A program made the position numbers and the translations under genes. The notes beneath the pieces are model-generated. The model saw only the letters and a list, made by a program, of their open reading frames with translations. It was not told the origin of the DNA and did not search any database. DNA of 52,639 nucleotides from an uncultured Cocleimonas sp. (lineage in GTDB: Bacteria; Pseudomonadota; Gammaproteobacteria; Thiotrichales; Thiotrichaceae), in contig NZ_CANLZW010000033.1 in NCBI RefSeq assembly GCF_947495625.1, positions 1-52,639 on the forward strand, read 5' to 3'. Of this stretch, positions 1-52,639 are shown one piece after another. The stretch's first letter is position 1; each line of letters starts with the position of its first letter.

Positions 1-8
1 TGACATAC

Positions 9-28
9 TCCTGATATAAAAATCAGGA
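9..28. repeat. small perfect hairpin at left edge
   Basis: A 7-bp perfect inverted repeat (TCCTGAT / ATCAGGA) with a 6-base A/T loop. No T-tract follows on either strand, so it is not a convincing terminator. The rest of positions 1-77 shows nothing I can assign. Confidence 0.35.
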
Positions 29-77
29 ATATCTCATAAGTTATTTGAAATTAACAATTTTTAATGCGTTTGCCCTG

Positions 78-108
78 CCCCCCCCCCTTACTTTAAAGCA
101 CTTTTTTA
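78..108 (+). repeat. C6-TACTTT repeat, copy 1 (10-C variant)
   Basis: First copy of the dispersed repeat. The C-run is expanded to ten C (78-87), followed by TTACTTTAAAGCAC and a six-T tract. It reads C-to-T on plus, while the gene to its right runs on minus and has its stop codon (106-108) inside the T-tract. It would stop transcription entering from the left edge, where no gene is visible. Confidence 0.75.
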
Positions 109-933
109 ATGAGACATCAAAACGGGAACGATCATAGACTTAAGTAATATCGCTGAGACACTGCCAAATACTTTCTGTTTTAAAGTGGGTGTTCCGTAAC
201 CGCCAATAATCAATAAATCGATATCATATTCTGAAATTTTATTAAGAATTGTTGTGGGTACATTATTCGAGCCGGGATTGACGCGCAGCAGTTTTGCGTT
301 AATCTCATGATGCGATAAATGCCTAATTAAACGATCTTCCAGTAAATTTTTCTTTTGCTCTTTTTGCTTTTTACTTTCAACAATAAGAATAAAGACTTCC
401 TGGGTTCTTGCTAATAAAGGTATTGAATCATGGACTGCACGGCTTGCCGCTGGGGTACCATCCCAGGCAATCATCGCTTTTTTAAATCCTGTTCTTCTAG
501 TGCCAATGTATGGCATGAACAAAATTGGCCGACCGCTGCGAAGAATGACTTCTTGAGAGAAGCCCTCTAGCCTTGAGAAATTGTCTCTAGATGGGTCAGG
601 TTGCCCGAGTATTACAAGGTCTGCATTACGAGCGTATTGCGCCATCTTGAGGGCACTTTTAGATGCGCCTCCGTTAATCACTAGTGATTCGACATTAATG
701 CCTTCAGTCTCAGCATTTTCGGCGAATTCACCAGCTATTTTGTGGGCTTGTTTATCCGATATGCGCATGAGGACTTCCTCATTATCGGACTTTGCGTGAA
801 TTGGCTTCATAGAAGCCAATGAGGCCCCTGTTAAATGGGCCCCATGTGCTTTGGAAATATCAAATGCAGCATTAACTCGATCTTCGTGTCCGGCACTATC
901 ATCGAGAAAAACAAGTATGTCTTTAATGCTCAA
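106..933 (-). CDS. tandem universal stress protein (UspA family)
   Basis: A 275-residue protein made of two Usp domains (about 1-140 and 150-275), a cytoplasmic family linked to stress and energy status. The C-terminal half keeps the ATP-binding signature G-2x-G-9x-G-S (GGYG, nine residues, GS), while the N-terminal half is degenerate at that site. This suggests one nucleotide-binding and one structural domain. It lies 15 bases downstream of the LivF-like ATPase gene and is probably the last cistron of that transporter operon. A Usp domain encoded with a transporter often adjusts or reports uptake, but that role here is inference. The family assignment is firm. Confidence 0.9.
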   Translation of the reverse strand: MSIKDILVFLDDSAGHEDRVNAAFDISKAHGAHLTGASLASMKPIHAKSDNEEVLMRISDKQAHKIAGEFAENAETEGINVESLVINGGASKSALKMAQYARNADLVILGQPDPSRDNFSRLEGFSQEVILRSGRPILFMPYIGTRRTGFKKAMIAWDGTPAASRAVHDSIPLLARTQEVFILIVESKKQKEQKKNLLEDRLIRHLSHHEINAKLLRVNPGSNNVPTTILNKISEYDIDLLIIGGYGTPTLKQKVFGSVSAILLKSMIVPVLMSH

Positions 934-948
934 ATGTAATTTTACTAA

Positions 949-1725
949 CTATATCGCGAGGTATTCATGACGAAGTTCTTCGTTATCTAGTACTTCTTTA
1001 GCAGTACCGTCAAACACGATATTACCCATATCAAGAATTAACGCGCGATCTGCTAAGCGTAAAGCGGCAACCGCATTTTGTTCAACGATAATGGTTGTAA
1101 TACCTTGTTTTTTAATACTATCAACGATGCTAGCAATTTCCTGAACGATAACAGGTGCTAAGCCTTCATAAGGCTCATCGAGCAGTAATAATTTGATATC
1201 GCGAGCTAGTGCTCTTGCAACCGCAAGCATTTGCTGCTCACCACCCGATAGAGTAGTACCCATTTGATTGCGACGTTCTGCAAGACGTGGAAAATGCTCG
1301 TAAAGTCGCTCTATGCTCCAGCCTACAGGTGGAGCAATTTGTGCTAGCTCTAAATTCTCATGAACGGTTAAACCGGCAATAATTCGGCGATCTTCTGGTA
1401 CTAGTGCAACACCACTTTGAGCCGCTTCGTAAGAAGACATTTTATGCAAAGGTTTATGGTCTAGCCAAATTTCACCGTGAGTTACTTGAGGATCGTCAAC
1501 ACGTGCAATAGAACGTAGCGTTGATGTCTTGCCCGCACCGTTTCTACCAAGAAGTGCAACAACTTCGCCTTCACGAATGTCAAAATTTACACCTTGAACA
1601 ATATAACTCTCACCGTAGTATGAGTGCATATCCCAGCAAGAGAAGAAAGCAGGATCAGAACCTTTGCTATTGACTGGGGCAACTCTATCTTTGACCTCAA
1701 TATTTTCTATTATACGATCACTCAT
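949..1725 (-). CDS. LivF-like ABC transporter ATPase (branched-chain amino acid/amide family)
   Basis: 258-residue ABC ATPase. Walker A GRNGAGKT is at residues 60-67, the LSGGEQQ signature at 159-165 and Walker B (LLLLDEP) at 179-185, followed by a conserved H-loop region. Compared with typical LivF (about 235 residues) it has about 28 extra N-terminal residues before the usual start of the fold. Its start overlaps the end of the LivG-like gene by 8 bases, indicating translational coupling. With the partner ATPase it would power import through the LivH/LivM-like permeases. The substrate is not deducible: this family includes leucine, urea and short-chain amide importers. Confidence 0.92.
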   Translation of the reverse strand: MSDRIIENIEVKDRVAPVNSKGSDPAFFSCWDMHSYYGESYIVQGVNFDIREGEVVALLGRNGAGKTSTLRSIARVDDPQVTHGEIWLDHKPLHKMSSYEAAQSGVALVPEDRRIIAGLTVHENLELAQIAPPVGWSIERLYEHFPRLAERRNQMGTTLSGGEQQMLAVARALARDIKLLLLDEPYEGLAPVIVQEIASIVDSIKKQGITTIIVEQNAVAALRLADRALILDMGNIVFDGTAKEVLDNEELRHEYLAI

Positions 1726-2479
1726 CTTCAGTTTCTCCCAGATATGCTTCTTTTACTTTTGGATCATTTTTAATATCTTCAGGTGTTCCAGTGGCAATGA
1801 TGTGTCCACGGGCTAGTACACTGATTCTATCTGCTAGGCTAAATACAACGTGCATATCATGCTCGATAATAACTTTAGTCATCGCACCCATCTTGCCGCT
1901 TTTGAGTAGATCAATTGTTGCGTTAGTATCGTGTCTCGCCATACCTGCAGTTGGTTCATCTAACAACAGTAAAGTAGGGTGTTGAATCAATCCCATTGCA
2001 AGCTCAAGACGACGCTTGTCACCACGAGACATACTGCCAGCGTGATGGTCATGAAATCTATCTAAATTAAAGTCGGCTAGTGTTGCCATCGCCTCTTCAT
2101 GTATGGCAGTTTCTTTAAGGAGACTTTTAAATGGATTGAATTTGAATGTTCCATCACGTTTTGCAAGTGCTGGAATCATCACGTTCTCAAGAAGAGTGAG
2201 TTCAGGAAAGATTTCTGGTGTTTGGAATACACGAACCATTCCTGCATGATTAATATCATGCGCTTCCATTCCAATCATATTCTTTCCATTGAACGTCACA
2301 CTTCCGTTATCTGGAATTAATCGTCCAATACAACAGTTAAGAAGTGTTGATTTACCCGCACCATTGGGGCCGATAATCGCGTGTGTCTCACCTTCCTCAA
2401 TTTGTAGATTCACATCTTGTAGAGCGTGCAAGCCACCAAAGGTTTTATTTACGCCTTTAATCTCAAGGATATTACTCAT
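1718..2479 (-). CDS. LivG-like ABC transporter ATPase
   Basis: 253-residue ABC ATPase. Walker [10 protein letters not shown] is at residues 37-45 and Walker B LLLLDEP at 170-176. The signature loop reads MSRGDKRR (150-157) rather than the more usual LSYGQQRR, so it is slightly atypical but still has the S-x-G core. The C-terminal section resembles the BCA_ABC_TP_C region typical of LivG. It overlaps the LivM-like gene by 4 bases (ATGA) and the LivF-like gene by 8 bases, within a tightly packed five-gene transporter operon. It pairs with the LivF-like protein as the two nucleotide-binding subunits. Confidence 0.92.
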
Positions 2480-3627
2480 TTTGCCTCTCCTTCGATTTCA
2501 GCAGTTCTATTGTCTTCGCCCTTTCCAAAAATACCTAAAATAAAGTCTTTAATTTTGGTTACACCTTCCATAACACCACCTGGTAAGAATATAACTATCA
2601 GCATGAATAATGCACCTAGTGTCAAATGCCAGCCTTCTCCAACAAAAACATTCGAAATATTCACTACAATGGTTTGTAACCACTCTGGCATAAAGCTGAA
2701 TATTTCTGTTAATTCGGATTTATTTAACGCAGAGAATATATTTTCAAGATACTTAATGATTCCAGCGCCTAGTAATGGTCCGATTAAAGTACCAACACCA
2801 CCCATGATTGTCATCAACACTACTTCACCAGAAGCTGTCCATTGCATTCTTTCAGCACCCGCCAGTGGATCGATTGACGCCAAAAGTCCTCCAGCTAAAC
2901 CTGCGTACATACCAGATATAATGAAAGCTGTTAATAGGTAAGGTTTGGTGTTGAAGCCTGTGTATTTCATTCGGGTTTGATTAGACTTTATCGCTAACAA
3001 CTTCATCCCAAAAGGTGATCGAAAAATCTTTAATGAAATATAAAATGCGAAAATCAAAAAAGCTGCAGCAACATAGAAACCAGAATACCCACTCATCAAA
3101 GTGCCGAATAAATTGGTAGATGGGAGGCCATCCGTTACAACAACGCCAAACATTGAATCTATCACGCGTGGGTCTTGTTGTTCCAGCTGCAAACCAGTTT
3201 CACCGTTAGTTATAGGTGTCAGTACAGAATAAGCAAGACTATATGCCATTTGCGCAAAAGCTAAGGTTAATATTGAGAAGTAAATGCCAGAACGTCTCAG
3301 ACTCAAGTAGCCAATAATCAAAGCGAATATGCCTGACACAATGACTGCGAGAATTATTGCAGGCACGACATTCATCGTTAGTAATTTAAAAGACCAAACG
3401 GCTGTATATGAACCTATTCCTAAAAAGGCTGCATGACCAAAGGATAAATAACCCGTTAGACCAAATAGAATATTATAACCAACTGCAAATATTCCAAATA
3501 TTGCAAACTTCTGAAGTAGGTCAGGATAGTTGGCACCAATTGGCGCAGTCCACATTGGCGCAGTTAAAACAACAGCTGCAAATATCAGCATGATGACGGT
3601 ATTACTTTTAATTAAATTTTTCATCAT
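2476..3627 (-). CDS. LivM-like ABC permease
   Basis: 383-residue inner-membrane protein with many hydrophobic segments. It carries the LivM signature region around [20 protein letters not shown] (residues about 54-73) and a G/L-rich [14 protein letters not shown] stretch near residue 280. The start overlaps the stop of the LivH-like gene in TAATG; two consecutive ATG codons are available. It is somewhat longer than typical LivM, with an extended C-terminal tail rich in charged residues. It forms the transmembrane pore with the LivH-like partner. Confidence 0.9.
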
Positions 3628-4643
3628 TAATCCTCAAATACGCCTTCGCGTCCCATTAATCCACGCGGTCTTACTAGAAGTATCACTACTGCCACTAAGT
3701 AAATAATAATTTGATCAATACCAGGGAATAACGATGACACTTCAGTCATCGAAGCGAATGATTGTAAAACACCCAATAAGAATCCAGCTGCGACAGCGCC
3801 CGGTAAAGAGCCCATGCCACCAACAACCACTACAACAAAGGACAGTACTAAGAAGTCCATGCCCATGTGATAGTCAGGTGGTAATATTGGTGCATACATA
3901 ACACCTGCTAGACCAGCTACTAATGCAGCAATAGCGAATACGATAGTGAAGCGCTTTTGAATATTGATACCCAATAAACCGACAGTCTCACGGTCTGCCA
4001 TACCCGCCCTAACTACCATTCCGAAGGTAGTAAATTTCAAGAATGCAAATACGGCAAGGATTATGGCTGCAGAGAAGACTAAATATATTAATCGCCACCA
4101 TGGGTAAACTAAATTTTCGTTGAGTCCAAAGAATGCTCCAACCGCGGCACTACCAGAAACTAAATCTGGCGCAGGTGTTGGAATTGGATTTGCTCCAAAA
4201 AAATGACGAATGACCTCTTGTATAATAATTGCCAAACCAAAGGTCACGAGAATTTGTTCTGCATGTGAACGTTTGTAAAAATGCCTGATTAGGCCACGTT
4301 CCATTATAAAACCAATCAATAGCATCACTGGAATTGCCATTATTATTGATAGTGGCACGGCATAATCAATGATCGCGGTTCCTGTGTCACCCCACCATAT
4401 TTCTAAATAGGGCTGCTCCTTATACGCATCGAAAAAAGTAATACTTTCGTCTTTTACTTTTTTTGATATCGTAAGAATTTTTTGAAAGCTGACGGCGCAA
4501 AAAGCACCGAGCATGAATAATGCACCGTGTGCAAAGTTAACAATACCCAAGGTGCCAAATGCTAGAGTCAGACCTAATGCAATTAATGCATAAGCTGCAC
4601 CTTTATCAAGGCCATTGAGTAGTTGGATCAGAATCGCATCCAT
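3627..4643 (-). CDS. LivH-like ABC permease
   Basis: 338-residue membrane protein of the LivH family. The N-terminus has the [22 protein letters not shown]-type first helix pair, and a conserved [13 protein letters not shown] motif lies near residues 270-285. A hydrophilic insert of about 35 residues (about 60-95) separates the first helices from the core; such inserts occur in amide-type members of the family. The first permease gene lies 247 bases downstream of the binding-protein gene, with a terminator-like hairpin between them, so permease expression is likely lower than that of the binding protein. Confidence 0.9.
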
Positions 4644-4837
4644 GATTTTATCTTCTCTTTTTGTGAGCTAAAGTATTTGAATCAATTTAGAATTTATATA
4701 AAAAGATAGCGAGCATTTAAAAATAAACACTCTTTGCGTATATTTCAAATTATTAGTAAAAATGAAATTTTTTGATTCAAGCGTGTAGGTAACCGTTCAT
4801 AAATATTGAAACTATTATTTATAACGATTCAGTATTT

Positions 4838-4876
4838 TAAAATTTAAAACCCCATCAGAAATATTCTAATGGGGTT
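4838..4876 (-). terminator. terminator/attenuator after the binding-protein gene
   Basis: On minus the RNA forms an 8-bp stem AACCCCAT / ATGGGGTT around a 13-base loop, followed by TTTT and an A/T-rich stretch. It lies 15 bases past the stop of the binding-protein gene and before the permease genes on the same strand. Partial readthrough would explain high binding-protein but low permease expression. It is unrelated in sequence to the dispersed C6 repeat. Confidence 0.75.
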
Positions 4877-4890
4877 AATTTTACGACTAC

Positions 4891-6243
4891 TTATACTTCG
4901 TATGGACCTAATTCGCCACCAAGCATGTCATGTGGATATTCAACCTGTGCACGAGGAACTTCTTGTACAACTTCAAGCAGATCGAATTGACTAGTTGGTT
5001 TTTCATTACCACGTACAACCAATACATCTTTGAAACACTGATGATCTTCTGCACGATATTCAGTAGGACCATTACCCATTCCGTCAAACTTAAAGCCTTC
5101 AAGCGCTTTGATAACTTCAGGTGGATAGAAAGTACCAGCCATTTCACATGCATTTGCATATAAAAGAGTCTGAACATAACAGGTATGCGCCGCCATTGAT
5201 GGTGGTTGACCATACTCAGCGCCAAATGACTTAACAAATGCAGCTGAACCTTCGTCTTTAAGTGCCCAGTTCCAGTTAGTAGAACCTAAGATACCTTTGA
5301 TATTTTCACCAGCACCCTGTGCCATTAAACGAGAGAATAAAGGAACAACTATCTGGAAATCTTTACCATTAACTTGCTTATCACGTAAACCAAACTGTAC
5401 TGCCTGGGTAAGTGAATTAACCATGTCTTTACCGTAATGGTTAAGAACAAGTACGTCAGCACCAGAGTTTAGTACCGGTGTAATAAATTGTGAGAAGTCA
5501 CCTGCGCCAACAGGAGTTTTAACTGCTGCTTTGGTTTTCCAACCCATTTTCTCAGTATACTTCTTGATTGAACCTTCTTGAGACCAACCCCAAGTATAGT
5601 CAGCCGTTAGGTGATAAGCAGTACGATCTGTACCATACTCTTTCTCAAGTACAGGACCAAGTGCAGCACCAGACATTTCAGTATTGAAGAAATGACGGAA
5701 ACCGTAACGACGTCTGTCTTTACCCGTTGTGTCATTTGAGTGAGTCAAACCAGCCATGAAAATGGTGCCCATTTCCTGACATAGACCCTGTACAGCTATT
5801 GCAACACCAGATGAAGAACCACCTGTGATCATTAAAGCGCCATCTTTTTCGATCATACGCTTAGCTGATGCGCGAGCAGCGTCTGATTTAGTTTGAGTAT
5901 CACCTGTTGAGAAGACAACTTTCTTACCGAGAATACCATTGCCTTTCAGCATGCTTGGCTTCATGGTCTTCATCATTCCGCCATCGCCTTCGCCGTTAAG
6001 ATGCTTAACAGCTAATTTGTATGCGCGTAATTCGTCAGCACCTTCATCGGCATAAGGACCAGACTGTGGTACGTTGAATCCTAATGTTACTGTTTTAGAA
6101 TCTTTAGGGTCATTTCTAAAGTCCTTTGCCGCGTACGCGTCTTTCATAAAAATCATTGGTGCAGAAGCAGCTACACCTGTAGCACTCGCAACTTTGAGGA
6201 AACCACGTCTGTTTAGATGTGGCGTATTTTCATTTTTTTTCAT
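4891..6243 (-). CDS. Tat-exported ABC transporter substrate-binding protein (Leu/amide family)
   Basis: 450-residue periplasmic binding protein of the type I fold (Peripla_BP_6). The N-terminus has a twin-arginine motif RRGFLK at residues 12-17, a hydrophobic Ala-rich stretch and a probable AYA cleavage site near residue 38, so export is probably folded through Tat. A strong ribosome-binding site (AAGGAG) precedes the ATG. It is first in the operon with livH/M/G/F-like genes and usp. The ligand cannot be assigned from sequence; leucine-type, urea and amide binders all look like this. Confidence 0.92.
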   Translation of the reverse strand: MKKNENTPHLNRRGFLKVASATGVAASAPMIFMKDAYAAKDFRNDPKDSKTVTLGFNVPQSGPYADEGADELRAYKLAVKHLNGEGDGGMMKTMKPSMLKGNGILGKKVVFSTGDTQTKSDAARASAKRMIEKDGALMITGGSSSGVAIAVQGLCQEMGTIFMAGLTHSNDTTGKDRRRYGFRHFFNTEMSGAALGPVLEKEYGTDRTAYHLTADYTWGWSQEGSIKKYTEKMGWKTKAAVKTPVGAGDFSQFITPVLNSGADVLVLNHYGKDMVNSLTQAVQFGLRDKQVNGKDFQIVVPLFSRLMAQGAGENIKGILGSTNWNWALKDEGSAAFVKSFGAEYGQPPSMAAHTCYVQTLLYANACEMAGTFYPPEVIKALEGFKFDGMGNGPTEYRAEDHQCFKDVLVVRGNEKPTSQFDLLEVVQEVPRAQVEYPHDMLGGELGPYEV

Positions 6244-6646
6244 TGTTTCTCTCCTTGGGGTTTAACAAGACTGCGGGTAAAAATATTATTATTGTTAGCG
6301 ATCTAATAATGCAATTTGCACATTTACTAGAAAATGGCTCTTTAAGAGAGCTCTAAATACAGGCTATCATCAATAAAGATTAAACCTAAACAGTCGTTTT
6401 TTCTATTGCACCATGTGTGTACATCAATGATGTTGGTCAAAATAGATCGCCGAGTATAAGCTATGTTTTTGTTTTTTCTAAGACTATTGGTAGAATTTAT
6501 GTAAATTATTTCAAAACTTAATATTAGTAAATTTAATATTAAGGTTTTCAAAACTTTAATTTAATACTAGAGAAATATCAATTATGAAAGCGCTATCAAA
6601 GGCTTAGAGGATTTCACATAAGTCTGATTATTTGTGTTTTTTGAAA
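6244..6646. other. 403-base intergenic region, no gene supported
   Basis: This very AT-rich stretch holds the upstream region of the binding-protein gene (strong Shine-Dalgarno at about 6248-6256). A palindrome AGAGCTCT lies near 6346. The only open frame (minus, 6342-6551) is AT-driven, lacks a ribosome-binding site and resembles no family I know. I do not call a gene or a firm promoter here. Confidence 0.5.
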
Positions 6647-7594
6647 CTATTTCACACCAAAAATGAATTTTTGCCGTGCTAAAGATTTGGATTGATCGAA
6701 TTTAATTTGATCATTTTTTAAGCTAATCCCAAATTTTTTCCATATATTTTCAAGCTCAGGATCAAAAGCCTTGCTTTTCATTTTGTTATATAAATTCATA
6801 AGTGTTTGAGTGCCAACAGCTTTATCTCCGATTGAAAATACCTCGCTTATTGGCCATGTTCCATCAGCAGCCATACTTGCACCAGAATGATTGATCGCCC
6901 TTAGCGCATCTTCCAGCCCTAACTTATTATTGGTCTGTTCACGTATTTCAATATCGGCTAGTAGAAAATATATGGCACCACCCCAGTATTTCATTCCCCA
7001 GCTACGGGTGTTGTCTAATCCTCTGTCGCCCTCTTTGGGAATGCCGTTGGGTGTCCCTTTTAATAACCAGAGCCAGACATCTTTCTCTTTAACTATGCCA
7101 GCTTTGAGTCTAACTAGGGGCTCAACATAGGTGGCAAGACCTTCTTGAGCCCAGCCATGATCATCCTCCATCAGGGGAAATGCCAGATGAACCATTTCAT
7201 GTACCAATACCCAATCCTTTTGTAATTGTTGTTCTGTGATGTCAGGTTGAATTCTTAAAACGATTAAGGGAGTAGCCCGGTAATAAGCATTGCCACCAAT
7301 TCTTGAGCCAGAGCCCGGGGTGATTGCAATTTTTAGATTTTTCACGGGAAACTGCTCAAAGTAATCGGCAACGGCGATTGCAGATTTTTCTATCCAGTTA
7401 ACGATGGTTTGTTGATCCAGCGCAAGATGCTTATCTGACATTTCTGGCGAAAATTTCAGGTTTATTAAGCTACCTTTAATAGTTAATTGATACTCTGAAT
7501 TGGCAATAGCGTTTGCACTGCTAATGCTGCTACTAAGAATGGTTAACAGTAACAAGAAATAACAAACGTAGACTCTAACTGGTCTGAGTATCAT
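6647..7594 (-). CDS. secreted gluzincin-like zinc peptidase (uncharacterised)
   Basis: 315 residues with an N-terminal signal peptide (hydrophobic 11-28, Ala-rich cleavage region near 29-31). The zinc-peptidase motif HEMVH is at residues 132-136, followed by WAQEGLATY, whose Glu151 is placed as the third zinc ligand as in M1/MA-clan enzymes. The remainder matches no named family I can recall. It is predicted to be periplasmic or secreted and proteolytic; the substrate is unknown. It stands alone between the transporter operon and the MocR-type regulator on the same strand, separated from the latter by a copy of the dispersed repeat. Confidence 0.7.
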   Translation of the reverse strand: MILRPVRVYVCYFLLLLTILSSSISSANAIANSEYQLTIKGSLINLKFSPEMSDKHLALDQQTIVNWIEKSAIAVADYFEQFPVKNLKIAITPGSGSRIGGNAYYRATPLIVLRIQPDITEQQLQKDWVLVHEMVHLAFPLMEDDHGWAQEGLATYVEPLVRLKAGIVKEKDVWLWLLKGTPNGIPKEGDRGLDNTRSWGMKYWGGAIYFLLADIEIREQTNNKLGLEDALRAINHSGASMAADGTWPISEVFSIGDKAVGTQTLMNLYNKMKSKAFDPELENIWKKFGISLKNDQIKFDQSKSLARQKFIFGVK

Positions 7595-7681
7595 GGATAA
7601 CCCTCCTGTAAGACACTCTAAACAATACGTTTACTATTGACTGTTAGAGGCAGGAAATTGAAATCAGGATAAGTACCTTGT

Positions 7682-7710
7682 AAAAAAGTGCCTATAAGTA
7701 AGGGGGTGTC
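7682..7710 (-). repeat. C6-TACTTT repeat, copy 2
   Basis: Reads on minus as GACACCCCCTTACTTATAGG followed by CAC and six T. It lies 20 bases past the stop of the minus-strand MocR-type gene, in terminator orientation. The stem is short (CCT/AGG), so structure alone is weak and the identification rests on sequence match to the family. Confidence 0.75.
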
Positions 7711-7729
7711 TTAGTATATTCATGAGTAG

Positions 7730-9199
7730 TTAAACACGAGTAATTGATGAATAACACTCAGCTAATCGCTCTATTCCAAGCTCTATCTGGTCACAACTCG
7801 AGTTGCCATAACCAATTAATAAACCGAGGTTTTTAGGCGGTTTCTGGTAAAGCTTATTCGCAGAATAGATGCCAACGGATTTATTTTTTGCAAGTTGAAT
7901 AAAGTCTTTTTCTTTGACCGCATCAAGCTGTTTGAACCAAACTAATAAATGAATACCTGCATTGGTTCCTTCAACAGATATTTCATCACCAAAATATTCT
8001 TCAAGCTTTGATATCAAAATTTCACGTCGTCTGGAATAGATCTTACGCATGCGTTTTAAGTGTCGTGCATATAGCGGAGAGTTAATAAATTCTGTAAGAA
8101 TTTGCTGGTTGAGCAATGGGCTGTGTCGATCGCTGCACCACTTTAAGGCGGTAAAAGGCTCAACCAAAGGCGTCGGTAAAATGACATAGCCAATGCGTAA
8201 AACGGGCGAAAGTACTTTCGAGAAGGTGCCTATATAAATAGTCTGACCCGATTGATCCAATCCCTGAATGGCCTCGATTGGAGGACCTTGATAGCGAAAT
8301 TCACTGTCATAATCATCTTCCACGATAAAAGCATTATTTTCATTCGCCCATTCGAGTAATTTAATACGCCTCGATAATGGCAGAACAGCGCCAGTAGGAA
8401 ATTGATGAGAGGGCGTTGTGTAAACCAGGCGTACCTTGTTATTTCCTGTCGAATTTGATTTATTGTCTGGATCGATTTTATCAAGATCAATGCCTTCAAT
8501 ATCCACATCGCATCTGATCAATTCTGCGCCGGCATTCGAAAACGCCTGTGCCGCGCCACGATATCCCGGTTCTTCGATAATGACTTTTTCACCTTTTTGA
8601 ATCAACAAGCGTGCGATTAAATCCAAAGCCTGCTGTGACCCATTAGTGATGACAATATTATCGGCATTACATTGGCATCCCCTGTTTTGTTGCGCATAGC
8701 GTGCAATGCTTTCACGCAATTTTAAAAGCCCTTCGGGTCTTTGGTAATTTGAGTCCAAGGTTTGGCTAAAGCGACGAGAAATCTGATTGATGTCTTTTAA
8801 TAAGTACTCATTGATATCAACGGGGCCATATTGAAAATTGACATCAAGCGCAGCCCTATCAAGATGATTCAGGTCATAAGCTTGCCATTGTTTCAATGAA
8901 TATTGTGCTGAGTCGCTGAGTTTGGGCGGTCGATAGTGTTGTTTTGGTAACTGTTGTTGCTTGCTCAAATCATTATCCGCGACAAAACTGCCAGAGCCAA
9001 ACCGTGTCTCAATATAGCCTTCTGCTAACAGTTGTTCATAACAATTAATCACCGTATTACGAGAAACATTTAATGATTTGGCTAATTCACGACTAGACGG
9101 TAGCTTTTCACCCGCTTTGTATTCCCCAGCTAGAATTGTATTTTTTAGGCTTTCATAGAGTTGTCTATACAGAGAGCCTTGGCCGCTTAATTTAATCAT
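7730..9199 (-). CDS. MocR/PdxR-type GntR regulator with aminotransferase domain
   Basis: 489 residues. The N-terminal GntR winged helix (about 10-75) has the usual SSRELAKSLNVSRNTV recognition region. A linker leads into a fold-type I aminotransferase domain (about 115-480) with NGSQQALDL and the PLP-lysine context GTFSK. These proteins sense PLP or amino-compound ligands and usually control an adjacent, often divergent, gene. Here the divergent neighbour is a GNAT acetyltransferase 143 bases away, a plausible target. PdxR itself is divergent from pdxST, which is absent, so I give no symbol. Confidence 0.88.
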   Translation of the reverse strand: MIKLSGQGSLYRQLYESLKNTILAGEYKAGEKLPSSRELAKSLNVSRNTVINCYEQLLAEGYIETRFGSGSFVADNDLSKQQQLPKQHYRPPKLSDSAQYSLKQWQAYDLNHLDRAALDVNFQYGPVDINEYLLKDINQISRRFSQTLDSNYQRPEGLLKLRESIARYAQQNRGCQCNADNIVITNGSQQALDLIARLLIQKGEKVIIEEPGYRGAAQAFSNAGAELIRCDVDIEGIDLDKIDPDNKSNSTGNNKVRLVYTTPSHQFPTGAVLPLSRRIKLLEWANENNAFIVEDDYDSEFRYQGPPIEAIQGLDQSGQTIYIGTFSKVLSPVLRIGYVILPTPLVEPFTALKWCSDRHSPLLNQQILTEFINSPLYARHLKRMRKIYSRRREILISKLEEYFGDEISVEGTNAGIHLLVWFKQLDAVKEKDFIQLAKNKSVGIYSANKLYQKPPKNLGLLIGYGNSSCDQIELGIERLAECYSSITRV

Positions 9200-9250
9200 T
9201 ATTGGTCGAAGTGGTTCCTAAATATTGTATGTAATTGGCGCTTTAAATAA

Positions 9251-9279
9251 ACCAATGTTCTTCGATAATAGACTATAAA
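9251..9279 (+). promoter_or_regulatory. candidate promoter/operator of the acetyltransferase gene
   Basis: A -10-like TATAAA (9274-9279) lies 64 bases before the GNAT start. The -35 position 17 bases upstream is ACCAAT (9251-9256), a poor -35 match. The complementary hexamer ATTGGT occurs at 9201-9206 next to the divergent regulator's start. Activator-dependent promoters of MocR regulators often have weak -35 boxes, but this is inference. Confidence 0.35.
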
Positions 9280-9342
9280 TAAAAGATGTTTTTATAAATT
9301 TAAGTATCAGTAGCGAAAACAATCAGCACGGAGAAAAGATCA

Positions 9343-10050
9343 ATGAGCGAACATAAAAACAGCCTGGGGCAGCCAATTGGTTTTCCGATGCAAGATTGGA
9401 CCGGCTGCGAATTACCCTCCCGTTCTGAAATGGTAGGGCAATACTGTCGGCTTGAACCGATAGATATACAATTACACGCAGACGATCTTTATCAAGCCTA
9501 TGGCAAAGACCAGGATCAGAGCAACTGGACGTACCTACCCTATGGACCTTTCGAGAATAAAGCAGACTTTGTCAGGTGGTTAGAAGCAACAAGCCTCGGA
9601 GATGATCCGCTGTTTTATACGGTGATAGATTTAAAAACAAATCAGGCCGTTGGAGTGGCGACTTATTTGCGCATTAACCCTAAAGATGGCGTTATTGAAG
9701 TAGGACATATTCATTTTTCACCACTTATGCAACAAACGCCTATTTCTACAGAAGCCATGTATTTAATGATGCGACGTGTATTCAACGAATTGGGGTATCG
9801 CCGTTATGAGTGGAAGTGCGATTCACTAAATGGTCCATCAAGAGCCGCGGCTTTGCGACTGGGTTTTCAATTTGAAGGGGTTTTCCGTCAACTGACCATG
9901 TACAAAGGCAGAAATCGTGACACTGCCTGGTTTTCTATTCTGGATAAAGAATGGCCGAAACTAGAAGCGGCGTTCAAAAGTTGGTTAGACCCACAAAATT
10001 TTGATGAAAACGGAAAGCAACGCTCGAACCTGGCAAGTTTCAGAACGTGA
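9343..10050 (+). CDS. GNAT acetyltransferase, RimJ/RimL-like
   Basis: 235 residues with a GNAT fold of the Acetyltransf_3 type. The central strand and acetyl-CoA loop region lie around EVGHIHFSP, and the C-terminal R-A-A-A-L-R-L-G-F motif is typical of RimJ/RimL-like enzymes that acetylate protein N-termini or small molecules. A ribosome-binding site GGAG lies 9 bases before the ATG. It is divergent from the MocR-type regulator and followed by a repeat copy acting as terminator. The substrate is unknown. Confidence 0.85.
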   Translation: MSEHKNSLGQPIGFPMQDWTGCELPSRSEMVGQYCRLEPIDIQLHADDLYQAYGKDQDQSNWTYLPYGPFENKADFVRWLEATSLGDDPLFYTVIDLKTNQAVGVATYLRINPKDGVIEVGHIHFSPLMQQTPISTEAMYLMMRRVFNELGYRRYEWKCDSLNGPSRAAALRLGFQFEGVFRQLTMYKGRNRDTAWFSILDKEWPKLEAAFKSWLDPQNFDENGKQRSNLASFRT

Positions 10051-10100
10051 TTTAATTCAGGGGATTAATTCATTAGAAAAGACTAGCTGGTTAGAAGGAA

Positions 10101-10130
10101 AAGCCACCCCCCTACTTATAGGCACTTTTT
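10101..10130 (+). repeat. C6-TACTTT repeat, copy 3
   Basis: Reads AAGCCACCCCCCTACTTATA then GGCAC and a T5 tract, 51 bases past the stop of the GNAT gene and in terminator orientation. A GCC/GGC stem is possible. A second short AGCACTTTTTT stretch follows at about 10134-10144. Confidence 0.8.
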
Positions 10131-10215
10131 GTAAGCACTTTTTTATTGATTGGCTAGACATCGATGCTCATTTGAACTGCACAAAATCTCCATATAAAAT
10201 TTGCTAAAGTTACGC

Positions 10216-10242
10216 ATAACAGTGGAACTAACCTGTTATAGT
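10216..10242 (+). promoter_or_regulatory. extended -10 promoter and inverted repeat upstream of A2M
   Basis: An extended -10 (TGTTATAGT, 10234-10242) has no good -35. It overlaps the right arm of a 7-bp inverted repeat ATAACAG / CTGTTAT (10216-10222 and 10233-10239, 10-base spacer). This arrangement would suit a dimeric regulator acting at the promoter. Confidence 0.4.
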
Positions 10243-10279
10243 TTGATCAATTAGCTTACTTTCTATGAGGGATAAATCA

Positions 10280-13200
10280 GTGCTATTTAAAGGTTTTGCT
10301 GGCGATCTAAAACGCTCACTACCCCTAACAATTATTTTTGCGCTTATGCTAAATGCATGCGGCGGTGATAAAGGTAATACGAACAGTACTGACAATTCAA
10401 ACAAGACAGAGGCCATGAAGACTGCCTCGAAATCAGCGCCTGCAAGCAATACTGCTGACAATAATAGTCAGGCAGCGAGTCCTTCGAGTAGCGTTGATCA
10501 AGCAACGGCAATTATTCAGGATACTACCGAAGCAGAACCCCCGTTAGAAACAAAGGATGATTTATCTGCATTTAGCTGGGAGCAACTTGGCGGCTGGCAC
10601 ACGCAGGGGATTGTTTCGCGTGACACTCCTATCCATATTGATTTTAATCGTGATGTTGTTGATGAATCGATGGTGGGAAAAGACGCCAGTAAGATCATGT
10701 TCATCTCACCCGAGGTTAAAGGCAAGCCGGTATTTGCCAGTAAGTCCAGCATAGTGTGGAAACCTCTCGAGCATTTAAAACCGAGCACCGTTTACAAGGT
10801 CAGCATTAAACCCGTTGGGCTTTTTGATATTCCTAATAAAGCGGCTCCTTTTCAATATACGTTTCAAGTCATTCCTCTCGAATATGAAATCAAAACTGTA
10901 GGTTTAACAACCGATCCAGCGGTCAGTAATGGAATGATGCTGGAAGGACAATTACTGGTGTCTGATCGTGTGCCCTCGAAACTTGTCGAAAAAGTAGTCT
11001 CTGCAAAATTTCAGGACAAAACATTGCCCATAGAGTGGACGCACAACACCAATGGTAAGAGCCATAAATTCGTTGTAAGAGATATCGTCAAAGAGACCTT
11101 TGATGCTGATTTGCATTTATCATGGGATGGTTCAGCCATCGATATCAAAACCAAGGGTAGAAAAAGCATAACGGTTCCCGGATCTGATAAATTTGAAGTC
11201 ACTAAAATCGCCGTGATCCACAAAGCAGACAGTTCTCCTTTTGTAGAAGTGCGTTTTTCAGATGACCTGGACCCGAATCAAAACCTGAAAGGGCTGGTGG
11301 AACTGGCAAAAAATAAATACAAAGTCAGCATTGATGGAAATCGAATCAATATCTACCCAAACCGAAATCTCGCAGGAAGTTTTTTAGTAAGACTATACGG
11401 TGGCATTAAATCCAAAGAAGGTAATAAAGTTTTATCTAAGAAAATAGAACAAAAAGTAGCCTTTGATGATGCCAAGCCAAAAGTTAAATTTGTCAGCAAA
11501 GGCTCTATCCTTCCAGAAAATTCTACCTTGGAAATCCCGTTCGAAGCGGTCGGTGTTAATGCGGTAGAAGTCACCGCATTTCGTATTTATTCAGACAATA
11601 TGAAGCAGTTTCTGCAGGTTGGAAACTTATCGGGTTCAAATGAGTTAGGCCGTAGCGGTCGTCATCTCTGGCGTAAAGTGATTCCACTGAAATCTGCTGA
11701 TCCAAATAAATGGAATCGCTATACCTTTAACGCAACGGAGTTAATGAAAAAATACTCCGGTGGAATGATTCGCCTTACGTTATCGATAAAACGTCGTCAC
11801 TCAACGTATCGTTGTGCTGCAGATACTCCAGTGGCAGATAGTAAAGACGCACCGCTTAAAGATATGGAAGATTATGGTGTGTTAGAGAATAGTGGCTGGG
11901 ATGGAATCAGCGATTATGTAGAAGGTTATAACAATGACAATTCTGGCTGGGATAGCAGAAACGATCCTTGTACCGATTCGTACTATCGATATAACAGCGA
12001 CAAGACAACTGCTAGTCAAAACTTCATTGCGAGCAATATCGGCTTAATCACGAAACGTGAAGCGAATGGTGATTTAAGTATTATTTCAACCGATATCAGA
12101 ACGGCAAAACCGTTAACGGGTACGGAGTTTGAAATCAGGAATTATCAGGGTCAGTTACTTTCAAAGGCAACGTCTGATGGAGAAGGTTTTGCCAAAGTGC
12201 AATTATCAGAAACGCCTTTCCTATTAGTTGCTAAAAAGTTTGAAGATACGGCTTATTTAAAACTCAATACAAAAACAGCTTTGGCAATCAGTCATTTTGA
12301 TGTTGGCGGCAAAAAAATCAAAAAAGGAATTAAAGGGTTCATCTATGGTGAGCGTGGTGTGTGGCGCCCCGGTGATGATATCTTTTTGACATTTGTGCTG
12401 CAGAATCAGGCATTAAATGAACAAGATGCCAAGAAGATTCCAGACAGCCATCCAGTAACAATGAAGCTCATCGATCCTAGAGGCAGAGTGGTTGATACAA
12501 AAACCAGCGTTGATTCGGTCGGTGGCTTTTACGCGTTTAAATTTAAAACGGAAGAGAAGGCGCAAACAGGAAACTGGATGGTAAAAGCCTTTGTCGGTGG
12601 AAGCTCTTTCAGCAAGTCTTTGATGATCGAAACTGTCCGTCCAAATCGCTTAAAGCTGGAACTCAACTTTAATGCGCAAGGGGAAAATGCCAGCGATAAA
12701 CCTGCCGAGGTAATTTACAGCAGTGAAGGAACACCAGAAGGGACGTTATTTTCGCAATGGTTACACGGCGCTACAGCAAGTAATCTGAAAGCAGATGTCT
12801 CCGTTAAATTCACCCAAAAGAAAACACAATTCGGCAAATTCACTGACTATGTGTTTGATGATCCAGCACGCTCATTAAGAAGTCAGGACACAATGCTTTT
12901 AGAAGGTCGTTTAGATGATGAAGGCTACTTAAAATTTAGCAAAGACTTCAAAGTGAAAGGTAAGCCAGCTGGCATGCTCAAAGCTAAATTTACTTCGAGA
13001 GTGTTTGAAGAAGGTGGAGCATTCAGTATTAGCCGCAGCAATATCGACTACCATCCATACACTAATTACGTTGGTATCAAATTACCTAAGGGAGATGCTA
13101 CACGTGGCATGTTGCTCACTGATGTTAAACACAAGGTAAGCATTGCCAGTTTGAGTGCTAAGGGTGAAGAAGTATCATTAAATAAAGTCCAGGTCAGTCT

Positions 13201-16198
13201 GTATAAAATCAAATGGAAGTGGTGGTGGGATAAATCCAGCGAATCTCTCGCAGAGTATGCAGATAGCCGTTATCAACGACTTTTACAAAAGGATATCGTC
13301 AGCACAACAGATGGCGTGGGCGAATGGAACTTTGAAGTTAAATACCCTAGTTGGGGCCGTTATCTAATCCGAGCGTGTGATTTAGAAGGCACACACTGTA
13401 CGGGTAAAACAGTTTATATCGATTGGCCGGGTTGGGCAGGACGCGCACAAGAGGAAGGTAGTGGTGCTGCTAGCCGGTTAAATCTGTTCTCTGATAAAAC
13501 CGCTTACAGCGTAGGCGATGTTGCAACAATTCAATTACCTGCAACCTCTCAAGGCAGAGCATTACTGAGCATTGAAACCGGTAGCCGAATTCTGGAGCAG
13601 CGCTGGGTCAAATTTACAGAAGCATCAACGGCAGCTGCTGCAGGCGTCAATAGCTCCGAGAAGCGATTGCAGTTTGAAGTGCCTATTACCGCAGAAATGG
13701 CACCCAACGCTTATGTGCACATCACTCTATTACAACCTCATGAAGGTAAATCTAACGATAGGCCGATTCGCCTGTATGGCATTATTCCATTAGATGTAAA
13801 AGATGCTGAAAGTTATCTACTACCTAAAATTCAGGCTGAAAAAGAATGGAAACCAGAATCTAAGCAGACCTTAACGGTTAGCGAAGGCAATGGTAGAAGC
13901 ATGAATTATACCTTGGCAGTTGTTGATGAAGGCTTGTTGGGTTTAACCTCATTTAAGACGCCAAATTTACATCGTCATTTCTACAGCAAAGAAGCACTCG
14001 GCATTCAAACCTGGGATTTGTTTGATCATGTTGTCGGTGCATATGGTGGCAAGTTAGAACGCATGCTTGCACTCGGTGGTGGCGATGATGAAGAAACGGA
14101 TGATGACGATAGCAAGAAGCGTCGCTTCCCACCTGTGGTTAAATACCTCGGTCCCTTTACTTTAGCTCAAGGCGAAACCAGAAAACACGAAATAGAATTG
14201 CCTCCTTACTTAGGCGCAGTTCGTGTGATGTTGGTTGCGGGCGAAAAAGGAGCTTACGGTAAATCCCAGCAATCTATTTTTGTGCGTCAACCGTTAATGT
14301 TGCAAAGCAGTTTGCCTCGTGTGCTTGGACCTCAGGAAGAAGTGTCTATTCCTGTGACTTTATTCTCGATGGACGACAGAATTAAAGATGTGACCGTATC
14401 GGTCGAAACAGATGATTTAGTCAACGTTATTGGAGAACCCACTCAACACATTAGCTTTAACAAGATGGGTGAGAAAATTGCCTTTATCAAAGTTAAAACG
14501 GCCAATAAAGTCGGCAAGACGCGTTTACGCTTTACGGCGACTGCTTCTGCCAACAGCACTTCAACGTCTTCTGATAAGGATGGACGTAATGGTGAATTTA
14601 AATCTGAAAAAGTAGTTTATCTGGATATTCGCAGAGCCAATCAGGAAACCACACGCACCATTACTCAGGTCATCGAGCCGGGTAAAAGCTGGGATAACAA
14701 AGCAGTGGCCTTTGGTCTGGAAGGCACTAACCAATCGATACTAGAGTTATCAGCAGTGCCACCATTGAATATTGAGAAAAGACTAAATTTCTTAATTCGG
14801 TATCCACATGGTTGTTTAGAACAAACCTCGTCATCGGCTTTCCCACAATTATTCTTGTCGAAGGTGATGGATTTAACCGATAAGCAAAAGCAGGATACTC
14901 AGCTACACGTTCAAAAAGCGATTGATAAGTTAAGACGCTTCCAAACCGGAACCGGTGATTTTAGTTATTGGCCGGGCGGTAATTATCAAAACGATTGGGC
15001 AAGTATTTATGCCGGTCACTTTTTATTAGAGGCAAAGAAACTGGGTTATAAATTGCCAGCGAACCTACTCAATAACTGGCTGAATTATCAGGTCGGAGCA
15101 GCGCAAGGCTACATCGTTGCGAGCAATCAATATTCTCATACTCAAGCTTATCGTCTTTATGTACTTGCGTTAGCAGGTCAACCGCAATTAGGCGCGATGA
15201 ATCGTCTTCGTGAAGCGGCTAATACGGCGAGTACCGAAACTGGTGGAAACAACAGTCGATTGAACACCAAAGGTCGCTGGTTACTCGCAGCTGCATACCA
15301 AACGGCATCACAACCTGAGGCGGCAACAGCATTGATTCAGGGTATGGATTCCGATGCTACTGCAGTGAATAATGTTACTACGCCTGATAAAACATTCAGC
15401 TCGACGCTGGGAGATCTTGGATTGCAGTTAGATAATCTGGTTGCCTTGAACAAAAAGCAGGATGCGAATCAGTTATTAGAAAAAATTGCAGAGCAAATGA
15501 GTGGCGATGGATTCCAGAGTACTCAAGGTATATCCTGGGCATTAATGGGTGTTTCCCGTTATTTGGGCGGAGATACCAGTAGTTTCACTGCAAATCTGTC
15601 GCAAGATGGCACGCCAAAAACCATCAATAGCAGCAAGCCTATATCCAGCACCATGCTGGTAAAAGCAGATTCTAACATCAGTGTAGAAAATACATCTGGA
15701 GTGAGATTATTTGCGAATCTGGTGACTAAGGGTGTACCTGTAGCGGGTGATGAAATCAGTCAATCAAAAGGCTTAACCATTGATACTGAGTTTAGCGTGC
15801 GCGATGCTGAAAACAAAAAGCTGTGGAATGATCTTGCTGATGATAGCGACTGGAAAGTTGCTCAGGGCACTGATGCGAAGTTATCTGTGAGCATTCAAAA
15901 TAACGGTAATTATGACGCTGAAAATATAGCACTTACGATTCCAGTAGCAGCAGGTATGGAAATACTGTCAGCATCAGAACAAGCCGCGACCAAGAGTAAA
16001 TATGATTATCGAGATTTGCGTGATGATCGCATTTATTACTATTTCTCATTAAAGAAAGGTGAAGTCAAAAACTTTGAATTATTGGCGAATGCTTCCTATC
16101 AAGGGCGTTATTACCAACCTGCGATAACTGTTGAAGCAATGTACGATGGTAATTTAAAGGCCATTGAGAAAGGTCGCTTTATTAATATTATCAAGTAG
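10280..16198 (+). CDS. large bacterial alpha-2-macroglobulin lipoprotein (YfhM-like)
   Basis: About 1972 residues. A lipobox (LNAC, Cys27 with this start) indicates lipid anchoring; the residue after Cys is Gly, favouring the outer membrane. The thioester motif GCLEQ is at about 1511-1515, so it should covalently trap attacking proteases in the periplasm. MG1/MG2 domains, a central bait-region segment and C-terminal complement-like domains are consistent with the length. I prefer GTG at 10280, which has GAGGGAT eight bases upstream, over the ATG at 10265, which lacks a ribosome-binding site. It is followed by pbpC, the classical partnership in which A2M protects the periplasm when PBP1C repairs peptidoglycan. 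Confidence 0.93.
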   Translation: MLFKGFAGDLKRSLPLTIIFALMLNACGGDKGNTNSTDNSNKTEAMKTASKSAPASNTADNNSQAASPSSSVDQATAIIQDTTEAEPPLETKDDLSAFSWEQLGGWHTQGIVSRDTPIHIDFNRDVVDESMVGKDASKIMFISPEVKGKPVFASKSSIVWKPLEHLKPSTVYKVSIKPVGLFDIPNKAAPFQYTFQVIPLEYEIKTVGLTTDPAVSNGMMLEGQLLVSDRVPSKLVEKVVSAKFQDKTLPIEWTHNTNGKSHKFVVRDIVKETFDADLHLSWDGSAIDIKTKGRKSITVPGSDKFEVTKIAVIHKADSSPFVEVRFSDDLDPNQNLKGLVELAKNKYKVSIDGNRINIYPNRNLAGSFLVRLYGGIKSKEGNKVLSKKIEQKVAFDDAKPKVKFVSKGSILPENSTLEIPFEAVGVNAVEVTAFRIYSDNMKQFLQVGNLSGSNELGRSGRHLWRKVIPLKSADPNKWNRYTFNATELMKKYSGGMIRLTLSIKRRHSTYRCAADTPVADSKDAPLKDMEDYGVLENSGWDGISDYVEGYNNDNSGWDSRNDPCTDSYYRYNSDKTTASQNFIASNIGLITKREANGDLSIISTDIRTAKPLTGTEFEIRNYQGQLLSKATSDGEGFAKVQLSETPFLLVAKKFEDTAYLKLNTKTALAISHFDVGGKKIKKGIKGFIYGERGVWRPGDDIFLTFVLQNQALNEQDAKKIPDSHPVTMKLIDPRGRVVDTKTSVDSVGGFYAFKFKTEEKAQTGNWMVKAFVGGSSFSKSLMIETVRPNRLKLELNFNAQGENASDKPAEVIYSSEGTPEGTLFSQWLHGATASNLKADVSVKFTQKKTQFGKFTDYVFDDPARSLRSQDTMLLEGRLDDEGYLKFSKDFKVKGKPAGMLKAKFTSRVFEEGGAFSISRSNIDYHPYTNYVGIKLPKGDATRGMLLTDVKHKVSIASLSAKGEEVSLNKVQVSLYKIKWKWWWDKSSESLAEYADSRYQRLLQKDIVSTTDGVGEWNFEVKYPSWGRYLIRACDLEGTHCTGKTVYIDWPGWAGRAQEEGSGAASRLNLFSDKTAYSVGDVATIQLPATSQGRALLSIETGSRILEQRWVKFTEASTAAAAGVNSSEKRLQFEVPITAEMAPNAYVHITLLQPHEGKSNDRPIRLYGIIPLDVKDAESYLLPKIQAEKEWKPESKQTLTVSEGNGRSMNYTLAVVDEGLLGLTSFKTPNLHRHFYSKEALGIQTWDLFDHVVGAYGGKLERMLALGGGDDEETDDDDSKKRRFPPVVKYLGPFTLAQGETRKHEIELPPYLGAVRVMLVAGEKGAYGKSQQSIFVRQPLMLQSSLPRVLGPQEEVSIPVTLFSMDDRIKDVTVSVETDDLVNVIGEPTQHISFNKMGEKIAFIKVKTANKVGKTRLRFTATASANSTSTSSDKDGRNGEFKSEKVVYLDIRRANQETTRTITQVIEPGKSWDNKAVAFGLEGTNQSILELSAVPPLNIEKRLNFLIRYPHGCLEQTSSSAFPQLFLSKVMDLTDKQKQDTQLHVQKAIDKLRRFQTGTGDFSYWPGGNYQNDWASIYAGHFLLEAKKLGYKLPANLLNNWLNYQVGAAQGYIVASNQYSHTQAYRLYVLALAGQPQLGAMNRLREAANTASTETGGNNSRLNTKGRWLLAAAYQTASQPEAATALIQGMDSDATAVNNVTTPDKTFSSTLGDLGLQLDNLVALNKKQDANQLLEKIAEQMSGDGFQSTQGISWALMGVSRYLGGDTSSFTANLSQDGTPKTINSSKPISSTMLVKADSNISVENTSGVRLFANLVTKGVPVAGDEISQSKGLTIDTEFSVRDAENKKLWNDLADDSDWKVAQGTDAKLSVSIQNNGNYDAENIALTIPVAAGMEILSASEQAATKSKYDYRDLRDDRIYYYFSLKKGEVKNFELLANASYQGRYYQPAITVEAMYDGNLKAIEKGRFINIIK

Positions 16199-16210
16199 AA
16201 ATGAGGAGTT

Positions 16211-16243
16211 AAAAAAACGCCTCAAAGGTGGGGGGTGGCTTTT
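16211..16243 (-). repeat. C6 repeat, copy 4 (ACCTTT variant), left half of inverted pair
   Basis: On minus it reads AAGCCACCCCCCACCTTTGA, then GGCG and seven T. It begins 12 bases past the A2M stop but in the orientation opposite to that gene. With copy 5 it forms an inverted pair of near-identical ends around about 150 bases. On plus, GCC/GGC plus TTTT could still act weakly as a terminator. Confidence 0.78.
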
Positions 16244-16396
16244 CTAGGCTCACCAAGAGCGAGAAATGTCTAGCCAAATAAATGAGTTATTCGTTTTAAA
16301 ATACAAAACGATAAGCTCACTAAAGTCTATCGTAGATTCCATAAGGAATCGTCGATGTACAATGGTTATGCTGGGTTAACTGTTATTAAGTAACTC
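16244..16396. other. structured spacer between inverted repeat copies
   Basis: About 150 non-coding bases between copies 4 and 5. They contain a perfect hairpin GATTCC-ATAA-GGAATC (16335-16350), flanked by the arms ACGATA (16308-16313) and TATCGT (16328-16333). The unit of inverted ends plus structured interior resembles a miniature element or BIME. No open reading frame of note. Confidence 0.45.
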
Positions 16397-16428
16397 AAGC
16401 CACCCCCCACCTTTTAGCCACTTTTTTA
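16397..16428 (+). repeat. C6 repeat, copy 5 (ACCTTT variant), right half of inverted pair
   Basis: Reads AAGCCACCCCCCACCTTTTA, then GCCAC and six T, ending 10 bases before the pbpC start. Its orientation would terminate transcription coming from A2M, so A2M and pbpC may be less tightly co-transcribed than in enterobacteria. Confidence 0.8.
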
Positions 16429-16438
16429 TATAAGAACC

Positions 16439-18835
16439 GTGAAACCATTCAAGTCACTAACAAAAAGCAAAGGCAGGTCGTTACTGTTTATCTTTGTCTT
16501 GATCGGAATCACCGCCTTCTACTTTTGCCTGCCTGAGCCGCTGTTTAAGTCGCCTGTATCAAGTATCTTGCTGAGTAAAGAAGGTAAGTTGCTAGGTGCA
16601 CATATTTCAAAAGATGGGCAGTGGCGTTTTCCTCCGCTAAAACAAATCCCCGATAAATTCAAAGCCAGTCTCGTCGCTTTCGAGGACAAACGTTTCTATA
16701 AGCATTTTGGCGTGGACCCTTTAGCCATTGCGCGTGCGCTTAAATTAAACCTGAAGGCGGGTCGCATTGTTAGTGGCGGAAGTACCATTTCGATGCAAGT
16801 GATTCGACTTGCCTCACAAAACCCGGAACGTTCACTGACTGAGAAAGCCATCGAAGCATTTCGTGCGCTACGTTTGGAAACTCGTTACAGCAAGGATCAA
16901 ATCCTGAATTATTATGCAAGCCACGCACCGTTTGGTGGGAATGTGGTTGGTTTAGAAGCGGCATCGTGGCGTTATTTTGGGCGTAATCCGCAACAATTAT
17001 CCTGGGCTGAAAGTGCGATGTTGGCGGTACTTCCAAATAGTCCTGCACTGATTCATCCCGGTAGAAAGCGTGATACCTTAAAAGCCAAGCGCGATCGTTT
17101 ATTACTCAAATTACTCCAGCAAGAGAAACTCAGCAAGCTTGATTATCAATTAGCAATTGCCGAACCATTGCCTGAGAAACCCAATTTATTGCCAAGAATG
17201 GCACCGCATTTATTAGACACTTTAATTGCTAAAGCGAAGGCAAATTCTACCGAAAATCACAAGCGGTTTAATACCACCATTGATTATGTATTGCAGTCTC
17301 AAGTCAATCAAATCGGCAAACACTACGGTCAATTAAACGCGTTAAAGGATATCCATAATCTCGCAATTGTCGTTATCGACAATAACAGCTTTGAAATAAA
17401 GGCATATGTTGGCAATGCGCCGCCACTAAAAGAAAAAGCTGAGCATGGTCAGGCGATTGATTTGATCCAACGCCCTAGAAGTACCGGAAGTACGCTCAAG
17501 CCGTTTCTGTTTGCAAGCATGATTGAACAGGGTGAGTTGTTGCCTGAAATGCTAGTGGCAGATGCACCGATTCGTTATACAGGATATCGCCCTAAAAACT
17601 TCGATCGTAAGTACCGGGGTGCTGTGCGGGCAAAACAGGCATTAGCCAGTTCGCTGAATATACCTGCGGTGAATATGCTGAGTTATCACGGTGTAGAACG
17701 CTTTTTAGCAACGCTAAAGAATATGGGCATGAGTACGCTGCATAGACGTTCTCGTGAATACGGTTTGCCGCTGATACTTGGTGGCGCAGAAGGGACGCTT
17801 TGGGATTTAACCGGAATGTACGCCAATTTAGCTAATCGGGCTCAGCAAGGTTTAGATTCTGATCATGACTCGGATGCTCAACAAGGAAAAATGTTACAGC
17901 CGATTATTCTACAGCAACAAAAAGCGCAAACATCCAAACAAAATCAACTCAGCCCTGCAAGCGCCTGGATGACCTTACAAGCGTTGTTAGAAGTTGGCCG
18001 ACCGGGAAGTGAAGCGTACTGGAAACGCTTTAACAGTACGCATAAAATAGCCTGGAAAACCGGCACAAGCTTTGGCCATCGTGATGCATGGGCATTGGGT
18101 ACCACGCCAAAATATACCGTTGGAGTCTGGGTTGGAAATGCCGCCGGAGAAGGACGGCAAGGTATGACCGGAGTGAAGGTCGCTGCCCCAATTTTATTTG
18201 ATGTCTTTAATCGGCTTTCACTGGATTCAAAATGGTTTAGAAAGCCTATCGAGCAAATGAAATTGGTTTCTATATGCAAAGACGATGGTTTTTTGGCTAA
18301 TCAAAATTGTGAAGCGAAAGATTATTATATTCCTGCAAGTAGCCATTTCGATCGTGTTTCACCCAATCATCAGCGTATTCATCTGGATAAGTTAACCCAG
18401 CTTCGCGTGCATAGCGGTTGTGAATCAGTGGCTGCAATGGAGCATAAAGACTGGTTCGTTTTGCCGCCCGATGAGGCTTATTACTATCAACAATTTCATG
18501 CTAATTACAAAGTCATGCCTGAGTGGCGAGAAGATTGCCAAAAAGTGGAAACAGTCGCATCAAAAGACAGTCCGATTTCATTGATTTATCCCAGACGAAA
18601 CACGCAGATTTATATCCCTAAAGAATTAACGGGAGAGAAAGGTAAAACGGTCTTTCAGGCAATCCACGGAAATCCAGAAGCACAGTTATTCTGGCATCTG
18701 GATGATGATTTTCTGGGAACAACACAAACTTATCATGAGCAAGCAATATGGCTGGCGGCTGGCAAACATCGACTTACTTTGGTGGACGAGAAAGGGAATC
18801 GTGTTGAACAGAGTTTTCAGGTGCTGAGCCAATAA
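16439..18835 (+). CDS. pbpC: penicillin-binding protein 1C
   Basis: 798-residue bifunctional peptidoglycan synthase. A membrane anchor (about 13-31) is followed by a GT51 glycosyltransferase domain with catalytic Glu82 in FEDKRFYKHFG. The transpeptidase domain has STLK (351-354), SLN (405-407) and KTGT (540-543), all intact. The C-terminus (about 700-798) matches the BiPBP_C domain characteristic of PBP1C. The start is GTG with only a weak ribosome-binding site. It follows the A2M gene as in Escherichia coli yfhM-pbpC. Confidence 0.95.
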   Translation: MKPFKSLTKSKGRSLLFIFVLIGITAFYFCLPEPLFKSPVSSILLSKEGKLLGAHISKDGQWRFPPLKQIPDKFKASLVAFEDKRFYKHFGVDPLAIARALKLNLKAGRIVSGGSTISMQVIRLASQNPERSLTEKAIEAFRALRLETRYSKDQILNYYASHAPFGGNVVGLEAASWRYFGRNPQQLSWAESAMLAVLPNSPALIHPGRKRDTLKAKRDRLLLKLLQQEKLSKLDYQLAIAEPLPEKPNLLPRMAPHLLDTLIAKAKANSTENHKRFNTTIDYVLQSQVNQIGKHYGQLNALKDIHNLAIVVIDNNSFEIKAYVGNAPPLKEKAEHGQAIDLIQRPRSTGSTLKPFLFASMIEQGELLPEMLVADAPIRYTGYRPKNFDRKYRGAVRAKQALASSLNIPAVNMLSYHGVERFLATLKNMGMSTLHRRSREYGLPLILGGAEGTLWDLTGMYANLANRAQQGLDSDHDSDAQQGKMLQPIILQQQKAQTSKQNQLSPASAWMTLQALLEVGRPGSEAYWKRFNSTHKIAWKTGTSFGHRDAWALGTTPKYTVGVWVGNAAGEGRQGMTGVKVAAPILFDVFNRLSLDSKWFRKPIEQMKLVSICKDDGFLANQNCEAKDYYIPASSHFDRVSPNHQRIHLDKLTQLRVHSGCESVAAMEHKDWFVLPPDEAYYYQQFHANYKVMPEWREDCQKVETVASKDSPISLIYPRRNTQIYIPKELTGEKGKTVFQAIHGNPEAQLFWHLDDDFLGTTQTYHEQAIWLAAGKHRLTLVDEKGNRVEQSFQVLSQ

Positions 18836-18876
18836 CACTGTTTTTAGAATGAAAAAGAGCTAAAACGTGCGACTGC

Positions 18877-19572
18877 TTAGTAAGGCCTCATACCCGTAAA
18901 GTTACCGGGTGGGTTATAACTACAAACCCATGTTTGTGATTTGTCGTTGCAGACTTTTACGGCACAGCCAACTTCGGTTGTGTTCTTCCAAACGACTTGC
19001 GTGTAGTGACCGCATTTTTGTCCAGGTTTACAACTATTGCTTTGGTAATCATACCAGCGCTCTTCATCTGTCCACGCTTTTACGACATCTTTAATGGTCA
19101 CCCGATTGGTTTCGCGAAATCCATCGCTCCACACTACTGCGCTTGACCAGTATAGATTCTCACCATAAGGAGGTTGCCCGCTTCTATGACGCATTGTACA
19201 GCTTGACCCTGAACCTAAATGATTAGCCCATTCTTTTGAATATCTTGCTAGTTTATTTGACCACTTTAGTGGCTTAAGACGATGTTTGGCTCTTACTCTA
19301 TTATGAGATTTTAGTACTCCTGAAAAAAGCTGAGATTTTGATAAAGGTGGTTTAGCGGGTGGTCGAACTTCAATGATTTGCTGCTCGATTGGATCTTCAG
19401 GAGGCAATTCAATATTTTTTGGGTCATGTGTAAATCCCTCTACTAATTCTTCTGTAGGTTCGATAATTTCAAGCGGGGGAGATTCTTTTTGTTCAACAGA
19501 ACAGGAGATTAGTAATAAGCTACTTATAAAGAAGAGCATGCTTCTTTGAATGGGTTTGATACGTGTACGCAT
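18877..19572 (-). CDS. CAP-domain lipoprotein (SCP/PR-1-like)
   Basis: 231 residues. A signal sequence ends in the lipobox LISC (Cys24, next residue Ser, so outer-membrane sorting is likely). A Pro/Glu-rich linker (about 28-78) precedes a CAP domain (about 85-228) with GENLYWSS, GHYTQVVW and the terminal CSYNPPGN motif. At least three conserved cysteine pairs are possible. The nearest described members are eukaryote-like PR-1 proteins, also common in gammaproteobacteria. The biochemical role is unknown. It is convergent with pbpC, with only 41 bases between the stops and no clear terminator. Confidence 0.85.
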   Translation of the reverse strand: MRTRIKPIQRSMLFFISSLLLISCSVEQKESPPLEIIEPTEELVEGFTHDPKNIELPPEDPIEQQIIEVRPPAKPPLSKSQLFSGVLKSHNRVRAKHRLKPLKWSNKLARYSKEWANHLGSGSSCTMRHRSGQPPYGENLYWSSAVVWSDGFRETNRVTIKDVVKAWTDEERWYDYQSNSCKPGQKCGHYTQVVWKNTTEVGCAVKVCNDKSQTWVCSYNPPGNFTGMRPY

Positions 19573-19607
19573 AAGTCAGTGTATAGATATTTTCTTTAAT
19601 GGCCCCG

Positions 19608-19635
19608 AAAAACCCGCTAAAAGTAGGGGGGTGAC
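19608..19635 (-). terminator. C6-TACTTT repeat, copy 6 (terminator of plsC)
   Basis: On minus: GTCACCCCCCTACTTTTAGC, then GGG and five T. A stem CCC-C-CTA / TAG-C-GGG with a CTTT loop forms around one C-C mismatch, followed by the U-tract. It lies 57 bases past the plsC stop in the correct orientation. Confidence 0.8.
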
Positions 19636-19692
19636 TCTAATTATTGTTATTTCTTAAAGAGTTCGGGGTGCGGCTTAAGTTCGTTATTAAAT

Positions 19693-20445
19693 TTACTTTT
19701 TTACTGCTGGCGGCATTTTTTCAATCTCTGCCTCGATCCAGTTTCTTACTTTATCATTGATCTGTTCTGCTGTTAAACCTTCTACGCTAAACGGTTTTCC
19801 GATACTCACGGTGATTGTACCGGGCAATTTGATGTAACTATGCCTTGGCCAACATTCTCCGGCATTATGTGCAAGCGGGTAAACAGGATAACCACTGTAT
19901 TCAGCAAGCAATGCAGCACCCATTCGATAGGCTTTCTTTTGTCCTGGTAAAACACGGGTTCCCTCTGGAAACATGCAAATCCAATTGCCTTCATCAAGAC
20001 GTTCCTTACCGCGTTTTTTTACTTGCTCGACCGCAGAAGCGCCCGATTTTCTGTCTATTGCAATAGGTTTGGTGGTTATGAGCGCCCAACCAAAAAAAGG
20101 TATCCAGGTGAGTTCTTTTTTCAAGACCCACGATGTTGTCGGTAACAGCGTCGGTATTAACATGGTTTCCCACGTTGACTGATGATTTGCGAGAATAATG
20201 CCACGATTATTCAGGTCGATATTCTCTTTGCCGATAATGTTGTAATTGACTCCACAGGTTACTTTTAACCACCAGATATTAAAGTGTGTCCATGGCAATA
20301 CTGTTCGATAGCTGAGTTTTGGCCCTAGCATCAACAAAAGGGGTGAAAATAAACCGTAGAATATTGTGCTGGTGAGTAATCCAATCCAATATAAAGTAGC
20401 GCGAATGTAAAGTAGAGGCGTATTCAAAGGATTATGAGTCTTCAA
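19693..20445 (-). CDS. plsC: 1-acyl-sn-glycerol-3-phosphate acyltransferase
   Basis: 250-residue inner-membrane PlsC. A hydrophobic N-terminus (about 10-40) precedes the acyltransferase motif [10 protein letters not shown] (HX4-type, His near 88) and motif III FPEGTR near 160. It would make phosphatidic acid from lysophosphatidate. The best start is TTG at 20445, inside the last 18-bp repeat unit of rdgB and overlapping that gene by 14 bases. No good ribosome-binding site is visible, so translation probably depends on coupling to rdgB. A second PlsC-domain protein lies at 47489-48871. Confidence 0.88.
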
Positions 20446-21157
20446 CGGTTAGAGAGTCTTCAGCGTTTAGAGAGTCTTCAGCGTTTAGAGAGTCTTTAAC
20501 AATTAGAGAATCTTCAACGGATAAAGAGTCTTCAACAGATAATGAAACGTTATCTTTCATCAGCTGCAACATGATTTCTAGTGCTTTACCGCGATGACTA
20601 ACGCTATTTTTTTCGTCTGAATTTAGCTCCGCTGAGCTTTTACCAAAACTAGGTACATAAAAAAGAGGATCGTATCCGAAGCCATTTGCGCCTGATAGCT
20701 CCTTTAAAATAGTACCTTCCCAACTCGCATCTGCAATTAATGGAGAAGGGTCTTCAGCATGTCGCATGAAGACGATGCAACAGCGAAAACGCGCCGTGCG
20801 CTTCTCATCTGGTACATCTTTCATTTCTTCTAGCAGTTTTTGATTGTTTGCCGCATTACCTTCGCCGGAATAACGCGCGGAGTAAATACCGGGCTGACCG
20901 TTCAGTGCGTCAACCTCTATTCCTGAGTCGTCCGCTAAGGCAGGTAAACCTGTTTGTTGTGCTGCATTTCGTGCTTTGATAATTGCGTTTTCAACAAATG
21001 TAAGGCCCGTTTCAGGCACCTCTGTTACATCGTAATCAGACTGCGCCACAACTTCGAAACCCGCGCTACCGAGAATTTCAAAGAATTCGCGCAACTTTCC
21101 TGCATTTCCGCTGGCAAGTACGACTTTCTGTTTTGGTGCTGTGGCGTCTGTATTCAC
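20432..21157 (-). CDS. rdgB: XTP/dITP pyrophosphatase with acidic repeat tail
   Basis: 241 residues. The first roughly 200 match RdgB/HAM1, which hydrolyses ITP, dITP and XTP to keep deaminated purines out of nucleic acids: [10 protein letters not shown] at the N-terminus, [10 protein letters not shown], and the SHRGKAL region near 190. The usual RdgB ends there. This one continues with about 40 residues of six-residue repeats ([18 protein letters not shown]), encoded by a DNA tandem repeat. GTG start in a TAGTG overlap with rph. The middle gene of a coupled rph-rdgB-plsC set. Confidence 0.92.
20436..20543. repeat. 18-bp minisatellite, six units, in rdgB 3' end
   Basis: Six head-to-tail 18-bp units, each beginning GAGTC or GAATC, with consensus GAGTCTTCARCGKTTAGA. 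Units 2 and 3 (20454-20471, 20472-20489) are identical, and drift grows toward 20543. The length is a multiple of three, so unit gain or loss changes only the length of the RdgB tail, but it also moves the plsC start region. Confidence 0.9.
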
Positions 21158-21870
21158 TATTTTAGTGTTTCATCCTGTATTTCAATGATTTCGTTGATGC
21201 CTTTCTCCGCTAAATCAAGCATAGCATTCATTTCATCGCGGCTGTAAGCATGACCTTCAGCAGTACCTTGCACTTCTATGAAGTGTCCTGCGTTGTTCAT
21301 CACGACATTCATATCTGTTTCTGCGTTAGAGTCTTCCGCATAATCAAGATCGAGTACTGGGTTTCCCTTATAAATACCGACTGAAACCGAAGCAAGTTGC
21401 CCCATCAGTGGATCTCTCTTGATTTTCTTAGAGTCTAGTAGAGTTTGCACCGCATCGCACAAAGCAACGTAAGCACCACTGATAGAAGCGGTTCGGGTGC
21501 CGCCATCTGCCTGAATAACATCACAATCGACGATGATTTGGCGTTCGCCCAATGCTTCAAGATTAACAATCGCACGTAAAGAACGCCCAATTAATCGCTG
21601 AATTTCCATGGTGCGACCACCTTGCTTGCCGCGTGCCGCTTCACGACCCATACGTGAATTAGTCGAGCGTGGCAACATGCCATATTCAGCCGTTACCCAG
21701 CCTTGGCCTTTACCGCGTAACCAGGGTGGTGTGCGTTCATCAATCGTCGCCGTACATAACACTTTGGTGTTTCCAAATTCAACTAAAACTGAGCCTTCAG
21801 CATGCATGGTGTAATTACGGGTAAATTTAACTTGGCGCATTTCATCGTTGGCGCGACCACTAGGTCTCAT
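21157..21870 (-). CDS. rph: ribonuclease PH
   Basis: 237 residues, full length for this phosphorolytic 3'-5' exoribonuclease, which trims tRNA 3' ends. It opens [12 protein letters not shown] and shows [19 protein letters not shown], the [20 protein letters not shown] phosphate/tRNA region and [16 protein letters not shown] with catalytic aspartates. No truncation, unlike the frameshifted rph of E. coli K-12. The stop overlaps the rdgB GTG. The conserved pairing rph-rdgB supports both calls. Confidence 0.96.
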
Positions 21871-21900
21871 AGACGTATCTCTTGAATTTGAAAAACGCAG

Positions 21901-21906
21901 ATTATA
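21901..21906 (-). promoter_or_regulatory. candidate -10 of rph operon
   Basis: TATAAT on minus, 31 bases upstream of the rph ATG. No convincing -35 at 16-18 bases. It is the best hexamer match in the intergenic region. Confidence 0.4.
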
Positions 21907-21952
21907 CGGAGCTTTGTAAAAATTTCATTTAAATACGATTATTTTAAGACTA

Positions 21953-21987
21953 CTGACACAATGCTGTCAGCAGGGCTGTCGTATAGT
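21953..21987 (+). promoter_or_regulatory. candidate operator and -10 of VOC gene
   Basis: A perfect inverted repeat CTGACA-CAATGC-TGTCAG (21953-21970) lies 11 bases before a -10-like TATAGT (21982-21987). No separate -35 is evident, so the dyad may be a regulator site. The gene starts at 22079 after a strong AAAGGAG. Confidence 0.35.
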
Positions 21988-22078
21988 TTGTTTGTGGGTA
22001 GGCAAACACAGAGCAAATACCAGTAGAAGCAAACAAGCTTTTAAATAACGCAATAGACACAAAAGAAAGGAGATAGGA

Positions 22079-22465
22079 ATGAGTAACCCAATGAAACAAC
22101 ACGGTGCATTTAGCTGGAATGAATTAATGACAACAGATGTGGCAGGCGCAAAAGCCTTCTACGGAAAAATGTTCAACTGGCAGATGGAAGACATGGAAAT
22201 GGATCAACCATATACACTGGCAAAGATTGACGATGAAATGAAAGCAGGCTTAATGCCATTAACTCCAGAATGTGGTGAGATGCCTCCATACTGGGGCGCT
22301 TATGTTACAGTTGATGACGTCGAAGTCAGCGCGAAACAGGCCGAAGCACTGGGTGGTAAGATATTATTAGAGCCTAGAGATATTCCTACGGTAGGGCGCA
22401 TGTGTGTCATTAGTGACCCTCAAGGTGCTACTCTAACTATTATCAGCTATTTTGATCAGGAATAA
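22079..22465 (+). CDS. VOC-superfamily (glyoxalase/bleomycin-resistance fold) protein
   Basis: 128 residues. It has the compact duplicated beta-alpha-beta-beta-beta pattern of VOC proteins, opening with GAFSWNELMTTDVAGAKAFY, common in CFP32/27 kDa antigen-like members. A strong ribosome-binding site (AAAGGAG) precedes the ATG. Metal ligands cannot be set confidently from sequence. It may act on a small electrophile or just bind one; no partner gene helps. Confidence 0.85.
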   Translation: MSNPMKQHGAFSWNELMTTDVAGAKAFYGKMFNWQMEDMEMDQPYTLAKIDDEMKAGLMPLTPECGEMPPYWGAYVTVDDVEVSAKQAEALGGKILLEPRDIPTVGRMCVISDPQGATLTIISYFDQE

Positions 22466-22481
22466 TTGCAATCGTTTTATT

Positions 22482-22512
22482 AAGTCACCCCCCTACTTTG
22501 AGGCACTTTTTT
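22482..22512 (+). repeat. C6-TACTTT repeat, copy 7
   Basis: Reads AAGTCACCCCCCTACTTTGA, then GGCAC and six T, 16 bases past the VOC stop in terminator orientation. It is also the left partner of an inverted pair with copy at 22741-22767, enclosing a broken gene. Confidence 0.85.
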
Positions 22513-22526
22513 AAAGCGTATCACTT

Positions 22527-22754
22527 ATGACAGAACTGAGATCAGAGTTAAAAACTCAAATGATTCAGATATGCGATAAGAAAATATCGGAAAAAGGGCA
22601 ATCGGTGGGGGTGTCTTTCTACGCATTTTTTGCGAATAAAAACACTGACCCTGAGAGTTTGATGGAAGTTGCCACCTGATGGATTCAAACGCATCGATTA
22701 GATCATTTTGAGAAGGCTCATAAGATTAGGGATATGATAGAAAAGGGCCTGTAA
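22527..22754 (+). pseudogene. small gene interrupted by one in-frame TGA
   Basis: A 76-codon frame begins with ATG and ends at TAA (22752-22754). It is interrupted only by TGA at 22677-22679 (codon 51), immediately before a TGG Trp codon. The translation on both sides is gene-like (QSVGVSFYAFFANKN before; THRLDHFEKAHKIRDMIEKG after) and resembles, from memory, a small conserved family (possibly DUF6500) in which a WW pair sits at this place. A TGG-to-TGA change is the simplest explanation. No clear ribosome-binding site. It could be a genuine pseudogene or a sequencing error. Confidence 0.65.
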
Positions 22755-22767
22755 GTAAGGGGGTGAC
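22741..22767 (-). repeat. C6-TACTTT repeat, copy 8 (overlaps pseudogene stop)
   Basis: On minus: GTCACCCCCTTACTTACAGG, then CCC and TTTT. The orientation is opposite to both flanking plus-strand genes. It overlaps the stop codon of the broken gene and forms an inverted pair with copy 7. Confidence 0.75.
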
Positions 22768-22794
22768 TACCAATAATTAAGGATAAATGGATCT

Positions 22795-23484
22795 ATGAGG
22801 CGTGCTGACAGACTCTTTCAAATAGTACAATTTCTTCGTACTCGACGTGTAACGACAGCAGCATGGTTAGCAGAAAGACTAGAGGTATCTGAGCGCACAA
22901 TTTATCGAGACATCAAAGATTTAATGCTTTCGGGTGTGAAAATTGAAGGTGAAGCGGGCATAGGATATGTCGTCAGGCGCGGATTTGATTTACCGCCACT
23001 GATGTTCTCAAAAGAGGAAATTAGTGCTCTAACGTTAGGGGCACGATTAGTAGATAGCTGGGCAGACCCTGAACTAGCGACCGCCGCTCAATCAGTACTG
23101 AGCAAAATCGAAACGGTCCTACCCGCTGATTTAAAATCCAGTCTCGATGAAACCAAAATGTTTTCACCCTATATGCGGATTCACCCCAAAGTCGCATCGA
23201 TGATGACGCAGGTGCGCAAAGCAGCTGATAACCGTTTTAAATTGAGTATGCAATATACGCGTGCTGACGGCACAGCATCGGAAAGAACAATCTGGCCGTT
23301 AGGTCTGTTTTTCTGGGGATCAATCTGGACCATTGGTGCGTGGTGTGAATTACGTCAGGAGTTTCGTGTTTTTCGTTTGGATAGAATTCAGGTATTGAAG
23401 GTTCTCGCTGACAGTTATCCGCACGAAAAGGGTAAAACTCTGGAAGATATGATTGAACACGAAAAGAAACAATATTGCAGTTAA
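22795..23484 (+). CDS. WYL-domain transcriptional regulator (YafY-like)
   Basis: 229 residues. The N-terminal HTH_11 winged helix (about 1-60, with AAWLAERLEVSERTIYRDI) is followed by a WYL domain (about 130-220; core RTIWPLGLFFWGSIWTIGAWCELR). WYL regulators bind a nucleic-acid or nucleotide-like ligand and often repress neighbouring stress or defence genes. The nearest genes are the VOC protein and a CZB protein; neither is an obvious target. Confidence 0.9.
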   Translation: MRRADRLFQIVQFLRTRRVTTAAWLAERLEVSERTIYRDIKDLMLSGVKIEGEAGIGYVVRRGFDLPPLMFSKEEISALTLGARLVDSWADPELATAAQSVLSKIETVLPADLKSSLDETKMFSPYMRIHPKVASMMTQVRKAADNRFKLSMQYTRADGTASERTIWPLGLFFWGSIWTIGAWCELRQEFRVFRLDRIQVLKVLADSYPHEKGKTLEDMIEHEKKQYCS

Positions 23485-23592
23485 TCTGAATCTCGTTGAA
23501 ATAGTTGAAAAGCTGGTTATGATTGAAATAACGGTAATTGATTGGTGAGAGCAAATATAAACCAAATCTAAAAAACCGATGGCACAGGTGCT

Positions 23593-23598
23593 TATAAT
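23593..23598 (+). promoter_or_regulatory. candidate -10 of CZB gene
   Basis: TATAAT, 21 bases before the CZB ATG, in an AT-rich stretch with no clear -35. Confidence 0.3.
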
Positions 23599-23619
23599 TT
23601 TAAAAATAATCAAACCATC

Positions 23620-24075
23620 ATGAATAAAGCGCATATTATTAAAAGCCTACAGCAGGCTAAACCAGACCATATCGAATGGATCAAACAAGGTTACAAACTG
23701 GTTAAAGGTGTGCCTGAAGATCAGGTAAAAAAACCAGTAGATTGTAAAGACTGTGCCTTTGGTAAGTGGTATCAAGAAGAAGGGTTTAAGCTGGTTAATA
23801 TCCCGCAACTGAGGGATGTTTATGCACTTCATGAAGAGATTCATAAGGCCTATACGTCTTTGTATTACATTACATTCGATCGACGTAAGAAAGCTCGGTC
23901 TACCTTAATCACAGCAGATGAGGTTGAAGTGCCAGTCGATGAAACACCATTCCGTATGAAAAAACTTAAAGACTTGGAAAAGAAAACAGTCACCATGATT
24001 CGGGCATTGAATACTATCGAGAAGAAAGTCGATGCGATGCAGGAACAAGATTTTGATAATGGCTGGTTGAATTAG
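23620..24075 (+). CDS. stand-alone chemoreceptor zinc-binding (CZB) domain protein
   Basis: 151 residues. Residues 5-80 fit a CZB domain: His17, Cys45 in CAFGKWY, and His71/His75 in HEEIH, the 3His/1Cys zinc set. CZB domains normally sit at the C-terminus of chemoreceptors or diguanylate cyclases, where the Zn-bound cysteine senses zinc or hypochlorous acid. Here there is no signalling domain; a C-terminal helical stretch with KKLKDLEKKTVTMIRAL suggests oligomerisation. It is a soluble cytoplasmic protein, possibly a sensor or adaptor acting in trans. Confidence 0.82.
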   Translation: MNKAHIIKSLQQAKPDHIEWIKQGYKLVKGVPEDQVKKPVDCKDCAFGKWYQEEGFKLVNIPQLRDVYALHEEIHKAYTSLYYITFDRRKKARSTLITADEVEVPVDETPFRMKKLKDLEKKTVTMIRALNTIEKKVDAMQEQDFDNGWLN

Positions 24076-24227
24076 TTAATACATCGATAGTTATTTCATG
24101 GCTAGTTACTCAATGACTGTGTGAGCAAAGGTCTTAAAATAACCGCGTAAATATAATTCTCATTTTTAAAAGATATTTTTTCCGTTAGAATAGCCAATCT
24201 AAATAAGCAAATCCTAATGGAGTTCCA

Positions 24228-24851
24228 ATGAGTTCATCAAACCAGAAAATGCTAGAAGAAGCCCTAGCTTTATACGATGCAGCGAATAGCAAAGATCCAA
24301 ATATTGAGAAAGAAGACGGGAAAGATATTCCTAAAGAGTTGCTTTACTCAAAACGTATGTTGGATATGCTTTCACGTTTTATTCCAGATGCTGAAGATGT
24401 TGCTAAACTTTCCGTTGCGGCACAACACATCGAGCGTTGGAAATCTCCAAGAAGCGACTACCCAATGAACCGCAAGGGTTATCATCTTTGGCGAACCAAT
24501 CTATATAAATTTCACGCAGAAACTGCTGCAAAATATTTAACAGAAGCAGGCTATGACGAAGAAACAATTGAGCGGGTTAAACTCGCTATAAACAAGAAAA
24601 ACTTAAAAACAAATCCAGATACACAAGTCGTTGAAGATATTGCGGCATTAACGTTTATCGAACATTACATGACGGCGATGTATGAAAAGTTTACTGAGTA
24701 TGATGAAGATAAATGGATCGACATTATTATTCGTACCTGGAAAAAAATGTCACCAGCAGCACACGATTTTGCGCTTTCTGGCAGTGTGAAATTACCTGAA
24801 GGTTTAGTGCCAGTCATTCAAAAAGCATTAGCAAAAGCTGCCGCTACTTAA
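24228..24851 (+). CDS. DUF4202 family protein
   Basis: 207 residues matching DUF4202: AAQHIERWKSPR, YPMNRKGYHLWRTNLYKFHAE and an acidic EDIAALTFIEHYM stretch. The conserved His, Asp and Glu residues resemble an HD-like metal-binding arrangement, but the function is unknown. A ribosome-binding site ATGGAG precedes the start. It is convergent with the YdjM-like gene, with copy 9 between them. Confidence 0.85.
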   Translation: MSSSNQKMLEEALALYDAANSKDPNIEKEDGKDIPKELLYSKRMLDMLSRFIPDAEDVAKLSVAAQHIERWKSPRSDYPMNRKGYHLWRTNLYKFHAETAAKYLTEAGYDEETIERVKLAINKKNLKTNPDTQVVEDIAALTFIEHYMTAMYEKFTEYDEDKWIDIIIRTWKKMSPAAHDFALSGSVKLPEGLVPVIQKALAKAAAT

Positions 24852-24947
24852 TTTAAAATACATGATCTGAATATCAGTCTAATAAGATCAAAATATAATA
24901 ATTACTGAGGTTGTTCTAAATCTCAGCTGAGTGAAGTCTTTTCATAT

Positions 24948-24975
24948 AAAAACCCCCTAAAAGTAGGGGGGTGTC
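24948..24975 (-). terminator. C6-TACTTT repeat, copy 9 (strong bidirectional terminator)
   Basis: On minus: GACACCCCCCTACTTTTAGG, then GGG and five T. It is the best-structured copy: a perfect 7-bp stem CCCCCTA/TAGGGGG with a CTTT loop and flanking T/A tracts, usable from both convergent genes. Confidence 0.88.
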
Positions 24976-24997
24976 ATTTTCAATTTAAACTCATTAT

Positions 24998-25687
24998 CTA
25001 AAGTAAGCGTTCTGAGATCACACGATAAGTCTCGGGGCTAGTGATTGTATCGATAAAAGCTCGGGTATCAGGTGTAACAAACCATAGTCCGACAATAGCT
25101 AAAATGATGACTGCACTGCTTGTTTTGTCTTTATAGTCAATGAGCTTGAGCGCGGTACCGAAAGATTTTTTGAGTCGATGCCCCATAAAATCAACGCTAT
25201 ACATTTCATCTAATAATAAATGCAAAATAAACCCTGAAAAGATAAAAAACGCAATCAACCAGGAAATAAATGCCGGTCTGGCAAAAAAGTGATAACTGAT
25301 TGCTGCTGTTGCAAAGGCGAATAGAATAGCGACACCAATAGAATGAATTGCTCCGCGGTGGACAGTCAATTTTTGAAATACGCTCCAGATGGGATAACGA
25401 ACGATTAAATACACACCTAAACCTGCTCCCCACAGATAGATGATGGGCAGATCATTTTCTGCGGCAAACACCCAGAGAAATGCCGCCACTATGCCTAATA
25501 ACGAGAACAAAATACGACTAGGGTAGGAATAGTGTAAATCGATATCGGGTAAAATTCCGCCTACCACCCCCATACTTGCAAGCAGTATTGCGTCTTTTGC
25601 ATCGACTAAACCTACTTGTAAACAGAGCGTCGCGAGCATGCCAGAGCCAACGGCTGCTACTCCTAAATGCGTATTGAAATTTGCCAT
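24998..25687 (-). CDS. YdjM-like membrane-bound metal-dependent hydrolase (DUF457)
   Basis: 229 residues with about five transmembrane segments. It shows the family histidines: NTHLGVAAVGSGM at the N-terminus, DIDLHYSYPSR, HRGAIHSIG and FILHLLLDEM. In E. coli ydjM is part of the LexA regulon; no LexA box is visible here. It is monocistronic and convergent with DUF4202. Enzymatic activity in this family is predicted, not shown. Confidence 0.83.
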   Translation of the reverse strand: MANFNTHLGVAAVGSGMLATLCLQVGLVDAKDAILLASMGVVGGILPDIDLHYSYPSRILFSLLGIVAAFLWVFAAENDLPIIYLWGAGLGVYLIVRYPIWSVFQKLTVHRGAIHSIGVAILFAFATAAISYHFFARPAFISWLIAFFIFSGFILHLLLDEMYSVDFMGHRLKKSFGTALKLIDYKDKTSSAVIILAIVGLWFVTPDTRAFIDTITSPETYRVISERLL

Positions 25688-25842
25688 TTATTATTAGAAT
25701 CTCTTTTAATGAGCTTAAATATTGAAGGTAGAATCATAGACTAGGCTTAATATAAATCAACGACTTAAATATCAATATGTTGTCGTAGTAGTGATTATTT
25801 TATCTAGAAATTTACTAAGGCTTTTTTATTCTTAAGGTGTGC

Positions 25843-28800
25843 CTAGTTCTTCAATTGCTTTCTACGTTTTCGTTCTTTTCTTCTCATCCCCGCAAGATAC
25901 AGGGTAGGAATAGCAAACAGTGTGAGTAGGGATGAGAAGCCGACACCCCAAACAATGGAAGTGGCAACAGGCCCCCAGATTAGGGATTGACCGCCTAACC
26001 CAACTGCTAATGACATTAATCCGGCAATAGTGGTTAACGTCGTAATCATTATAGGAATTACGCGTCGTCGTGATGCATAGATGGTTGCGTGAACAGCCGA
26101 CATACCGGTATAAATTCGGTCATTGGCAGCAGATATAAGCACAATCGCCGCATTTACTGCAATCCCGGCTAAAGCAACAACACCGTATAAGGTATATAAA
26201 CTCAGCGGGTTTTGCGTGACTAATAACCCTAAAATAACACCTGTAAAAGCAAGTGGAACGGTTGCAAGAATAATAAAAGGTTGAAAATAACTTTTGAATT
26301 GAGTGCCTAATATCAAATACATCAAACCTATTCCAATCAAAAACAGCTTGGCTATGGAGTTAATACTGTCTTTGATATCATCCAGTTGTCCTGAAAAATC
26401 GAGGTCAATACTGGGGAAATCCTTACGATACTTTTCCCAACCATCTAGCATCAATTTATTGGCGGTCACCGTATCTAATTCACATTGACTGTAGTCACGC
26501 TCTTCTCCATAAAGTGCGGGACGTAAACGGCAAGCCATAAAGTCTTCTTTTCCTTTGGGCTTATCAATATCTGCCTCTAATGTAATCGCTCTTCTGAAAT
26601 TGTAATGACGAATATTACCCAAAGATACGCCACGTTCCTGAGTCATTAACTGGTTTAGTGGAATGCTCGAACCACTAGGAGTGGGTATTCTGAATCTTAG
26701 TAATTCGCCAATATCATTGCTTTTGGTTGAGTCTGCTTTCACGCGGATTTGTAGTTTTTCACCTTTGTCTTGCATCTCTGCTACGACTTCACCGTCAACG
26801 AGCAAACGAACGGTTCTTGTTATATCCATAGGGTTTATACCCGAACGGCGAACCGCATCGTGATTCATCTTCAAGGTGAGTTCCATACGACCACGACTGG
26901 CATCATCACTGATGTCTTTTATGCCTTTGATGCCTTCTAAAATTTCACGAAGTTTGTCGCTGGCTTGCTTGATAGTCTGGTAGTCATCGCCTCTAACTTT
27001 AACACTGATTGGCTTACTGGAAGGTGGACCGCCCTGAAGTTTTAAGAATGAAATGTTGTTTGCCCCAACGACACTTGTGACGTCTTCTCGCATTTCATTG
27101 ATAATAGTGTCTACATCGCGTGAGCCTTGATCCATCGGCAACAGGCTTACAACAATCTGTCCGTATTGATCGCCGTACATGGGTTCTGTTTCGGTAAACA
27201 TAAGACCAGCATAACTAGCGACTGAGCGGGCATCTCTAACAGTATCCGGGTTTTCTTTGATATTTTCTGTAGCGCCTTTAAGGTGTTTTTTAATGGCTGC
27301 CTCTACTTTCAACGTGGTACTTAGCGTTTCATCCAAAGGGGTTGATGTTGGCATTTCAACATTTACATAGAAAATTCTTAAGGTATCTGAAGCGAAAAAA
27401 TCGACTCGAATCATTCCTGCACTAAGGGCACCAATGGCCGTGACAAACGCTAGGAAAATTGTGAGAAGCGTCATTTTCGGCCAACGCAATGCACGGATTA
27501 GAATTTTAGAGTATTTGAGCTGAATCCAGTGAATAAAGGATTCACGCCATCGTTGAATTCTTGAGGGTTTAGAAAAGTTAATTCTAGCGCCATGAACGTG
27601 AGATGGAAGCATCCAAAAGGCTTCTATCAGGCTAATAATTAAAGCAATGGTGACTACCATCGGTATCACACGCATGAATTTACCCAAAATTCCTGGCAAT
27701 AACATTAATGGTAGAAAAGCAGCAATCGTGGTTAAAACTGCCGTAGTAACCGGAAGAGCAACTTCTTTCATAGCGCCAGTTGCGGCATCTAGAGAATTCA
27801 TGCCTCTTTGAAGTCGGTAATAAATTGATTCAACCACAACCACTGCATCATCTACCAGCATTCCTAATACAATCACAACACCTAGCAATACTGTGATATT
27901 CAGGGTTTCTCCATTAGCCGCCAATACCCAGAATGTGGCTGCCAATATAAAAGGAATACCAATGGCAGTTAATAGAGCTATTCGAGTGCCTAAAAATAGC
28001 CATGCCACAATCAATACCAGTAACAAGCCAATCAGTGCATTACTTTGCATGATGTTAATCGCTTGTTTTGTCGGTAAGGTTTGGTCATCGACCATTTGTA
28101 ATTGGATGCCGGTGTTTTCTGTAATGCTATTTTGTTCGTCAACCCACTGATTTAACTGGTCAACAAGTTGAATAACGTTAGTGTTATCTTGCTTCATTAC
28201 TGATAGTAAAACCGCGGGTTTTCCATCGATACTGACTTCTTGAGAGGCTTTTTTACGTGCTCGTTGCACAACGGCAACACGAGAAAGTGGTACCTCACCA
28301 TTTAAACCAGGAATAGGAAATTGAGCCACTTCAGATGGGTCACTGTTTTTTCCCACTATTCTAACTAGCCAACTTTGTTTGCCGATGCTTGTCGTTCCGG
28401 CTGATACGTCTTGAAACCAAAGTTTGAGTGAATCAGCGAGTTTTCCAGGTGTGAGTTGTAACGATTCCAGAGCTTCGGGAATAAAATTAATTTGCAGTTC
28501 AGGGTCATCAAGTGCGACAGAATCTACACGATCAACGCCTTTCATTTGTTCTATAGAGTCACTAACAGTCTGGGCACGTTTTCGTAATCGCTCATCATCA
28601 GCATCTGAAACTACAGCAACTAGTGCTGCGGGGAATGCATTGCCTGAAGTAATTTCTAATATTTGAGAATCTAGTGCTTCTTCGGGTAATTCGTTTTGTA
28701 CATTTTGTAATTCACGGCGTAAATCAGCGAGCCTTTTGTCATAACGTCTTTCAGGAATATCTTCGAAGCGGACTAGTATGCTTGAAATATTTTCACGGCT

Positions 28801-29043
28801 ATTACTTGAGACGAAGTTCATGTCTGAGATGCCATTGATAGAATCTTCCAGTACATCTGTTACTCTTTTTTCTACATCTGATGCGGAAGCGCCGGGTAAC
28901 GCGGTGATGATGGTTATCCAATTAAAATTTATGGTCGGATCTTGTTGGCGAGGCATTTCTTTATAGGACAAGAATCCAATAATCAGCACTAATACAAATG
29001 TTAGGTTTGCAAGTACGTGATTTTGGATGAGGCGTGAATACAT
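25843..29043 (-). CDS. RND-family efflux transporter, inner-membrane pump
   Basis: 1066 residues with AcrB/MMPL-type organisation: 12 transmembrane helices and two large periplasmic loops. The proton-relay Asp pair is present in the TM4 motif GMLVDDAVVVVE, so the pump is likely active. It belongs to the HAE/MdtC-like branch; PRQQDPTINFNW near the N-terminus is typical of environmental RND pumps. It is encoded immediately after its periplasmic adaptor (26 bases). No outer-membrane factor gene is nearby, so it probably uses a TolC encoded elsewhere. The substrate is unknown. Confidence 0.92.
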   Translation of the reverse strand: MYSRLIQNHVLANLTFVLVLIIGFLSYKEMPRQQDPTINFNWITIITALPGASASDVEKRVTDVLEDSINGISDMNFVSSNSRENISSILVRFEDIPERRYDKRLADLRRELQNVQNELPEEALDSQILEITSGNAFPAALVAVVSDADDERLRKRAQTVSDSIEQMKGVDRVDSVALDDPELQINFIPEALESLQLTPGKLADSLKLWFQDVSAGTTSIGKQSWLVRIVGKNSDPSEVAQFPIPGLNGEVPLSRVAVVQRARKKASQEVSIDGKPAVLLSVMKQDNTNVIQLVDQLNQWVDEQNSITENTGIQLQMVDDQTLPTKQAINIMQSNALIGLLLVLIVAWLFLGTRIALLTAIGIPFILAATFWVLAANGETLNITVLLGVVIVLGMLVDDAVVVVESIYYRLQRGMNSLDAATGAMKEVALPVTTAVLTTIAAFLPLMLLPGILGKFMRVIPMVVTIALIISLIEAFWMLPSHVHGARINFSKPSRIQRWRESFIHWIQLKYSKILIRALRWPKMTLLTIFLAFVTAIGALSAGMIRVDFFASDTLRIFYVNVEMPTSTPLDETLSTTLKVEAAIKKHLKGATENIKENPDTVRDARSVASYAGLMFTETEPMYGDQYGQIVVSLLPMDQGSRDVDTIINEMREDVTSVVGANNISFLKLQGGPPSSKPISVKVRGDDYQTIKQASDKLREILEGIKGIKDISDDASRGRMELTLKMNHDAVRRSGINPMDITRTVRLLVDGEVVAEMQDKGEKLQIRVKADSTKSNDIGELLRFRIPTPSGSSIPLNQLMTQERGVSLGNIRHYNFRRAITLEADIDKPKGKEDFMACRLRPALYGEERDYSQCELDTVTANKLMLDGWEKYRKDFPSIDLDFSGQLDDIKDSINSIAKLFLIGIGLMYLILGTQFKSYFQPFIILATVPLAFTGVILGLLVTQNPLSLYTLYGVVALAGIAVNAAIVLISAANDRIYTGMSAVHATIYASRRRVIPIMITTLTTIAGLMSLAVGLGGQSLIWGPVATSIVWGVGFSSLLTLFAIPTLYLAGMRRKERKRRKQLKN

Positions 29044-29068
29044 AAATGTTAGGGATTATTCTTATTAG

Positions 29069-30118
29069 CTACTGAATACTAATAAGTTGTCCATCACTGA
29101 CCCTGAATTGATTTTTATTGATGATTGCTGTTTGTTGGGGTAAATCGATATTTGCTGGTTGTCCTTCTATGGCATTTTTTAGCACGATAAACTTTGCTTT
29201 TCCGGTACCATCAACGATATCTTCAGCAATCATAATGCCGAGGTTTTGGCCTTTTCTTTGAATAAATTCGGTTGGTATTTGCAAGTTGCCATTGCTCCAT
29301 TCAATTCTTCCGGATATTCCAGCAGCAAGGTGAGTAGAGTCAGGTAAGATTAAGCGAACTTCCTGGGTTCGGCTTGTCACGTCAACATTTTGAATAATAC
29401 TTCGAATAGATGTTTTGATTCTTTCTTCGCCAGCAACAAACTCAATCAGATTTGCGCCTTTAACCTCATTGATAGATGTCACTGGTATGTCCGCTTTAAC
29501 TTCTAATGCCGCATCTTCCATTAATTGAAAAAGAGCAGTGCCGGGTAAAACAAGTTGTCCTTGTTGTACGATTTTTTGGGTGATTTGACCTGAAAAAGGC
29601 GCTTTGATTGTACATCGCTCAATAGTCAGTTCTGTGTTCTCTATTGATGCTTTCTTTAGTTCGATATCCGCTAGCGAAGTCTGTTGAGTGGCTTCTGTTC
29701 TCTCGAATAGTTCTCGAGGTATTGTACCATTTTTGATTAATCGTTGATTTCGAGCAAGCTGTTTCTTGGCTAAATTCAGTTGGGTTTCCGCGACTTTCAG
29801 TGCAGCTTTTGCTTGTTTCTTAACTAAAAGGTAACTTCTACAATCTAATGAAGCGAGTTTTTCCCCTTTTCGAACAAAAGAGCCAGCTTCAGTGTTTATA
29901 GAATTTACTCTGCCTGTAATTTCCGCACTCAATGTAGAGTGATTTGTGCTAATAATATTTGCAGGGCCGCTATTTTTGGTAGAAATGAGAACAGAGGAAA
30001 GCGGCACAATGCTTACGTTTAATAACTTGTTGTCGCTATATATTTTATAGGGCATTAATATGCAGAGAATTAACAATGCATATTTGGATAAATTCATTTT
30101 TATTGTTCGAGCGTTCAT
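29069..30118 (-). CDS. RND efflux periplasmic adaptor (membrane fusion protein)
   Basis: About 349 residues with a signal or anchor segment at the N-terminus (LLILCILMP). The lipoyl/barrel-sandwich halves lie around AEITGRVNSINTEAGSFVRKG and TIKAPFSGQITQKIVQQGQL, with a helical hairpin between. I choose the ATG at 30118, which has GGAG nine bases upstream, over the ATG at 30136. The longer start would place an operator-like dyad 2 bases from the start. It is first gene of a two-gene pump operon. Confidence 0.88.
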   Translation of the reverse strand: MNARTIKMNLSKYALLILCILMPYKIYSDNKLLNVSIVPLSSVLISTKNSGPANIISTNHSTLSAEITGRVNSINTEAGSFVRKGEKLASLDCRSYLLVKKQAKAALKVAETQLNLAKKQLARNQRLIKNGTIPRELFERTEATQQTSLADIELKKASIENTELTIERCTIKAPFSGQITQKIVQQGQLVLPGTALFQLMEDAALEVKADIPVTSINEVKGANLIEFVAGEERIKTSIRSIIQNVDVTSRTQEVRLILPDSTHLAAGISGRIEWSNGNLQIPTEFIQRKGQNLGIMIAEDIVDGTGKAKFIVLKNAIEGQPANIDLPQQTAIINKNQFRVSDGQLISIQ

Positions 30119-30133
30119 ATAGGTAGTCTCCAG

Positions 30134-30149
30134 CATACCTATTGGTATG
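30134..30149 (-). promoter_or_regulatory. operator-like dyad upstream of RND operon
   Basis: Perfect inverted repeat CATACC-TATT-GGTATG overlapping a TTGACA hexamer on minus (30147-30152). A TetR- or MerR-type regulator could bind here. No consensus -10 is present at 17 bases, and no regulator gene is adjacent. Confidence 0.45.
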
Positions 30150-30230
30150 TCAATTTCACTGGCTATTACTCAATATGAGATGTCTTAACGTATTATCCTA
30201 AGGAGGAAACTCTTCCTGGTAAGTTGTCTT

Positions 30231-31115
30231 TTAAGCTAAACCAAAATAATTTGACATAGAATTTATGATGGGCTCTCTCCATATGAATCCAATAAAACCT
30301 GCAAGTGCTAACCATGGTCCAAATGGTATTGGTTGACTCTCTTTCTGGCCTTGTAAAACCATCATTAATATACCAACGATAGCTCCAACTAAAGATGCGG
30401 CGAAAATTGTAAAAGGTAACACTTGCCAGCCTGCCCATGCTCCAATAGCAGCTAATATTTTGAAGTCACCATAGCCCATTCCTTCTTTTCCAGTGATTAA
30501 TTTGAACAAGTGGAAAAGACTCCATAAGGACATATAGCCTATCATTGCGCCCAAGATACTGCTTTTTAGATCTACAAACATTGCTTGAAAATTTACAGCA
30601 ATTCCTAACCACATTAATGGAATGGTGAGGTTGTCTGGTAGTAACATGGTTTTCGCATCAATCAACGACAGTGTTATTAATGTCCAGGTGAAAATTAATG
30701 CAGCAAGTGTTTGCCAACCAAAACCAATTTTCCACGCAACAAAAACTGAAACTGTAGCTGTTGCTAGCTCTACCAGAGGATATTGAATTGAGATGCCTGT
30801 TTTACAAGAGGAGCATTTTCCTCTTAAAAATAGATAACTTAGTACCGGTATATTTTCTATAGCAGTAATCATATGCCCACAGTGAGGGCACTGTGATCTT
30901 GGTACGAATAAGTTGAATTTTTTGGAAGAGTCATGGTTAGGATCTGAGTGATCCCCGCCAAATAGTTCTTCGCACTCTTCCCTCCAACCTTGCTGTAACA
31001 TGATTGGAATACGATATATAGCCGCGTTTAAGAAACTACCAACAAGTAGTGAAAACAACCCTACAACCGTGAGGAAGAACATAGTGTTCTCCCTCAATAG
31101 TGAAATCAATTCCAT
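30231..31115 (-). CDS. pilD: type IV prepilin peptidase / N-methyltransferase
   Basis: 294-residue inner-membrane protein. The N-terminal cytoplasmic domain has the zinc tetracysteine Cys76/79 and Cys101/104. The catalytic aspartates are Asp153 (LIDAKTM) and Asp217 in the GxGD-type motif GYGDFK. It cleaves and methylates prepilins. A ribosome-binding site AGGGGA lies 6 bases before the ATG. It is third gene of pilB-pilC-pilD on minus. Confidence 0.95.
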   Translation of the reverse strand: MELISLLRENTMFFLTVVGLFSLLVGSFLNAAIYRIPIMLQQGWREECEELFGGDHSDPNHDSSKKFNLFVPRSQCPHCGHMITAIENIPVLSYLFLRGKCSSCKTGISIQYPLVELATATVSVFVAWKIGFGWQTLAALIFTWTLITLSLIDAKTMLLPDNLTIPLMWLGIAVNFQAMFVDLKSSILGAMIGYMSLWSLFHLFKLITGKEGMGYGDFKILAAIGAWAGWQVLPFTIFAASLVGAIVGILMMVLQGQKESQPIPFGPWLALAGFIGFIWREPIINSMSNYFGLA

Positions 31116-31147
31116 TTATTTCCCCTAAGCCCTTTAGATTAATTATT

Positions 31148-32383
31148 TTAACCTACTGCAGCTCCTAACTTAAAGATCGGTAAGTACATGGCTATAACTA
31201 AACCACCGACTAAAACACCAAGAACAGCCATTATCATAGGTTCCATTTGTTTTGATAGTGTATCTACCAAATCATCAACTTGCTCTTCAAAATAATCTGC
31301 AACTTTATCTAGCATTTCTTCAAGTCGCCCAGATTCTTCACCTATTTTAGCCATTTGCACTACCATGCTAGGAAATTCCTGTGTAGTTGTCATTGCTACA
31401 TGAAGTTGCACACCTTTAGAAGTGTCTTCTTTAATTTGCATGGTAGCTTCTTCGTAAACTATATTGCCTGTAGCTCCTGCTACAGCGTCCATCGCTTCAA
31501 CCATTGGTACACCCGCAGCAAACATCGTTGATAGTGTACGCGAAAATCTTGCAACAGCTGATTTATTGATGATAACTCCCATTAATGGGATTTTTAATGA
31601 TAGTCTGTCTACAAAACGATGAAACTTTTTGGATCTCCTTCTCGCCTGAGTAAATCCAACAATACTACCTATTGTTATAATGAGGGGTAACCACCAATTA
31701 GCCTGCAACCATTCAGATAATCCAATAACCCAAAGTGTAAAGGCAGGTAAATCTGCACCAAAACCTGCAAATATGTCTTTAAAGGTTGGAATAACCCACA
31801 CAAGCATTATCACCGAAACAACGACCGCTGCAATAATAACAATGACAGGATACATCATCGCTTTTTTAACTTTGGCTTTCATCCTTTCAGTTTTTTCTTT
31901 ATAGGTGGCTACTTTGTCAATCATATCTTCCAAAGTACCGGCCTGTTCACCTGCTCTTATTAAATTTACAAATAAGCTATCAAAATAGAGTGGGTGATGA
32001 GAAAGCGCACCGGCTAAGTCTTCACCACCTTCTATATCTTTAGTAATTTTTTTGATTAATTCACGCATTTTAGGGTTTTCGTGACCATTACTGATAAGTT
32101 CTAAAGATTGAACCATCGGGACACCAGCTCGCATCATCGTAGTTAACTGACGTGCAAATTGAGCAATATCGACAGGCTTAATTTTCCCACCTGAAAGTCT
32201 ATTGCTTTTCTTTTTGATAGACTTTGGGCTAATGCCCTGTCTTCTTAATTCAGCTCTAAGGAAGTTTTCATTCGTTGCTTGATTCTCACCACGAATTTTT
32301 ACTCCACTTTTATTAATACCTTCCCATACAAAAGTAGGCTGATCTAATTTACTGTTTTTTTTATTTGCTACTGCGGTTGCCAT
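31148..32383 (-). CDS. pilC: type IV pilus inner-membrane platform protein
   Basis: 411 residues with two T2SF domains (about 70-195 and 275-400). The motifs FARQLTTMMRAGVPMVQSLE and FSRTLSTMFAAGVPMVEAMD are the duplicated cores. Three transmembrane segments are expected. It couples the PilB motor to pilin assembly. It sits 15 bases downstream of pilB. Confidence 0.95.
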   Translation of the reverse strand: MATAVANKKNSKLDQPTFVWEGINKSGVKIRGENQATNENFLRAELRRQGISPKSIKKKSNRLSGGKIKPVDIAQFARQLTTMMRAGVPMVQSLELISNGHENPKMRELIKKITKDIEGGEDLAGALSHHPLYFDSLFVNLIRAGEQAGTLEDMIDKVATYKEKTERMKAKVKKAMMYPVIVIIAAVVVSVIMLVWVIPTFKDIFAGFGADLPAFTLWVIGLSEWLQANWWLPLIITIGSIVGFTQARRRSKKFHRFVDRLSLKIPLMGVIINKSAVARFSRTLSTMFAAGVPMVEAMDAVAGATGNIVYEEATMQIKEDTSKGVQLHVAMTTTQEFPSMVVQMAKIGEESGRLEEMLDKVADYFEEQVDDLVDTLSKQMEPMIMAVLGVLVGGLVIAMYLPIFKLGAAVG

Positions 32384-32398
32384 ATTAATTTCCTGATA

Positions 32399-34108
32399 TT
32401 AATCTTTAGTGACACGTTCTAATTCAGCAAGAGAAGTTACACCTTGTTTTACTTTGTTCAATGCTGATTGCCTTAAATCATTGATTCCTTCTTTTTTAGA
32501 TTGAATTGCTATTTCTAAGGAATTTGCACCATCCATAATCATAGTTTCCATTACTGAAGAAATAGGCATGACTTGATAGATACCTACACGACCTTTATAG
32601 CCATTCGCACATTCGCCGCATCCATTTGGCTCATATATTTCAATGGAGTCTATCTCTTGTTCATCGAACCCAAGCTGAATGAGAGCCTGTTTTGGAACAT
32701 CTTCAACTAAAACCTTACACTCTTTACATAATCTTCGAGCAAGGCGTTGGGCAACAATTAAATGAACTGAGGATGCAATATTAAATGCAGGAACACCCAT
32801 ATTGATTAAGCGAGTAAGTGTTTCTGGAGCACTATTTGTATGTAGGGTTGATAACAGCAAGTGACCTGTTTGCGCCGCTTTAACAGAAATTTCTGCGGTT
32901 TCAAGGTCTCGAATCTCACCAACCATTATTATATCTGGATCTTGACGTAAAAAAGCTCTTAGTGCACTTGCAAAGGTAAGTCCGACTTTATTGTTTACGT
33001 TAACCTGATTGATACCAGGTACCTGTATTTCCGCAGGATCCTCTGCAGTCGAGATGTTTCTCTCTGAAGTATTAAGAATATTTAGACCGGCATATAACGT
33101 TACTGTTTTACCACTACCTGTAGGCCCTGTTACCAAAATCATTCCATCTGGTTTGCCTAGTGCCGTTAACAGGTCTGTTTTTTGTTTGTCGTCAAAGCCA
33201 AGCACGTCGATGCCAAGAGCTGCAGTATCAGAATCAAGAATACGCATTACGATCTTTTCACCGTACAAAGTAGGTAATGTGTTGACACGAAAATCGATAT
33301 ATTTATCTTCACCCATTCTGAAGTGAATGCGACCATCTTGCGGTATACGTCTTTCAGAAGTATTCAGCTGGGCCATGACTTTGATACGCGAAGTCATTTT
33401 TCTCGCTAAGGCTTTTGGTGGCATACTTACCACTTGCAACATTCCATCTAAACGGAATCTTACACGTAAAATTTTCTCATAAGGCTCGATGTGTATATCT
33501 GAAACCTTCTTTTTAATTGCGTGTGACAAAAGCTCATTTAAGAACTCAGTAACATCTACGCCAGAATCATCTTCTTCCTCTTCTGATTCCAATTCATTGG
33601 TTTCTATAACGAGGTCTTGAGCCGCTGTATCAGAAGAAATAGTCATTCCTGAGCTAACGGCAGAATCACTGTATTCAGGATTTAAAAGTTTTTGTAGTTT
33701 AGAGTATTCAACAATGACAGGTTCAGGCATTAACTCTGTTGCAAATCTGACATCACTTAAGTGAGAGAGAAAGAAAGGATCAGCTACAGCAATTGTAATA
33801 GCTTTACCCATTCTGAATAGCGGATAAAGCTGAGTTTTCCGCATCATTTCTTTTGGGAGCAGGCTTTCGACATCCATAGAAATATCTATAGTGTCAATAT
33901 CCACTAGACTTAGGCCGAACTCTTTACTGTTATAAACAGCGAGATCATTCTCATCGATTAATTTCCGCTGAGCTAGATGCGTCGTAATAGAAACACCCCT
34001 TTCAGTCGAATCAGCTACAGCCTTTTCAGCAACTTCTTGGGTTAGTTTCTTATCAGCGACTAATTTCTTTAGCAGGCTGGGAAGATTTTTGTTTTGAACC
34101 GTTGTCAT
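32399..34108 (-). CDS. pilB: type IV pilus assembly ATPase
   Basis: 569-residue hexameric extension ATPase. An N-terminal T2SSE_N domain (about 1-140) and an acidic linker near 172-184 precede the catalytic domain. Walker A GPTGSGKT is at 328-335, followed by an Asp box, an AEDP/HTN region and a Walker B-type motif (IIMVGEIRD). The zinc tetracysteine is Cys461/464 and Cys497/500. No pilA lies upstream; the neighbour is rubredoxin. First gene of pilB-pilC-pilD. Confidence 0.96.
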   Translation of the reverse strand: MTTVQNKNLPSLLKKLVADKKLTQEVAEKAVADSTERGVSITTHLAQRKLIDENDLAVYNSKEFGLSLVDIDTIDISMDVESLLPKEMMRKTQLYPLFRMGKAITIAVADPFFLSHLSDVRFATELMPEPVIVEYSKLQKLLNPEYSDSAVSSGMTISSDTAAQDLVIETNELESEEEEDDSGVDVTEFLNELLSHAIKKKVSDIHIEPYEKILRVRFRLDGMLQVVSMPPKALARKMTSRIKVMAQLNTSERRIPQDGRIHFRMGEDKYIDFRVNTLPTLYGEKIVMRILDSDTAALGIDVLGFDDKQKTDLLTALGKPDGMILVTGPTGSGKTVTLYAGLNILNTSERNISTAEDPAEIQVPGINQVNVNNKVGLTFASALRAFLRQDPDIIMVGEIRDLETAEISVKAAQTGHLLLSTLHTNSAPETLTRLINMGVPAFNIASSVHLIVAQRLARRLCKECKVLVEDVPKQALIQLGFDEQEIDSIEIYEPNGCGECANGYKGRVGIYQVMPISSVMETMIMDGANSLEIAIQSKKEGINDLRQSALNKVKQGVTSLAELERVTKD

Positions 34109-34352
34109 TATTATTTAAGGACTCTGTCTCTATTTATTATTAGATTTATTTAGGAAGACACATTAAGCATTCTAAAGTTACTCAAGAAGATTTGGAAGAT
34201 TCTCAAGATAATCGGTAGTTTTCTTTTGAGTCATTCTTTCTATTTATATAGAAATTAATTGATAACCTTAGTTAAAATAGAGAATATTTGATATTACAGT
34301 TTCCACCTCCATGCTAAAGATTAATCTAATAGTTATTAAAGAGTTTTAAACC

Positions 34353-34517
34353 ATGAAGTCATATATGTGTATTGTTTGCGGTCTTGTTTATGAGGAAGAA
34401 CAGGGGTGGCCAGAAGATGGAATCGAACCGGGTACAAAGTGGGAAGATGTACCAGAGAGTTGGGAATGTCCAGACTGCGGCGTAGGTAAGTCAGAATTTG
34501 AAATGATTGAAATTTAA
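34353..34517 (+). CDS. rubredoxin
   Basis: A 54-residue protein, easily overlooked because of its size. It has the two rubredoxin knuckles CIVCG (Cys6, Cys9) and CPDCG (Cys39, Cys42), with the [25 protein letters not shown] body and conserved aromatic core. A one-iron electron carrier, cytoplasmic. No rubredoxin reductase or alkane hydroxylase is nearby. It is divergent from pilB across about 240 AT-rich bases. Upstream positions 34109-34352 hold the likely divergent promoters, none firm. Confidence 0.95.
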
Positions 34518-34548
34518 TCTTCAAGGACAACAGCTCTATTATCTCACT

Positions 34549-34596
34549 TTTCCCCTTCTATGTTATTATTTGAATCAAAATGATAATTAGGGGAAA
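34549..34596 (+). repeat. inverted repeat covering a Shine-Dalgarno sequence
   Basis: 8-bp arms TTTCCCCT (34549-34556) and AGGGGAAA (34589-34596) with a 32-base AT-rich loop. The right arm contains the AGGGGA ribosome-binding site of the small frame at 34599. It could sequester that site or act as a weak transcription barrier after rubredoxin. Confidence 0.35.
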
Positions 34597-34598
34597 GA

Positions 34599-34676
34599 AT
34601 GATTAAAAAGAAAGAGAGACGCTGCAATACAAAGATCTCTATAACATGTTCCTGTATCACTTCCTCTAAATATTAA
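34599..34676 (+). CDS. possible 25-residue Cys/Lys-rich peptide upstream of ruvC
   Basis: ATG preceded by AGGGGAAAG; opens MIKKKERR and contains three Cys (one single, one CSC pair) before TAA, 12 bases ahead of the ruvC ATG. There is no recognised family, so the call rests only on the strong ribosome-binding site and position. It may be a leader peptide for ruvC or chance. Confidence 0.25.
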   Translation: MIKKKERRCNTKISITCSCITSSKY

Positions 34677-34688
34677 ACTGGTTTTATT

Positions 34689-35186
34689 ATGAGAATTCTA
34701 GGAATAGATCCAGGCTCAAGAATTACAGGTATTGGGATTATTGATAGTGATGGCCGATACAGTCAGCATGTACACAGTACTTGTATTCGTTTAGGCAACG
34801 ATCCATTTCCTATACGTTTGGGAAAAATATACAAAGAAATCGAATTAATCATAAGAGAATATCAGCCAACCCAAATGGCTATTGAAGATGTTTTCTTATC
34901 AAATAATCCTTCTTCTGCATTAAAACTAGGGCAAGCAAGAGGGGCGGCTATTTGTGCAACTGTGATGCAAAATGTTCCAGTTTTTGAATACAGTGCCCGC
35001 GAAATTAAACAAGCTGTTGTAGGAAAGGGTAATGCAGATAAATCACAAGTCCAGCACATGGTAAAACTGTTATTAAACCTATCAGGTAAACTACAATCAG
35101 ATACAGCGGATGGCTTGGCAATAGCGTTAAGCCACGCGCATGTGGGTTCTACTAAAATACGTCTACAGGAAGCACTGTTAAAATGA
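34689..35186 (+). CDS. ruvC: Holliday-junction endonuclease RuvC
   Basis: 165 residues, full length. Active-site acids follow the RuvC pattern: Asp7 in GIDPGS, Glu in AIEDVF (near 66), and the C-terminal DTADGLAIALSHAH. It resolves junctions held by RuvAB. The stop overlaps the ruvA ATG by 4 bases. No canonical ribosome-binding site precedes the ATG. No LexA box recognised. Confidence 0.96.
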   Translation: MRILGIDPGSRITGIGIIDSDGRYSQHVHSTCIRLGNDPFPIRLGKIYKEIELIIREYQPTQMAIEDVFLSNNPSSALKLGQARGAAICATVMQNVPVFEYSAREIKQAVVGKGNADKSQVQHMVKLLLNLSGKLQSDTADGLAIALSHAHVGSTKIRLQEALLK

Positions 35187-35776
35187 TTGGTTTATTACGT
35201 GGCATCATCTTACAAAAACAAGCACCTGAATTATTATTAGATGTGGGTGGTGTCGGATACGAACTGCTTGCCTCTCTTACTACTTTTATTGATCTTCCAG
35301 CAATCGATACTGAAGTCACCTTATACACACACCTGATTGTTAGGGAAGATGCACATACCTTATACGCATTCAGCTCAATTGAAGAGCGTGCATTATTCAG
35401 GATTCTATTAAAGGTAAATGGCGTAGGGCCTAAAATGGCACTAGCTATTGTTTCTGGAATGACAGCTAACGAATTTTCCCAACGTGTACATGCCAATGAT
35501 GTTGCAGGTTTAACAAAACTACCAGGAGTCGGTAAAAAAACGGCAGAAAGGCTGATTATAGAGATGAGAGATTGCTTGCCAGAGCCTTCAGGACAATTAG
35601 AAGCAGATATTTCTATACCTGCTTCAGCGAGAAATATGGAAGAAGAAGCAACAGAAGCATTGCTCGCTTTAGGTTACAAACCTGCTCAAGCCAGTAAAAT
35701 GGTCTCAAAATATTCAAGGGAAGGGCTATCAGTAGAAGAACTTATACGAAAAGCTCTTAAGGCCAGCTTATCGTGA
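35183..35776 (+). CDS. ruvA: Holliday-junction DNA helicase subunit RuvA
   Basis: 197 residues. OB-fold N-terminal domain ([13 protein letters not shown]), tandem helix-hairpin-helix motifs ([22 protein letters not shown]) and a C-terminal UBA-like domain ([15 protein letters not shown]) that contacts RuvB. A tetramer binds four-way junctions. Coupled by 4-base overlaps at both ends. Confidence 0.97.
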
Positions 35777-36831
35777 GTGATGACCCATTTAACGACTTTG
35801 GTAACGATAGAATAATTTCACCAGTGGCAGGATTGGATGATGCCACCAATGATATCGAAGAGAAGATACGCCCCAAATATTTAAAAGACTACGTAGGGCA
35901 ACCGGTTGTTCGTGAGCAGATGGAGATATTTATCCCTGCAGCCAAAGCACGTGGGGAGGCACTTGATCATGTGCTAATTTTTGGCCCTCCAGGTTTAGGT
36001 AAAACCACACTCTCACACATCATTGCAAATGAATTAAACGCTAATTTAAGACAGACCTCAGGTCCGGTTTTAGAAAAAGCGGGTGATTTAGCGGCACTTT
36101 TAACCAATCTTGAAGAAAACGACGTGTTATTCGTTGACGAAATTCATCGTTTAAGCCCCGTGATAGAAGAAATCCTATATCCAGCAATGGAAGATTTTCA
36201 GCTCGATATTATGATTGGTGAAGGGCCTGCGGCTAGATCAATAAAATTAGACCTTCCTCCATTTACCTTAGTCGGAGCAACAACAAGAGCGGGGTTATTA
36301 ACGTCTCCGTTAAGAGATCGATTCGGTATTGTCCAGCGCCTCGAATTTTATAATGTTAAAGACTTAACGCATATCGTTAAAAGAGCAGCTGGAATCATTA
36401 AGGTAGAAATTGATGATAATGGCGCTGCGGAAATTGCGTGTCGTTCGCGTGGCACGCCTCGTATTGCAAATCGATTACTACGTCGTGTTAGAGATTATGC
36501 ACAAGTAAAATCGGATGGAAAAATCACAAAAGAAATTTCAGATTTAGCACTGAATATGCTCAATGTAGATAATCTAGGTTTCGATCACATGGATCGACGT
36601 GTCTTGCTTGCCATTATGGAAAAATTTGATGGTGGCCCAGTAGGTGTTGAAAGTATTGCGGCTGCGATTGGTGAAGAGCGCGGCACTATAGAAGATGTGA
36701 TTGAGCCATTCTTAATTCAGCAAGGATTTTTAATGCGTACTCCAAGAGGCCGTGTTGCAACTCGCCATGCTTGGCAGCATTTTGGTTTAAACGCTCCTAA
36801 AAGCTCTCAAGAGAGTGGCGATCTACTATAA
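35773..36831 (+). CDS. ruvB: Holliday-junction branch-migration ATPase RuvB
   Basis: 352-residue AAA+ motor. Walker [10 protein letters not shown] near 74-82, Walker B VDEIHRL, sensor [20 protein letters not shown] and a C-terminal winged helix ending in the conserved RTPRGR. GTG start overlaps the ruvA stop (GTGA). Followed by copy 10 of the repeat. Confidence 0.97.
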
Positions 36832-36862
36832 CGACCTTTTGTAACTAAAAGTTAAGTAAAGA

Positions 36863-36893
36863 AAGCCACCCCCCACCTTTAGGGCACTTTTTT
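36863..36893 (+). terminator. C6 repeat, copy 10 (ACCTTT variant; terminator of ruvB)
   Basis: Reads AAAGCCACCCCCCACCTTTA, then GGGCAC and six T, 31 bases past the ruvB stop. A GCC/GGC or CCC/GGG stem is followed by the U-tract. The downstream convergent gene's stop lies just past it. Confidence 0.8.
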
Positions 36894-36895
36894 AA

Positions 36896-37567
36896 TTAAT
36901 TATTGCTCGTTAATAATTGGGAATAGCAATCCACAGCTATAAAATGTTCAGTGTCTTTAGCGGCTTGATTAGAATCTGGTCTAGAAATTGATAGTAAATG
37001 TTTTACTCCAGATTTTTGCGCTGCTTTTAAAACATCTAAATTATCATCAATAAATAAACTTTGTTCTCGCGAAAAAGCTTCAGTCTTCTCGAGTTCATCC
37101 CAAAAACCATCTTCTTCTTTGGCGATTCCAATATCGTGCGAAGTGATAATACGATCAAAATATTGTTCTATAGAAATGTATGAAAACTTTACCTCAATGG
37201 TTTTTTTGTGCGCATTTGTAAGCAACACAATTCTTTTATTCAAAGCTCGAAGATGTTCAAGAAATTCCACTACATTTTCACGAATAGCAATTTTCTCTGC
37301 CACTTCATGTTTTAGACTCACAATATCCATATCCAGATTATCTTGCCAGTAATCAAGACAATACCAGTCTAGAGTGCCAGCAATTGCAGATGTCTTTTTC
37401 TCTAACAGCTCACTTGCTTCATTAATGCTCAAATCGTGCTTTTCTGCATAGCGTTTAGGGATATGTTCTAACCAGAAGTGGTTGTCATAGTGTAAATCCA
37501 AAAGGGTGCCGTCCATATCAAGAAAAACGGTTGATATGTTTTGCCAATCAATGGGAATTGCCTTCAT
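36896..37567 (-). CDS. yrfG: HAD-family GMP/IMP nucleotidase (YrfG-like)
   Basis: 223 residues of the HAD superfamily. Motif I DMDGTLLDL (Asp nucleophile and acid), motif II LLTNAHKK, motif III/IV SLFIDDNLDVLKAA. The family dephosphorylates purine monophosphates such as GMP and IMP. In many gammaproteobacteria yrfG is adjacent to nudE, as here, where it is divergent and 21 bases from the proposed nudE start. Confidence 0.87.
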   Translation of the reverse strand: MKAIPIDWQNISTVFLDMDGTLLDLHYDNHFWLEHIPKRYAEKHDLSINEASELLEKKTSAIAGTLDWYCLDYWQDNLDMDIVSLKHEVAEKIAIRENVVEFLEHLRALNKRIVLLTNAHKKTIEVKFSYISIEQYFDRIITSHDIGIAKEEDGFWDELEKTEAFSREQSLFIDDNLDVLKAAQKSGVKHLLSISRPDSNQAAKDTEHFIAVDCYSQLLTSNN

Positions 37568-37588
37568 CTGCCTGTAAACTCCTCAGCC

Positions 37589-38167
37589 ATGAGCGATCAA
37601 AAATTGAAAAATAAGTTACCCACCATACATCAAACCAGAAAAGTTGCCAGTAGCCGTTTATTTGAAATAGAAGCATTGGATCTCGAGTTTTCAAACGGCG
37701 AAAAACGAGAATATGAACGATTAGTCAGTCGTGGCGTTGGCGCAGTGCTTATTGTCCCTATCCTGCGAAAAGAGGGTCAAGAAGACACCGTGCTATTAAT
37801 TCGTGAATACGCAGCGGGTACAGAACGCTATGAATTAGCTTTTCCTAAGGGCAAAGTGGAAGTAGGCGAAGAAACCCTGCATGCAGCGAATCGCGAAATT
37901 ATGGAAGAAGTTGGTTATCAATCAGGTAAACTAACCTTGTTAAAAGCATTGAGTTTAGCGCCTGGTTATTTGGGGCATGTAACTAATATTATTTTGGCTG
38001 AAGATTTATCTGAACGTCGTGAAGAAGGTGACGAGCCTGAACAAATTGAAGTGGTTCCGTGGAAGTTAAGTGAAATAGATCAACTCATCGAAAGAGATGA
38101 TTTTGCAGAAGGTAGAAGTGTGGCGGCAGTGTATTTATTAAAACAACACTTAGCTAAAAACCCATAA
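37589..38167 (+). CDS. nudE: ADP compounds hydrolase NudE
   Basis: 192 residues from the ATG at 37589. The frame also runs upstream to a TTG at 37541 inside the divergent yrfG, but the conserved sequence begins after MSDQ. A complete Nudix box, G-x5-E-x7-RE-x2-EE-x-G, starts at GKVEVGEE. It hydrolyses ADP-ribose, NADH and AP3A. It precedes cysQ by 18 bases, a typical nudE-cysQ pair. Confidence 0.93.
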   Translation: MSDQKLKNKLPTIHQTRKVASSRLFEIEALDLEFSNGEKREYERLVSRGVGAVLIVPILRKEGQEDTVLLIREYAAGTERYELAFPKGKVEVGEETLHAANREIMEEVGYQSGKLTLLKALSLAPGYLGHVTNIILAEDLSERREEGDEPEQIEVVPWKLSEIDQLIERDDFAEGRSVAAVYLLKQHLAKNP

Positions 38168-38185
38168 ACGATAAGAGCCGAAGAA

Positions 38186-39022
38186 ATGAATCAAGAACAG
38201 CTATTAATATTATTGCCAGAAATTCGTCGTATCGCAGTAGGTGCGGGTGAAAAAATAATGGAGATTTATAAGAGTGGTTTCGACACAGAAACTAAATCTG
38301 ATGATTCCCCTGTAACATCGGCAGACCTTGCAGCAAATAAATACATCGACGAAGAATTAAAAAAATTAGACCTGCAATTTCCAATCCTCTCAGAAGAGTC
38401 AGCTCATCTTCCTTTTGAAGAGAGAGCGTCAAGAGACACCTACTGGCTGGTCGACCCCCTGGATGGTACTAAAGAGTTTATCAATCGAAGGGATAGCTTT
38501 ACCGTAAACATTGCTTTAATTGATCAACATAAACCTATTATGGGTGTTGTTTATGCGCCTGCTTTGGGTTTAAGTTATTTTGCCGGTAAAGGTCTTGGGA
38601 GTTTTAAGACTAGCGATAAAAGCTCGACTGAACCAGAAGCGATTCATTCTCGTGATGTGCCGGATACTGCTATTTTCGTTGGTAGTCGTTCGCATACGGG
38701 CGAAGACATGGTTAAGTTTCTGGAAAATTATGAAGCAGATAATGGCCAGTATGATCTACAGAGCATGGGTAGTTCACTAAAAATGTGTATGGTGGCTGAA
38801 GGCAATGCTGATTTGTATCCACGATTATGGCTAACCTCAGAATGGGACACGGCTGCAGCTCACTGTATTTTGAATGAAGCGGGTGGAAAGATCGTGAACA
38901 TTGATATGTCGCCGTTGCTCTACAACACTAAAGATTCATTATTAAACCCATATTTCTTTGCCATAGGTAATAACTCAGTCGCCTGGAATAAGTACCTTCC
39001 CAAGTCTTTGATTGATTCGTAA
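38186..39022 (+). CDS. cysQ: 3'(2'),5'-bisphosphate nucleotidase CysQ
   Basis: 278 residues of the inositol-monophosphatase superfamily. The metal sites are PILSEES, WLVDPLDGTKEF and WDTAAAHCIL, all intact. It converts PAP to AMP during sulfate assimilation and relieves PAP inhibition. Cytoplasmic or membrane-associated. Co-directional with nudE, probably one transcript. Confidence 0.95.
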   Translation: MNQEQLLILLPEIRRIAVGAGEKIMEIYKSGFDTETKSDDSPVTSADLAANKYIDEELKKLDLQFPILSEESAHLPFEERASRDTYWLVDPLDGTKEFINRRDSFTVNIALIDQHKPIMGVVYAPALGLSYFAGKGLGSFKTSDKSSTEPEAIHSRDVPDTAIFVGSRSHTGEDMVKFLENYEADNGQYDLQSMGSSLKMCMVAEGNADLYPRLWLTSEWDTAAAHCILNEAGGKIVNIDMSPLLYNTKDSLLNPYFFAIGNNSVAWNKYLPKSLIDS

Positions 39023-39055
39023 TAGATAATCCAACGCGTCCACTAGCGGAGCATA

Positions 39056-39098
39056 AATGCTATTTACGTTTTAAAAGAACAAAAACGTAAATAGCATT
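39056..39098. repeat. 17-bp perfect inverted repeat between cysQ and dsbA-like gene
   Basis: Arms AATGCTATTTACGTTTT (39056-39072) and its exact complement (39082-39098), with a 9-base loop. The arms are AT-rich and long for a standard terminator. It is joined directly to the truncated repeat copy 11, replacing the T-rich half of that copy. It likely serves as a bidirectional transcription stop between convergent genes. Confidence 0.8.
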
Positions 39099-39099
39099 C

Positions 39100-39117
39100 A
39101 TAAGTAGGGGGGTGACC
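39100..39117 (-). repeat. C6-TACTTT repeat, copy 11 (truncated)
   Basis: On minus it keeps GGTCACCCCCCTACTTAT but lacks the G-triplet, CAC and T-tract, running instead into the 17-bp inverted repeat. It lies after the minus-strand DsbA-like gene. Confidence 0.7.
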
Positions 39118-39131
39118 CAAGGGTTTTTCTT

Positions 39132-39746
39132 CTAGGTATTGATTTGATTAAGCAGTTCAAGTGTCTTACTCGAGTCGTTATAATCCAGTGGTAGATATTC
39201 ATATCTACCCTCTACCTCCAGCATCATGCTCGGAAATCCCTGCGCGCCAATTTGTCTGGCAAAGGTCATTTCTTCTTCAAGTTGTTGCTGGGTTTCAGCT
39301 GAATTAAGGTCAGCTGAGAAAGCTTCTTTGTCTAAGCCTAATGATTCTGCAATGTCGATTAATGTTTCATCATTAGAGGGGTTTTTTGCGTTTAGATAAT
39401 AGGCTTTTTGAATAGCGTCGATCATCTCGCGCTCGATTTCTGGTTTTTGCTTTCGTGCTGCAATTACCGCTCTGCAAGAAGGGTAGGTCGATCTTCTCGG
39501 TTCGCATTCTTGCCAAAAATTAAAGTTGAATTCAGTTCCGGGAATATGTTGCTGGATTCGTTTCCAGTAGCCCGCAATCGCTTCCTGCATTTGCTCTGGC
39601 ATCGGCTCGTCAGAGTCAGGAGCGAGTCCACCCAACAAGTATTTCACTTCAATATTGTCAGGAAGTTGCGTTCGAATTTTAGACCAGGTAGGGCTAAAGC
39701 CCCAGCACCAGCTACACATTGGGTCATGCACATAGTAAAGTATCAT
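39132..39746 (-). CDS. DsbA-family oxidoreductase (FrnE-like)
   Basis: 204 residues, no signal peptide, so cytoplasmic. The thioredoxin-fold opens YYVHDPMCSWCWGFSP with a CxxC (CSWC) active site; the helical insertion and the QIGAQGFPSMML cis-Pro region fit DsbA/FrnE-type enzymes. I start at the ATG 39746 because the family begins just before the first strand; an ATG at 39767 or 39779 would add 7-11 residues. The function is likely thiol-disulfide exchange; the substrate is unknown. Confidence 0.88.
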   Translation of the reverse strand: MILYYVHDPMCSWCWGFSPTWSKIRTQLPDNIEVKYLLGGLAPDSDEPMPEQMQEAIAGYWKRIQQHIPGTEFNFNFWQECEPRRSTYPSCRAVIAARKQKPEIEREMIDAIQKAYYLNAKNPSNDETLIDIAESLGLDKEAFSADLNSAETQQQLEEEMTFARQIGAQGFPSMMLEVEGRYEYLPLDYNDSSKTLELLNQINT

Positions 39747-39770
39747 GAAGACAAGTATAGGAGACATTTT

Positions 39771-40109
39771 ATGAAACAAAAACTTTTTATTATCGCAATT
39801 TTAGTCGCACTGGCAGGCTGTACTCAGGAAACCCAAAACCAGCTCGGTAGAGCATTAAATAACTGGACAGGAACCAATGGAATCCTTGAAGTGTATGCGG
39901 GAGAGAAATTAGTCAGACGCTTTATTAAAATAGATAAGCTAAGTACAGCAGGTGGAACTGGTAATGAGGAGCATCGCCCTTATCGATATGGATACGGATA
40001 TCTCGATAAAAATCTGAATGATATTGTTGATGCAGATGAAAAGAAAAAAATATATTTTGAATTTAGCGACTACTCTACTTCTTATGTTTTCTTTGAAAGC
40101 CCTAAATAA
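39771..40109 (+). CDS. small lipoprotein of unknown function
   Basis: 112 residues from the ATG at 39771, preceded by AGGAGAC. A signal peptide ends in the lipobox LAGC (Cys17). The mature part has TGTNGILEVYAGEKLVRRF and a RPYRYGYGYLD stretch; mixed beta pattern. I recognise no named family. It is divergent from the DsbA-like gene, with 24 bases between proposed starts. Copy 12 follows. Confidence 0.8.
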   Translation: MKQKLFIIAILVALAGCTQETQNQLGRALNNWTGTNGILEVYAGEKLVRRFIKIDKLSTAGGTGNEEHRPYRYGYGYLDKNLNDIVDADEKKKIYFEFSDYSTSYVFFESPK

Positions 40110-40115
40110 GAGCAA

Positions 40116-40145
40116 AAGCCACCCCCCTACTTTGGGGCATATTTT
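40116..40145 (+). terminator. C6-TACTTT repeat, copy 12
   Basis: Reads AAGCCACCCCCCTACTTTGG, then GGCATATTTT, right after the lipoprotein stop. A CCCC/GGGG stem with a TACTTT loop forms a plausible terminator. Confidence 0.82.
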
Positions 40146-40238
40146 ACGGATACGAGTGTCTTAATTATCGTTAATCTTGCATAAATGTTCTCTCTAGTAA
40201 TATAACTCTTAATGGTAAATCCATTAGGGGATATAAAA

Positions 40239-40727
40239 ATGAATAAGAAAACCTCGCCGAATATTTCGGCTCTACAAGGTAAAAAAGCCTATTGCGGGCG
40301 TAAGCCTTTAACTAAACAGACCGGTTCTATTTTAAGTAAATTGATGCTTATGATCGTCATTGGGGGTATTGGTTATGGGGCTTATATTGCGAATGATAAA
40401 GGCTTGATCAACGCGAAAAAATTTACCTCATTAAAAAGCACTATTTCCAATAAGTTCTCAGGTTCTGATAGTTTCAAAGGGTATGGCGTACAGCTAATGG
40501 CAACGAAGCAGCTGGAACAAGCAGAAACGGTTATGAATGATTTTGCGCGTGACGGTTATTCGGCATTTGTTTTGGCAAGTCAGTCAAAAGGCCGGACGAT
40601 TTATAAAGTCCGCCTTGGACCTTATAGCCATAAACCAGAAGCAGTCGCGGTAAAAGATAAAGTGGTGCGTCGTTATCCGCAGAATCCGTTTGTTAAAACA
40701 AGTCTGGTTATTTACAAGCCAAACTAA
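40239..40727 (+). CDS. SPOR-domain membrane protein
   Basis: 162 residues from the ATG at 40239, which has TAGGGGAT seven bases upstream; an upstream ATG at 40212 is less likely. A cytoplasmic N-terminus, one transmembrane helix (about 33-52), a short linker, and a C-terminal SPOR domain (about 80-160: YGVQLMATKQLEQAE, YKVRLGPYSHKPEA). SPOR domains bind denuded glycan strands at division septa, so it is a likely divisome-associated protein. FtsN is larger; the identity among DedD/FtsN-like proteins is open. Confidence 0.87.
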   Translation: MNKKTSPNISALQGKKAYCGRKPLTKQTGSILSKLMLMIVIGGIGYGAYIANDKGLINAKKFTSLKSTISNKFSGSDSFKGYGVQLMATKQLEQAETVMNDFARDGYSAFVLASQSKGRTIYKVRLGPYSHKPEAVAVKDKVVRRYPQNPFVKTSLVIYKPN

Positions 40728-40747
40728 GTGATGGAAACAGATTGAGA

Positions 40748-41209
40748 TTATTTAATTTCAACGACTGTTTTTACAGAATTAGCAATAAAGCATGCTTCGT
40801 GAGCAAGGTGGTGAATTTTCGCCTCTTGCTCTTTCGAGGGTGTTTTTCCTGAATACTTGATTTCAGGGTCTAGCACGACTTTCGTCATCGCTAACTTACC
40901 TTCTTCGTTTTTCTCTAAAGTACCACTTGCGCTATCTTCATAACTATCAATGATCCATTTATTTTTCGCTGCGAAGGATAAAAAGAACAACATATGGCAA
41001 CTGGATAGCGAAGCGACGAAAGCTTCTTCAGGGTCGATATTCTCGTCCACAGAATAGGGCAGGGGAACAATATGTGGCGATGAGGACGCGGCGATACTCG
41101 TGCCGCTATCGAATACCCATTGATGGGCACGACTATATTTATCATCGGAAAAGGTTTGAGAGCCACGTTGCCAGACGACAGTGGCGTTATAGTGTGAAGC
41201 GTTATTCAT
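40748..41209 (-). CDS. OsmC-family peroxiredoxin-like protein
   Basis: 153 residues. The two family cysteines are present, in SLSSCHMLFFLSFAA and HEACFIANSVK, supporting a thiol-dependent hydroperoxide reductase. The EAFVASLSSCH region is characteristic. Cytoplasmic. It is convergent with the SPOR gene with only 20 bases between. No obvious terminator there. Confidence 0.9.
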   Translation of the reverse strand: MNNASHYNATVVWQRGSQTFSDDKYSRAHQWVFDSGTSIAASSSPHIVPLPYSVDENIDPEEAFVASLSSCHMLFFLSFAAKNKWIIDSYEDSASGTLEKNEEGKLAMTKVVLDPEIKYSGKTPSKEQEAKIHHLAHEACFIANSVKTVVEIK

Positions 41210-41231
41210 ATTGAAGGCCTCGTAATTTCAT

Positions 41232-41261
41232 AAGCCACCCCCCTACTTTGGGGGTATTTTT
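41232..41261 (+). repeat. C6-TACTTT repeat, copy 13 (reversed relative to cpoB)
   Basis: Reads AAGCCACCCCCCTACTTTGG, then GGG and TATTTTT. Strong CCCCC/GGGGG stem. Both flanking genes run on minus, so its T-tract is on the wrong side for cpoB, which ends at 41286; it could block transcription from plus. Confidence 0.83.
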
Positions 41262-41285
41262 CAGGTCAAAATTGACTGAAAACTA

Positions 41286-42203
41286 TTAATGACCCGCCGC
41301 CTTCATCTTCTCTAGGCGTTGAGTTGCCAGTTTCACTGCATTCTCATTTTTAGGGAAGTATTTCAAAACATCTTCAAAGGTTCTTCGAGCATAAGGCCAG
41401 TTTTTTAGTGCATAAAAGCTATAGCCGAGTTTGATTGCGGCATCTGGGGCTTTGTTACTGTTCTTATACTTTTGTAAAACCTTGATAAATTCATCTACCG
41501 CACCTTTGTAGTTATTGTGCGAGTACATGATCTCACCAATCCAGTACTGCGCATTAGCTGCAAGTGGACTATTTGGCTGCATTTTTATGTATTCTTGAAA
41601 TGCTTTGGTTGCAGCAGTTGGTGAAGAGCCCATCTTATTAAACGCAGCTTGATAGGTTTCTTTCTCGTAATCTGTCGGTGCTCTAGGGCTTGACTGACTA
41701 GATCCTGATGCTGTGGTGCTCGCAGTTGGCTCGGGTTTAGCTTCCTCCGTTTTTGCCGCTGCAGGTTTCTCAGCAGCTGGCGTTTTGGCCGCAGGAGGTG
41801 TTTGTACTGAAGGTTTTGCCACCTCAGGTTTTGCTACAGGAGTTTCTTTTTTCTCAGGTGTTGCTGCAGGAGTAGCAACGGCAGGTTTGGGATCAACCAC
41901 TTTCACCGTTGGCTCAGGTTTTGTTTCTGAGCTTGCTGCGCCCTGACTACTACTGGCTTTAATGGTCTTAGAAAGCTCATCAATACGTTCGTCAACATTA
42001 AGAAAACCCTGTTTCTGGGTTTTCTTTAATTGTTCGATTTGATTGGTGAGTACTTCATTTTCACCGTGAAGCTCTCTGGTTTTCTGCTCTAACGTTTCTA
42101 AGCGCTGAAAAATTTGGATGATTGACTCCGTGTTTACTTCAGCAAAACTCGGAGTAAAAAATACAAATAAACCCAGGATTAGCCCTAAGCTTAAGTTTTT
42201 CAT
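41286..42203 (-). CDS. cpoB: cell-division coordinator CpoB (YbgF)
   Basis: 305 residues. Signal peptide (1-21, cleavage after SFA), an N-terminal trimeric coiled coil (about 27-80), a Pro/Ala/Lys-rich linker (about 90-175) and three C-terminal TPRs (about 180-300). CpoB links Tol energy to PBP1B during constriction and interacts with TolA. Ribosome-binding site AAAGGAA. Last gene of the Tol-Pal cluster, as usual. Confidence 0.93.
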   Translation of the reverse strand: MKNLSLGLILGLFVFFTPSFAEVNTESIIQIFQRLETLEQKTRELHGENEVLTNQIEQLKKTQKQGFLNVDERIDELSKTIKASSSQGAASSETKPEPTVKVVDPKPAVATPAATPEKKETPVAKPEVAKPSVQTPPAAKTPAAEKPAAAKTEEAKPEPTASTTASGSSQSSPRAPTDYEKETYQAAFNKMGSSPTAATKAFQEYIKMQPNSPLAANAQYWIGEIMYSHNNYKGAVDEFIKVLQKYKNSNKAPDAAIKLGYSFYALKNWPYARRTFEDVLKYFPKNENAVKLATQRLEKMKAAGH

Positions 42204-42296
42204 AGGATTCCTTTCATTATTTTATTCATCTATTATTTTCGATCTGTTTGTTTCGATCTAGCCCATTTAGTTCTATGGCTTGTCATCTATTGATAA

Positions 42297-42929
42297 TCAA
42301 TAGTCATCGTATTTGATTTCAACACGACGGTTTTTCTGCCAAGACTCTTGAGATTGTCCACGTACTATCGGGATTTCCTCACCGTAACCTATGGTTTTTA
42401 TTTGAGAACTAAGTGCCCCTTGAACGCCCATAATATTCTTTACTGATTGCGCACGTGACTCGGATAATGCCACATTATATGCACGTGATCCACGTTCATC
42501 AGCGTGGCCTTCCAGACGCATTTTAAGGCTAGGGTATTTTGCCAGTAGTTTAGCGTGCGTATTGATTAGCACCATGTACTCTGGGCGAATAGCGGCTTTA
42601 TCATAATCGAAGTAAATGATTCGTTGTGAAAGTAAGTTATCAGGGTTGTTTAACCCAGCTAACGTAATATCATTTGTATTATTACCGTTATTTTCACCGG
42701 GTAAATAATTAAAGTTAGAACGATCACCCTGACTATCTTTAGAATTAACACCTGAAGCGCCACCAGCACCTACTGTTCCCGTTTTAGTGCCATCTTCAGT
42801 GGTAGTTGAGCTGGTGATAGAACCATCAGCTGTAGTATCTTTATCTACATTCTGACTACTACAACCAACAATAGTTAATGCCGATAGTAGAATAGGTAAA
42901 ACAACTAACTTTGTTCTGATACTTCTCAT
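42297..42929 (-). CDS. pal: peptidoglycan-associated lipoprotein
   Basis: 210 residues. Lipobox IVGC (Cys23), a Thr/Gly/Ser-rich linker (about 30-90) and a C-terminal OmpA-like peptidoglycan-binding domain (about 100-210) with LEGHADERGSRAYN. It anchors the outer membrane to the wall and binds TolB. A strong AAAGGAA site precedes the ATG. The linker is longer than in E. coli Pal (173 residues). Confidence 0.96.
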   Translation of the reverse strand: MRSIRTKLVVLPILLSALTIVGCSSQNVDKDTTADGSITSSTTTEDGTKTGTVGAGGASGVNSKDSQGDRSNFNYLPGENNGNNTNDITLAGLNNPDNLLSQRIIYFDYDKAAIRPEYMVLINTHAKLLAKYPSLKMRLEGHADERGSRAYNVALSESRAQSVKNIMGVQGALSSQIKTIGYGEEIPIVRGQSQESWQKNRRVEIKYDDY

Positions 42930-42958
42930 ATTTGATTCCTTTCTTGCGTGTGAATTTG

Positions 42959-42964
42959 ATTATA
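42959..42964 (-). promoter_or_regulatory. candidate internal promoter -10 of pal
   Basis: TATAAT on minus, 29 bases before the pal ATG, within the 92-base tolB-pal gap. The -35 (TCACCA at 17 bases) is weak. An internal pal promoter is known in E. coli. Confidence 0.45.
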
Positions 42965-43021
42965 TATTAATCACATAAGGTTGGTGACTTAAGCTTAGTG
43001 ACTTTAATTTTTTCAGTAAAA

Positions 43022-44308
43022 TTAGTGATTTAAATAAGGAGACCATGCAGGCTCTCTGATATCACCAACTGGAGAGGTTAGAAACTGTCTCGCTTTTGAG
43101 TTATCACTGACAACCGCTAGCGAGTTTTCCCCGTTTTTCATGGTTGTGTATGCAACCATCGCGCCATTAGGAGACAGAGTGGGCGATTCGTCTAAGGTTC
43201 CATTTGACAGGAAGTCTTTGCCCTCTCCGCTCAGGGATTTAATAGCTACATTGTACGCACCACGATTTCCTGTGATAAATGCCAGTTTCTTGTTGGCGAT
43301 ATCTGCAGCACTGTTGTACTTGCCATCAAAAGTCAGTCTTTTTGCCTTGCCACCTGTTGCCGCAATTTGATACAGCTGCGGGCTGCCACCTCGGTCAGAG
43401 GTAAAAACGATCGAATTTGTGCCACTCCAGCTCGGTTCGGTATCAATCGCCGATGAGGTTGTTACGCGGGTAAAATCGCCACTTTTGGCATCAACTATGT
43501 AAATATCTGGGCTTCCATTAAATGAAAGACTCATGGCTACTTTAGTTCCATCAGGAGACCATGCCGGCGCGCTATTGCTTCCTTCGCGTGAAGAAAGCAT
43601 AAATTTCTCACCGGTGAAAATATCCTGAACATAAATAGCAGAACTATTATCTTCAAAAGAGACATAAGCTAGTTTTTTGCCATCGGGTGACCACGCCGGA
43701 GACATAATGGGTTGCTTGGAGGTTAAAATAACTTGGGGTTTATGCCCATCAGAATCAGAAACATATAATCTAAATTGACGATTGTCACTGGTTTTATTGG
43801 TAACCGTTACATAAGCCAAACGCGTATCAAACGCCCCTTTTTCACGAGTAATTTTTTCGTAAATTTTGTCAGCCGCTTTATGGAAAACACGTCGAGGATT
43901 GGTATTTTTAGAGATGGTATAGGTTGTTTTAGCATTATCAGAAGTGCTGATTAATTCAACTTGAAGACCGCCTTCATGCTCTTTGCCACGAACAATATAA
44001 TCCGTAATATCGTTGTATTCACCGCCGTTTAATTCTCCACCAAAAGCGCTTAAGTTAGTTATTTTTGAACGCTCAATGATAGTGAAACGACCACTACGTT
44101 TAAGATCACCTTCAATCACACCTGTCGCGCCACCGGGAATATTCGCGATATATATAGGAATACCGTCGTCGCTGGTTTTAGAGATCGTTAATTCTAACTC
44201 TGCAAGCGCAGGGACGCTGCTAGCAAGTAAAACGACAAGCGCTATGGGTTGCAATAGCAAACGGGATAGAGAAGGGGATAGAAAATGCGATAGAAATTTT
44301 TTAATCAT
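43022..44308 (-). CDS. tolB: Tol-Pal system periplasmic protein TolB
   Basis: 428 residues. Signal peptide (hydrophobic 18-36), an alpha/beta N-terminal domain, then a six-bladed beta propeller with repeated PAWSPDGKKLAYVS-type blades. The propeller binds Pal; the N-terminal region binds TolA. It starts 6 bases from the tolA stop. Confidence 0.96.
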   Translation of the reverse strand: MIKKFLSHFLSPSLSRLLLQPIALVVLLASSVPALAELELTISKTSDDGIPIYIANIPGGATGVIEGDLKRSGRFTIIERSKITNLSAFGGELNGGEYNDITDYIVRGKEHEGGLQVELISTSDNAKTTYTISKNTNPRRVFHKAADKIYEKITREKGAFDTRLAYVTVTNKTSDNRQFRLYVSDSDGHKPQVILTSKQPIMSPAWSPDGKKLAYVSFEDNSSAIYVQDIFTGEKFMLSSREGSNSAPAWSPDGTKVAMSLSFNGSPDIYIVDAKSGDFTRVTTSSAIDTEPSWSGTNSIVFTSDRGGSPQLYQIAATGGKAKRLTFDGKYNSAADIANKKLAFITGNRGAYNVAIKSLSGEGKDFLSNGTLDESPTLSPNGAMVAYTTMKNGENSLAVVSDNSKARQFLTSPVGDIREPAWSPYLNH

Positions 44309-44314
44309 AATTGA

Positions 44315-45763
44315 TTAGTCCATTTTAAACGTAATAGTTCGATCTGATTTGCTTAAATTATATTTGCTCGGCGGTCTGGGTAACGGTTCTGAGCGTTCGA
44401 ACGCTTCTTTCACCGATGCGCAAAACTCAGGATTGCCACTACAGGATTTTATCTGTATCCCGCTTGAAATAAAGCCACTATTAGAAATGGTGATTCTAAC
44501 TTTTGCCTGTTCTCCCTTTGTTCCTGGAGGTGGATGCCAACGCCTTTTTACGTGTTGCTGTATTTTTCCGCCCCATGAAACCAAAGCACCGTATTTAGCT
44601 TTTTCTAACGATTTGTTTCTAGCTGCTGCTTCTGCATCAGATTTTCTTTTGGCATCTGCGGCGGCGGCTTCTGCTTTTTTCTTCGCTTGAGCTTCTTGCC
44701 ATTTACGATGATATTCCGCTTTCTTTGCCGCTAATGCTTCAGCTTTTTCACGTTCAGCCTTTTCTGCTGCTGCTTTGGCTGCCGCTTCTTTTTCTGCCTT
44801 TTCTTTCGCAGCCTTAGCACGTTCTGCTTCCTCTGCTTTTCTCTTTTCTGCGAGTTTGCGTTCGGCAGCTTCTTCAGCCTCTTTCTCTTTTTTGCGCTCG
44901 GCTGCGAGTGCTGCGGCTTTTTTCTCAGCTTTTTCTTTGGCTAGCCGTTCCTGTTTCTTTTCTTCTGCTCTTTTCTTCGCGGCTTCCTTCTTTGCCGCTT
45001 CTTTCTTGGCTTTGTCTTTAGCTTTCTTTTCAGCAAGTTTTTGAGCTTTGCGTTCAGCTTCTTTTTCGGCTTTTTCTTCTGCCTTTTTTTCCGCCGCTTT
45101 TTTAGCAGCTAATTTTTTCTCTTTTTCTATTTGCTCAGCTTCTAATTTTGCCGTCTGTTCTTTTTTATCTTGTTCCTTAGCTTCCGCTTCAGCCTGTGCC
45201 TTTTCAGCTTGAGCTTTTTCTGCCTCATCTGCTTTTCTTTGGGCTTCTCGTTCTGCGATCGCTTTTTCTTGCTCTGCGGCTTCGCGTTCCAGACGTTCTT
45301 CTTCCTGTTTAGCTTCTAACTGAAGACGTTTTTTGTTGTCGGATTCTTTTTTCAGTTTTAATGCCTGAGCTGCAGCTAGTGCCGCTTTTTGTTTTTCAGC
45401 CTCAGCTTTCTTTTGTGCTTCGGCTTGTTTTTTTGCTATTTTCTTTTTTTCCGCGGTGGCTTTTTTCTGCGCTTCAGCGATTTTTTGTTGTTCTAGTTTC
45501 TCTGCCTTTTCCTTGGCATCCGTCGCTTCTTGCTTCTCTTTGATAATTTGTTTTTCAGACGGTTTTGCTGATTCTTCCTCGGCAACACTATTTGCCTGAG
45601 TTTCTAAAGAACCTTCTGTGATAATCGCAATGGGAATTCCGGCTTCATGAAGATCTGGCTTCTCGGACCAATCAAAACTGAAAAAGAATAATCCACCCAA
45701 TAACAGGTGCAAAATAATTGCGCCTAGTACTGCCCCCGGGTGTCTTAATAGTACTTTTAACAT
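44315..45763 (-). CDS. tolA: Tol-Pal inner-membrane bridging protein TolA
   Basis: 482 residues. One transmembrane helix (about 14-30), a very long Lys/Ala/Glu-rich helical domain II (about 55-375) and a C-terminal domain III (about 380-482, with a Cys pair CSGNPEFC). It spans the periplasm to reach Pal and TolB. The DNA of domain II is low-complexity, and open frames on the opposite strand there are artefacts of that composition. Confidence 0.95.
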   Translation of the reverse strand: MLKVLLRHPGAVLGAIILHLLLGGLFFFSFDWSEKPDLHEAGIPIAIITEGSLETQANSVAEEESAKPSEKQIIKEKQEATDAKEKAEKLEQQKIAEAQKKATAEKKKIAKKQAEAQKKAEAEKQKAALAAAQALKLKKESDNKKRLQLEAKQEEERLEREAAEQEKAIAEREAQRKADEAEKAQAEKAQAEAEAKEQDKKEQTAKLEAEQIEKEKKLAAKKAAEKKAEEKAEKEAERKAQKLAEKKAKDKAKKEAAKKEAAKKRAEEKKQERLAKEKAEKKAAALAAERKKEKEAEEAAERKLAEKRKAEEAERAKAAKEKAEKEAAAKAAAEKAEREKAEALAAKKAEYHRKWQEAQAKKKAEAAAADAKRKSDAEAAARNKSLEKAKYGALVSWGGKIQQHVKRRWHPPPGTKGEQAKVRITISNSGFISSGIQIKSCSGNPEFCASVKEAFERSEPLPRPPSKYNLSKSDRTITFKMD

Positions 45764-45795
45764 GTCTTTTTATTGCTTATCTTGTAGATAATGTA

Positions 45796-46218
45796 TTAAT
45801 TATTAGATTCTGGATCTGTCATCCAGCTGATCTTTTTTGCGCCTGCTTTCTGCGCTGCAATCATGGCTCGTGTTACATAAGTATGTATTGCGTTACCATC
45901 TGCGCGTATGTATACAGGACGTGTTCCTGTCTCACCTAATTGACCTTTCATTTGTTCGGTTAGTTCAGTGGTACTAATCACCTCATCTGACTCCCCAAGG
46001 CTTATTTCCCCATTTTCCCTGATTGATATATACAGAGGCGGTTGCTTGCTGTCGCTCTCTAACATCGCTGCATCGGCGTCTGGCATATTCACATTAACGC
46101 CAGATTGCATCATTGGAGCCGTTACCATAAAGATGACCAATAGCACGAGCATGACGTCGATATAAGGTACGACGTTCATCTCTGCCATAGCGCGACGTTT
46201 TTTAAAACGACGAGACAT
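45796..46218 (-). CDS. tolR: Tol-Pal energising protein TolR
   Basis: 140 residues, ExbD/TolR family. One transmembrane helix (about 18-38) with the conserved Asp in YIDVMLVLLVIFMV and a periplasmic domain. It couples proton flow with TolQ to TolA. The ATG overlaps the tolQ stop by one base. No clear truncation. Confidence 0.95.
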   Translation of the reverse strand: MSRRFKKRRAMAEMNVVPYIDVMLVLLVIFMVTAPMMQSGVNVNMPDADAAMLESDSKQPPLYISIRENGEISLGESDEVISTTELTEQMKGQLGETGTRPVYIRADGNAIHTYVTRAMIAAQKAGAKKISWMTDPESNN

Positions 46219-46904
46219 TACTGAGCATCCTTCTTGATGTGCGCCTGGCGCTCTAACAAGGTGGTAAATTCTTCACGGAAGTTTTCATAACGAACGGCTA
46301 TACGATCGACTTTATCGCTGAATCGGTTGTAGGCAATTACCGCAGGAATCGCCGCGAATAAACCAATTGCAGTTGCAATCAAGGCTTCTGCAATTCCGGG
46401 AGCGACTACCGCTAGCGTTGCCTGTTTCATCTCACTTAAAGAAATGAATGAATTCATGATTCCCCATACCGTTCCGAACAGACCAATATACGGACTGGTA
46501 GAACCGACGGTTGCTAAGAAAGACAGGTTTTGTTCAAGCTTATCCATTTCGCGGGTTTCTGCAACTCGCATGGCACGGTGAGCTGTATCAGTTGGCGGTA
46601 AGTGCCTAGGTGTTGCACCTTTGTTTAAGCGCGCATATTCGTGATAGCCATTAAAAAAGATCGCGGCCATGCCATCTTTATCGCTACGATTAGCCAGATC
46701 GCTATAGAGTTTATTAAGAGAGATTCCACTCCAGAAGCGGTCTTCAAAAATTTCGAGTTTTTTCTGTGCTTTGCTCAATTGACTGCTTTTTATCAACATC
46801 AATGTCCATGATGCGAGTGAAGCTAAAACTAAAATGGCCATTACCACCTTAACGATAAGGCTGGCGTCCATAATGAGTTTTAAAATAGTTTGGTCAAATG
46901 ACAT
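46218..46904 (-). CDS. tolQ: Tol-Pal proton channel protein TolQ
   Basis: 228 residues, MotA/TolQ/ExbB family. Three transmembrane helices; the motif LATVGSTSPYIGLFGTVWGI and the last helix region EALIATAIGLFAAIPAVIAYN are diagnostic. The start overlaps the ybgC end by 11 bases. Confidence 0.96.
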   Translation of the reverse strand: MSFDQTILKLIMDASLIVKVVMAILVLASLASWTLMLIKSSQLSKAQKKLEIFEDRFWSGISLNKLYSDLANRSDKDGMAAIFFNGYHEYARLNKGATPRHLPPTDTAHRAMRVAETREMDKLEQNLSFLATVGSTSPYIGLFGTVWGIMNSFISLSEMKQATLAVVAPGIAEALIATAIGLFAAIPAVIAYNRFSDKVDRIAVRYENFREEFTTLLERQAHIKKDAQ

Positions 46905-47406
46905 TTTGTATTCTCTCTAAAATATTTTTTGGTACGCGTTTCGGTTTGAACTTAATGGTATCGACACTGACTACGGTGACGTTTCCAATTGCTAAGGTTT
47001 CGTAACGTTTTTCTGACGTTTTTTCTTCAGAACCATCTCTGTCATCGGCATCTTTTACTTCACGAAGTATCTTTTGTTCAAAGGTGATACTGGTGTTTCC
47101 CAGCTTTAAGATTTCAGCGGAGACAAAAAGTTCGTCATTAAATAGCGCAGGACGTAAATAATCACAATTGAGTGCTTTTACCACGAAGATTACATGCTGC
47201 TCTTCAGAGAGCACATCCAATTCATAACCTAGGTGTCTAAGCCACTCAGTACGGGCTCTTTCGAAGAAACTGATGTAATTCGAATGATACACAACACCAC
47301 CTGCATCGGTGTCTTCGTAGTAGACACGAACCGGGAAAGTAAATGTGTCCGAATGAATGGGTTTAGCGATAGCTTGCTTGTTTTTTGATCTATTTATATC
47401 TGTCAT
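46894..47406 (-). CDS. ybgC: acyl-CoA thioesterase YbgC
   Basis: 170 residues, a 4HBT hot-dog-fold thioesterase. The catalytic region YYEDTDAGGVVYHSNYISFF has the conserved Asp. Members hydrolyse short-chain or hydroxyacyl-CoA esters and may link phospholipid metabolism to the Tol complex. First gene of the tol cluster. The C-terminus is longer than in E. coli, with a charged insertion (VKDADDRDGSEEK). Confidence 0.93.
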   Translation of the reverse strand: MTDINRSKNKQAIAKPIHSDTFTFPVRVYYEDTDAGGVVYHSNYISFFERARTEWLRHLGYELDVLSEEQHVIFVVKALNCDYLRPALFNDELFVSAEILKLGNTSITFEQKILREVKDADDRDGSEEKTSEKRYETLAIGNVTVVSVDTIKFKPKRVPKNILERIQNVI

Positions 47407-47424
47407 GGCGCAATCCTATCACAT

Positions 47425-47437
47425 ACTTCTTAGAAGT
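47425..47437. promoter_or_regulatory. palindrome upstream of ybgC-tol operon
   Basis: ACTTCT-T-AGAAGT, a 13-base perfect palindrome 19 bases upstream of the ybgC ATG. Possible regulator site or simply part of the 5' leader; no firm promoter hexamers around it. Confidence 0.3.
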
Positions 47438-47446
47438 GATTAAATG

Positions 47447-47477
47447 AAAAAAGGCCTCCAAAGTAGGGGGGTGGCTT
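47447..47477 (-). terminator. C6-TACTTT repeat, copy 14
   Basis: On minus: AAGCCACCCCCCTACTTTGG, then AGGCC and six T, 12 bases past the stop of the minus-strand acyltransferase gene. Stem with one mismatch plus U-tract; correct orientation. Confidence 0.83.
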
Positions 47478-47488
47478 TCATTTATTAT

Positions 47489-48871
47489 CTACTTTTCAGT
47501 TTTAGATAAACGTTTCGCTATACGAACCATTTGAGCCAATTCAACTTCTAATTCATCTCTTTTCGTTTCTAAGTAAGCCTTGAGGTCTTGCTTGCGCATA
47601 AACAGAAAAAAGACTTTCAGATTTACCAATGTACGGCGGTATTCTCCTTGTAATGATATCGCGACCACCGCGCTGATAAAGAGACTGGTGAGATAGATAA
47701 TCGCCCAGTGCAAACTGAAGTTGTCGTATATGAGGTAGCTCTGGATTCCCCAGAATAAACTAAAGGCAGACATCCCAATCAGAACACGCGCTGTGTCGTA
47801 CTGATCTACGTCTTTTGATAATTTTCGGGTTAAATATTCTGTAAGCTTAAACGGGATAATGCTGTTTAGAATTCCCCATAGCGCAATTGGGAAACCGATC
47901 AAAACGATACCCAGAGTCCTTAAGGTGTACAGGATCAAAAATAGCGGTTTGTAATTAACCGCAAGGTGGTAATGGTCGATACCGCAGGCATCACAGAGGC
48001 GTTCGAACATGCGCATTTTGCTCATCAGGCTGCGTACTTTGTCTGGCTCGTGCTGTTGTAATAAATCCTGTGCTTCTATGAGTCGTTGAAGTGCGGTAAA
48101 ACGTTGGGTGAGACTGGTTTTTCGTCGTTTGCCACCGCGCAACGCAAAAAAGCGTTCTAGTCGATGAACCAATGCCATGTCTTTCCAGGATTTAGTATTT
48201 AAGGTAACCGACTCAATCCCTTGTTTAACGCGTAAAGTAATCAAGCGAACGGCATCTTGCTCGCTCATTTCTTCATCTACAGATAGATCAATGGCTTTAC
48301 CGTAACGCACTAAAACTTCGGTTCTAGCACGCTTCTTTCGTGTAAAAGTCATGCCTACAGGAATAACGACAGGGGCAACGCCATTGGCTTTGATTGCTCC
48401 AAGCGCCATACGCGCTGCACCTGTTTTGATCTCCTGAACATAAGGATTGGCGTGGCTTTGCCCTTCAGGGAAAATAACAATCGTCTCTTTTTCAGCCAAC
48501 AGCTTATAAACTTGCGAAAAGCTGTCTTCGTTTTTAGAGGTATCGCTGGTTTCGGTATTGCGTCGATAAATCGGCACCGCCCCAATAGTTTGCAAAATAG
48601 GCCTGAGAATGGGGTTTTCGAATAAGCCGCTGCGGGCTAAGGGTCGAATGTTTCTTTTGGTTGATGCTTGCAATACAACACCGTCAATCAATGCGTTCAC
48701 ATGATTAGCGCACAAGATGACGCCCGCATCATTCGGAATAGTCTCTTCACCGCTGACTTCAAAACGACTGTAGAAGGTGTTGATGACAAAACGCCCGAAT
48801 CGTTTCCATGCGGATAAAAAACCACGTCTAACTCTTGATTGTTTTTGTGGTTTTTTATCAGGTGCTTGCAT
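47489..48871 (-). CDS. PlsC-domain acyltransferase with C-terminal membrane segments
   Basis: 460 residues. An N-terminal acyltransferase domain (about 25-230) has motif I NHVNALIDGVV (HX4D-like; the Asp is at the fifth position) and motif III FPEGQSH. The C-terminal half has two to four hydrophobic helices (about 300-400). It is larger than PlsC and resembles membrane glycerophosphate acyltransferase-like proteins. Probably phospholipid or lipid remodelling; the exact acceptor is unknown. Separate from the plsC at 19693. Confidence 0.85.
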   Translation of the reverse strand: MQAPDKKPQKQSRVRRGFLSAWKRFGRFVINTFYSRFEVSGEETIPNDAGVILCANHVNALIDGVVLQASTKRNIRPLARSGLFENPILRPILQTIGAVPIYRRNTETSDTSKNEDSFSQVYKLLAEKETIVIFPEGQSHANPYVQEIKTGAARMALGAIKANGVAPVVIPVGMTFTRKKRARTEVLVRYGKAIDLSVDEEMSEQDAVRLITLRVKQGIESVTLNTKSWKDMALVHRLERFFALRGGKRRKTSLTQRFTALQRLIEAQDLLQQHEPDKVRSLMSKMRMFERLCDACGIDHYHLAVNYKPLFLILYTLRTLGIVLIGFPIALWGILNSIIPFKLTEYLTRKLSKDVDQYDTARVLIGMSAFSLFWGIQSYLIYDNFSLHWAIIYLTSLFISAVVAISLQGEYRRTLVNLKVFFLFMRKQDLKAYLETKRDELEVELAQMVRIAKRLSKTEK

Positions 48872-48946
48872 GAAAGGATAATAGCAAACCTTTGTCTGAC
48901 TACCTACAGTCTAAAAAGTAGCTATAGATAGAGAGATGGAATTAGA

Positions 48947-48952
48947 TATAAT
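48947..48952 (+). promoter_or_regulatory. candidate -10 of queF
   Basis: TATAAT, 27 bases before the queF ATG, with no good -35. No preQ1 riboswitch-like element is visible in the leader. Confidence 0.4.
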
Positions 48953-48979
48953 CTCGCTAAATTGAATTAGAGATATAGC

Positions 48980-49447
48980 ATGAGCGATAAAAACATCTAC
49001 GAAAACCTGCAACAATTAGGTGGGGATACAAAACTGCCTGATTCTCCAGAGACTGCGATTTTAGAAAGTGTAGAAAATCCACAGTCAGACGTTGATTATG
49101 TGGTGCGTTTTACCGCACCAGAATTTACATCATTATGCCCAATGACGGCTCAACCCGATTTCGCCCATTTAATGATTGATTATATTCCAGATCAGAAATT
49201 GGTAGAGAGTAAATCACTAAAGCTATTTCTTGGTGCATTTAGAAATCACGGCGCATTTCATGAAGATTGTACGGTAAGTATCGCGCGCCGCATTATTGAT
49301 GAAATTGCCCCGAAGTGGTTACGCATCGGCGGTTACTGGTATCCACGTGGCGGCATACCGATTGACGTATTTTTTGCGCAAGGCGAAATCCCGAAAGGTG
49401 TCTGGGTGCCAGAGCAGGGCGTTCCGCCTTATAGAGGTAGAGGGTAA
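48980..49447 (+). CDS. queF: 7-cyano-7-deazaguanine reductase (short form)
   Basis: 155 residues, unimodular QueF. The catalytic Cys lies in [13 protein letters not shown] and the family motif in ESKSLKLFL; the conserved [10 protein letters not shown] follows. It reduces preQ0 to preQ1 with NADPH in queuosine synthesis. This is the compact type rather than the fused type of E. coli. Stands alone, convergent with rapA, followed by a strong repeat terminator. Confidence 0.95.
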
Positions 49448-49455
49448 AATAGAAT

Positions 49456-49487
49456 AAGTCACCCCCCTACTTTGAGGGGGTTTTTTA
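49456..49487 (+). terminator. C6-TACTTT repeat, copy 15 (terminator of queF)
   Basis: Reads AAGTCACCCCCCTACTTTGA, then GGGGG and six T. The 5-bp CCCCC/GGGGG stem and U-tract make a textbook Rho-independent terminator 8 bases past the queF stop. Confidence 0.88.
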
Positions 49488-49512
49488 TAGAAGTTGTAAT
49501 AGTAATATCGAG

Positions 49513-52374
49513 TTACTCTGTAACCAGCGCTACTCGAATCGCATCCAGCTTCAATTGTGCATTTGCTAAATAACCCGCTAACGCTTTCTGGTTTTCTTCC
49601 AGTTGCGTAATTTCTTCAGCACGAATATTCGGATTCACTTTAGCCAAAGCCTGCAGTCTTTCTAAATCATCTTTCGCTGTCACTGCAAATCTTTGTTGTG
49701 CTTCCTCGATGATTTTTGCTTGTTGAGGCTTCGCTAATTTATTCGCAGTATCGATCAATGTTTGAATTTGAGGACGCGCATGCTGGATTAAATCTTGCGT
49801 AGTGCGTTTGTTAACACGCTCTGCCAATTGATTAATCTGTTGATGCTTAAGGAATTTACTCAAATCACGATTGTGGTTATCAACCGCAACTCTAACGCTG
49901 GATACAGGCAGATAACGATGCACTTGTAAGAAGCTGGGTGCAGGACAATTAATCGTATAAATTGACTCTAAAATCAGCGTTCCAGCAGGGACTTGCGCTT
50001 TTTTCAGTGCGATTGAGCAGAATGTCGCGTTACCAAATTCACTGGTTAAAATCATATCAATTGCGCCAGTCACCATCGGGTGTTCCCAGCTAATAAAGTG
50101 CATATCTTCGCGAGATAGCGCTAAATCACGTTGATAGGTGGCGGTTAAGCCCTCATCGCTTAAGCCCGGAAAGTCGGAATTGATCATGTGATCGGTTGGC
50201 TTAAGGATAAAGCTATCAATACCATGACCTTGCTGATCTACACCATATTCATCAAAAACCGCATCCATATAGCCACTTAATTCAGCCGTATTCATGGTGG
50301 TGATTAATTCATCGATGACTTCTTCAGCATGCTCTTTATTGCACGAATTTAATTCTAATAAACGATCTCGACCTTGCTGCATTTGCTCGAGTGTTTCATC
50401 TGCTAATGCTTTGCTTCGAGTAATGAGGTCTTCAAAGTTATCATTGTCTGTAGTAATCAATTCACGGCGTAATTCATTCTCGAACACTTCGAAAATGCTG
50501 TGACCCACCGGGCAAACATGTTGAAAAGCGTTTAAGCCTTGGTGATACCAGTTGAGCAATTTTTCTTGCGCTGTATCTTTGAAATAAGGCGCATGTATTT
50601 TAATCGTGCTGGTTTGCCCAATACGATCAAGACGACCAATACGCTGCTCTAACAAATCCGGATTTAGGGGTAAATCGAATAAGATCAGGTGATGTGCGAA
50701 CTGGAAGTTCCTGCCTTCACTGCCTATTTCAGAACACAAAAGAATCTGCGCGCCGATTTCTCCATCTTTCGCTTGTGCAGCGAAATAAGCGGCCGCTCTA
50801 TCACGCTCGATAATGTTCAAGCCTTCGTGGAAGGCTGTCGCGTTTATTGATGTTCTTAAACGTAAGTGCTCTTCAAGCGCTAGAGCTGTTTCAGCATGAG
50901 CACAAATTAACAGTACTTTGTCTTTTGGATTTTCAATCAGCCAGTCTTCTAACCACTCGACACGAGGGTCTTCAGCTAACCAGTTGTCGGCATCATGTCC
51001 ATTTTCAGGATGTAATTGTTGCTCAAGGTCATTTGAGTCAGCGGCGTAAATCTCAGGCGCTTCCAAGGCATAGCTATGCAGTTCGCGTTCTGGAAATCCA
51101 CCTACTGAATCACGTGTGTTTCGGTAAAGCACTCTGCCAGTACCGTGTCGATCCAGCAGATCTTGAATGAGGTGATCGGTTTCGTAGTCTTTTTGGTAGC
51201 TGGCAACAGCTTCTTTACCGAGGTATTTTTCTAGTTCAGCGAGCATTTTCGTATCGTTAGGTTCGCTGTTTTCATCTTGCAGCCATTGCACTAAATCATT
51301 GACTGGTTTGTAGTTTTTCTCTTCTTCGACGTATTTGTGTAAATCGTAAAAACGATCAGGGTCTAACAGGCGTAATCGAGCGAAATGACCCTCAACACCT
51401 AATTGTTCAGGAGTTGCTGTAAGCAATAATAAGCTAGGAATTTTTGAAGCGAGTGACTCAATGCACAGGTATTCATTACTGGTGTGTTTTTCACTCCAGT
51501 TTAAGTGATGTGCCTCATCGACAATCATCATGTCCCAGCCAGCATCAGCCGCTTGCTGGTGACGCATTGGATTTTCAGTAAGGAAAGATAAACTGCACAG
51601 GACTAATTGGGCGCTTTCGAAGGGATTGATGTGAGTTTCTTCGTCACCTTCATCTTCAATCGCAAAACATCGCTCTTCATCTAAAACGGTAAAATGCAGA
51701 TTAAAACGACGTAGCATTTCAACAAGCCATTGATGAGTGAGTGTTTCGGGCACAACAATCAGTGCGCGTTTAACGCGTTCCGTAAGAATTTGTTGATGCA
51801 GAATCAAACCCGCTTCGATGGTTTTACCCAAGCCAACTTCATCAGCCAGTAGCACGCGTGGTGCATGACGACGAGCCACTTGGTGAGCGATATAAAGCTG
51901 ATGCGATAAAGGTTGAATACGTGGACCAGCAAGTCCGTAACTATCTGATTGTTGCTGGCGATGCAGATGCTCTTGTGTAGCCACACGAAGTTCAAAGTGC
52001 GTGGTTTTATCTACTTGGCCGGCAAATAAACGATCTTGTGGCTGACTGAACTGAGAAAAACTATCCAGTTCCAACTCATGAATCTGTACTTCTTCACCGT
52101 TTTCATCAATGCCTTTATAGACAATGCAATGATTATGCTCTGAATGACCCGTGATATTAATTTTACTGCCTTCACCTTCGGTGCTGATCACTTCACCAAC
52201 AGGGTACTTAACGCGATTCAAAGGAGCATTGTCAGTCGCATAAACGCGAGTTTCATCAACAGCAGGAAAGATAATAGTCAGATGGCGACCTTCAACCTTT
52301 TCGATAAAGCCTATGCCGAGCGCTGCTTCCGTATTACTAACCCAACGTTGGCCGGGATGAAATTCTTTAATCAT
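49513..52374 (-). CDS. rapA: RNA polymerase-associated ATPase RapA (HepA)
   Basis: 953 residues, SWI2/SNF2 ATPase that recycles RNA polymerase after termination. Tudor-like N-terminal domains (about 1-110), Walker A DEVGLGKT (179-186), DEAH box (286-289), helicase C-terminal domain with the QRIGRLDRIGQ motif near 585, then spacer and RapA_C domains. Slightly shorter than E. coli RapA (968). Monocistronic. Confidence 0.96.
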   Translation of the reverse strand: MIKEFHPGQRWVSNTEAALGIGFIEKVEGRHLTIIFPAVDETRVYATDNAPLNRVKYPVGEVISTEGEGSKINITGHSEHNHCIVYKGIDENGEEVQIHELELDSFSQFSQPQDRLFAGQVDKTTHFELRVATQEHLHRQQQSDSYGLAGPRIQPLSHQLYIAHQVARRHAPRVLLADEVGLGKTIEAGLILHQQILTERVKRALIVVPETLTHQWLVEMLRRFNLHFTVLDEERCFAIEDEGDEETHINPFESAQLVLCSLSFLTENPMRHQQAADAGWDMMIVDEAHHLNWSEKHTSNEYLCIESLASKIPSLLLLTATPEQLGVEGHFARLRLLDPDRFYDLHKYVEEEKNYKPVNDLVQWLQDENSEPNDTKMLAELEKYLGKEAVASYQKDYETDHLIQDLLDRHGTGRVLYRNTRDSVGGFPERELHSYALEAPEIYAADSNDLEQQLHPENGHDADNWLAEDPRVEWLEDWLIENPKDKVLLICAHAETALALEEHLRLRTSINATAFHEGLNIIERDRAAAYFAAQAKDGEIGAQILLCSEIGSEGRNFQFAHHLILFDLPLNPDLLEQRIGRLDRIGQTSTIKIHAPYFKDTAQEKLLNWYHQGLNAFQHVCPVGHSIFEVFENELRRELITTDNDNFEDLITRSKALADETLEQMQQGRDRLLELNSCNKEHAEEVIDELITTMNTAELSGYMDAVFDEYGVDQQGHGIDSFILKPTDHMINSDFPGLSDEGLTATYQRDLALSREDMHFISWEHPMVTGAIDMILTSEFGNATFCSIALKKAQVPAGTLILESIYTINCPAPSFLQVHRYLPVSSVRVAVDNHNRDLSKFLKHQQINQLAERVNKRTTQDLIQHARPQIQTLIDTANKLAKPQQAKIIEEAQQRFAVTAKDDLERLQALAKVNPNIRAEEITQLEENQKALAGYLANAQLKLDAIRVALVTE

Positions 52375-52403
52375 GCGTTTTAGTCCTAAAAATCAGGGTG
52401 GCT

Positions 52404-52431
52404 ATTCTGAATAAAAATACCAGCAGGTCAA
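52404..52431 (-). promoter_or_regulatory. candidate sigma-70 promoter of rapA
   Basis: On minus: -35 TTGACC (52426-52431), 16-base spacer, -10 CAGAAT (52404-52409), start expected near 52397, 23 bases before the ATG. Beyond this, 52432-52639 holds a TTGCCATTT direct repeat (near 52500 and 52530) and nothing else I can assign. Confidence 0.45.
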
Positions 52432-52639
52432 GCTTAAATCTATAGAAAGTGCCTTACAGAGCATAAATTGCAATATCATTTTTAAAAAACAAAAATGAGT
52501 TGCCATTTCGTCACGCATCAGCACGTTTTGCCATTTAGAAAAGGGATGAAAAAAACGCCACGAAAGATACTCTGTTCACCGTCAAGTAAATAATCCCATT
52601 TCGAATAGAAAAAACTAATGGATCACGATGCTACTAAAT

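Follow-up and report, generated by a model that had tools for sequence, protein, structure and literature searches.

A dispersed extragenic repeat of Cocleimonas, oriented toward dif, whose copies probably double as FtsK signposts

The window, a stretch of 52,639 nt from an uncultured Cocleimonas sp., contains 15 copies of a 32-bp unit, AAAGNCACCCCCCTACTTWNRGGSNNTTTTTT, which belongs to a dispersed extragenic repeat family of this genus. The copies change orientation at dif, their polarity forms a gradient from origin to terminus, and it depends on a single base. The family is probably one with REP-like organisation, which persists also in genomes without a detected REP transposase, and whose copies double as signposts for FtsK. 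The G-rich strand of the unit holds the octamer AAGTAGGG, present in 386 of 527 copies (73%). As a member of the KOPS-like class RRGNAGGG, this octamer would steer FtsK to dif. In the half of the chromosome around the terminus a backward copy would misdirect FtsK; such copies would be lost, or most of those that survive would have a weakened or altered octamer.

The repeat in the window and in the genus

A 32-column profile was built from 345 intergenic copies. At 5 bits or more it recovers exactly the 15 copies that the sequence-only reading had listed, with unit starts displaced by 0-12 bases and scores of 23.8-50.9 bits (Table 1); it finds none between 24,979 and 36,861, in agreement with the copy-free stretch of 24.98-36.86 kb described there. 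The loose pattern CACCCCCCTACTTT has 19 matches in the window against a mean of 2.42 in dinucleotide shuffles. Four further loose matches (1971, 17608, 20409 and 25565) score below 5 bits with the profile and were taken as chance. Orientation is mixed, with 8 plus and 7 minus copies. Rfam at gathering thresholds gave no hits in the window.

Table 1. Copies of the 32-bp repeat in the window
Copy	Position	Strand	Profile score (bits)	Remarks
1	76..107	+	23.8	
2	7682..7713	-	41.3	C. flava orthologue, 1 difference
3	10100..10131	+	47.9	C. flava orthologous copy with ~55-base nested insert
4	16211..16242	-	33.0	ACC variant
5	16396..16427	+	25.7	ACC variant
6	19607..19638	-	41.9	1 difference vs C. 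flava
7	22481..22512	+	50.9	C. flava core identical
8	22739..22770	-	33.5	1 difference vs C. flava
9	24947..24978	-	45.5	Full hairpin CCCCCT...AGGGGG (few copies have one)
10	36862..36893	+	31.6	Behind ruvB; identical in C. flava
11	39088..39119	-	25.6	Nested GAATG...ACGTAAATAG element replaces tail
12	40115..40146	+	44.8	1 difference vs C. flava
13	41231..41262	+	41.9	Antisense to both neighbour genes
14	47447..47478	-	47.8	1 difference vs C. flava
15	49455..49486	+	49.5	Between convergent genes; behind rapA on other side

The scan of the genome and its relatives proposed from the window puts the motif far above chance. With at most one mismatch the core pattern has 1,071 matches genome-wide (4.60 Mb) and the reversed-pattern control 1; the profile at 10 bits gives 545 copies in 2.04 Mb from two genomes, again with 1 in the reversed control. 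There are about 1,000-1,300 copies per genome in both the source species and C. flava. At least 254 core matches are present in each of 6 of 12 Cocleimonas genomes, namely G000, C. flava, G004, G007, G008 and G011 (the G004, G008 and G011 assemblies are 80-89% complete), and 48 genomes from the rest of the family have core matches at background level only. A phage origin was rejected: there are ten core matches in viral contigs, and in the sequence contexts read none of them is followed by the T-tract unit.

The repeat occurs in dialects. G010 has 14 matches to the window's core pattern and 374 to its own dialect. Counts of the octamer by dialect cover G007 and G010, in which AAGTAGGG occurs in 5/35 and 2/80 copies respectively; the dialects of G004, G008 and G011 come from pattern counts and listings. 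Since the sampled G007 and G010 dialects are mostly without the octamer, the repeat may be older than its role as an FtsK signpost. Conservation of position across dialects is only suggestive. Among 24 conserved gaps in G010, a copy is present in both genomes in 2, in G010 only in 2, in the reference only in 1 and in neither in 19 (p = 0.06); the corresponding numbers for the 7 gaps of G007 are 1, 2, 0 and 4 (p = 0.43). All three shared-gap copies are in the same orientation.

Gene ends, bound proteins and the spread of copies

The intergenic location first seen in the window can be extended to a position at gene 3' ends, mostly a few tens of bases past the stop codon (median 39-41 nt). The statement that copies never lie in genes is correct for the window, where no core falls within a called gene, and incorrect for the genome, where 57 of 545 copies do (16/158 and 41/387 in two genomes, with a homemade gene caller giving 85-91% coding). 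DNA uptake sequences have dispersed copies that are frequent in genes too; this identity was rejected, as the repeat is mostly extragenic. Neighbours within 120 bp form 35 inverted and no direct pairs among 488 intergenic copies, and 24 inverted and no direct pairs among 80 copies in G010. Members of an inverted pair are more alike than by chance. Most copies in G000 and C. flava are singlets, inverted doublets being a minority. In 23 orthologous copies 2.3% of core sites differ, compared to 6.7-7.9% in the flanks (orthologues under 85% identity were dropped).

Our best guess is that the primary role of the repeat is perhaps orientation-independent insulation or termination at 3' ends through a bound protein. 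The sequence-only reading held that conservation of this kind implies a shared origin or a bound factor, and a bound factor is plausible. In its specific form, a dedicated DNA-binding protein on the 32 bp would stop RNA polymerase from either side, and the polarity would be a side constraint imposed by the embedded KOPS; this is quite possible, though we would not call it probable. Sequence and spacing are fixed, and covariation was looked for in the outer arms and not found (the inner stem is beyond such analysis, its C-run being nearly invariant). Of the convergent gaps that are 60 bp or longer, 27/39 and 61/107 in two genomes hold a repeat. In same-direction gaps the two orientations are used about equally, the sense:antisense counts being 20:33 (G000) and 65:64 (C. 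flava). The core pattern (118 and 271 matches) served for these gap counts and the profile for later ones. Canonical terminators are partly replaced in convergent gaps whichever way the repeat faces, and the genome-wide dialects are what drift of a binding factor would give. Against this, no candidate factor was identified, other terminators show a modest deficit, with none at codirectional antisense ends, and conversion among copies could also produce dialects.

It is somewhat unlikely that the copies are REP/REPIN elements that owe their spread to REP-associated tyrosine transposases (RAYT). The mostly extragenic location, the invariably inverted close neighbours and the likeness of pair members all fit such an origin. 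In G000 there are two RAYTs (NF047646), and on one side of each lies a repeat at a distance of 56-67 bp; in G010 there is one strong RAYT match and a weak one. However, the two flanking cases prove little because repeats so near genes are common here, singlets predominate in G000 and C. flava, and no RAYT was found in C. flava, G004, G007, G008 and G011 (three of these being the incomplete assemblies), that is in 5 of the 6 core-rich genomes. On this last count RAYT was rejected as the present-day driver.

In a broader proposal, which we consider unlikely, the more than 1,000 copies of a genus-specific family would form protein roadblocks that work from both sides at the ends of genes. The family would drift as genome-wide dialects along with its binding protein, and in one lineage would have been taken over as the main guidance for FtsK. 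If true, a single element would join transcription boundaries and chromosome segregation.

An intrinsic terminator family, in which a short hairpin followed by the T-tract would stop transcription coming from the gene upstream, is improbable. The location behind stop codons and the highly conserved T-tract would suit it, and repeat-bearing convergent 3' ends have a canonical terminator in 16/97 and 17/96 cases compared to matched repeat-less means of 25.9 and 28.7. However, at codirectional antisense ends other terminators number 18/102 against 15.8, which is no deficit, the sense strand is not preferred, the outer arms do not covary, and the C-dialect consensus is without a G-run to pair with C7. 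Short CCT/AGG arms are common among the copies; hairpins of -7 kcal/mol or lower ahead of the T-tract are limited to 57/529 copies in the sense and 59/529 in the antisense direction. With so few stable hairpins and an orientation indifferent to transcription, a hairpin-based terminator was rejected. What had been said from the window of sequence shared beyond hairpin plus T-tract is borne out; its terminator framing is not.

Orientation toward dif and the KOPS-like octamer

The G-rich strand of the repeat is on the leading strand. Polarity was analyzed in dialect A with 527 copies, the window and C. flava contigs 5 and 6 being left out, and intergenic counts exclude copies within called genes. 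Intergenic copies switch sides at dif: on C. flava C2 there are 5 plus and 17 minus copies below dif and 78 and 9 above it, and on G000 C4 the numbers are 1 and 5 below, 15 and 5 above. Right:wrong counts of intergenic copies are 95:14 on C. flava C2 and 57:9 on G000 C2+C4 at the terminus side, 54:15 on C. flava C3 and 23:10 on C4, and 78:56 (C. flava C1) and 36:25 on the origin contigs; C. flava C3, C4 and G000 C2 were assigned to replichores from GC skew only. The strand bias of C. flava C2 is stronger than that of C1 (Fisher p = 9e-8, all copies). On C. flava C2, the below-dif side is less clean (5:17).

The total density of the repeat is flat toward the terminus (25.9 vs 28.5 per 100 kb), and leading-strand density is 22.2 vs 15.9 per 100 kb in the two zones compared. 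As copies are no denser overall near the terminus, attraction of FtsK is not the reason why most of them exist. The polarity is not visible in the window alone because the orthologous region is near the origin, where orientation is mixed. This region is at about 822-875 kb of C. flava C1, extrapolated from L031 at 827,693-848,748; dnaA is at 969 kb, which places it roughly 95-150 kb from the origin.

A one-base difference between subtypes has a large effect. In the terminus-side and middle regions, AAAGTAGGG copies face dif in a right:wrong ratio of 149:2 and TAAGTAGGG copies in one of 52:28 (Fisher p = 8e-13). By region, intergenic AAAGTAGGG copies number 102:1 at the terminus, 47:1 on C3+C4 and 63:29 at the origin, and TAAGTAGGG copies 33:13, 19:15 and 27:24. 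The contrast is also seen in unpaired copies and in each genome. The same octamer is present in TAAGTAGGG copies, yet their polarity is lower.

Outside the repeat, RRGNAGGG behaves as the genus's KOPS, the FtsK-orienting sequence. Repeats were masked before counting, at 10 bits first and at -5 bits for RRGNAGGG and the controls. In the terminus and middle regions RRGNAGGG then gives 195:37, with 53:5 for RRGTAGGG, 79:6 for GAGNAGGG, 26:2 for GGGNAGGG and 21:3 for AAGTAGGG. Polarity is lower in the near-miss controls: RRGNAGGA 126:132, RRCNAGGG 95:65, RRGNAGGC 181:119, RRGNGGGG 61:33, RRGNAGAG 224:105 and RRANAGGG 227:103; many G-rich words are 60-70% polar through general G-skew. A 5' T outside the repeat goes with weaker polarity (26:11 vs 169:26, p = 0.02), and AAAGTAGGG at 8:1 and TAAGTAGGG at 4:1 are too few there to show the contrast. 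Roughly every second RRGNAGGG site in the sequence analyzed comes from the repeat.

We infer that FtsK is the reader of the repeat octamer. FtsK gamma was found in 12 of 12 Cocleimonas genomes and hardly varies from repeat-rich to repeat-poor ones; therefore nothing in it co-varies with dialect. All 12 have Ser at the position of Arg in the solved chains 2j5o and 2ve8. If the KOPS reading is true, FtsK gamma should bind AAAGTAGGGGGG, TAAGTAGGGGGG, AAGTGGGG and GAGTAGGG in the order GAGT, AAAGT, TAAGT, then GTGGG.

The polarity is presumably kept by selection rather than by biased insertion. An insertion bias coupled to replication, such as a preference for single-stranded DNA on the lagging strand, would give polarity without selection and agrees with the strand on which the G-rich sequence lies; it is very improbable, since a whole-arm effect would be expected, yet polarity is weak near the origin, and the one-base shift from 149:2 to 52:28 is left unexplained. 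A polar, Ter-like replication-fork barrier would account for polarity relative to fork movement, but is scarcely credible with about 1,000 copies and with wrong-way copies frequent near the origin (56/134 intergenic on C. flava C1), where forks must pass too.

Meaning and comparison with known systems

The usual view of extragenic repeats is that they are selfish or serve as terminators, and KOPS are regarded as scattered octamers. In the present case an apparent FtsK signpost system and a repeat family are the same DNA. The natural one-base difference between AAAGTAGGG and TAAGTAGGG, in hundreds of copies, would provide a readout of what the chromosome tolerates near dif. This makes it possible to test what determines KOPS specificity in a living chromosome, and how a repeat is kept in order where the transposase was not found. 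The dialects between congeners represent a case of concerted change at hundreds of sites.

The E. coli KOPS octamer is GGGNAGGG, and KOPS are free 8-mers. Like KOPS, the repeat is on the leading strand toward dif, switches at dif and is more strongly polar toward the terminus, and its embedded AAGTAGGG falls in the RRGNAGGG class of the genus. It differs in that AAGTAGGG matches GGGNAGGG at 6/8 positions and is embedded in a 32-bp extragenic unit with conserved flanks of its own.

REP/REPIN elements are short and extragenic, with hundreds of copies and inverted doublets (PMC3116915). The Cocleimonas repeat resembles them in its extragenic location, high copy number and inverted doublets; in contrast, singlets make up most of its copies in G000 and C. 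flava, RAYT was not found in most repeat-rich genomes, and the unit has only short self-complementary arms, together with replication polarity. The TAACTGA repeats of Beggiatoaceae, giant marine sulfur-oxidising bacteria, are also abundant and intergenic, with 169 sets in one draft genome (PMC4679880); they are direct repeats, and their sequence is unrelated. The intrastrand triplex motif described in E. coli and other organisms is likewise a G/C-rich and highly conserved repeat. It is always intergenic, with 23 copies in MG1655 and without strand bias (PMC4666352), unlike the Cocleimonas repeat in both copy number and polarity. Architecture imparting sequences (AIMS) are described as having a leading-strand bias that increases toward the terminus (PMC5993296). 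The repeat has such a bias, which increases in the same direction, whereas its total abundance is flat and the unit, at 32 bp, is longer than an octamer.

Extent of the repeat family and its dialects

The sequence-only reading had claimed 15 intergenic copies of the repeat. Loose matches to the core CACCCCCCTACTTT number 19 in the window against a shuffle mean of 2.42, and a 32-column profile cuts them to exactly the same 15 places, every one intergenic. The expectation that the repeat exceeds chance genome-wide is borne out as well: the window's genome (G000; 4.60 Mb, 89 contigs) matches the 13-base core 1,071 times when up to one mismatch is allowed, and the reversed control once. The full profile at 10 bits found 545 copies in 2.04 Mb from two genomes, G000 and Cocleimonas flava DSM 24830 (276 and 264 per Mb, respectively; reversed control, 1). 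The reach of the family thus exceeds what was first stated. The consensus drawn from 345 intergenic copies is AAAGNCACCCCCCTACTTWNRGGSNNTTTTTT, at constant spacing; conservation of the core is to some extent inherent, as the core served as query. Beyond the consensus there is a weak A/T preference just upstream and no other signal.

The window and C. flava share 98% identity in RuvB and 93.5% in DNA across 21 kb. Among 12 Cocleimonas genomes, core matches number 254–1,071 in six (G000, G003 taken as C. flava, G004, G007, G008 and G011) and 0–14 in the remaining six. Other genera of the family (0–8 matches, 48 genomes) and further members of the class (0–4, 35 genomes) are comparable to the reversed control. 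The repeat occurs in three dialects. Dialect A is the form of the window, found in G000 and C. flava. Dialect B, AAAAAGTACACCCCCCNACTTTTT..., has 561, 674, 604 and 225 matches at three mismatches or fewer in G007, G011, G004 and G008, 98 and 36 in the A genomes, and at most 12 elsewhere. Dialect C, CCACCCCCCCTNTTTTTCGNNGNTTTGT, has 374 matches in G010 and at most 10 elsewhere. A profile of B recovered 35 copies from 140 kb of G007, and one of C recovered 80 from 364 kb of G010 (reversed control, 0). No earlier description of the family appears among the titles and abstract openings listed in the open-access literature for KOPS/FtsK with extragenic repeats, KOPS polarity and AIMS, replication orientation of extragenic repeats, Beggiatoa repeats, and Cocleimonas/Leucothrix repeats.

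Orientation toward dif and its dependence on one base

In C. flava dnaA lies at C1:969 kb; C2 has a dif-like site at 116.9 kb, near the sign change in GC skew. Intergenic copies on C2 number 5 plus to 17 minus below dif and 78:9 above it; on G000 contig C4, with a dif-like site at 22.0 kb, they number 1:5 below and 15:5 above. Counted as facing dif versus facing away (right:wrong), with the replichore of C3, C4 and G000 C2 assigned by GC skew, intergenic copies are 95:14 (C. flava C2) and 57:9 (G000 C2 and C4) in the terminus, 54:15 and 23:10 on C. flava C3 and C4, and 78:56 and 36:25 on origin contigs. The polarity of genic copies was not significant in any zone. Leading-strand density per 100 kb is 22.2 on C2 and 15.9 on C1, lagging-strand density 3.7 and 12.6; between these two zones total copy density does not rise from C1 to C2.

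Wrong-way and right-way copies of the terminus half differ in their letters at positions 13 and 14, and also at position 7 (p = 0.004). Copies with AAAGTAGGG on the G strand are 102:1 right:wrong in the terminus, 47:1 on C3+C4 and 63:29 at the origin, versus 33:13, 19:15 and 27:24 for those with TAAGTAGGG. Unpaired copies keep the difference, with 98:1 vs. 33:9 in the terminus and 46:1 vs. 19:13 on C3+C4; at the origin their difference is not significant (47:18 vs. 24:17, p = 0.20). The contrast also persists in each genome (58:0 vs. 27:9 and 44:1 vs. 6:4). Biased insertion does not easily explain the polarity, since a one-base effect is hard to derive from it.

KOPS-like words were counted with every repeat masked, in the same regions. 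RRGNAGGG is 114:22 in the terminus, 81:15 in the middle zone (C3+C4) and 98:49 at the origin; corresponding counts are 16:1, 10:1 and 12:6 for GGGNAGGG (21:0 in a separate earlier count over different regions), 49:5, 30:1 and 24:8 for GAGNAGGG, and 34:3, 19:2 and 24:8 for RRGTAGGG. One-letter neighbours are less polar; RRGNAGGA is the sole flat one (72:75 and 54:57), the others reaching 59–69% in terminus and middle. The repeat thus contains a word of the KOPS-like class of this genus. Outside the repeat, AAGTAGGG has a ratio of 21:3 across terminus and middle, its AAAG (8:1) and TAAG (4:1) forms being too few for comparison. A T directly 5′ of RRGNAGGG goes with lower polarity outside the repeat (26:11 vs. 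169:26, p = 0.02), an effect present in the terminus sample (18:10) and absent from the middle sample (8:1). In the analysed sequence the repeat supplies 386 AAGTAGGG sites, compared with 379 RRGNAGGG sites elsewhere.

Placement, conservation and primary role

Copies occupy 27/39 convergent gaps of at least 60 bp in G000 and 61/107 in C. flava, 49/150 and 117/404 codirectional gaps, and 13/53 and 32/140 divergent ones. Sense copies lie a median of 39 nt behind the stop codon and antisense copies 41 nt. The earlier label of terminator is not the best description, as orientation is indifferent to transcription (sense:antisense 20:33 in G000, 65:64 in C. flava). The dialect copies of G007 and G010 are alike in placement: 2 and 3 genic, 8 and 25 convergent, 16 and 35 codirectional, 5 and 6 divergent, and 4 and 11 at contig edges (n = 35 and 80).

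Among 488 copies, no neighbours within 120 bp are in direct orientation; 27 inverted pairs have T-tracts facing and 8 facing away. Such doublets, found in both codirectional and convergent gaps, agree at 125/216 variable positions (shuffled mean 96.5; 0/2,000 shuffles as high), and those of G010 at 90/126 (74.6; 2/2,000).

A spanning C. flava alignment exists for 40 of the 142 intergenic copies of G000. Read from these alignments, the core has at most two changes in 39/40 and is deleted in one, and is kept even where identity is just 73–85%. Where identity reaches 85% or more (23 alignments), differences fall at 7/299 core sites and 2/115 T-tract sites, and at 69/874 and 60/897 sites of the flanks; four free positions (-1, 14, 19 and 20) differ at 23/92, about three times the flank rate, an excess that may reflect conversion among copies. 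Inside called genes of the two genomes, 33/55 copies read CCCACTT instead of CCTACTT, a change that eliminates a TAG from the opposite strand and is likely a coding constraint.

AAGTAGGG occurs in 5/35 copies of G007 and 2/80 of G010, AAGTGGGG in 13/35 of the former and AAANAGGG in 61/80 of the latter. Since there is no enrichment near dif and the octamer is mostly absent from these dialects, FtsK signposting is probably a later role of the repeat or a constraint on it. Repeat-bearing 3′ ends were compared with ends matched for gap, in which the same span was masked (200 draws). Canonical terminators were found at 16/97 convergent sense ends (mean 25.9, lowest draw 15), 17/96 convergent antisense ends (28.7, 19) and 7/85 codirectional sense ends (14.0, 6); codirectional antisense ends showed no deficit (18/102 vs. 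15.8). The deficits weakly favour the view that the repeat acts as an insulator or terminator whichever way it faces.

Nested in the repeat, between CTACTT and GGCACTTTTTT, is another small hairpin element, GAATGATATTACG...AACGTAAATAGAATTTATGCAGAGCTA, whose tail is matched 12 times in 2.04 Mb at four mismatches or fewer. In C. flava the orthologue of window copy 10100 is filled, and the window copy resembles the corresponding empty site; the repeat may therefore be a target for homing. REP-associated tyrosine transposase (RAYT) genes (NF047646) were matched in G000 (two), G009 and G010, while the matches in G001 and G006 are short and weak; the search found none in C. flava, G002, G004, G005, G007, G008 or G011.

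Locations of nested elements and RAYT matches
Feature	Location	Locus	Repeat copy nearby
Nested hairpin element	window 39088-39119 and bases just below		
Nested hairpin element	near 14,955	L205	
Intact RAYT	G000 C26:12462-12995	L150	<70 bp away, one side
Intact RAYT	G000 C5:114847-115353	L154	<70 bp away, one side
Weak RAYT match	G010 C65:18571-18972		L283, 19,151-19,192, ~180-200 bp away
Weak RAYT match	G001 C57:8374-8478		L270, 8,137-8,178, ~180-200 bp away

Comparison with known FtsK gamma domains

The best-supported reading is of a family of extragenic repeats that also serve, copy by copy, as FtsK-orienting sites; the facts about the DNA are direct observations, from which we infer the FtsK step. 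One report names three residues of FtsK gamma for the recognition of KOPS: R1300, E1303 and E1306 (PMC2680272). The gamma domain is present and nearly invariant in all 12 Cocleimonas genomes, with Ser for Arg in 12/12. It reads NRAASMIEDME, compared with NRAARMIEAME in the solved chains 2j5o and 2ve8/2ve9, which we take to be those of P. aeruginosa. The Ser presumably occupies the position of R1300 in E. coli numbering. Although it does not differ between repeat-rich and repeat-poor genomes, it might be compatible with looser reading of the octamer's first half.
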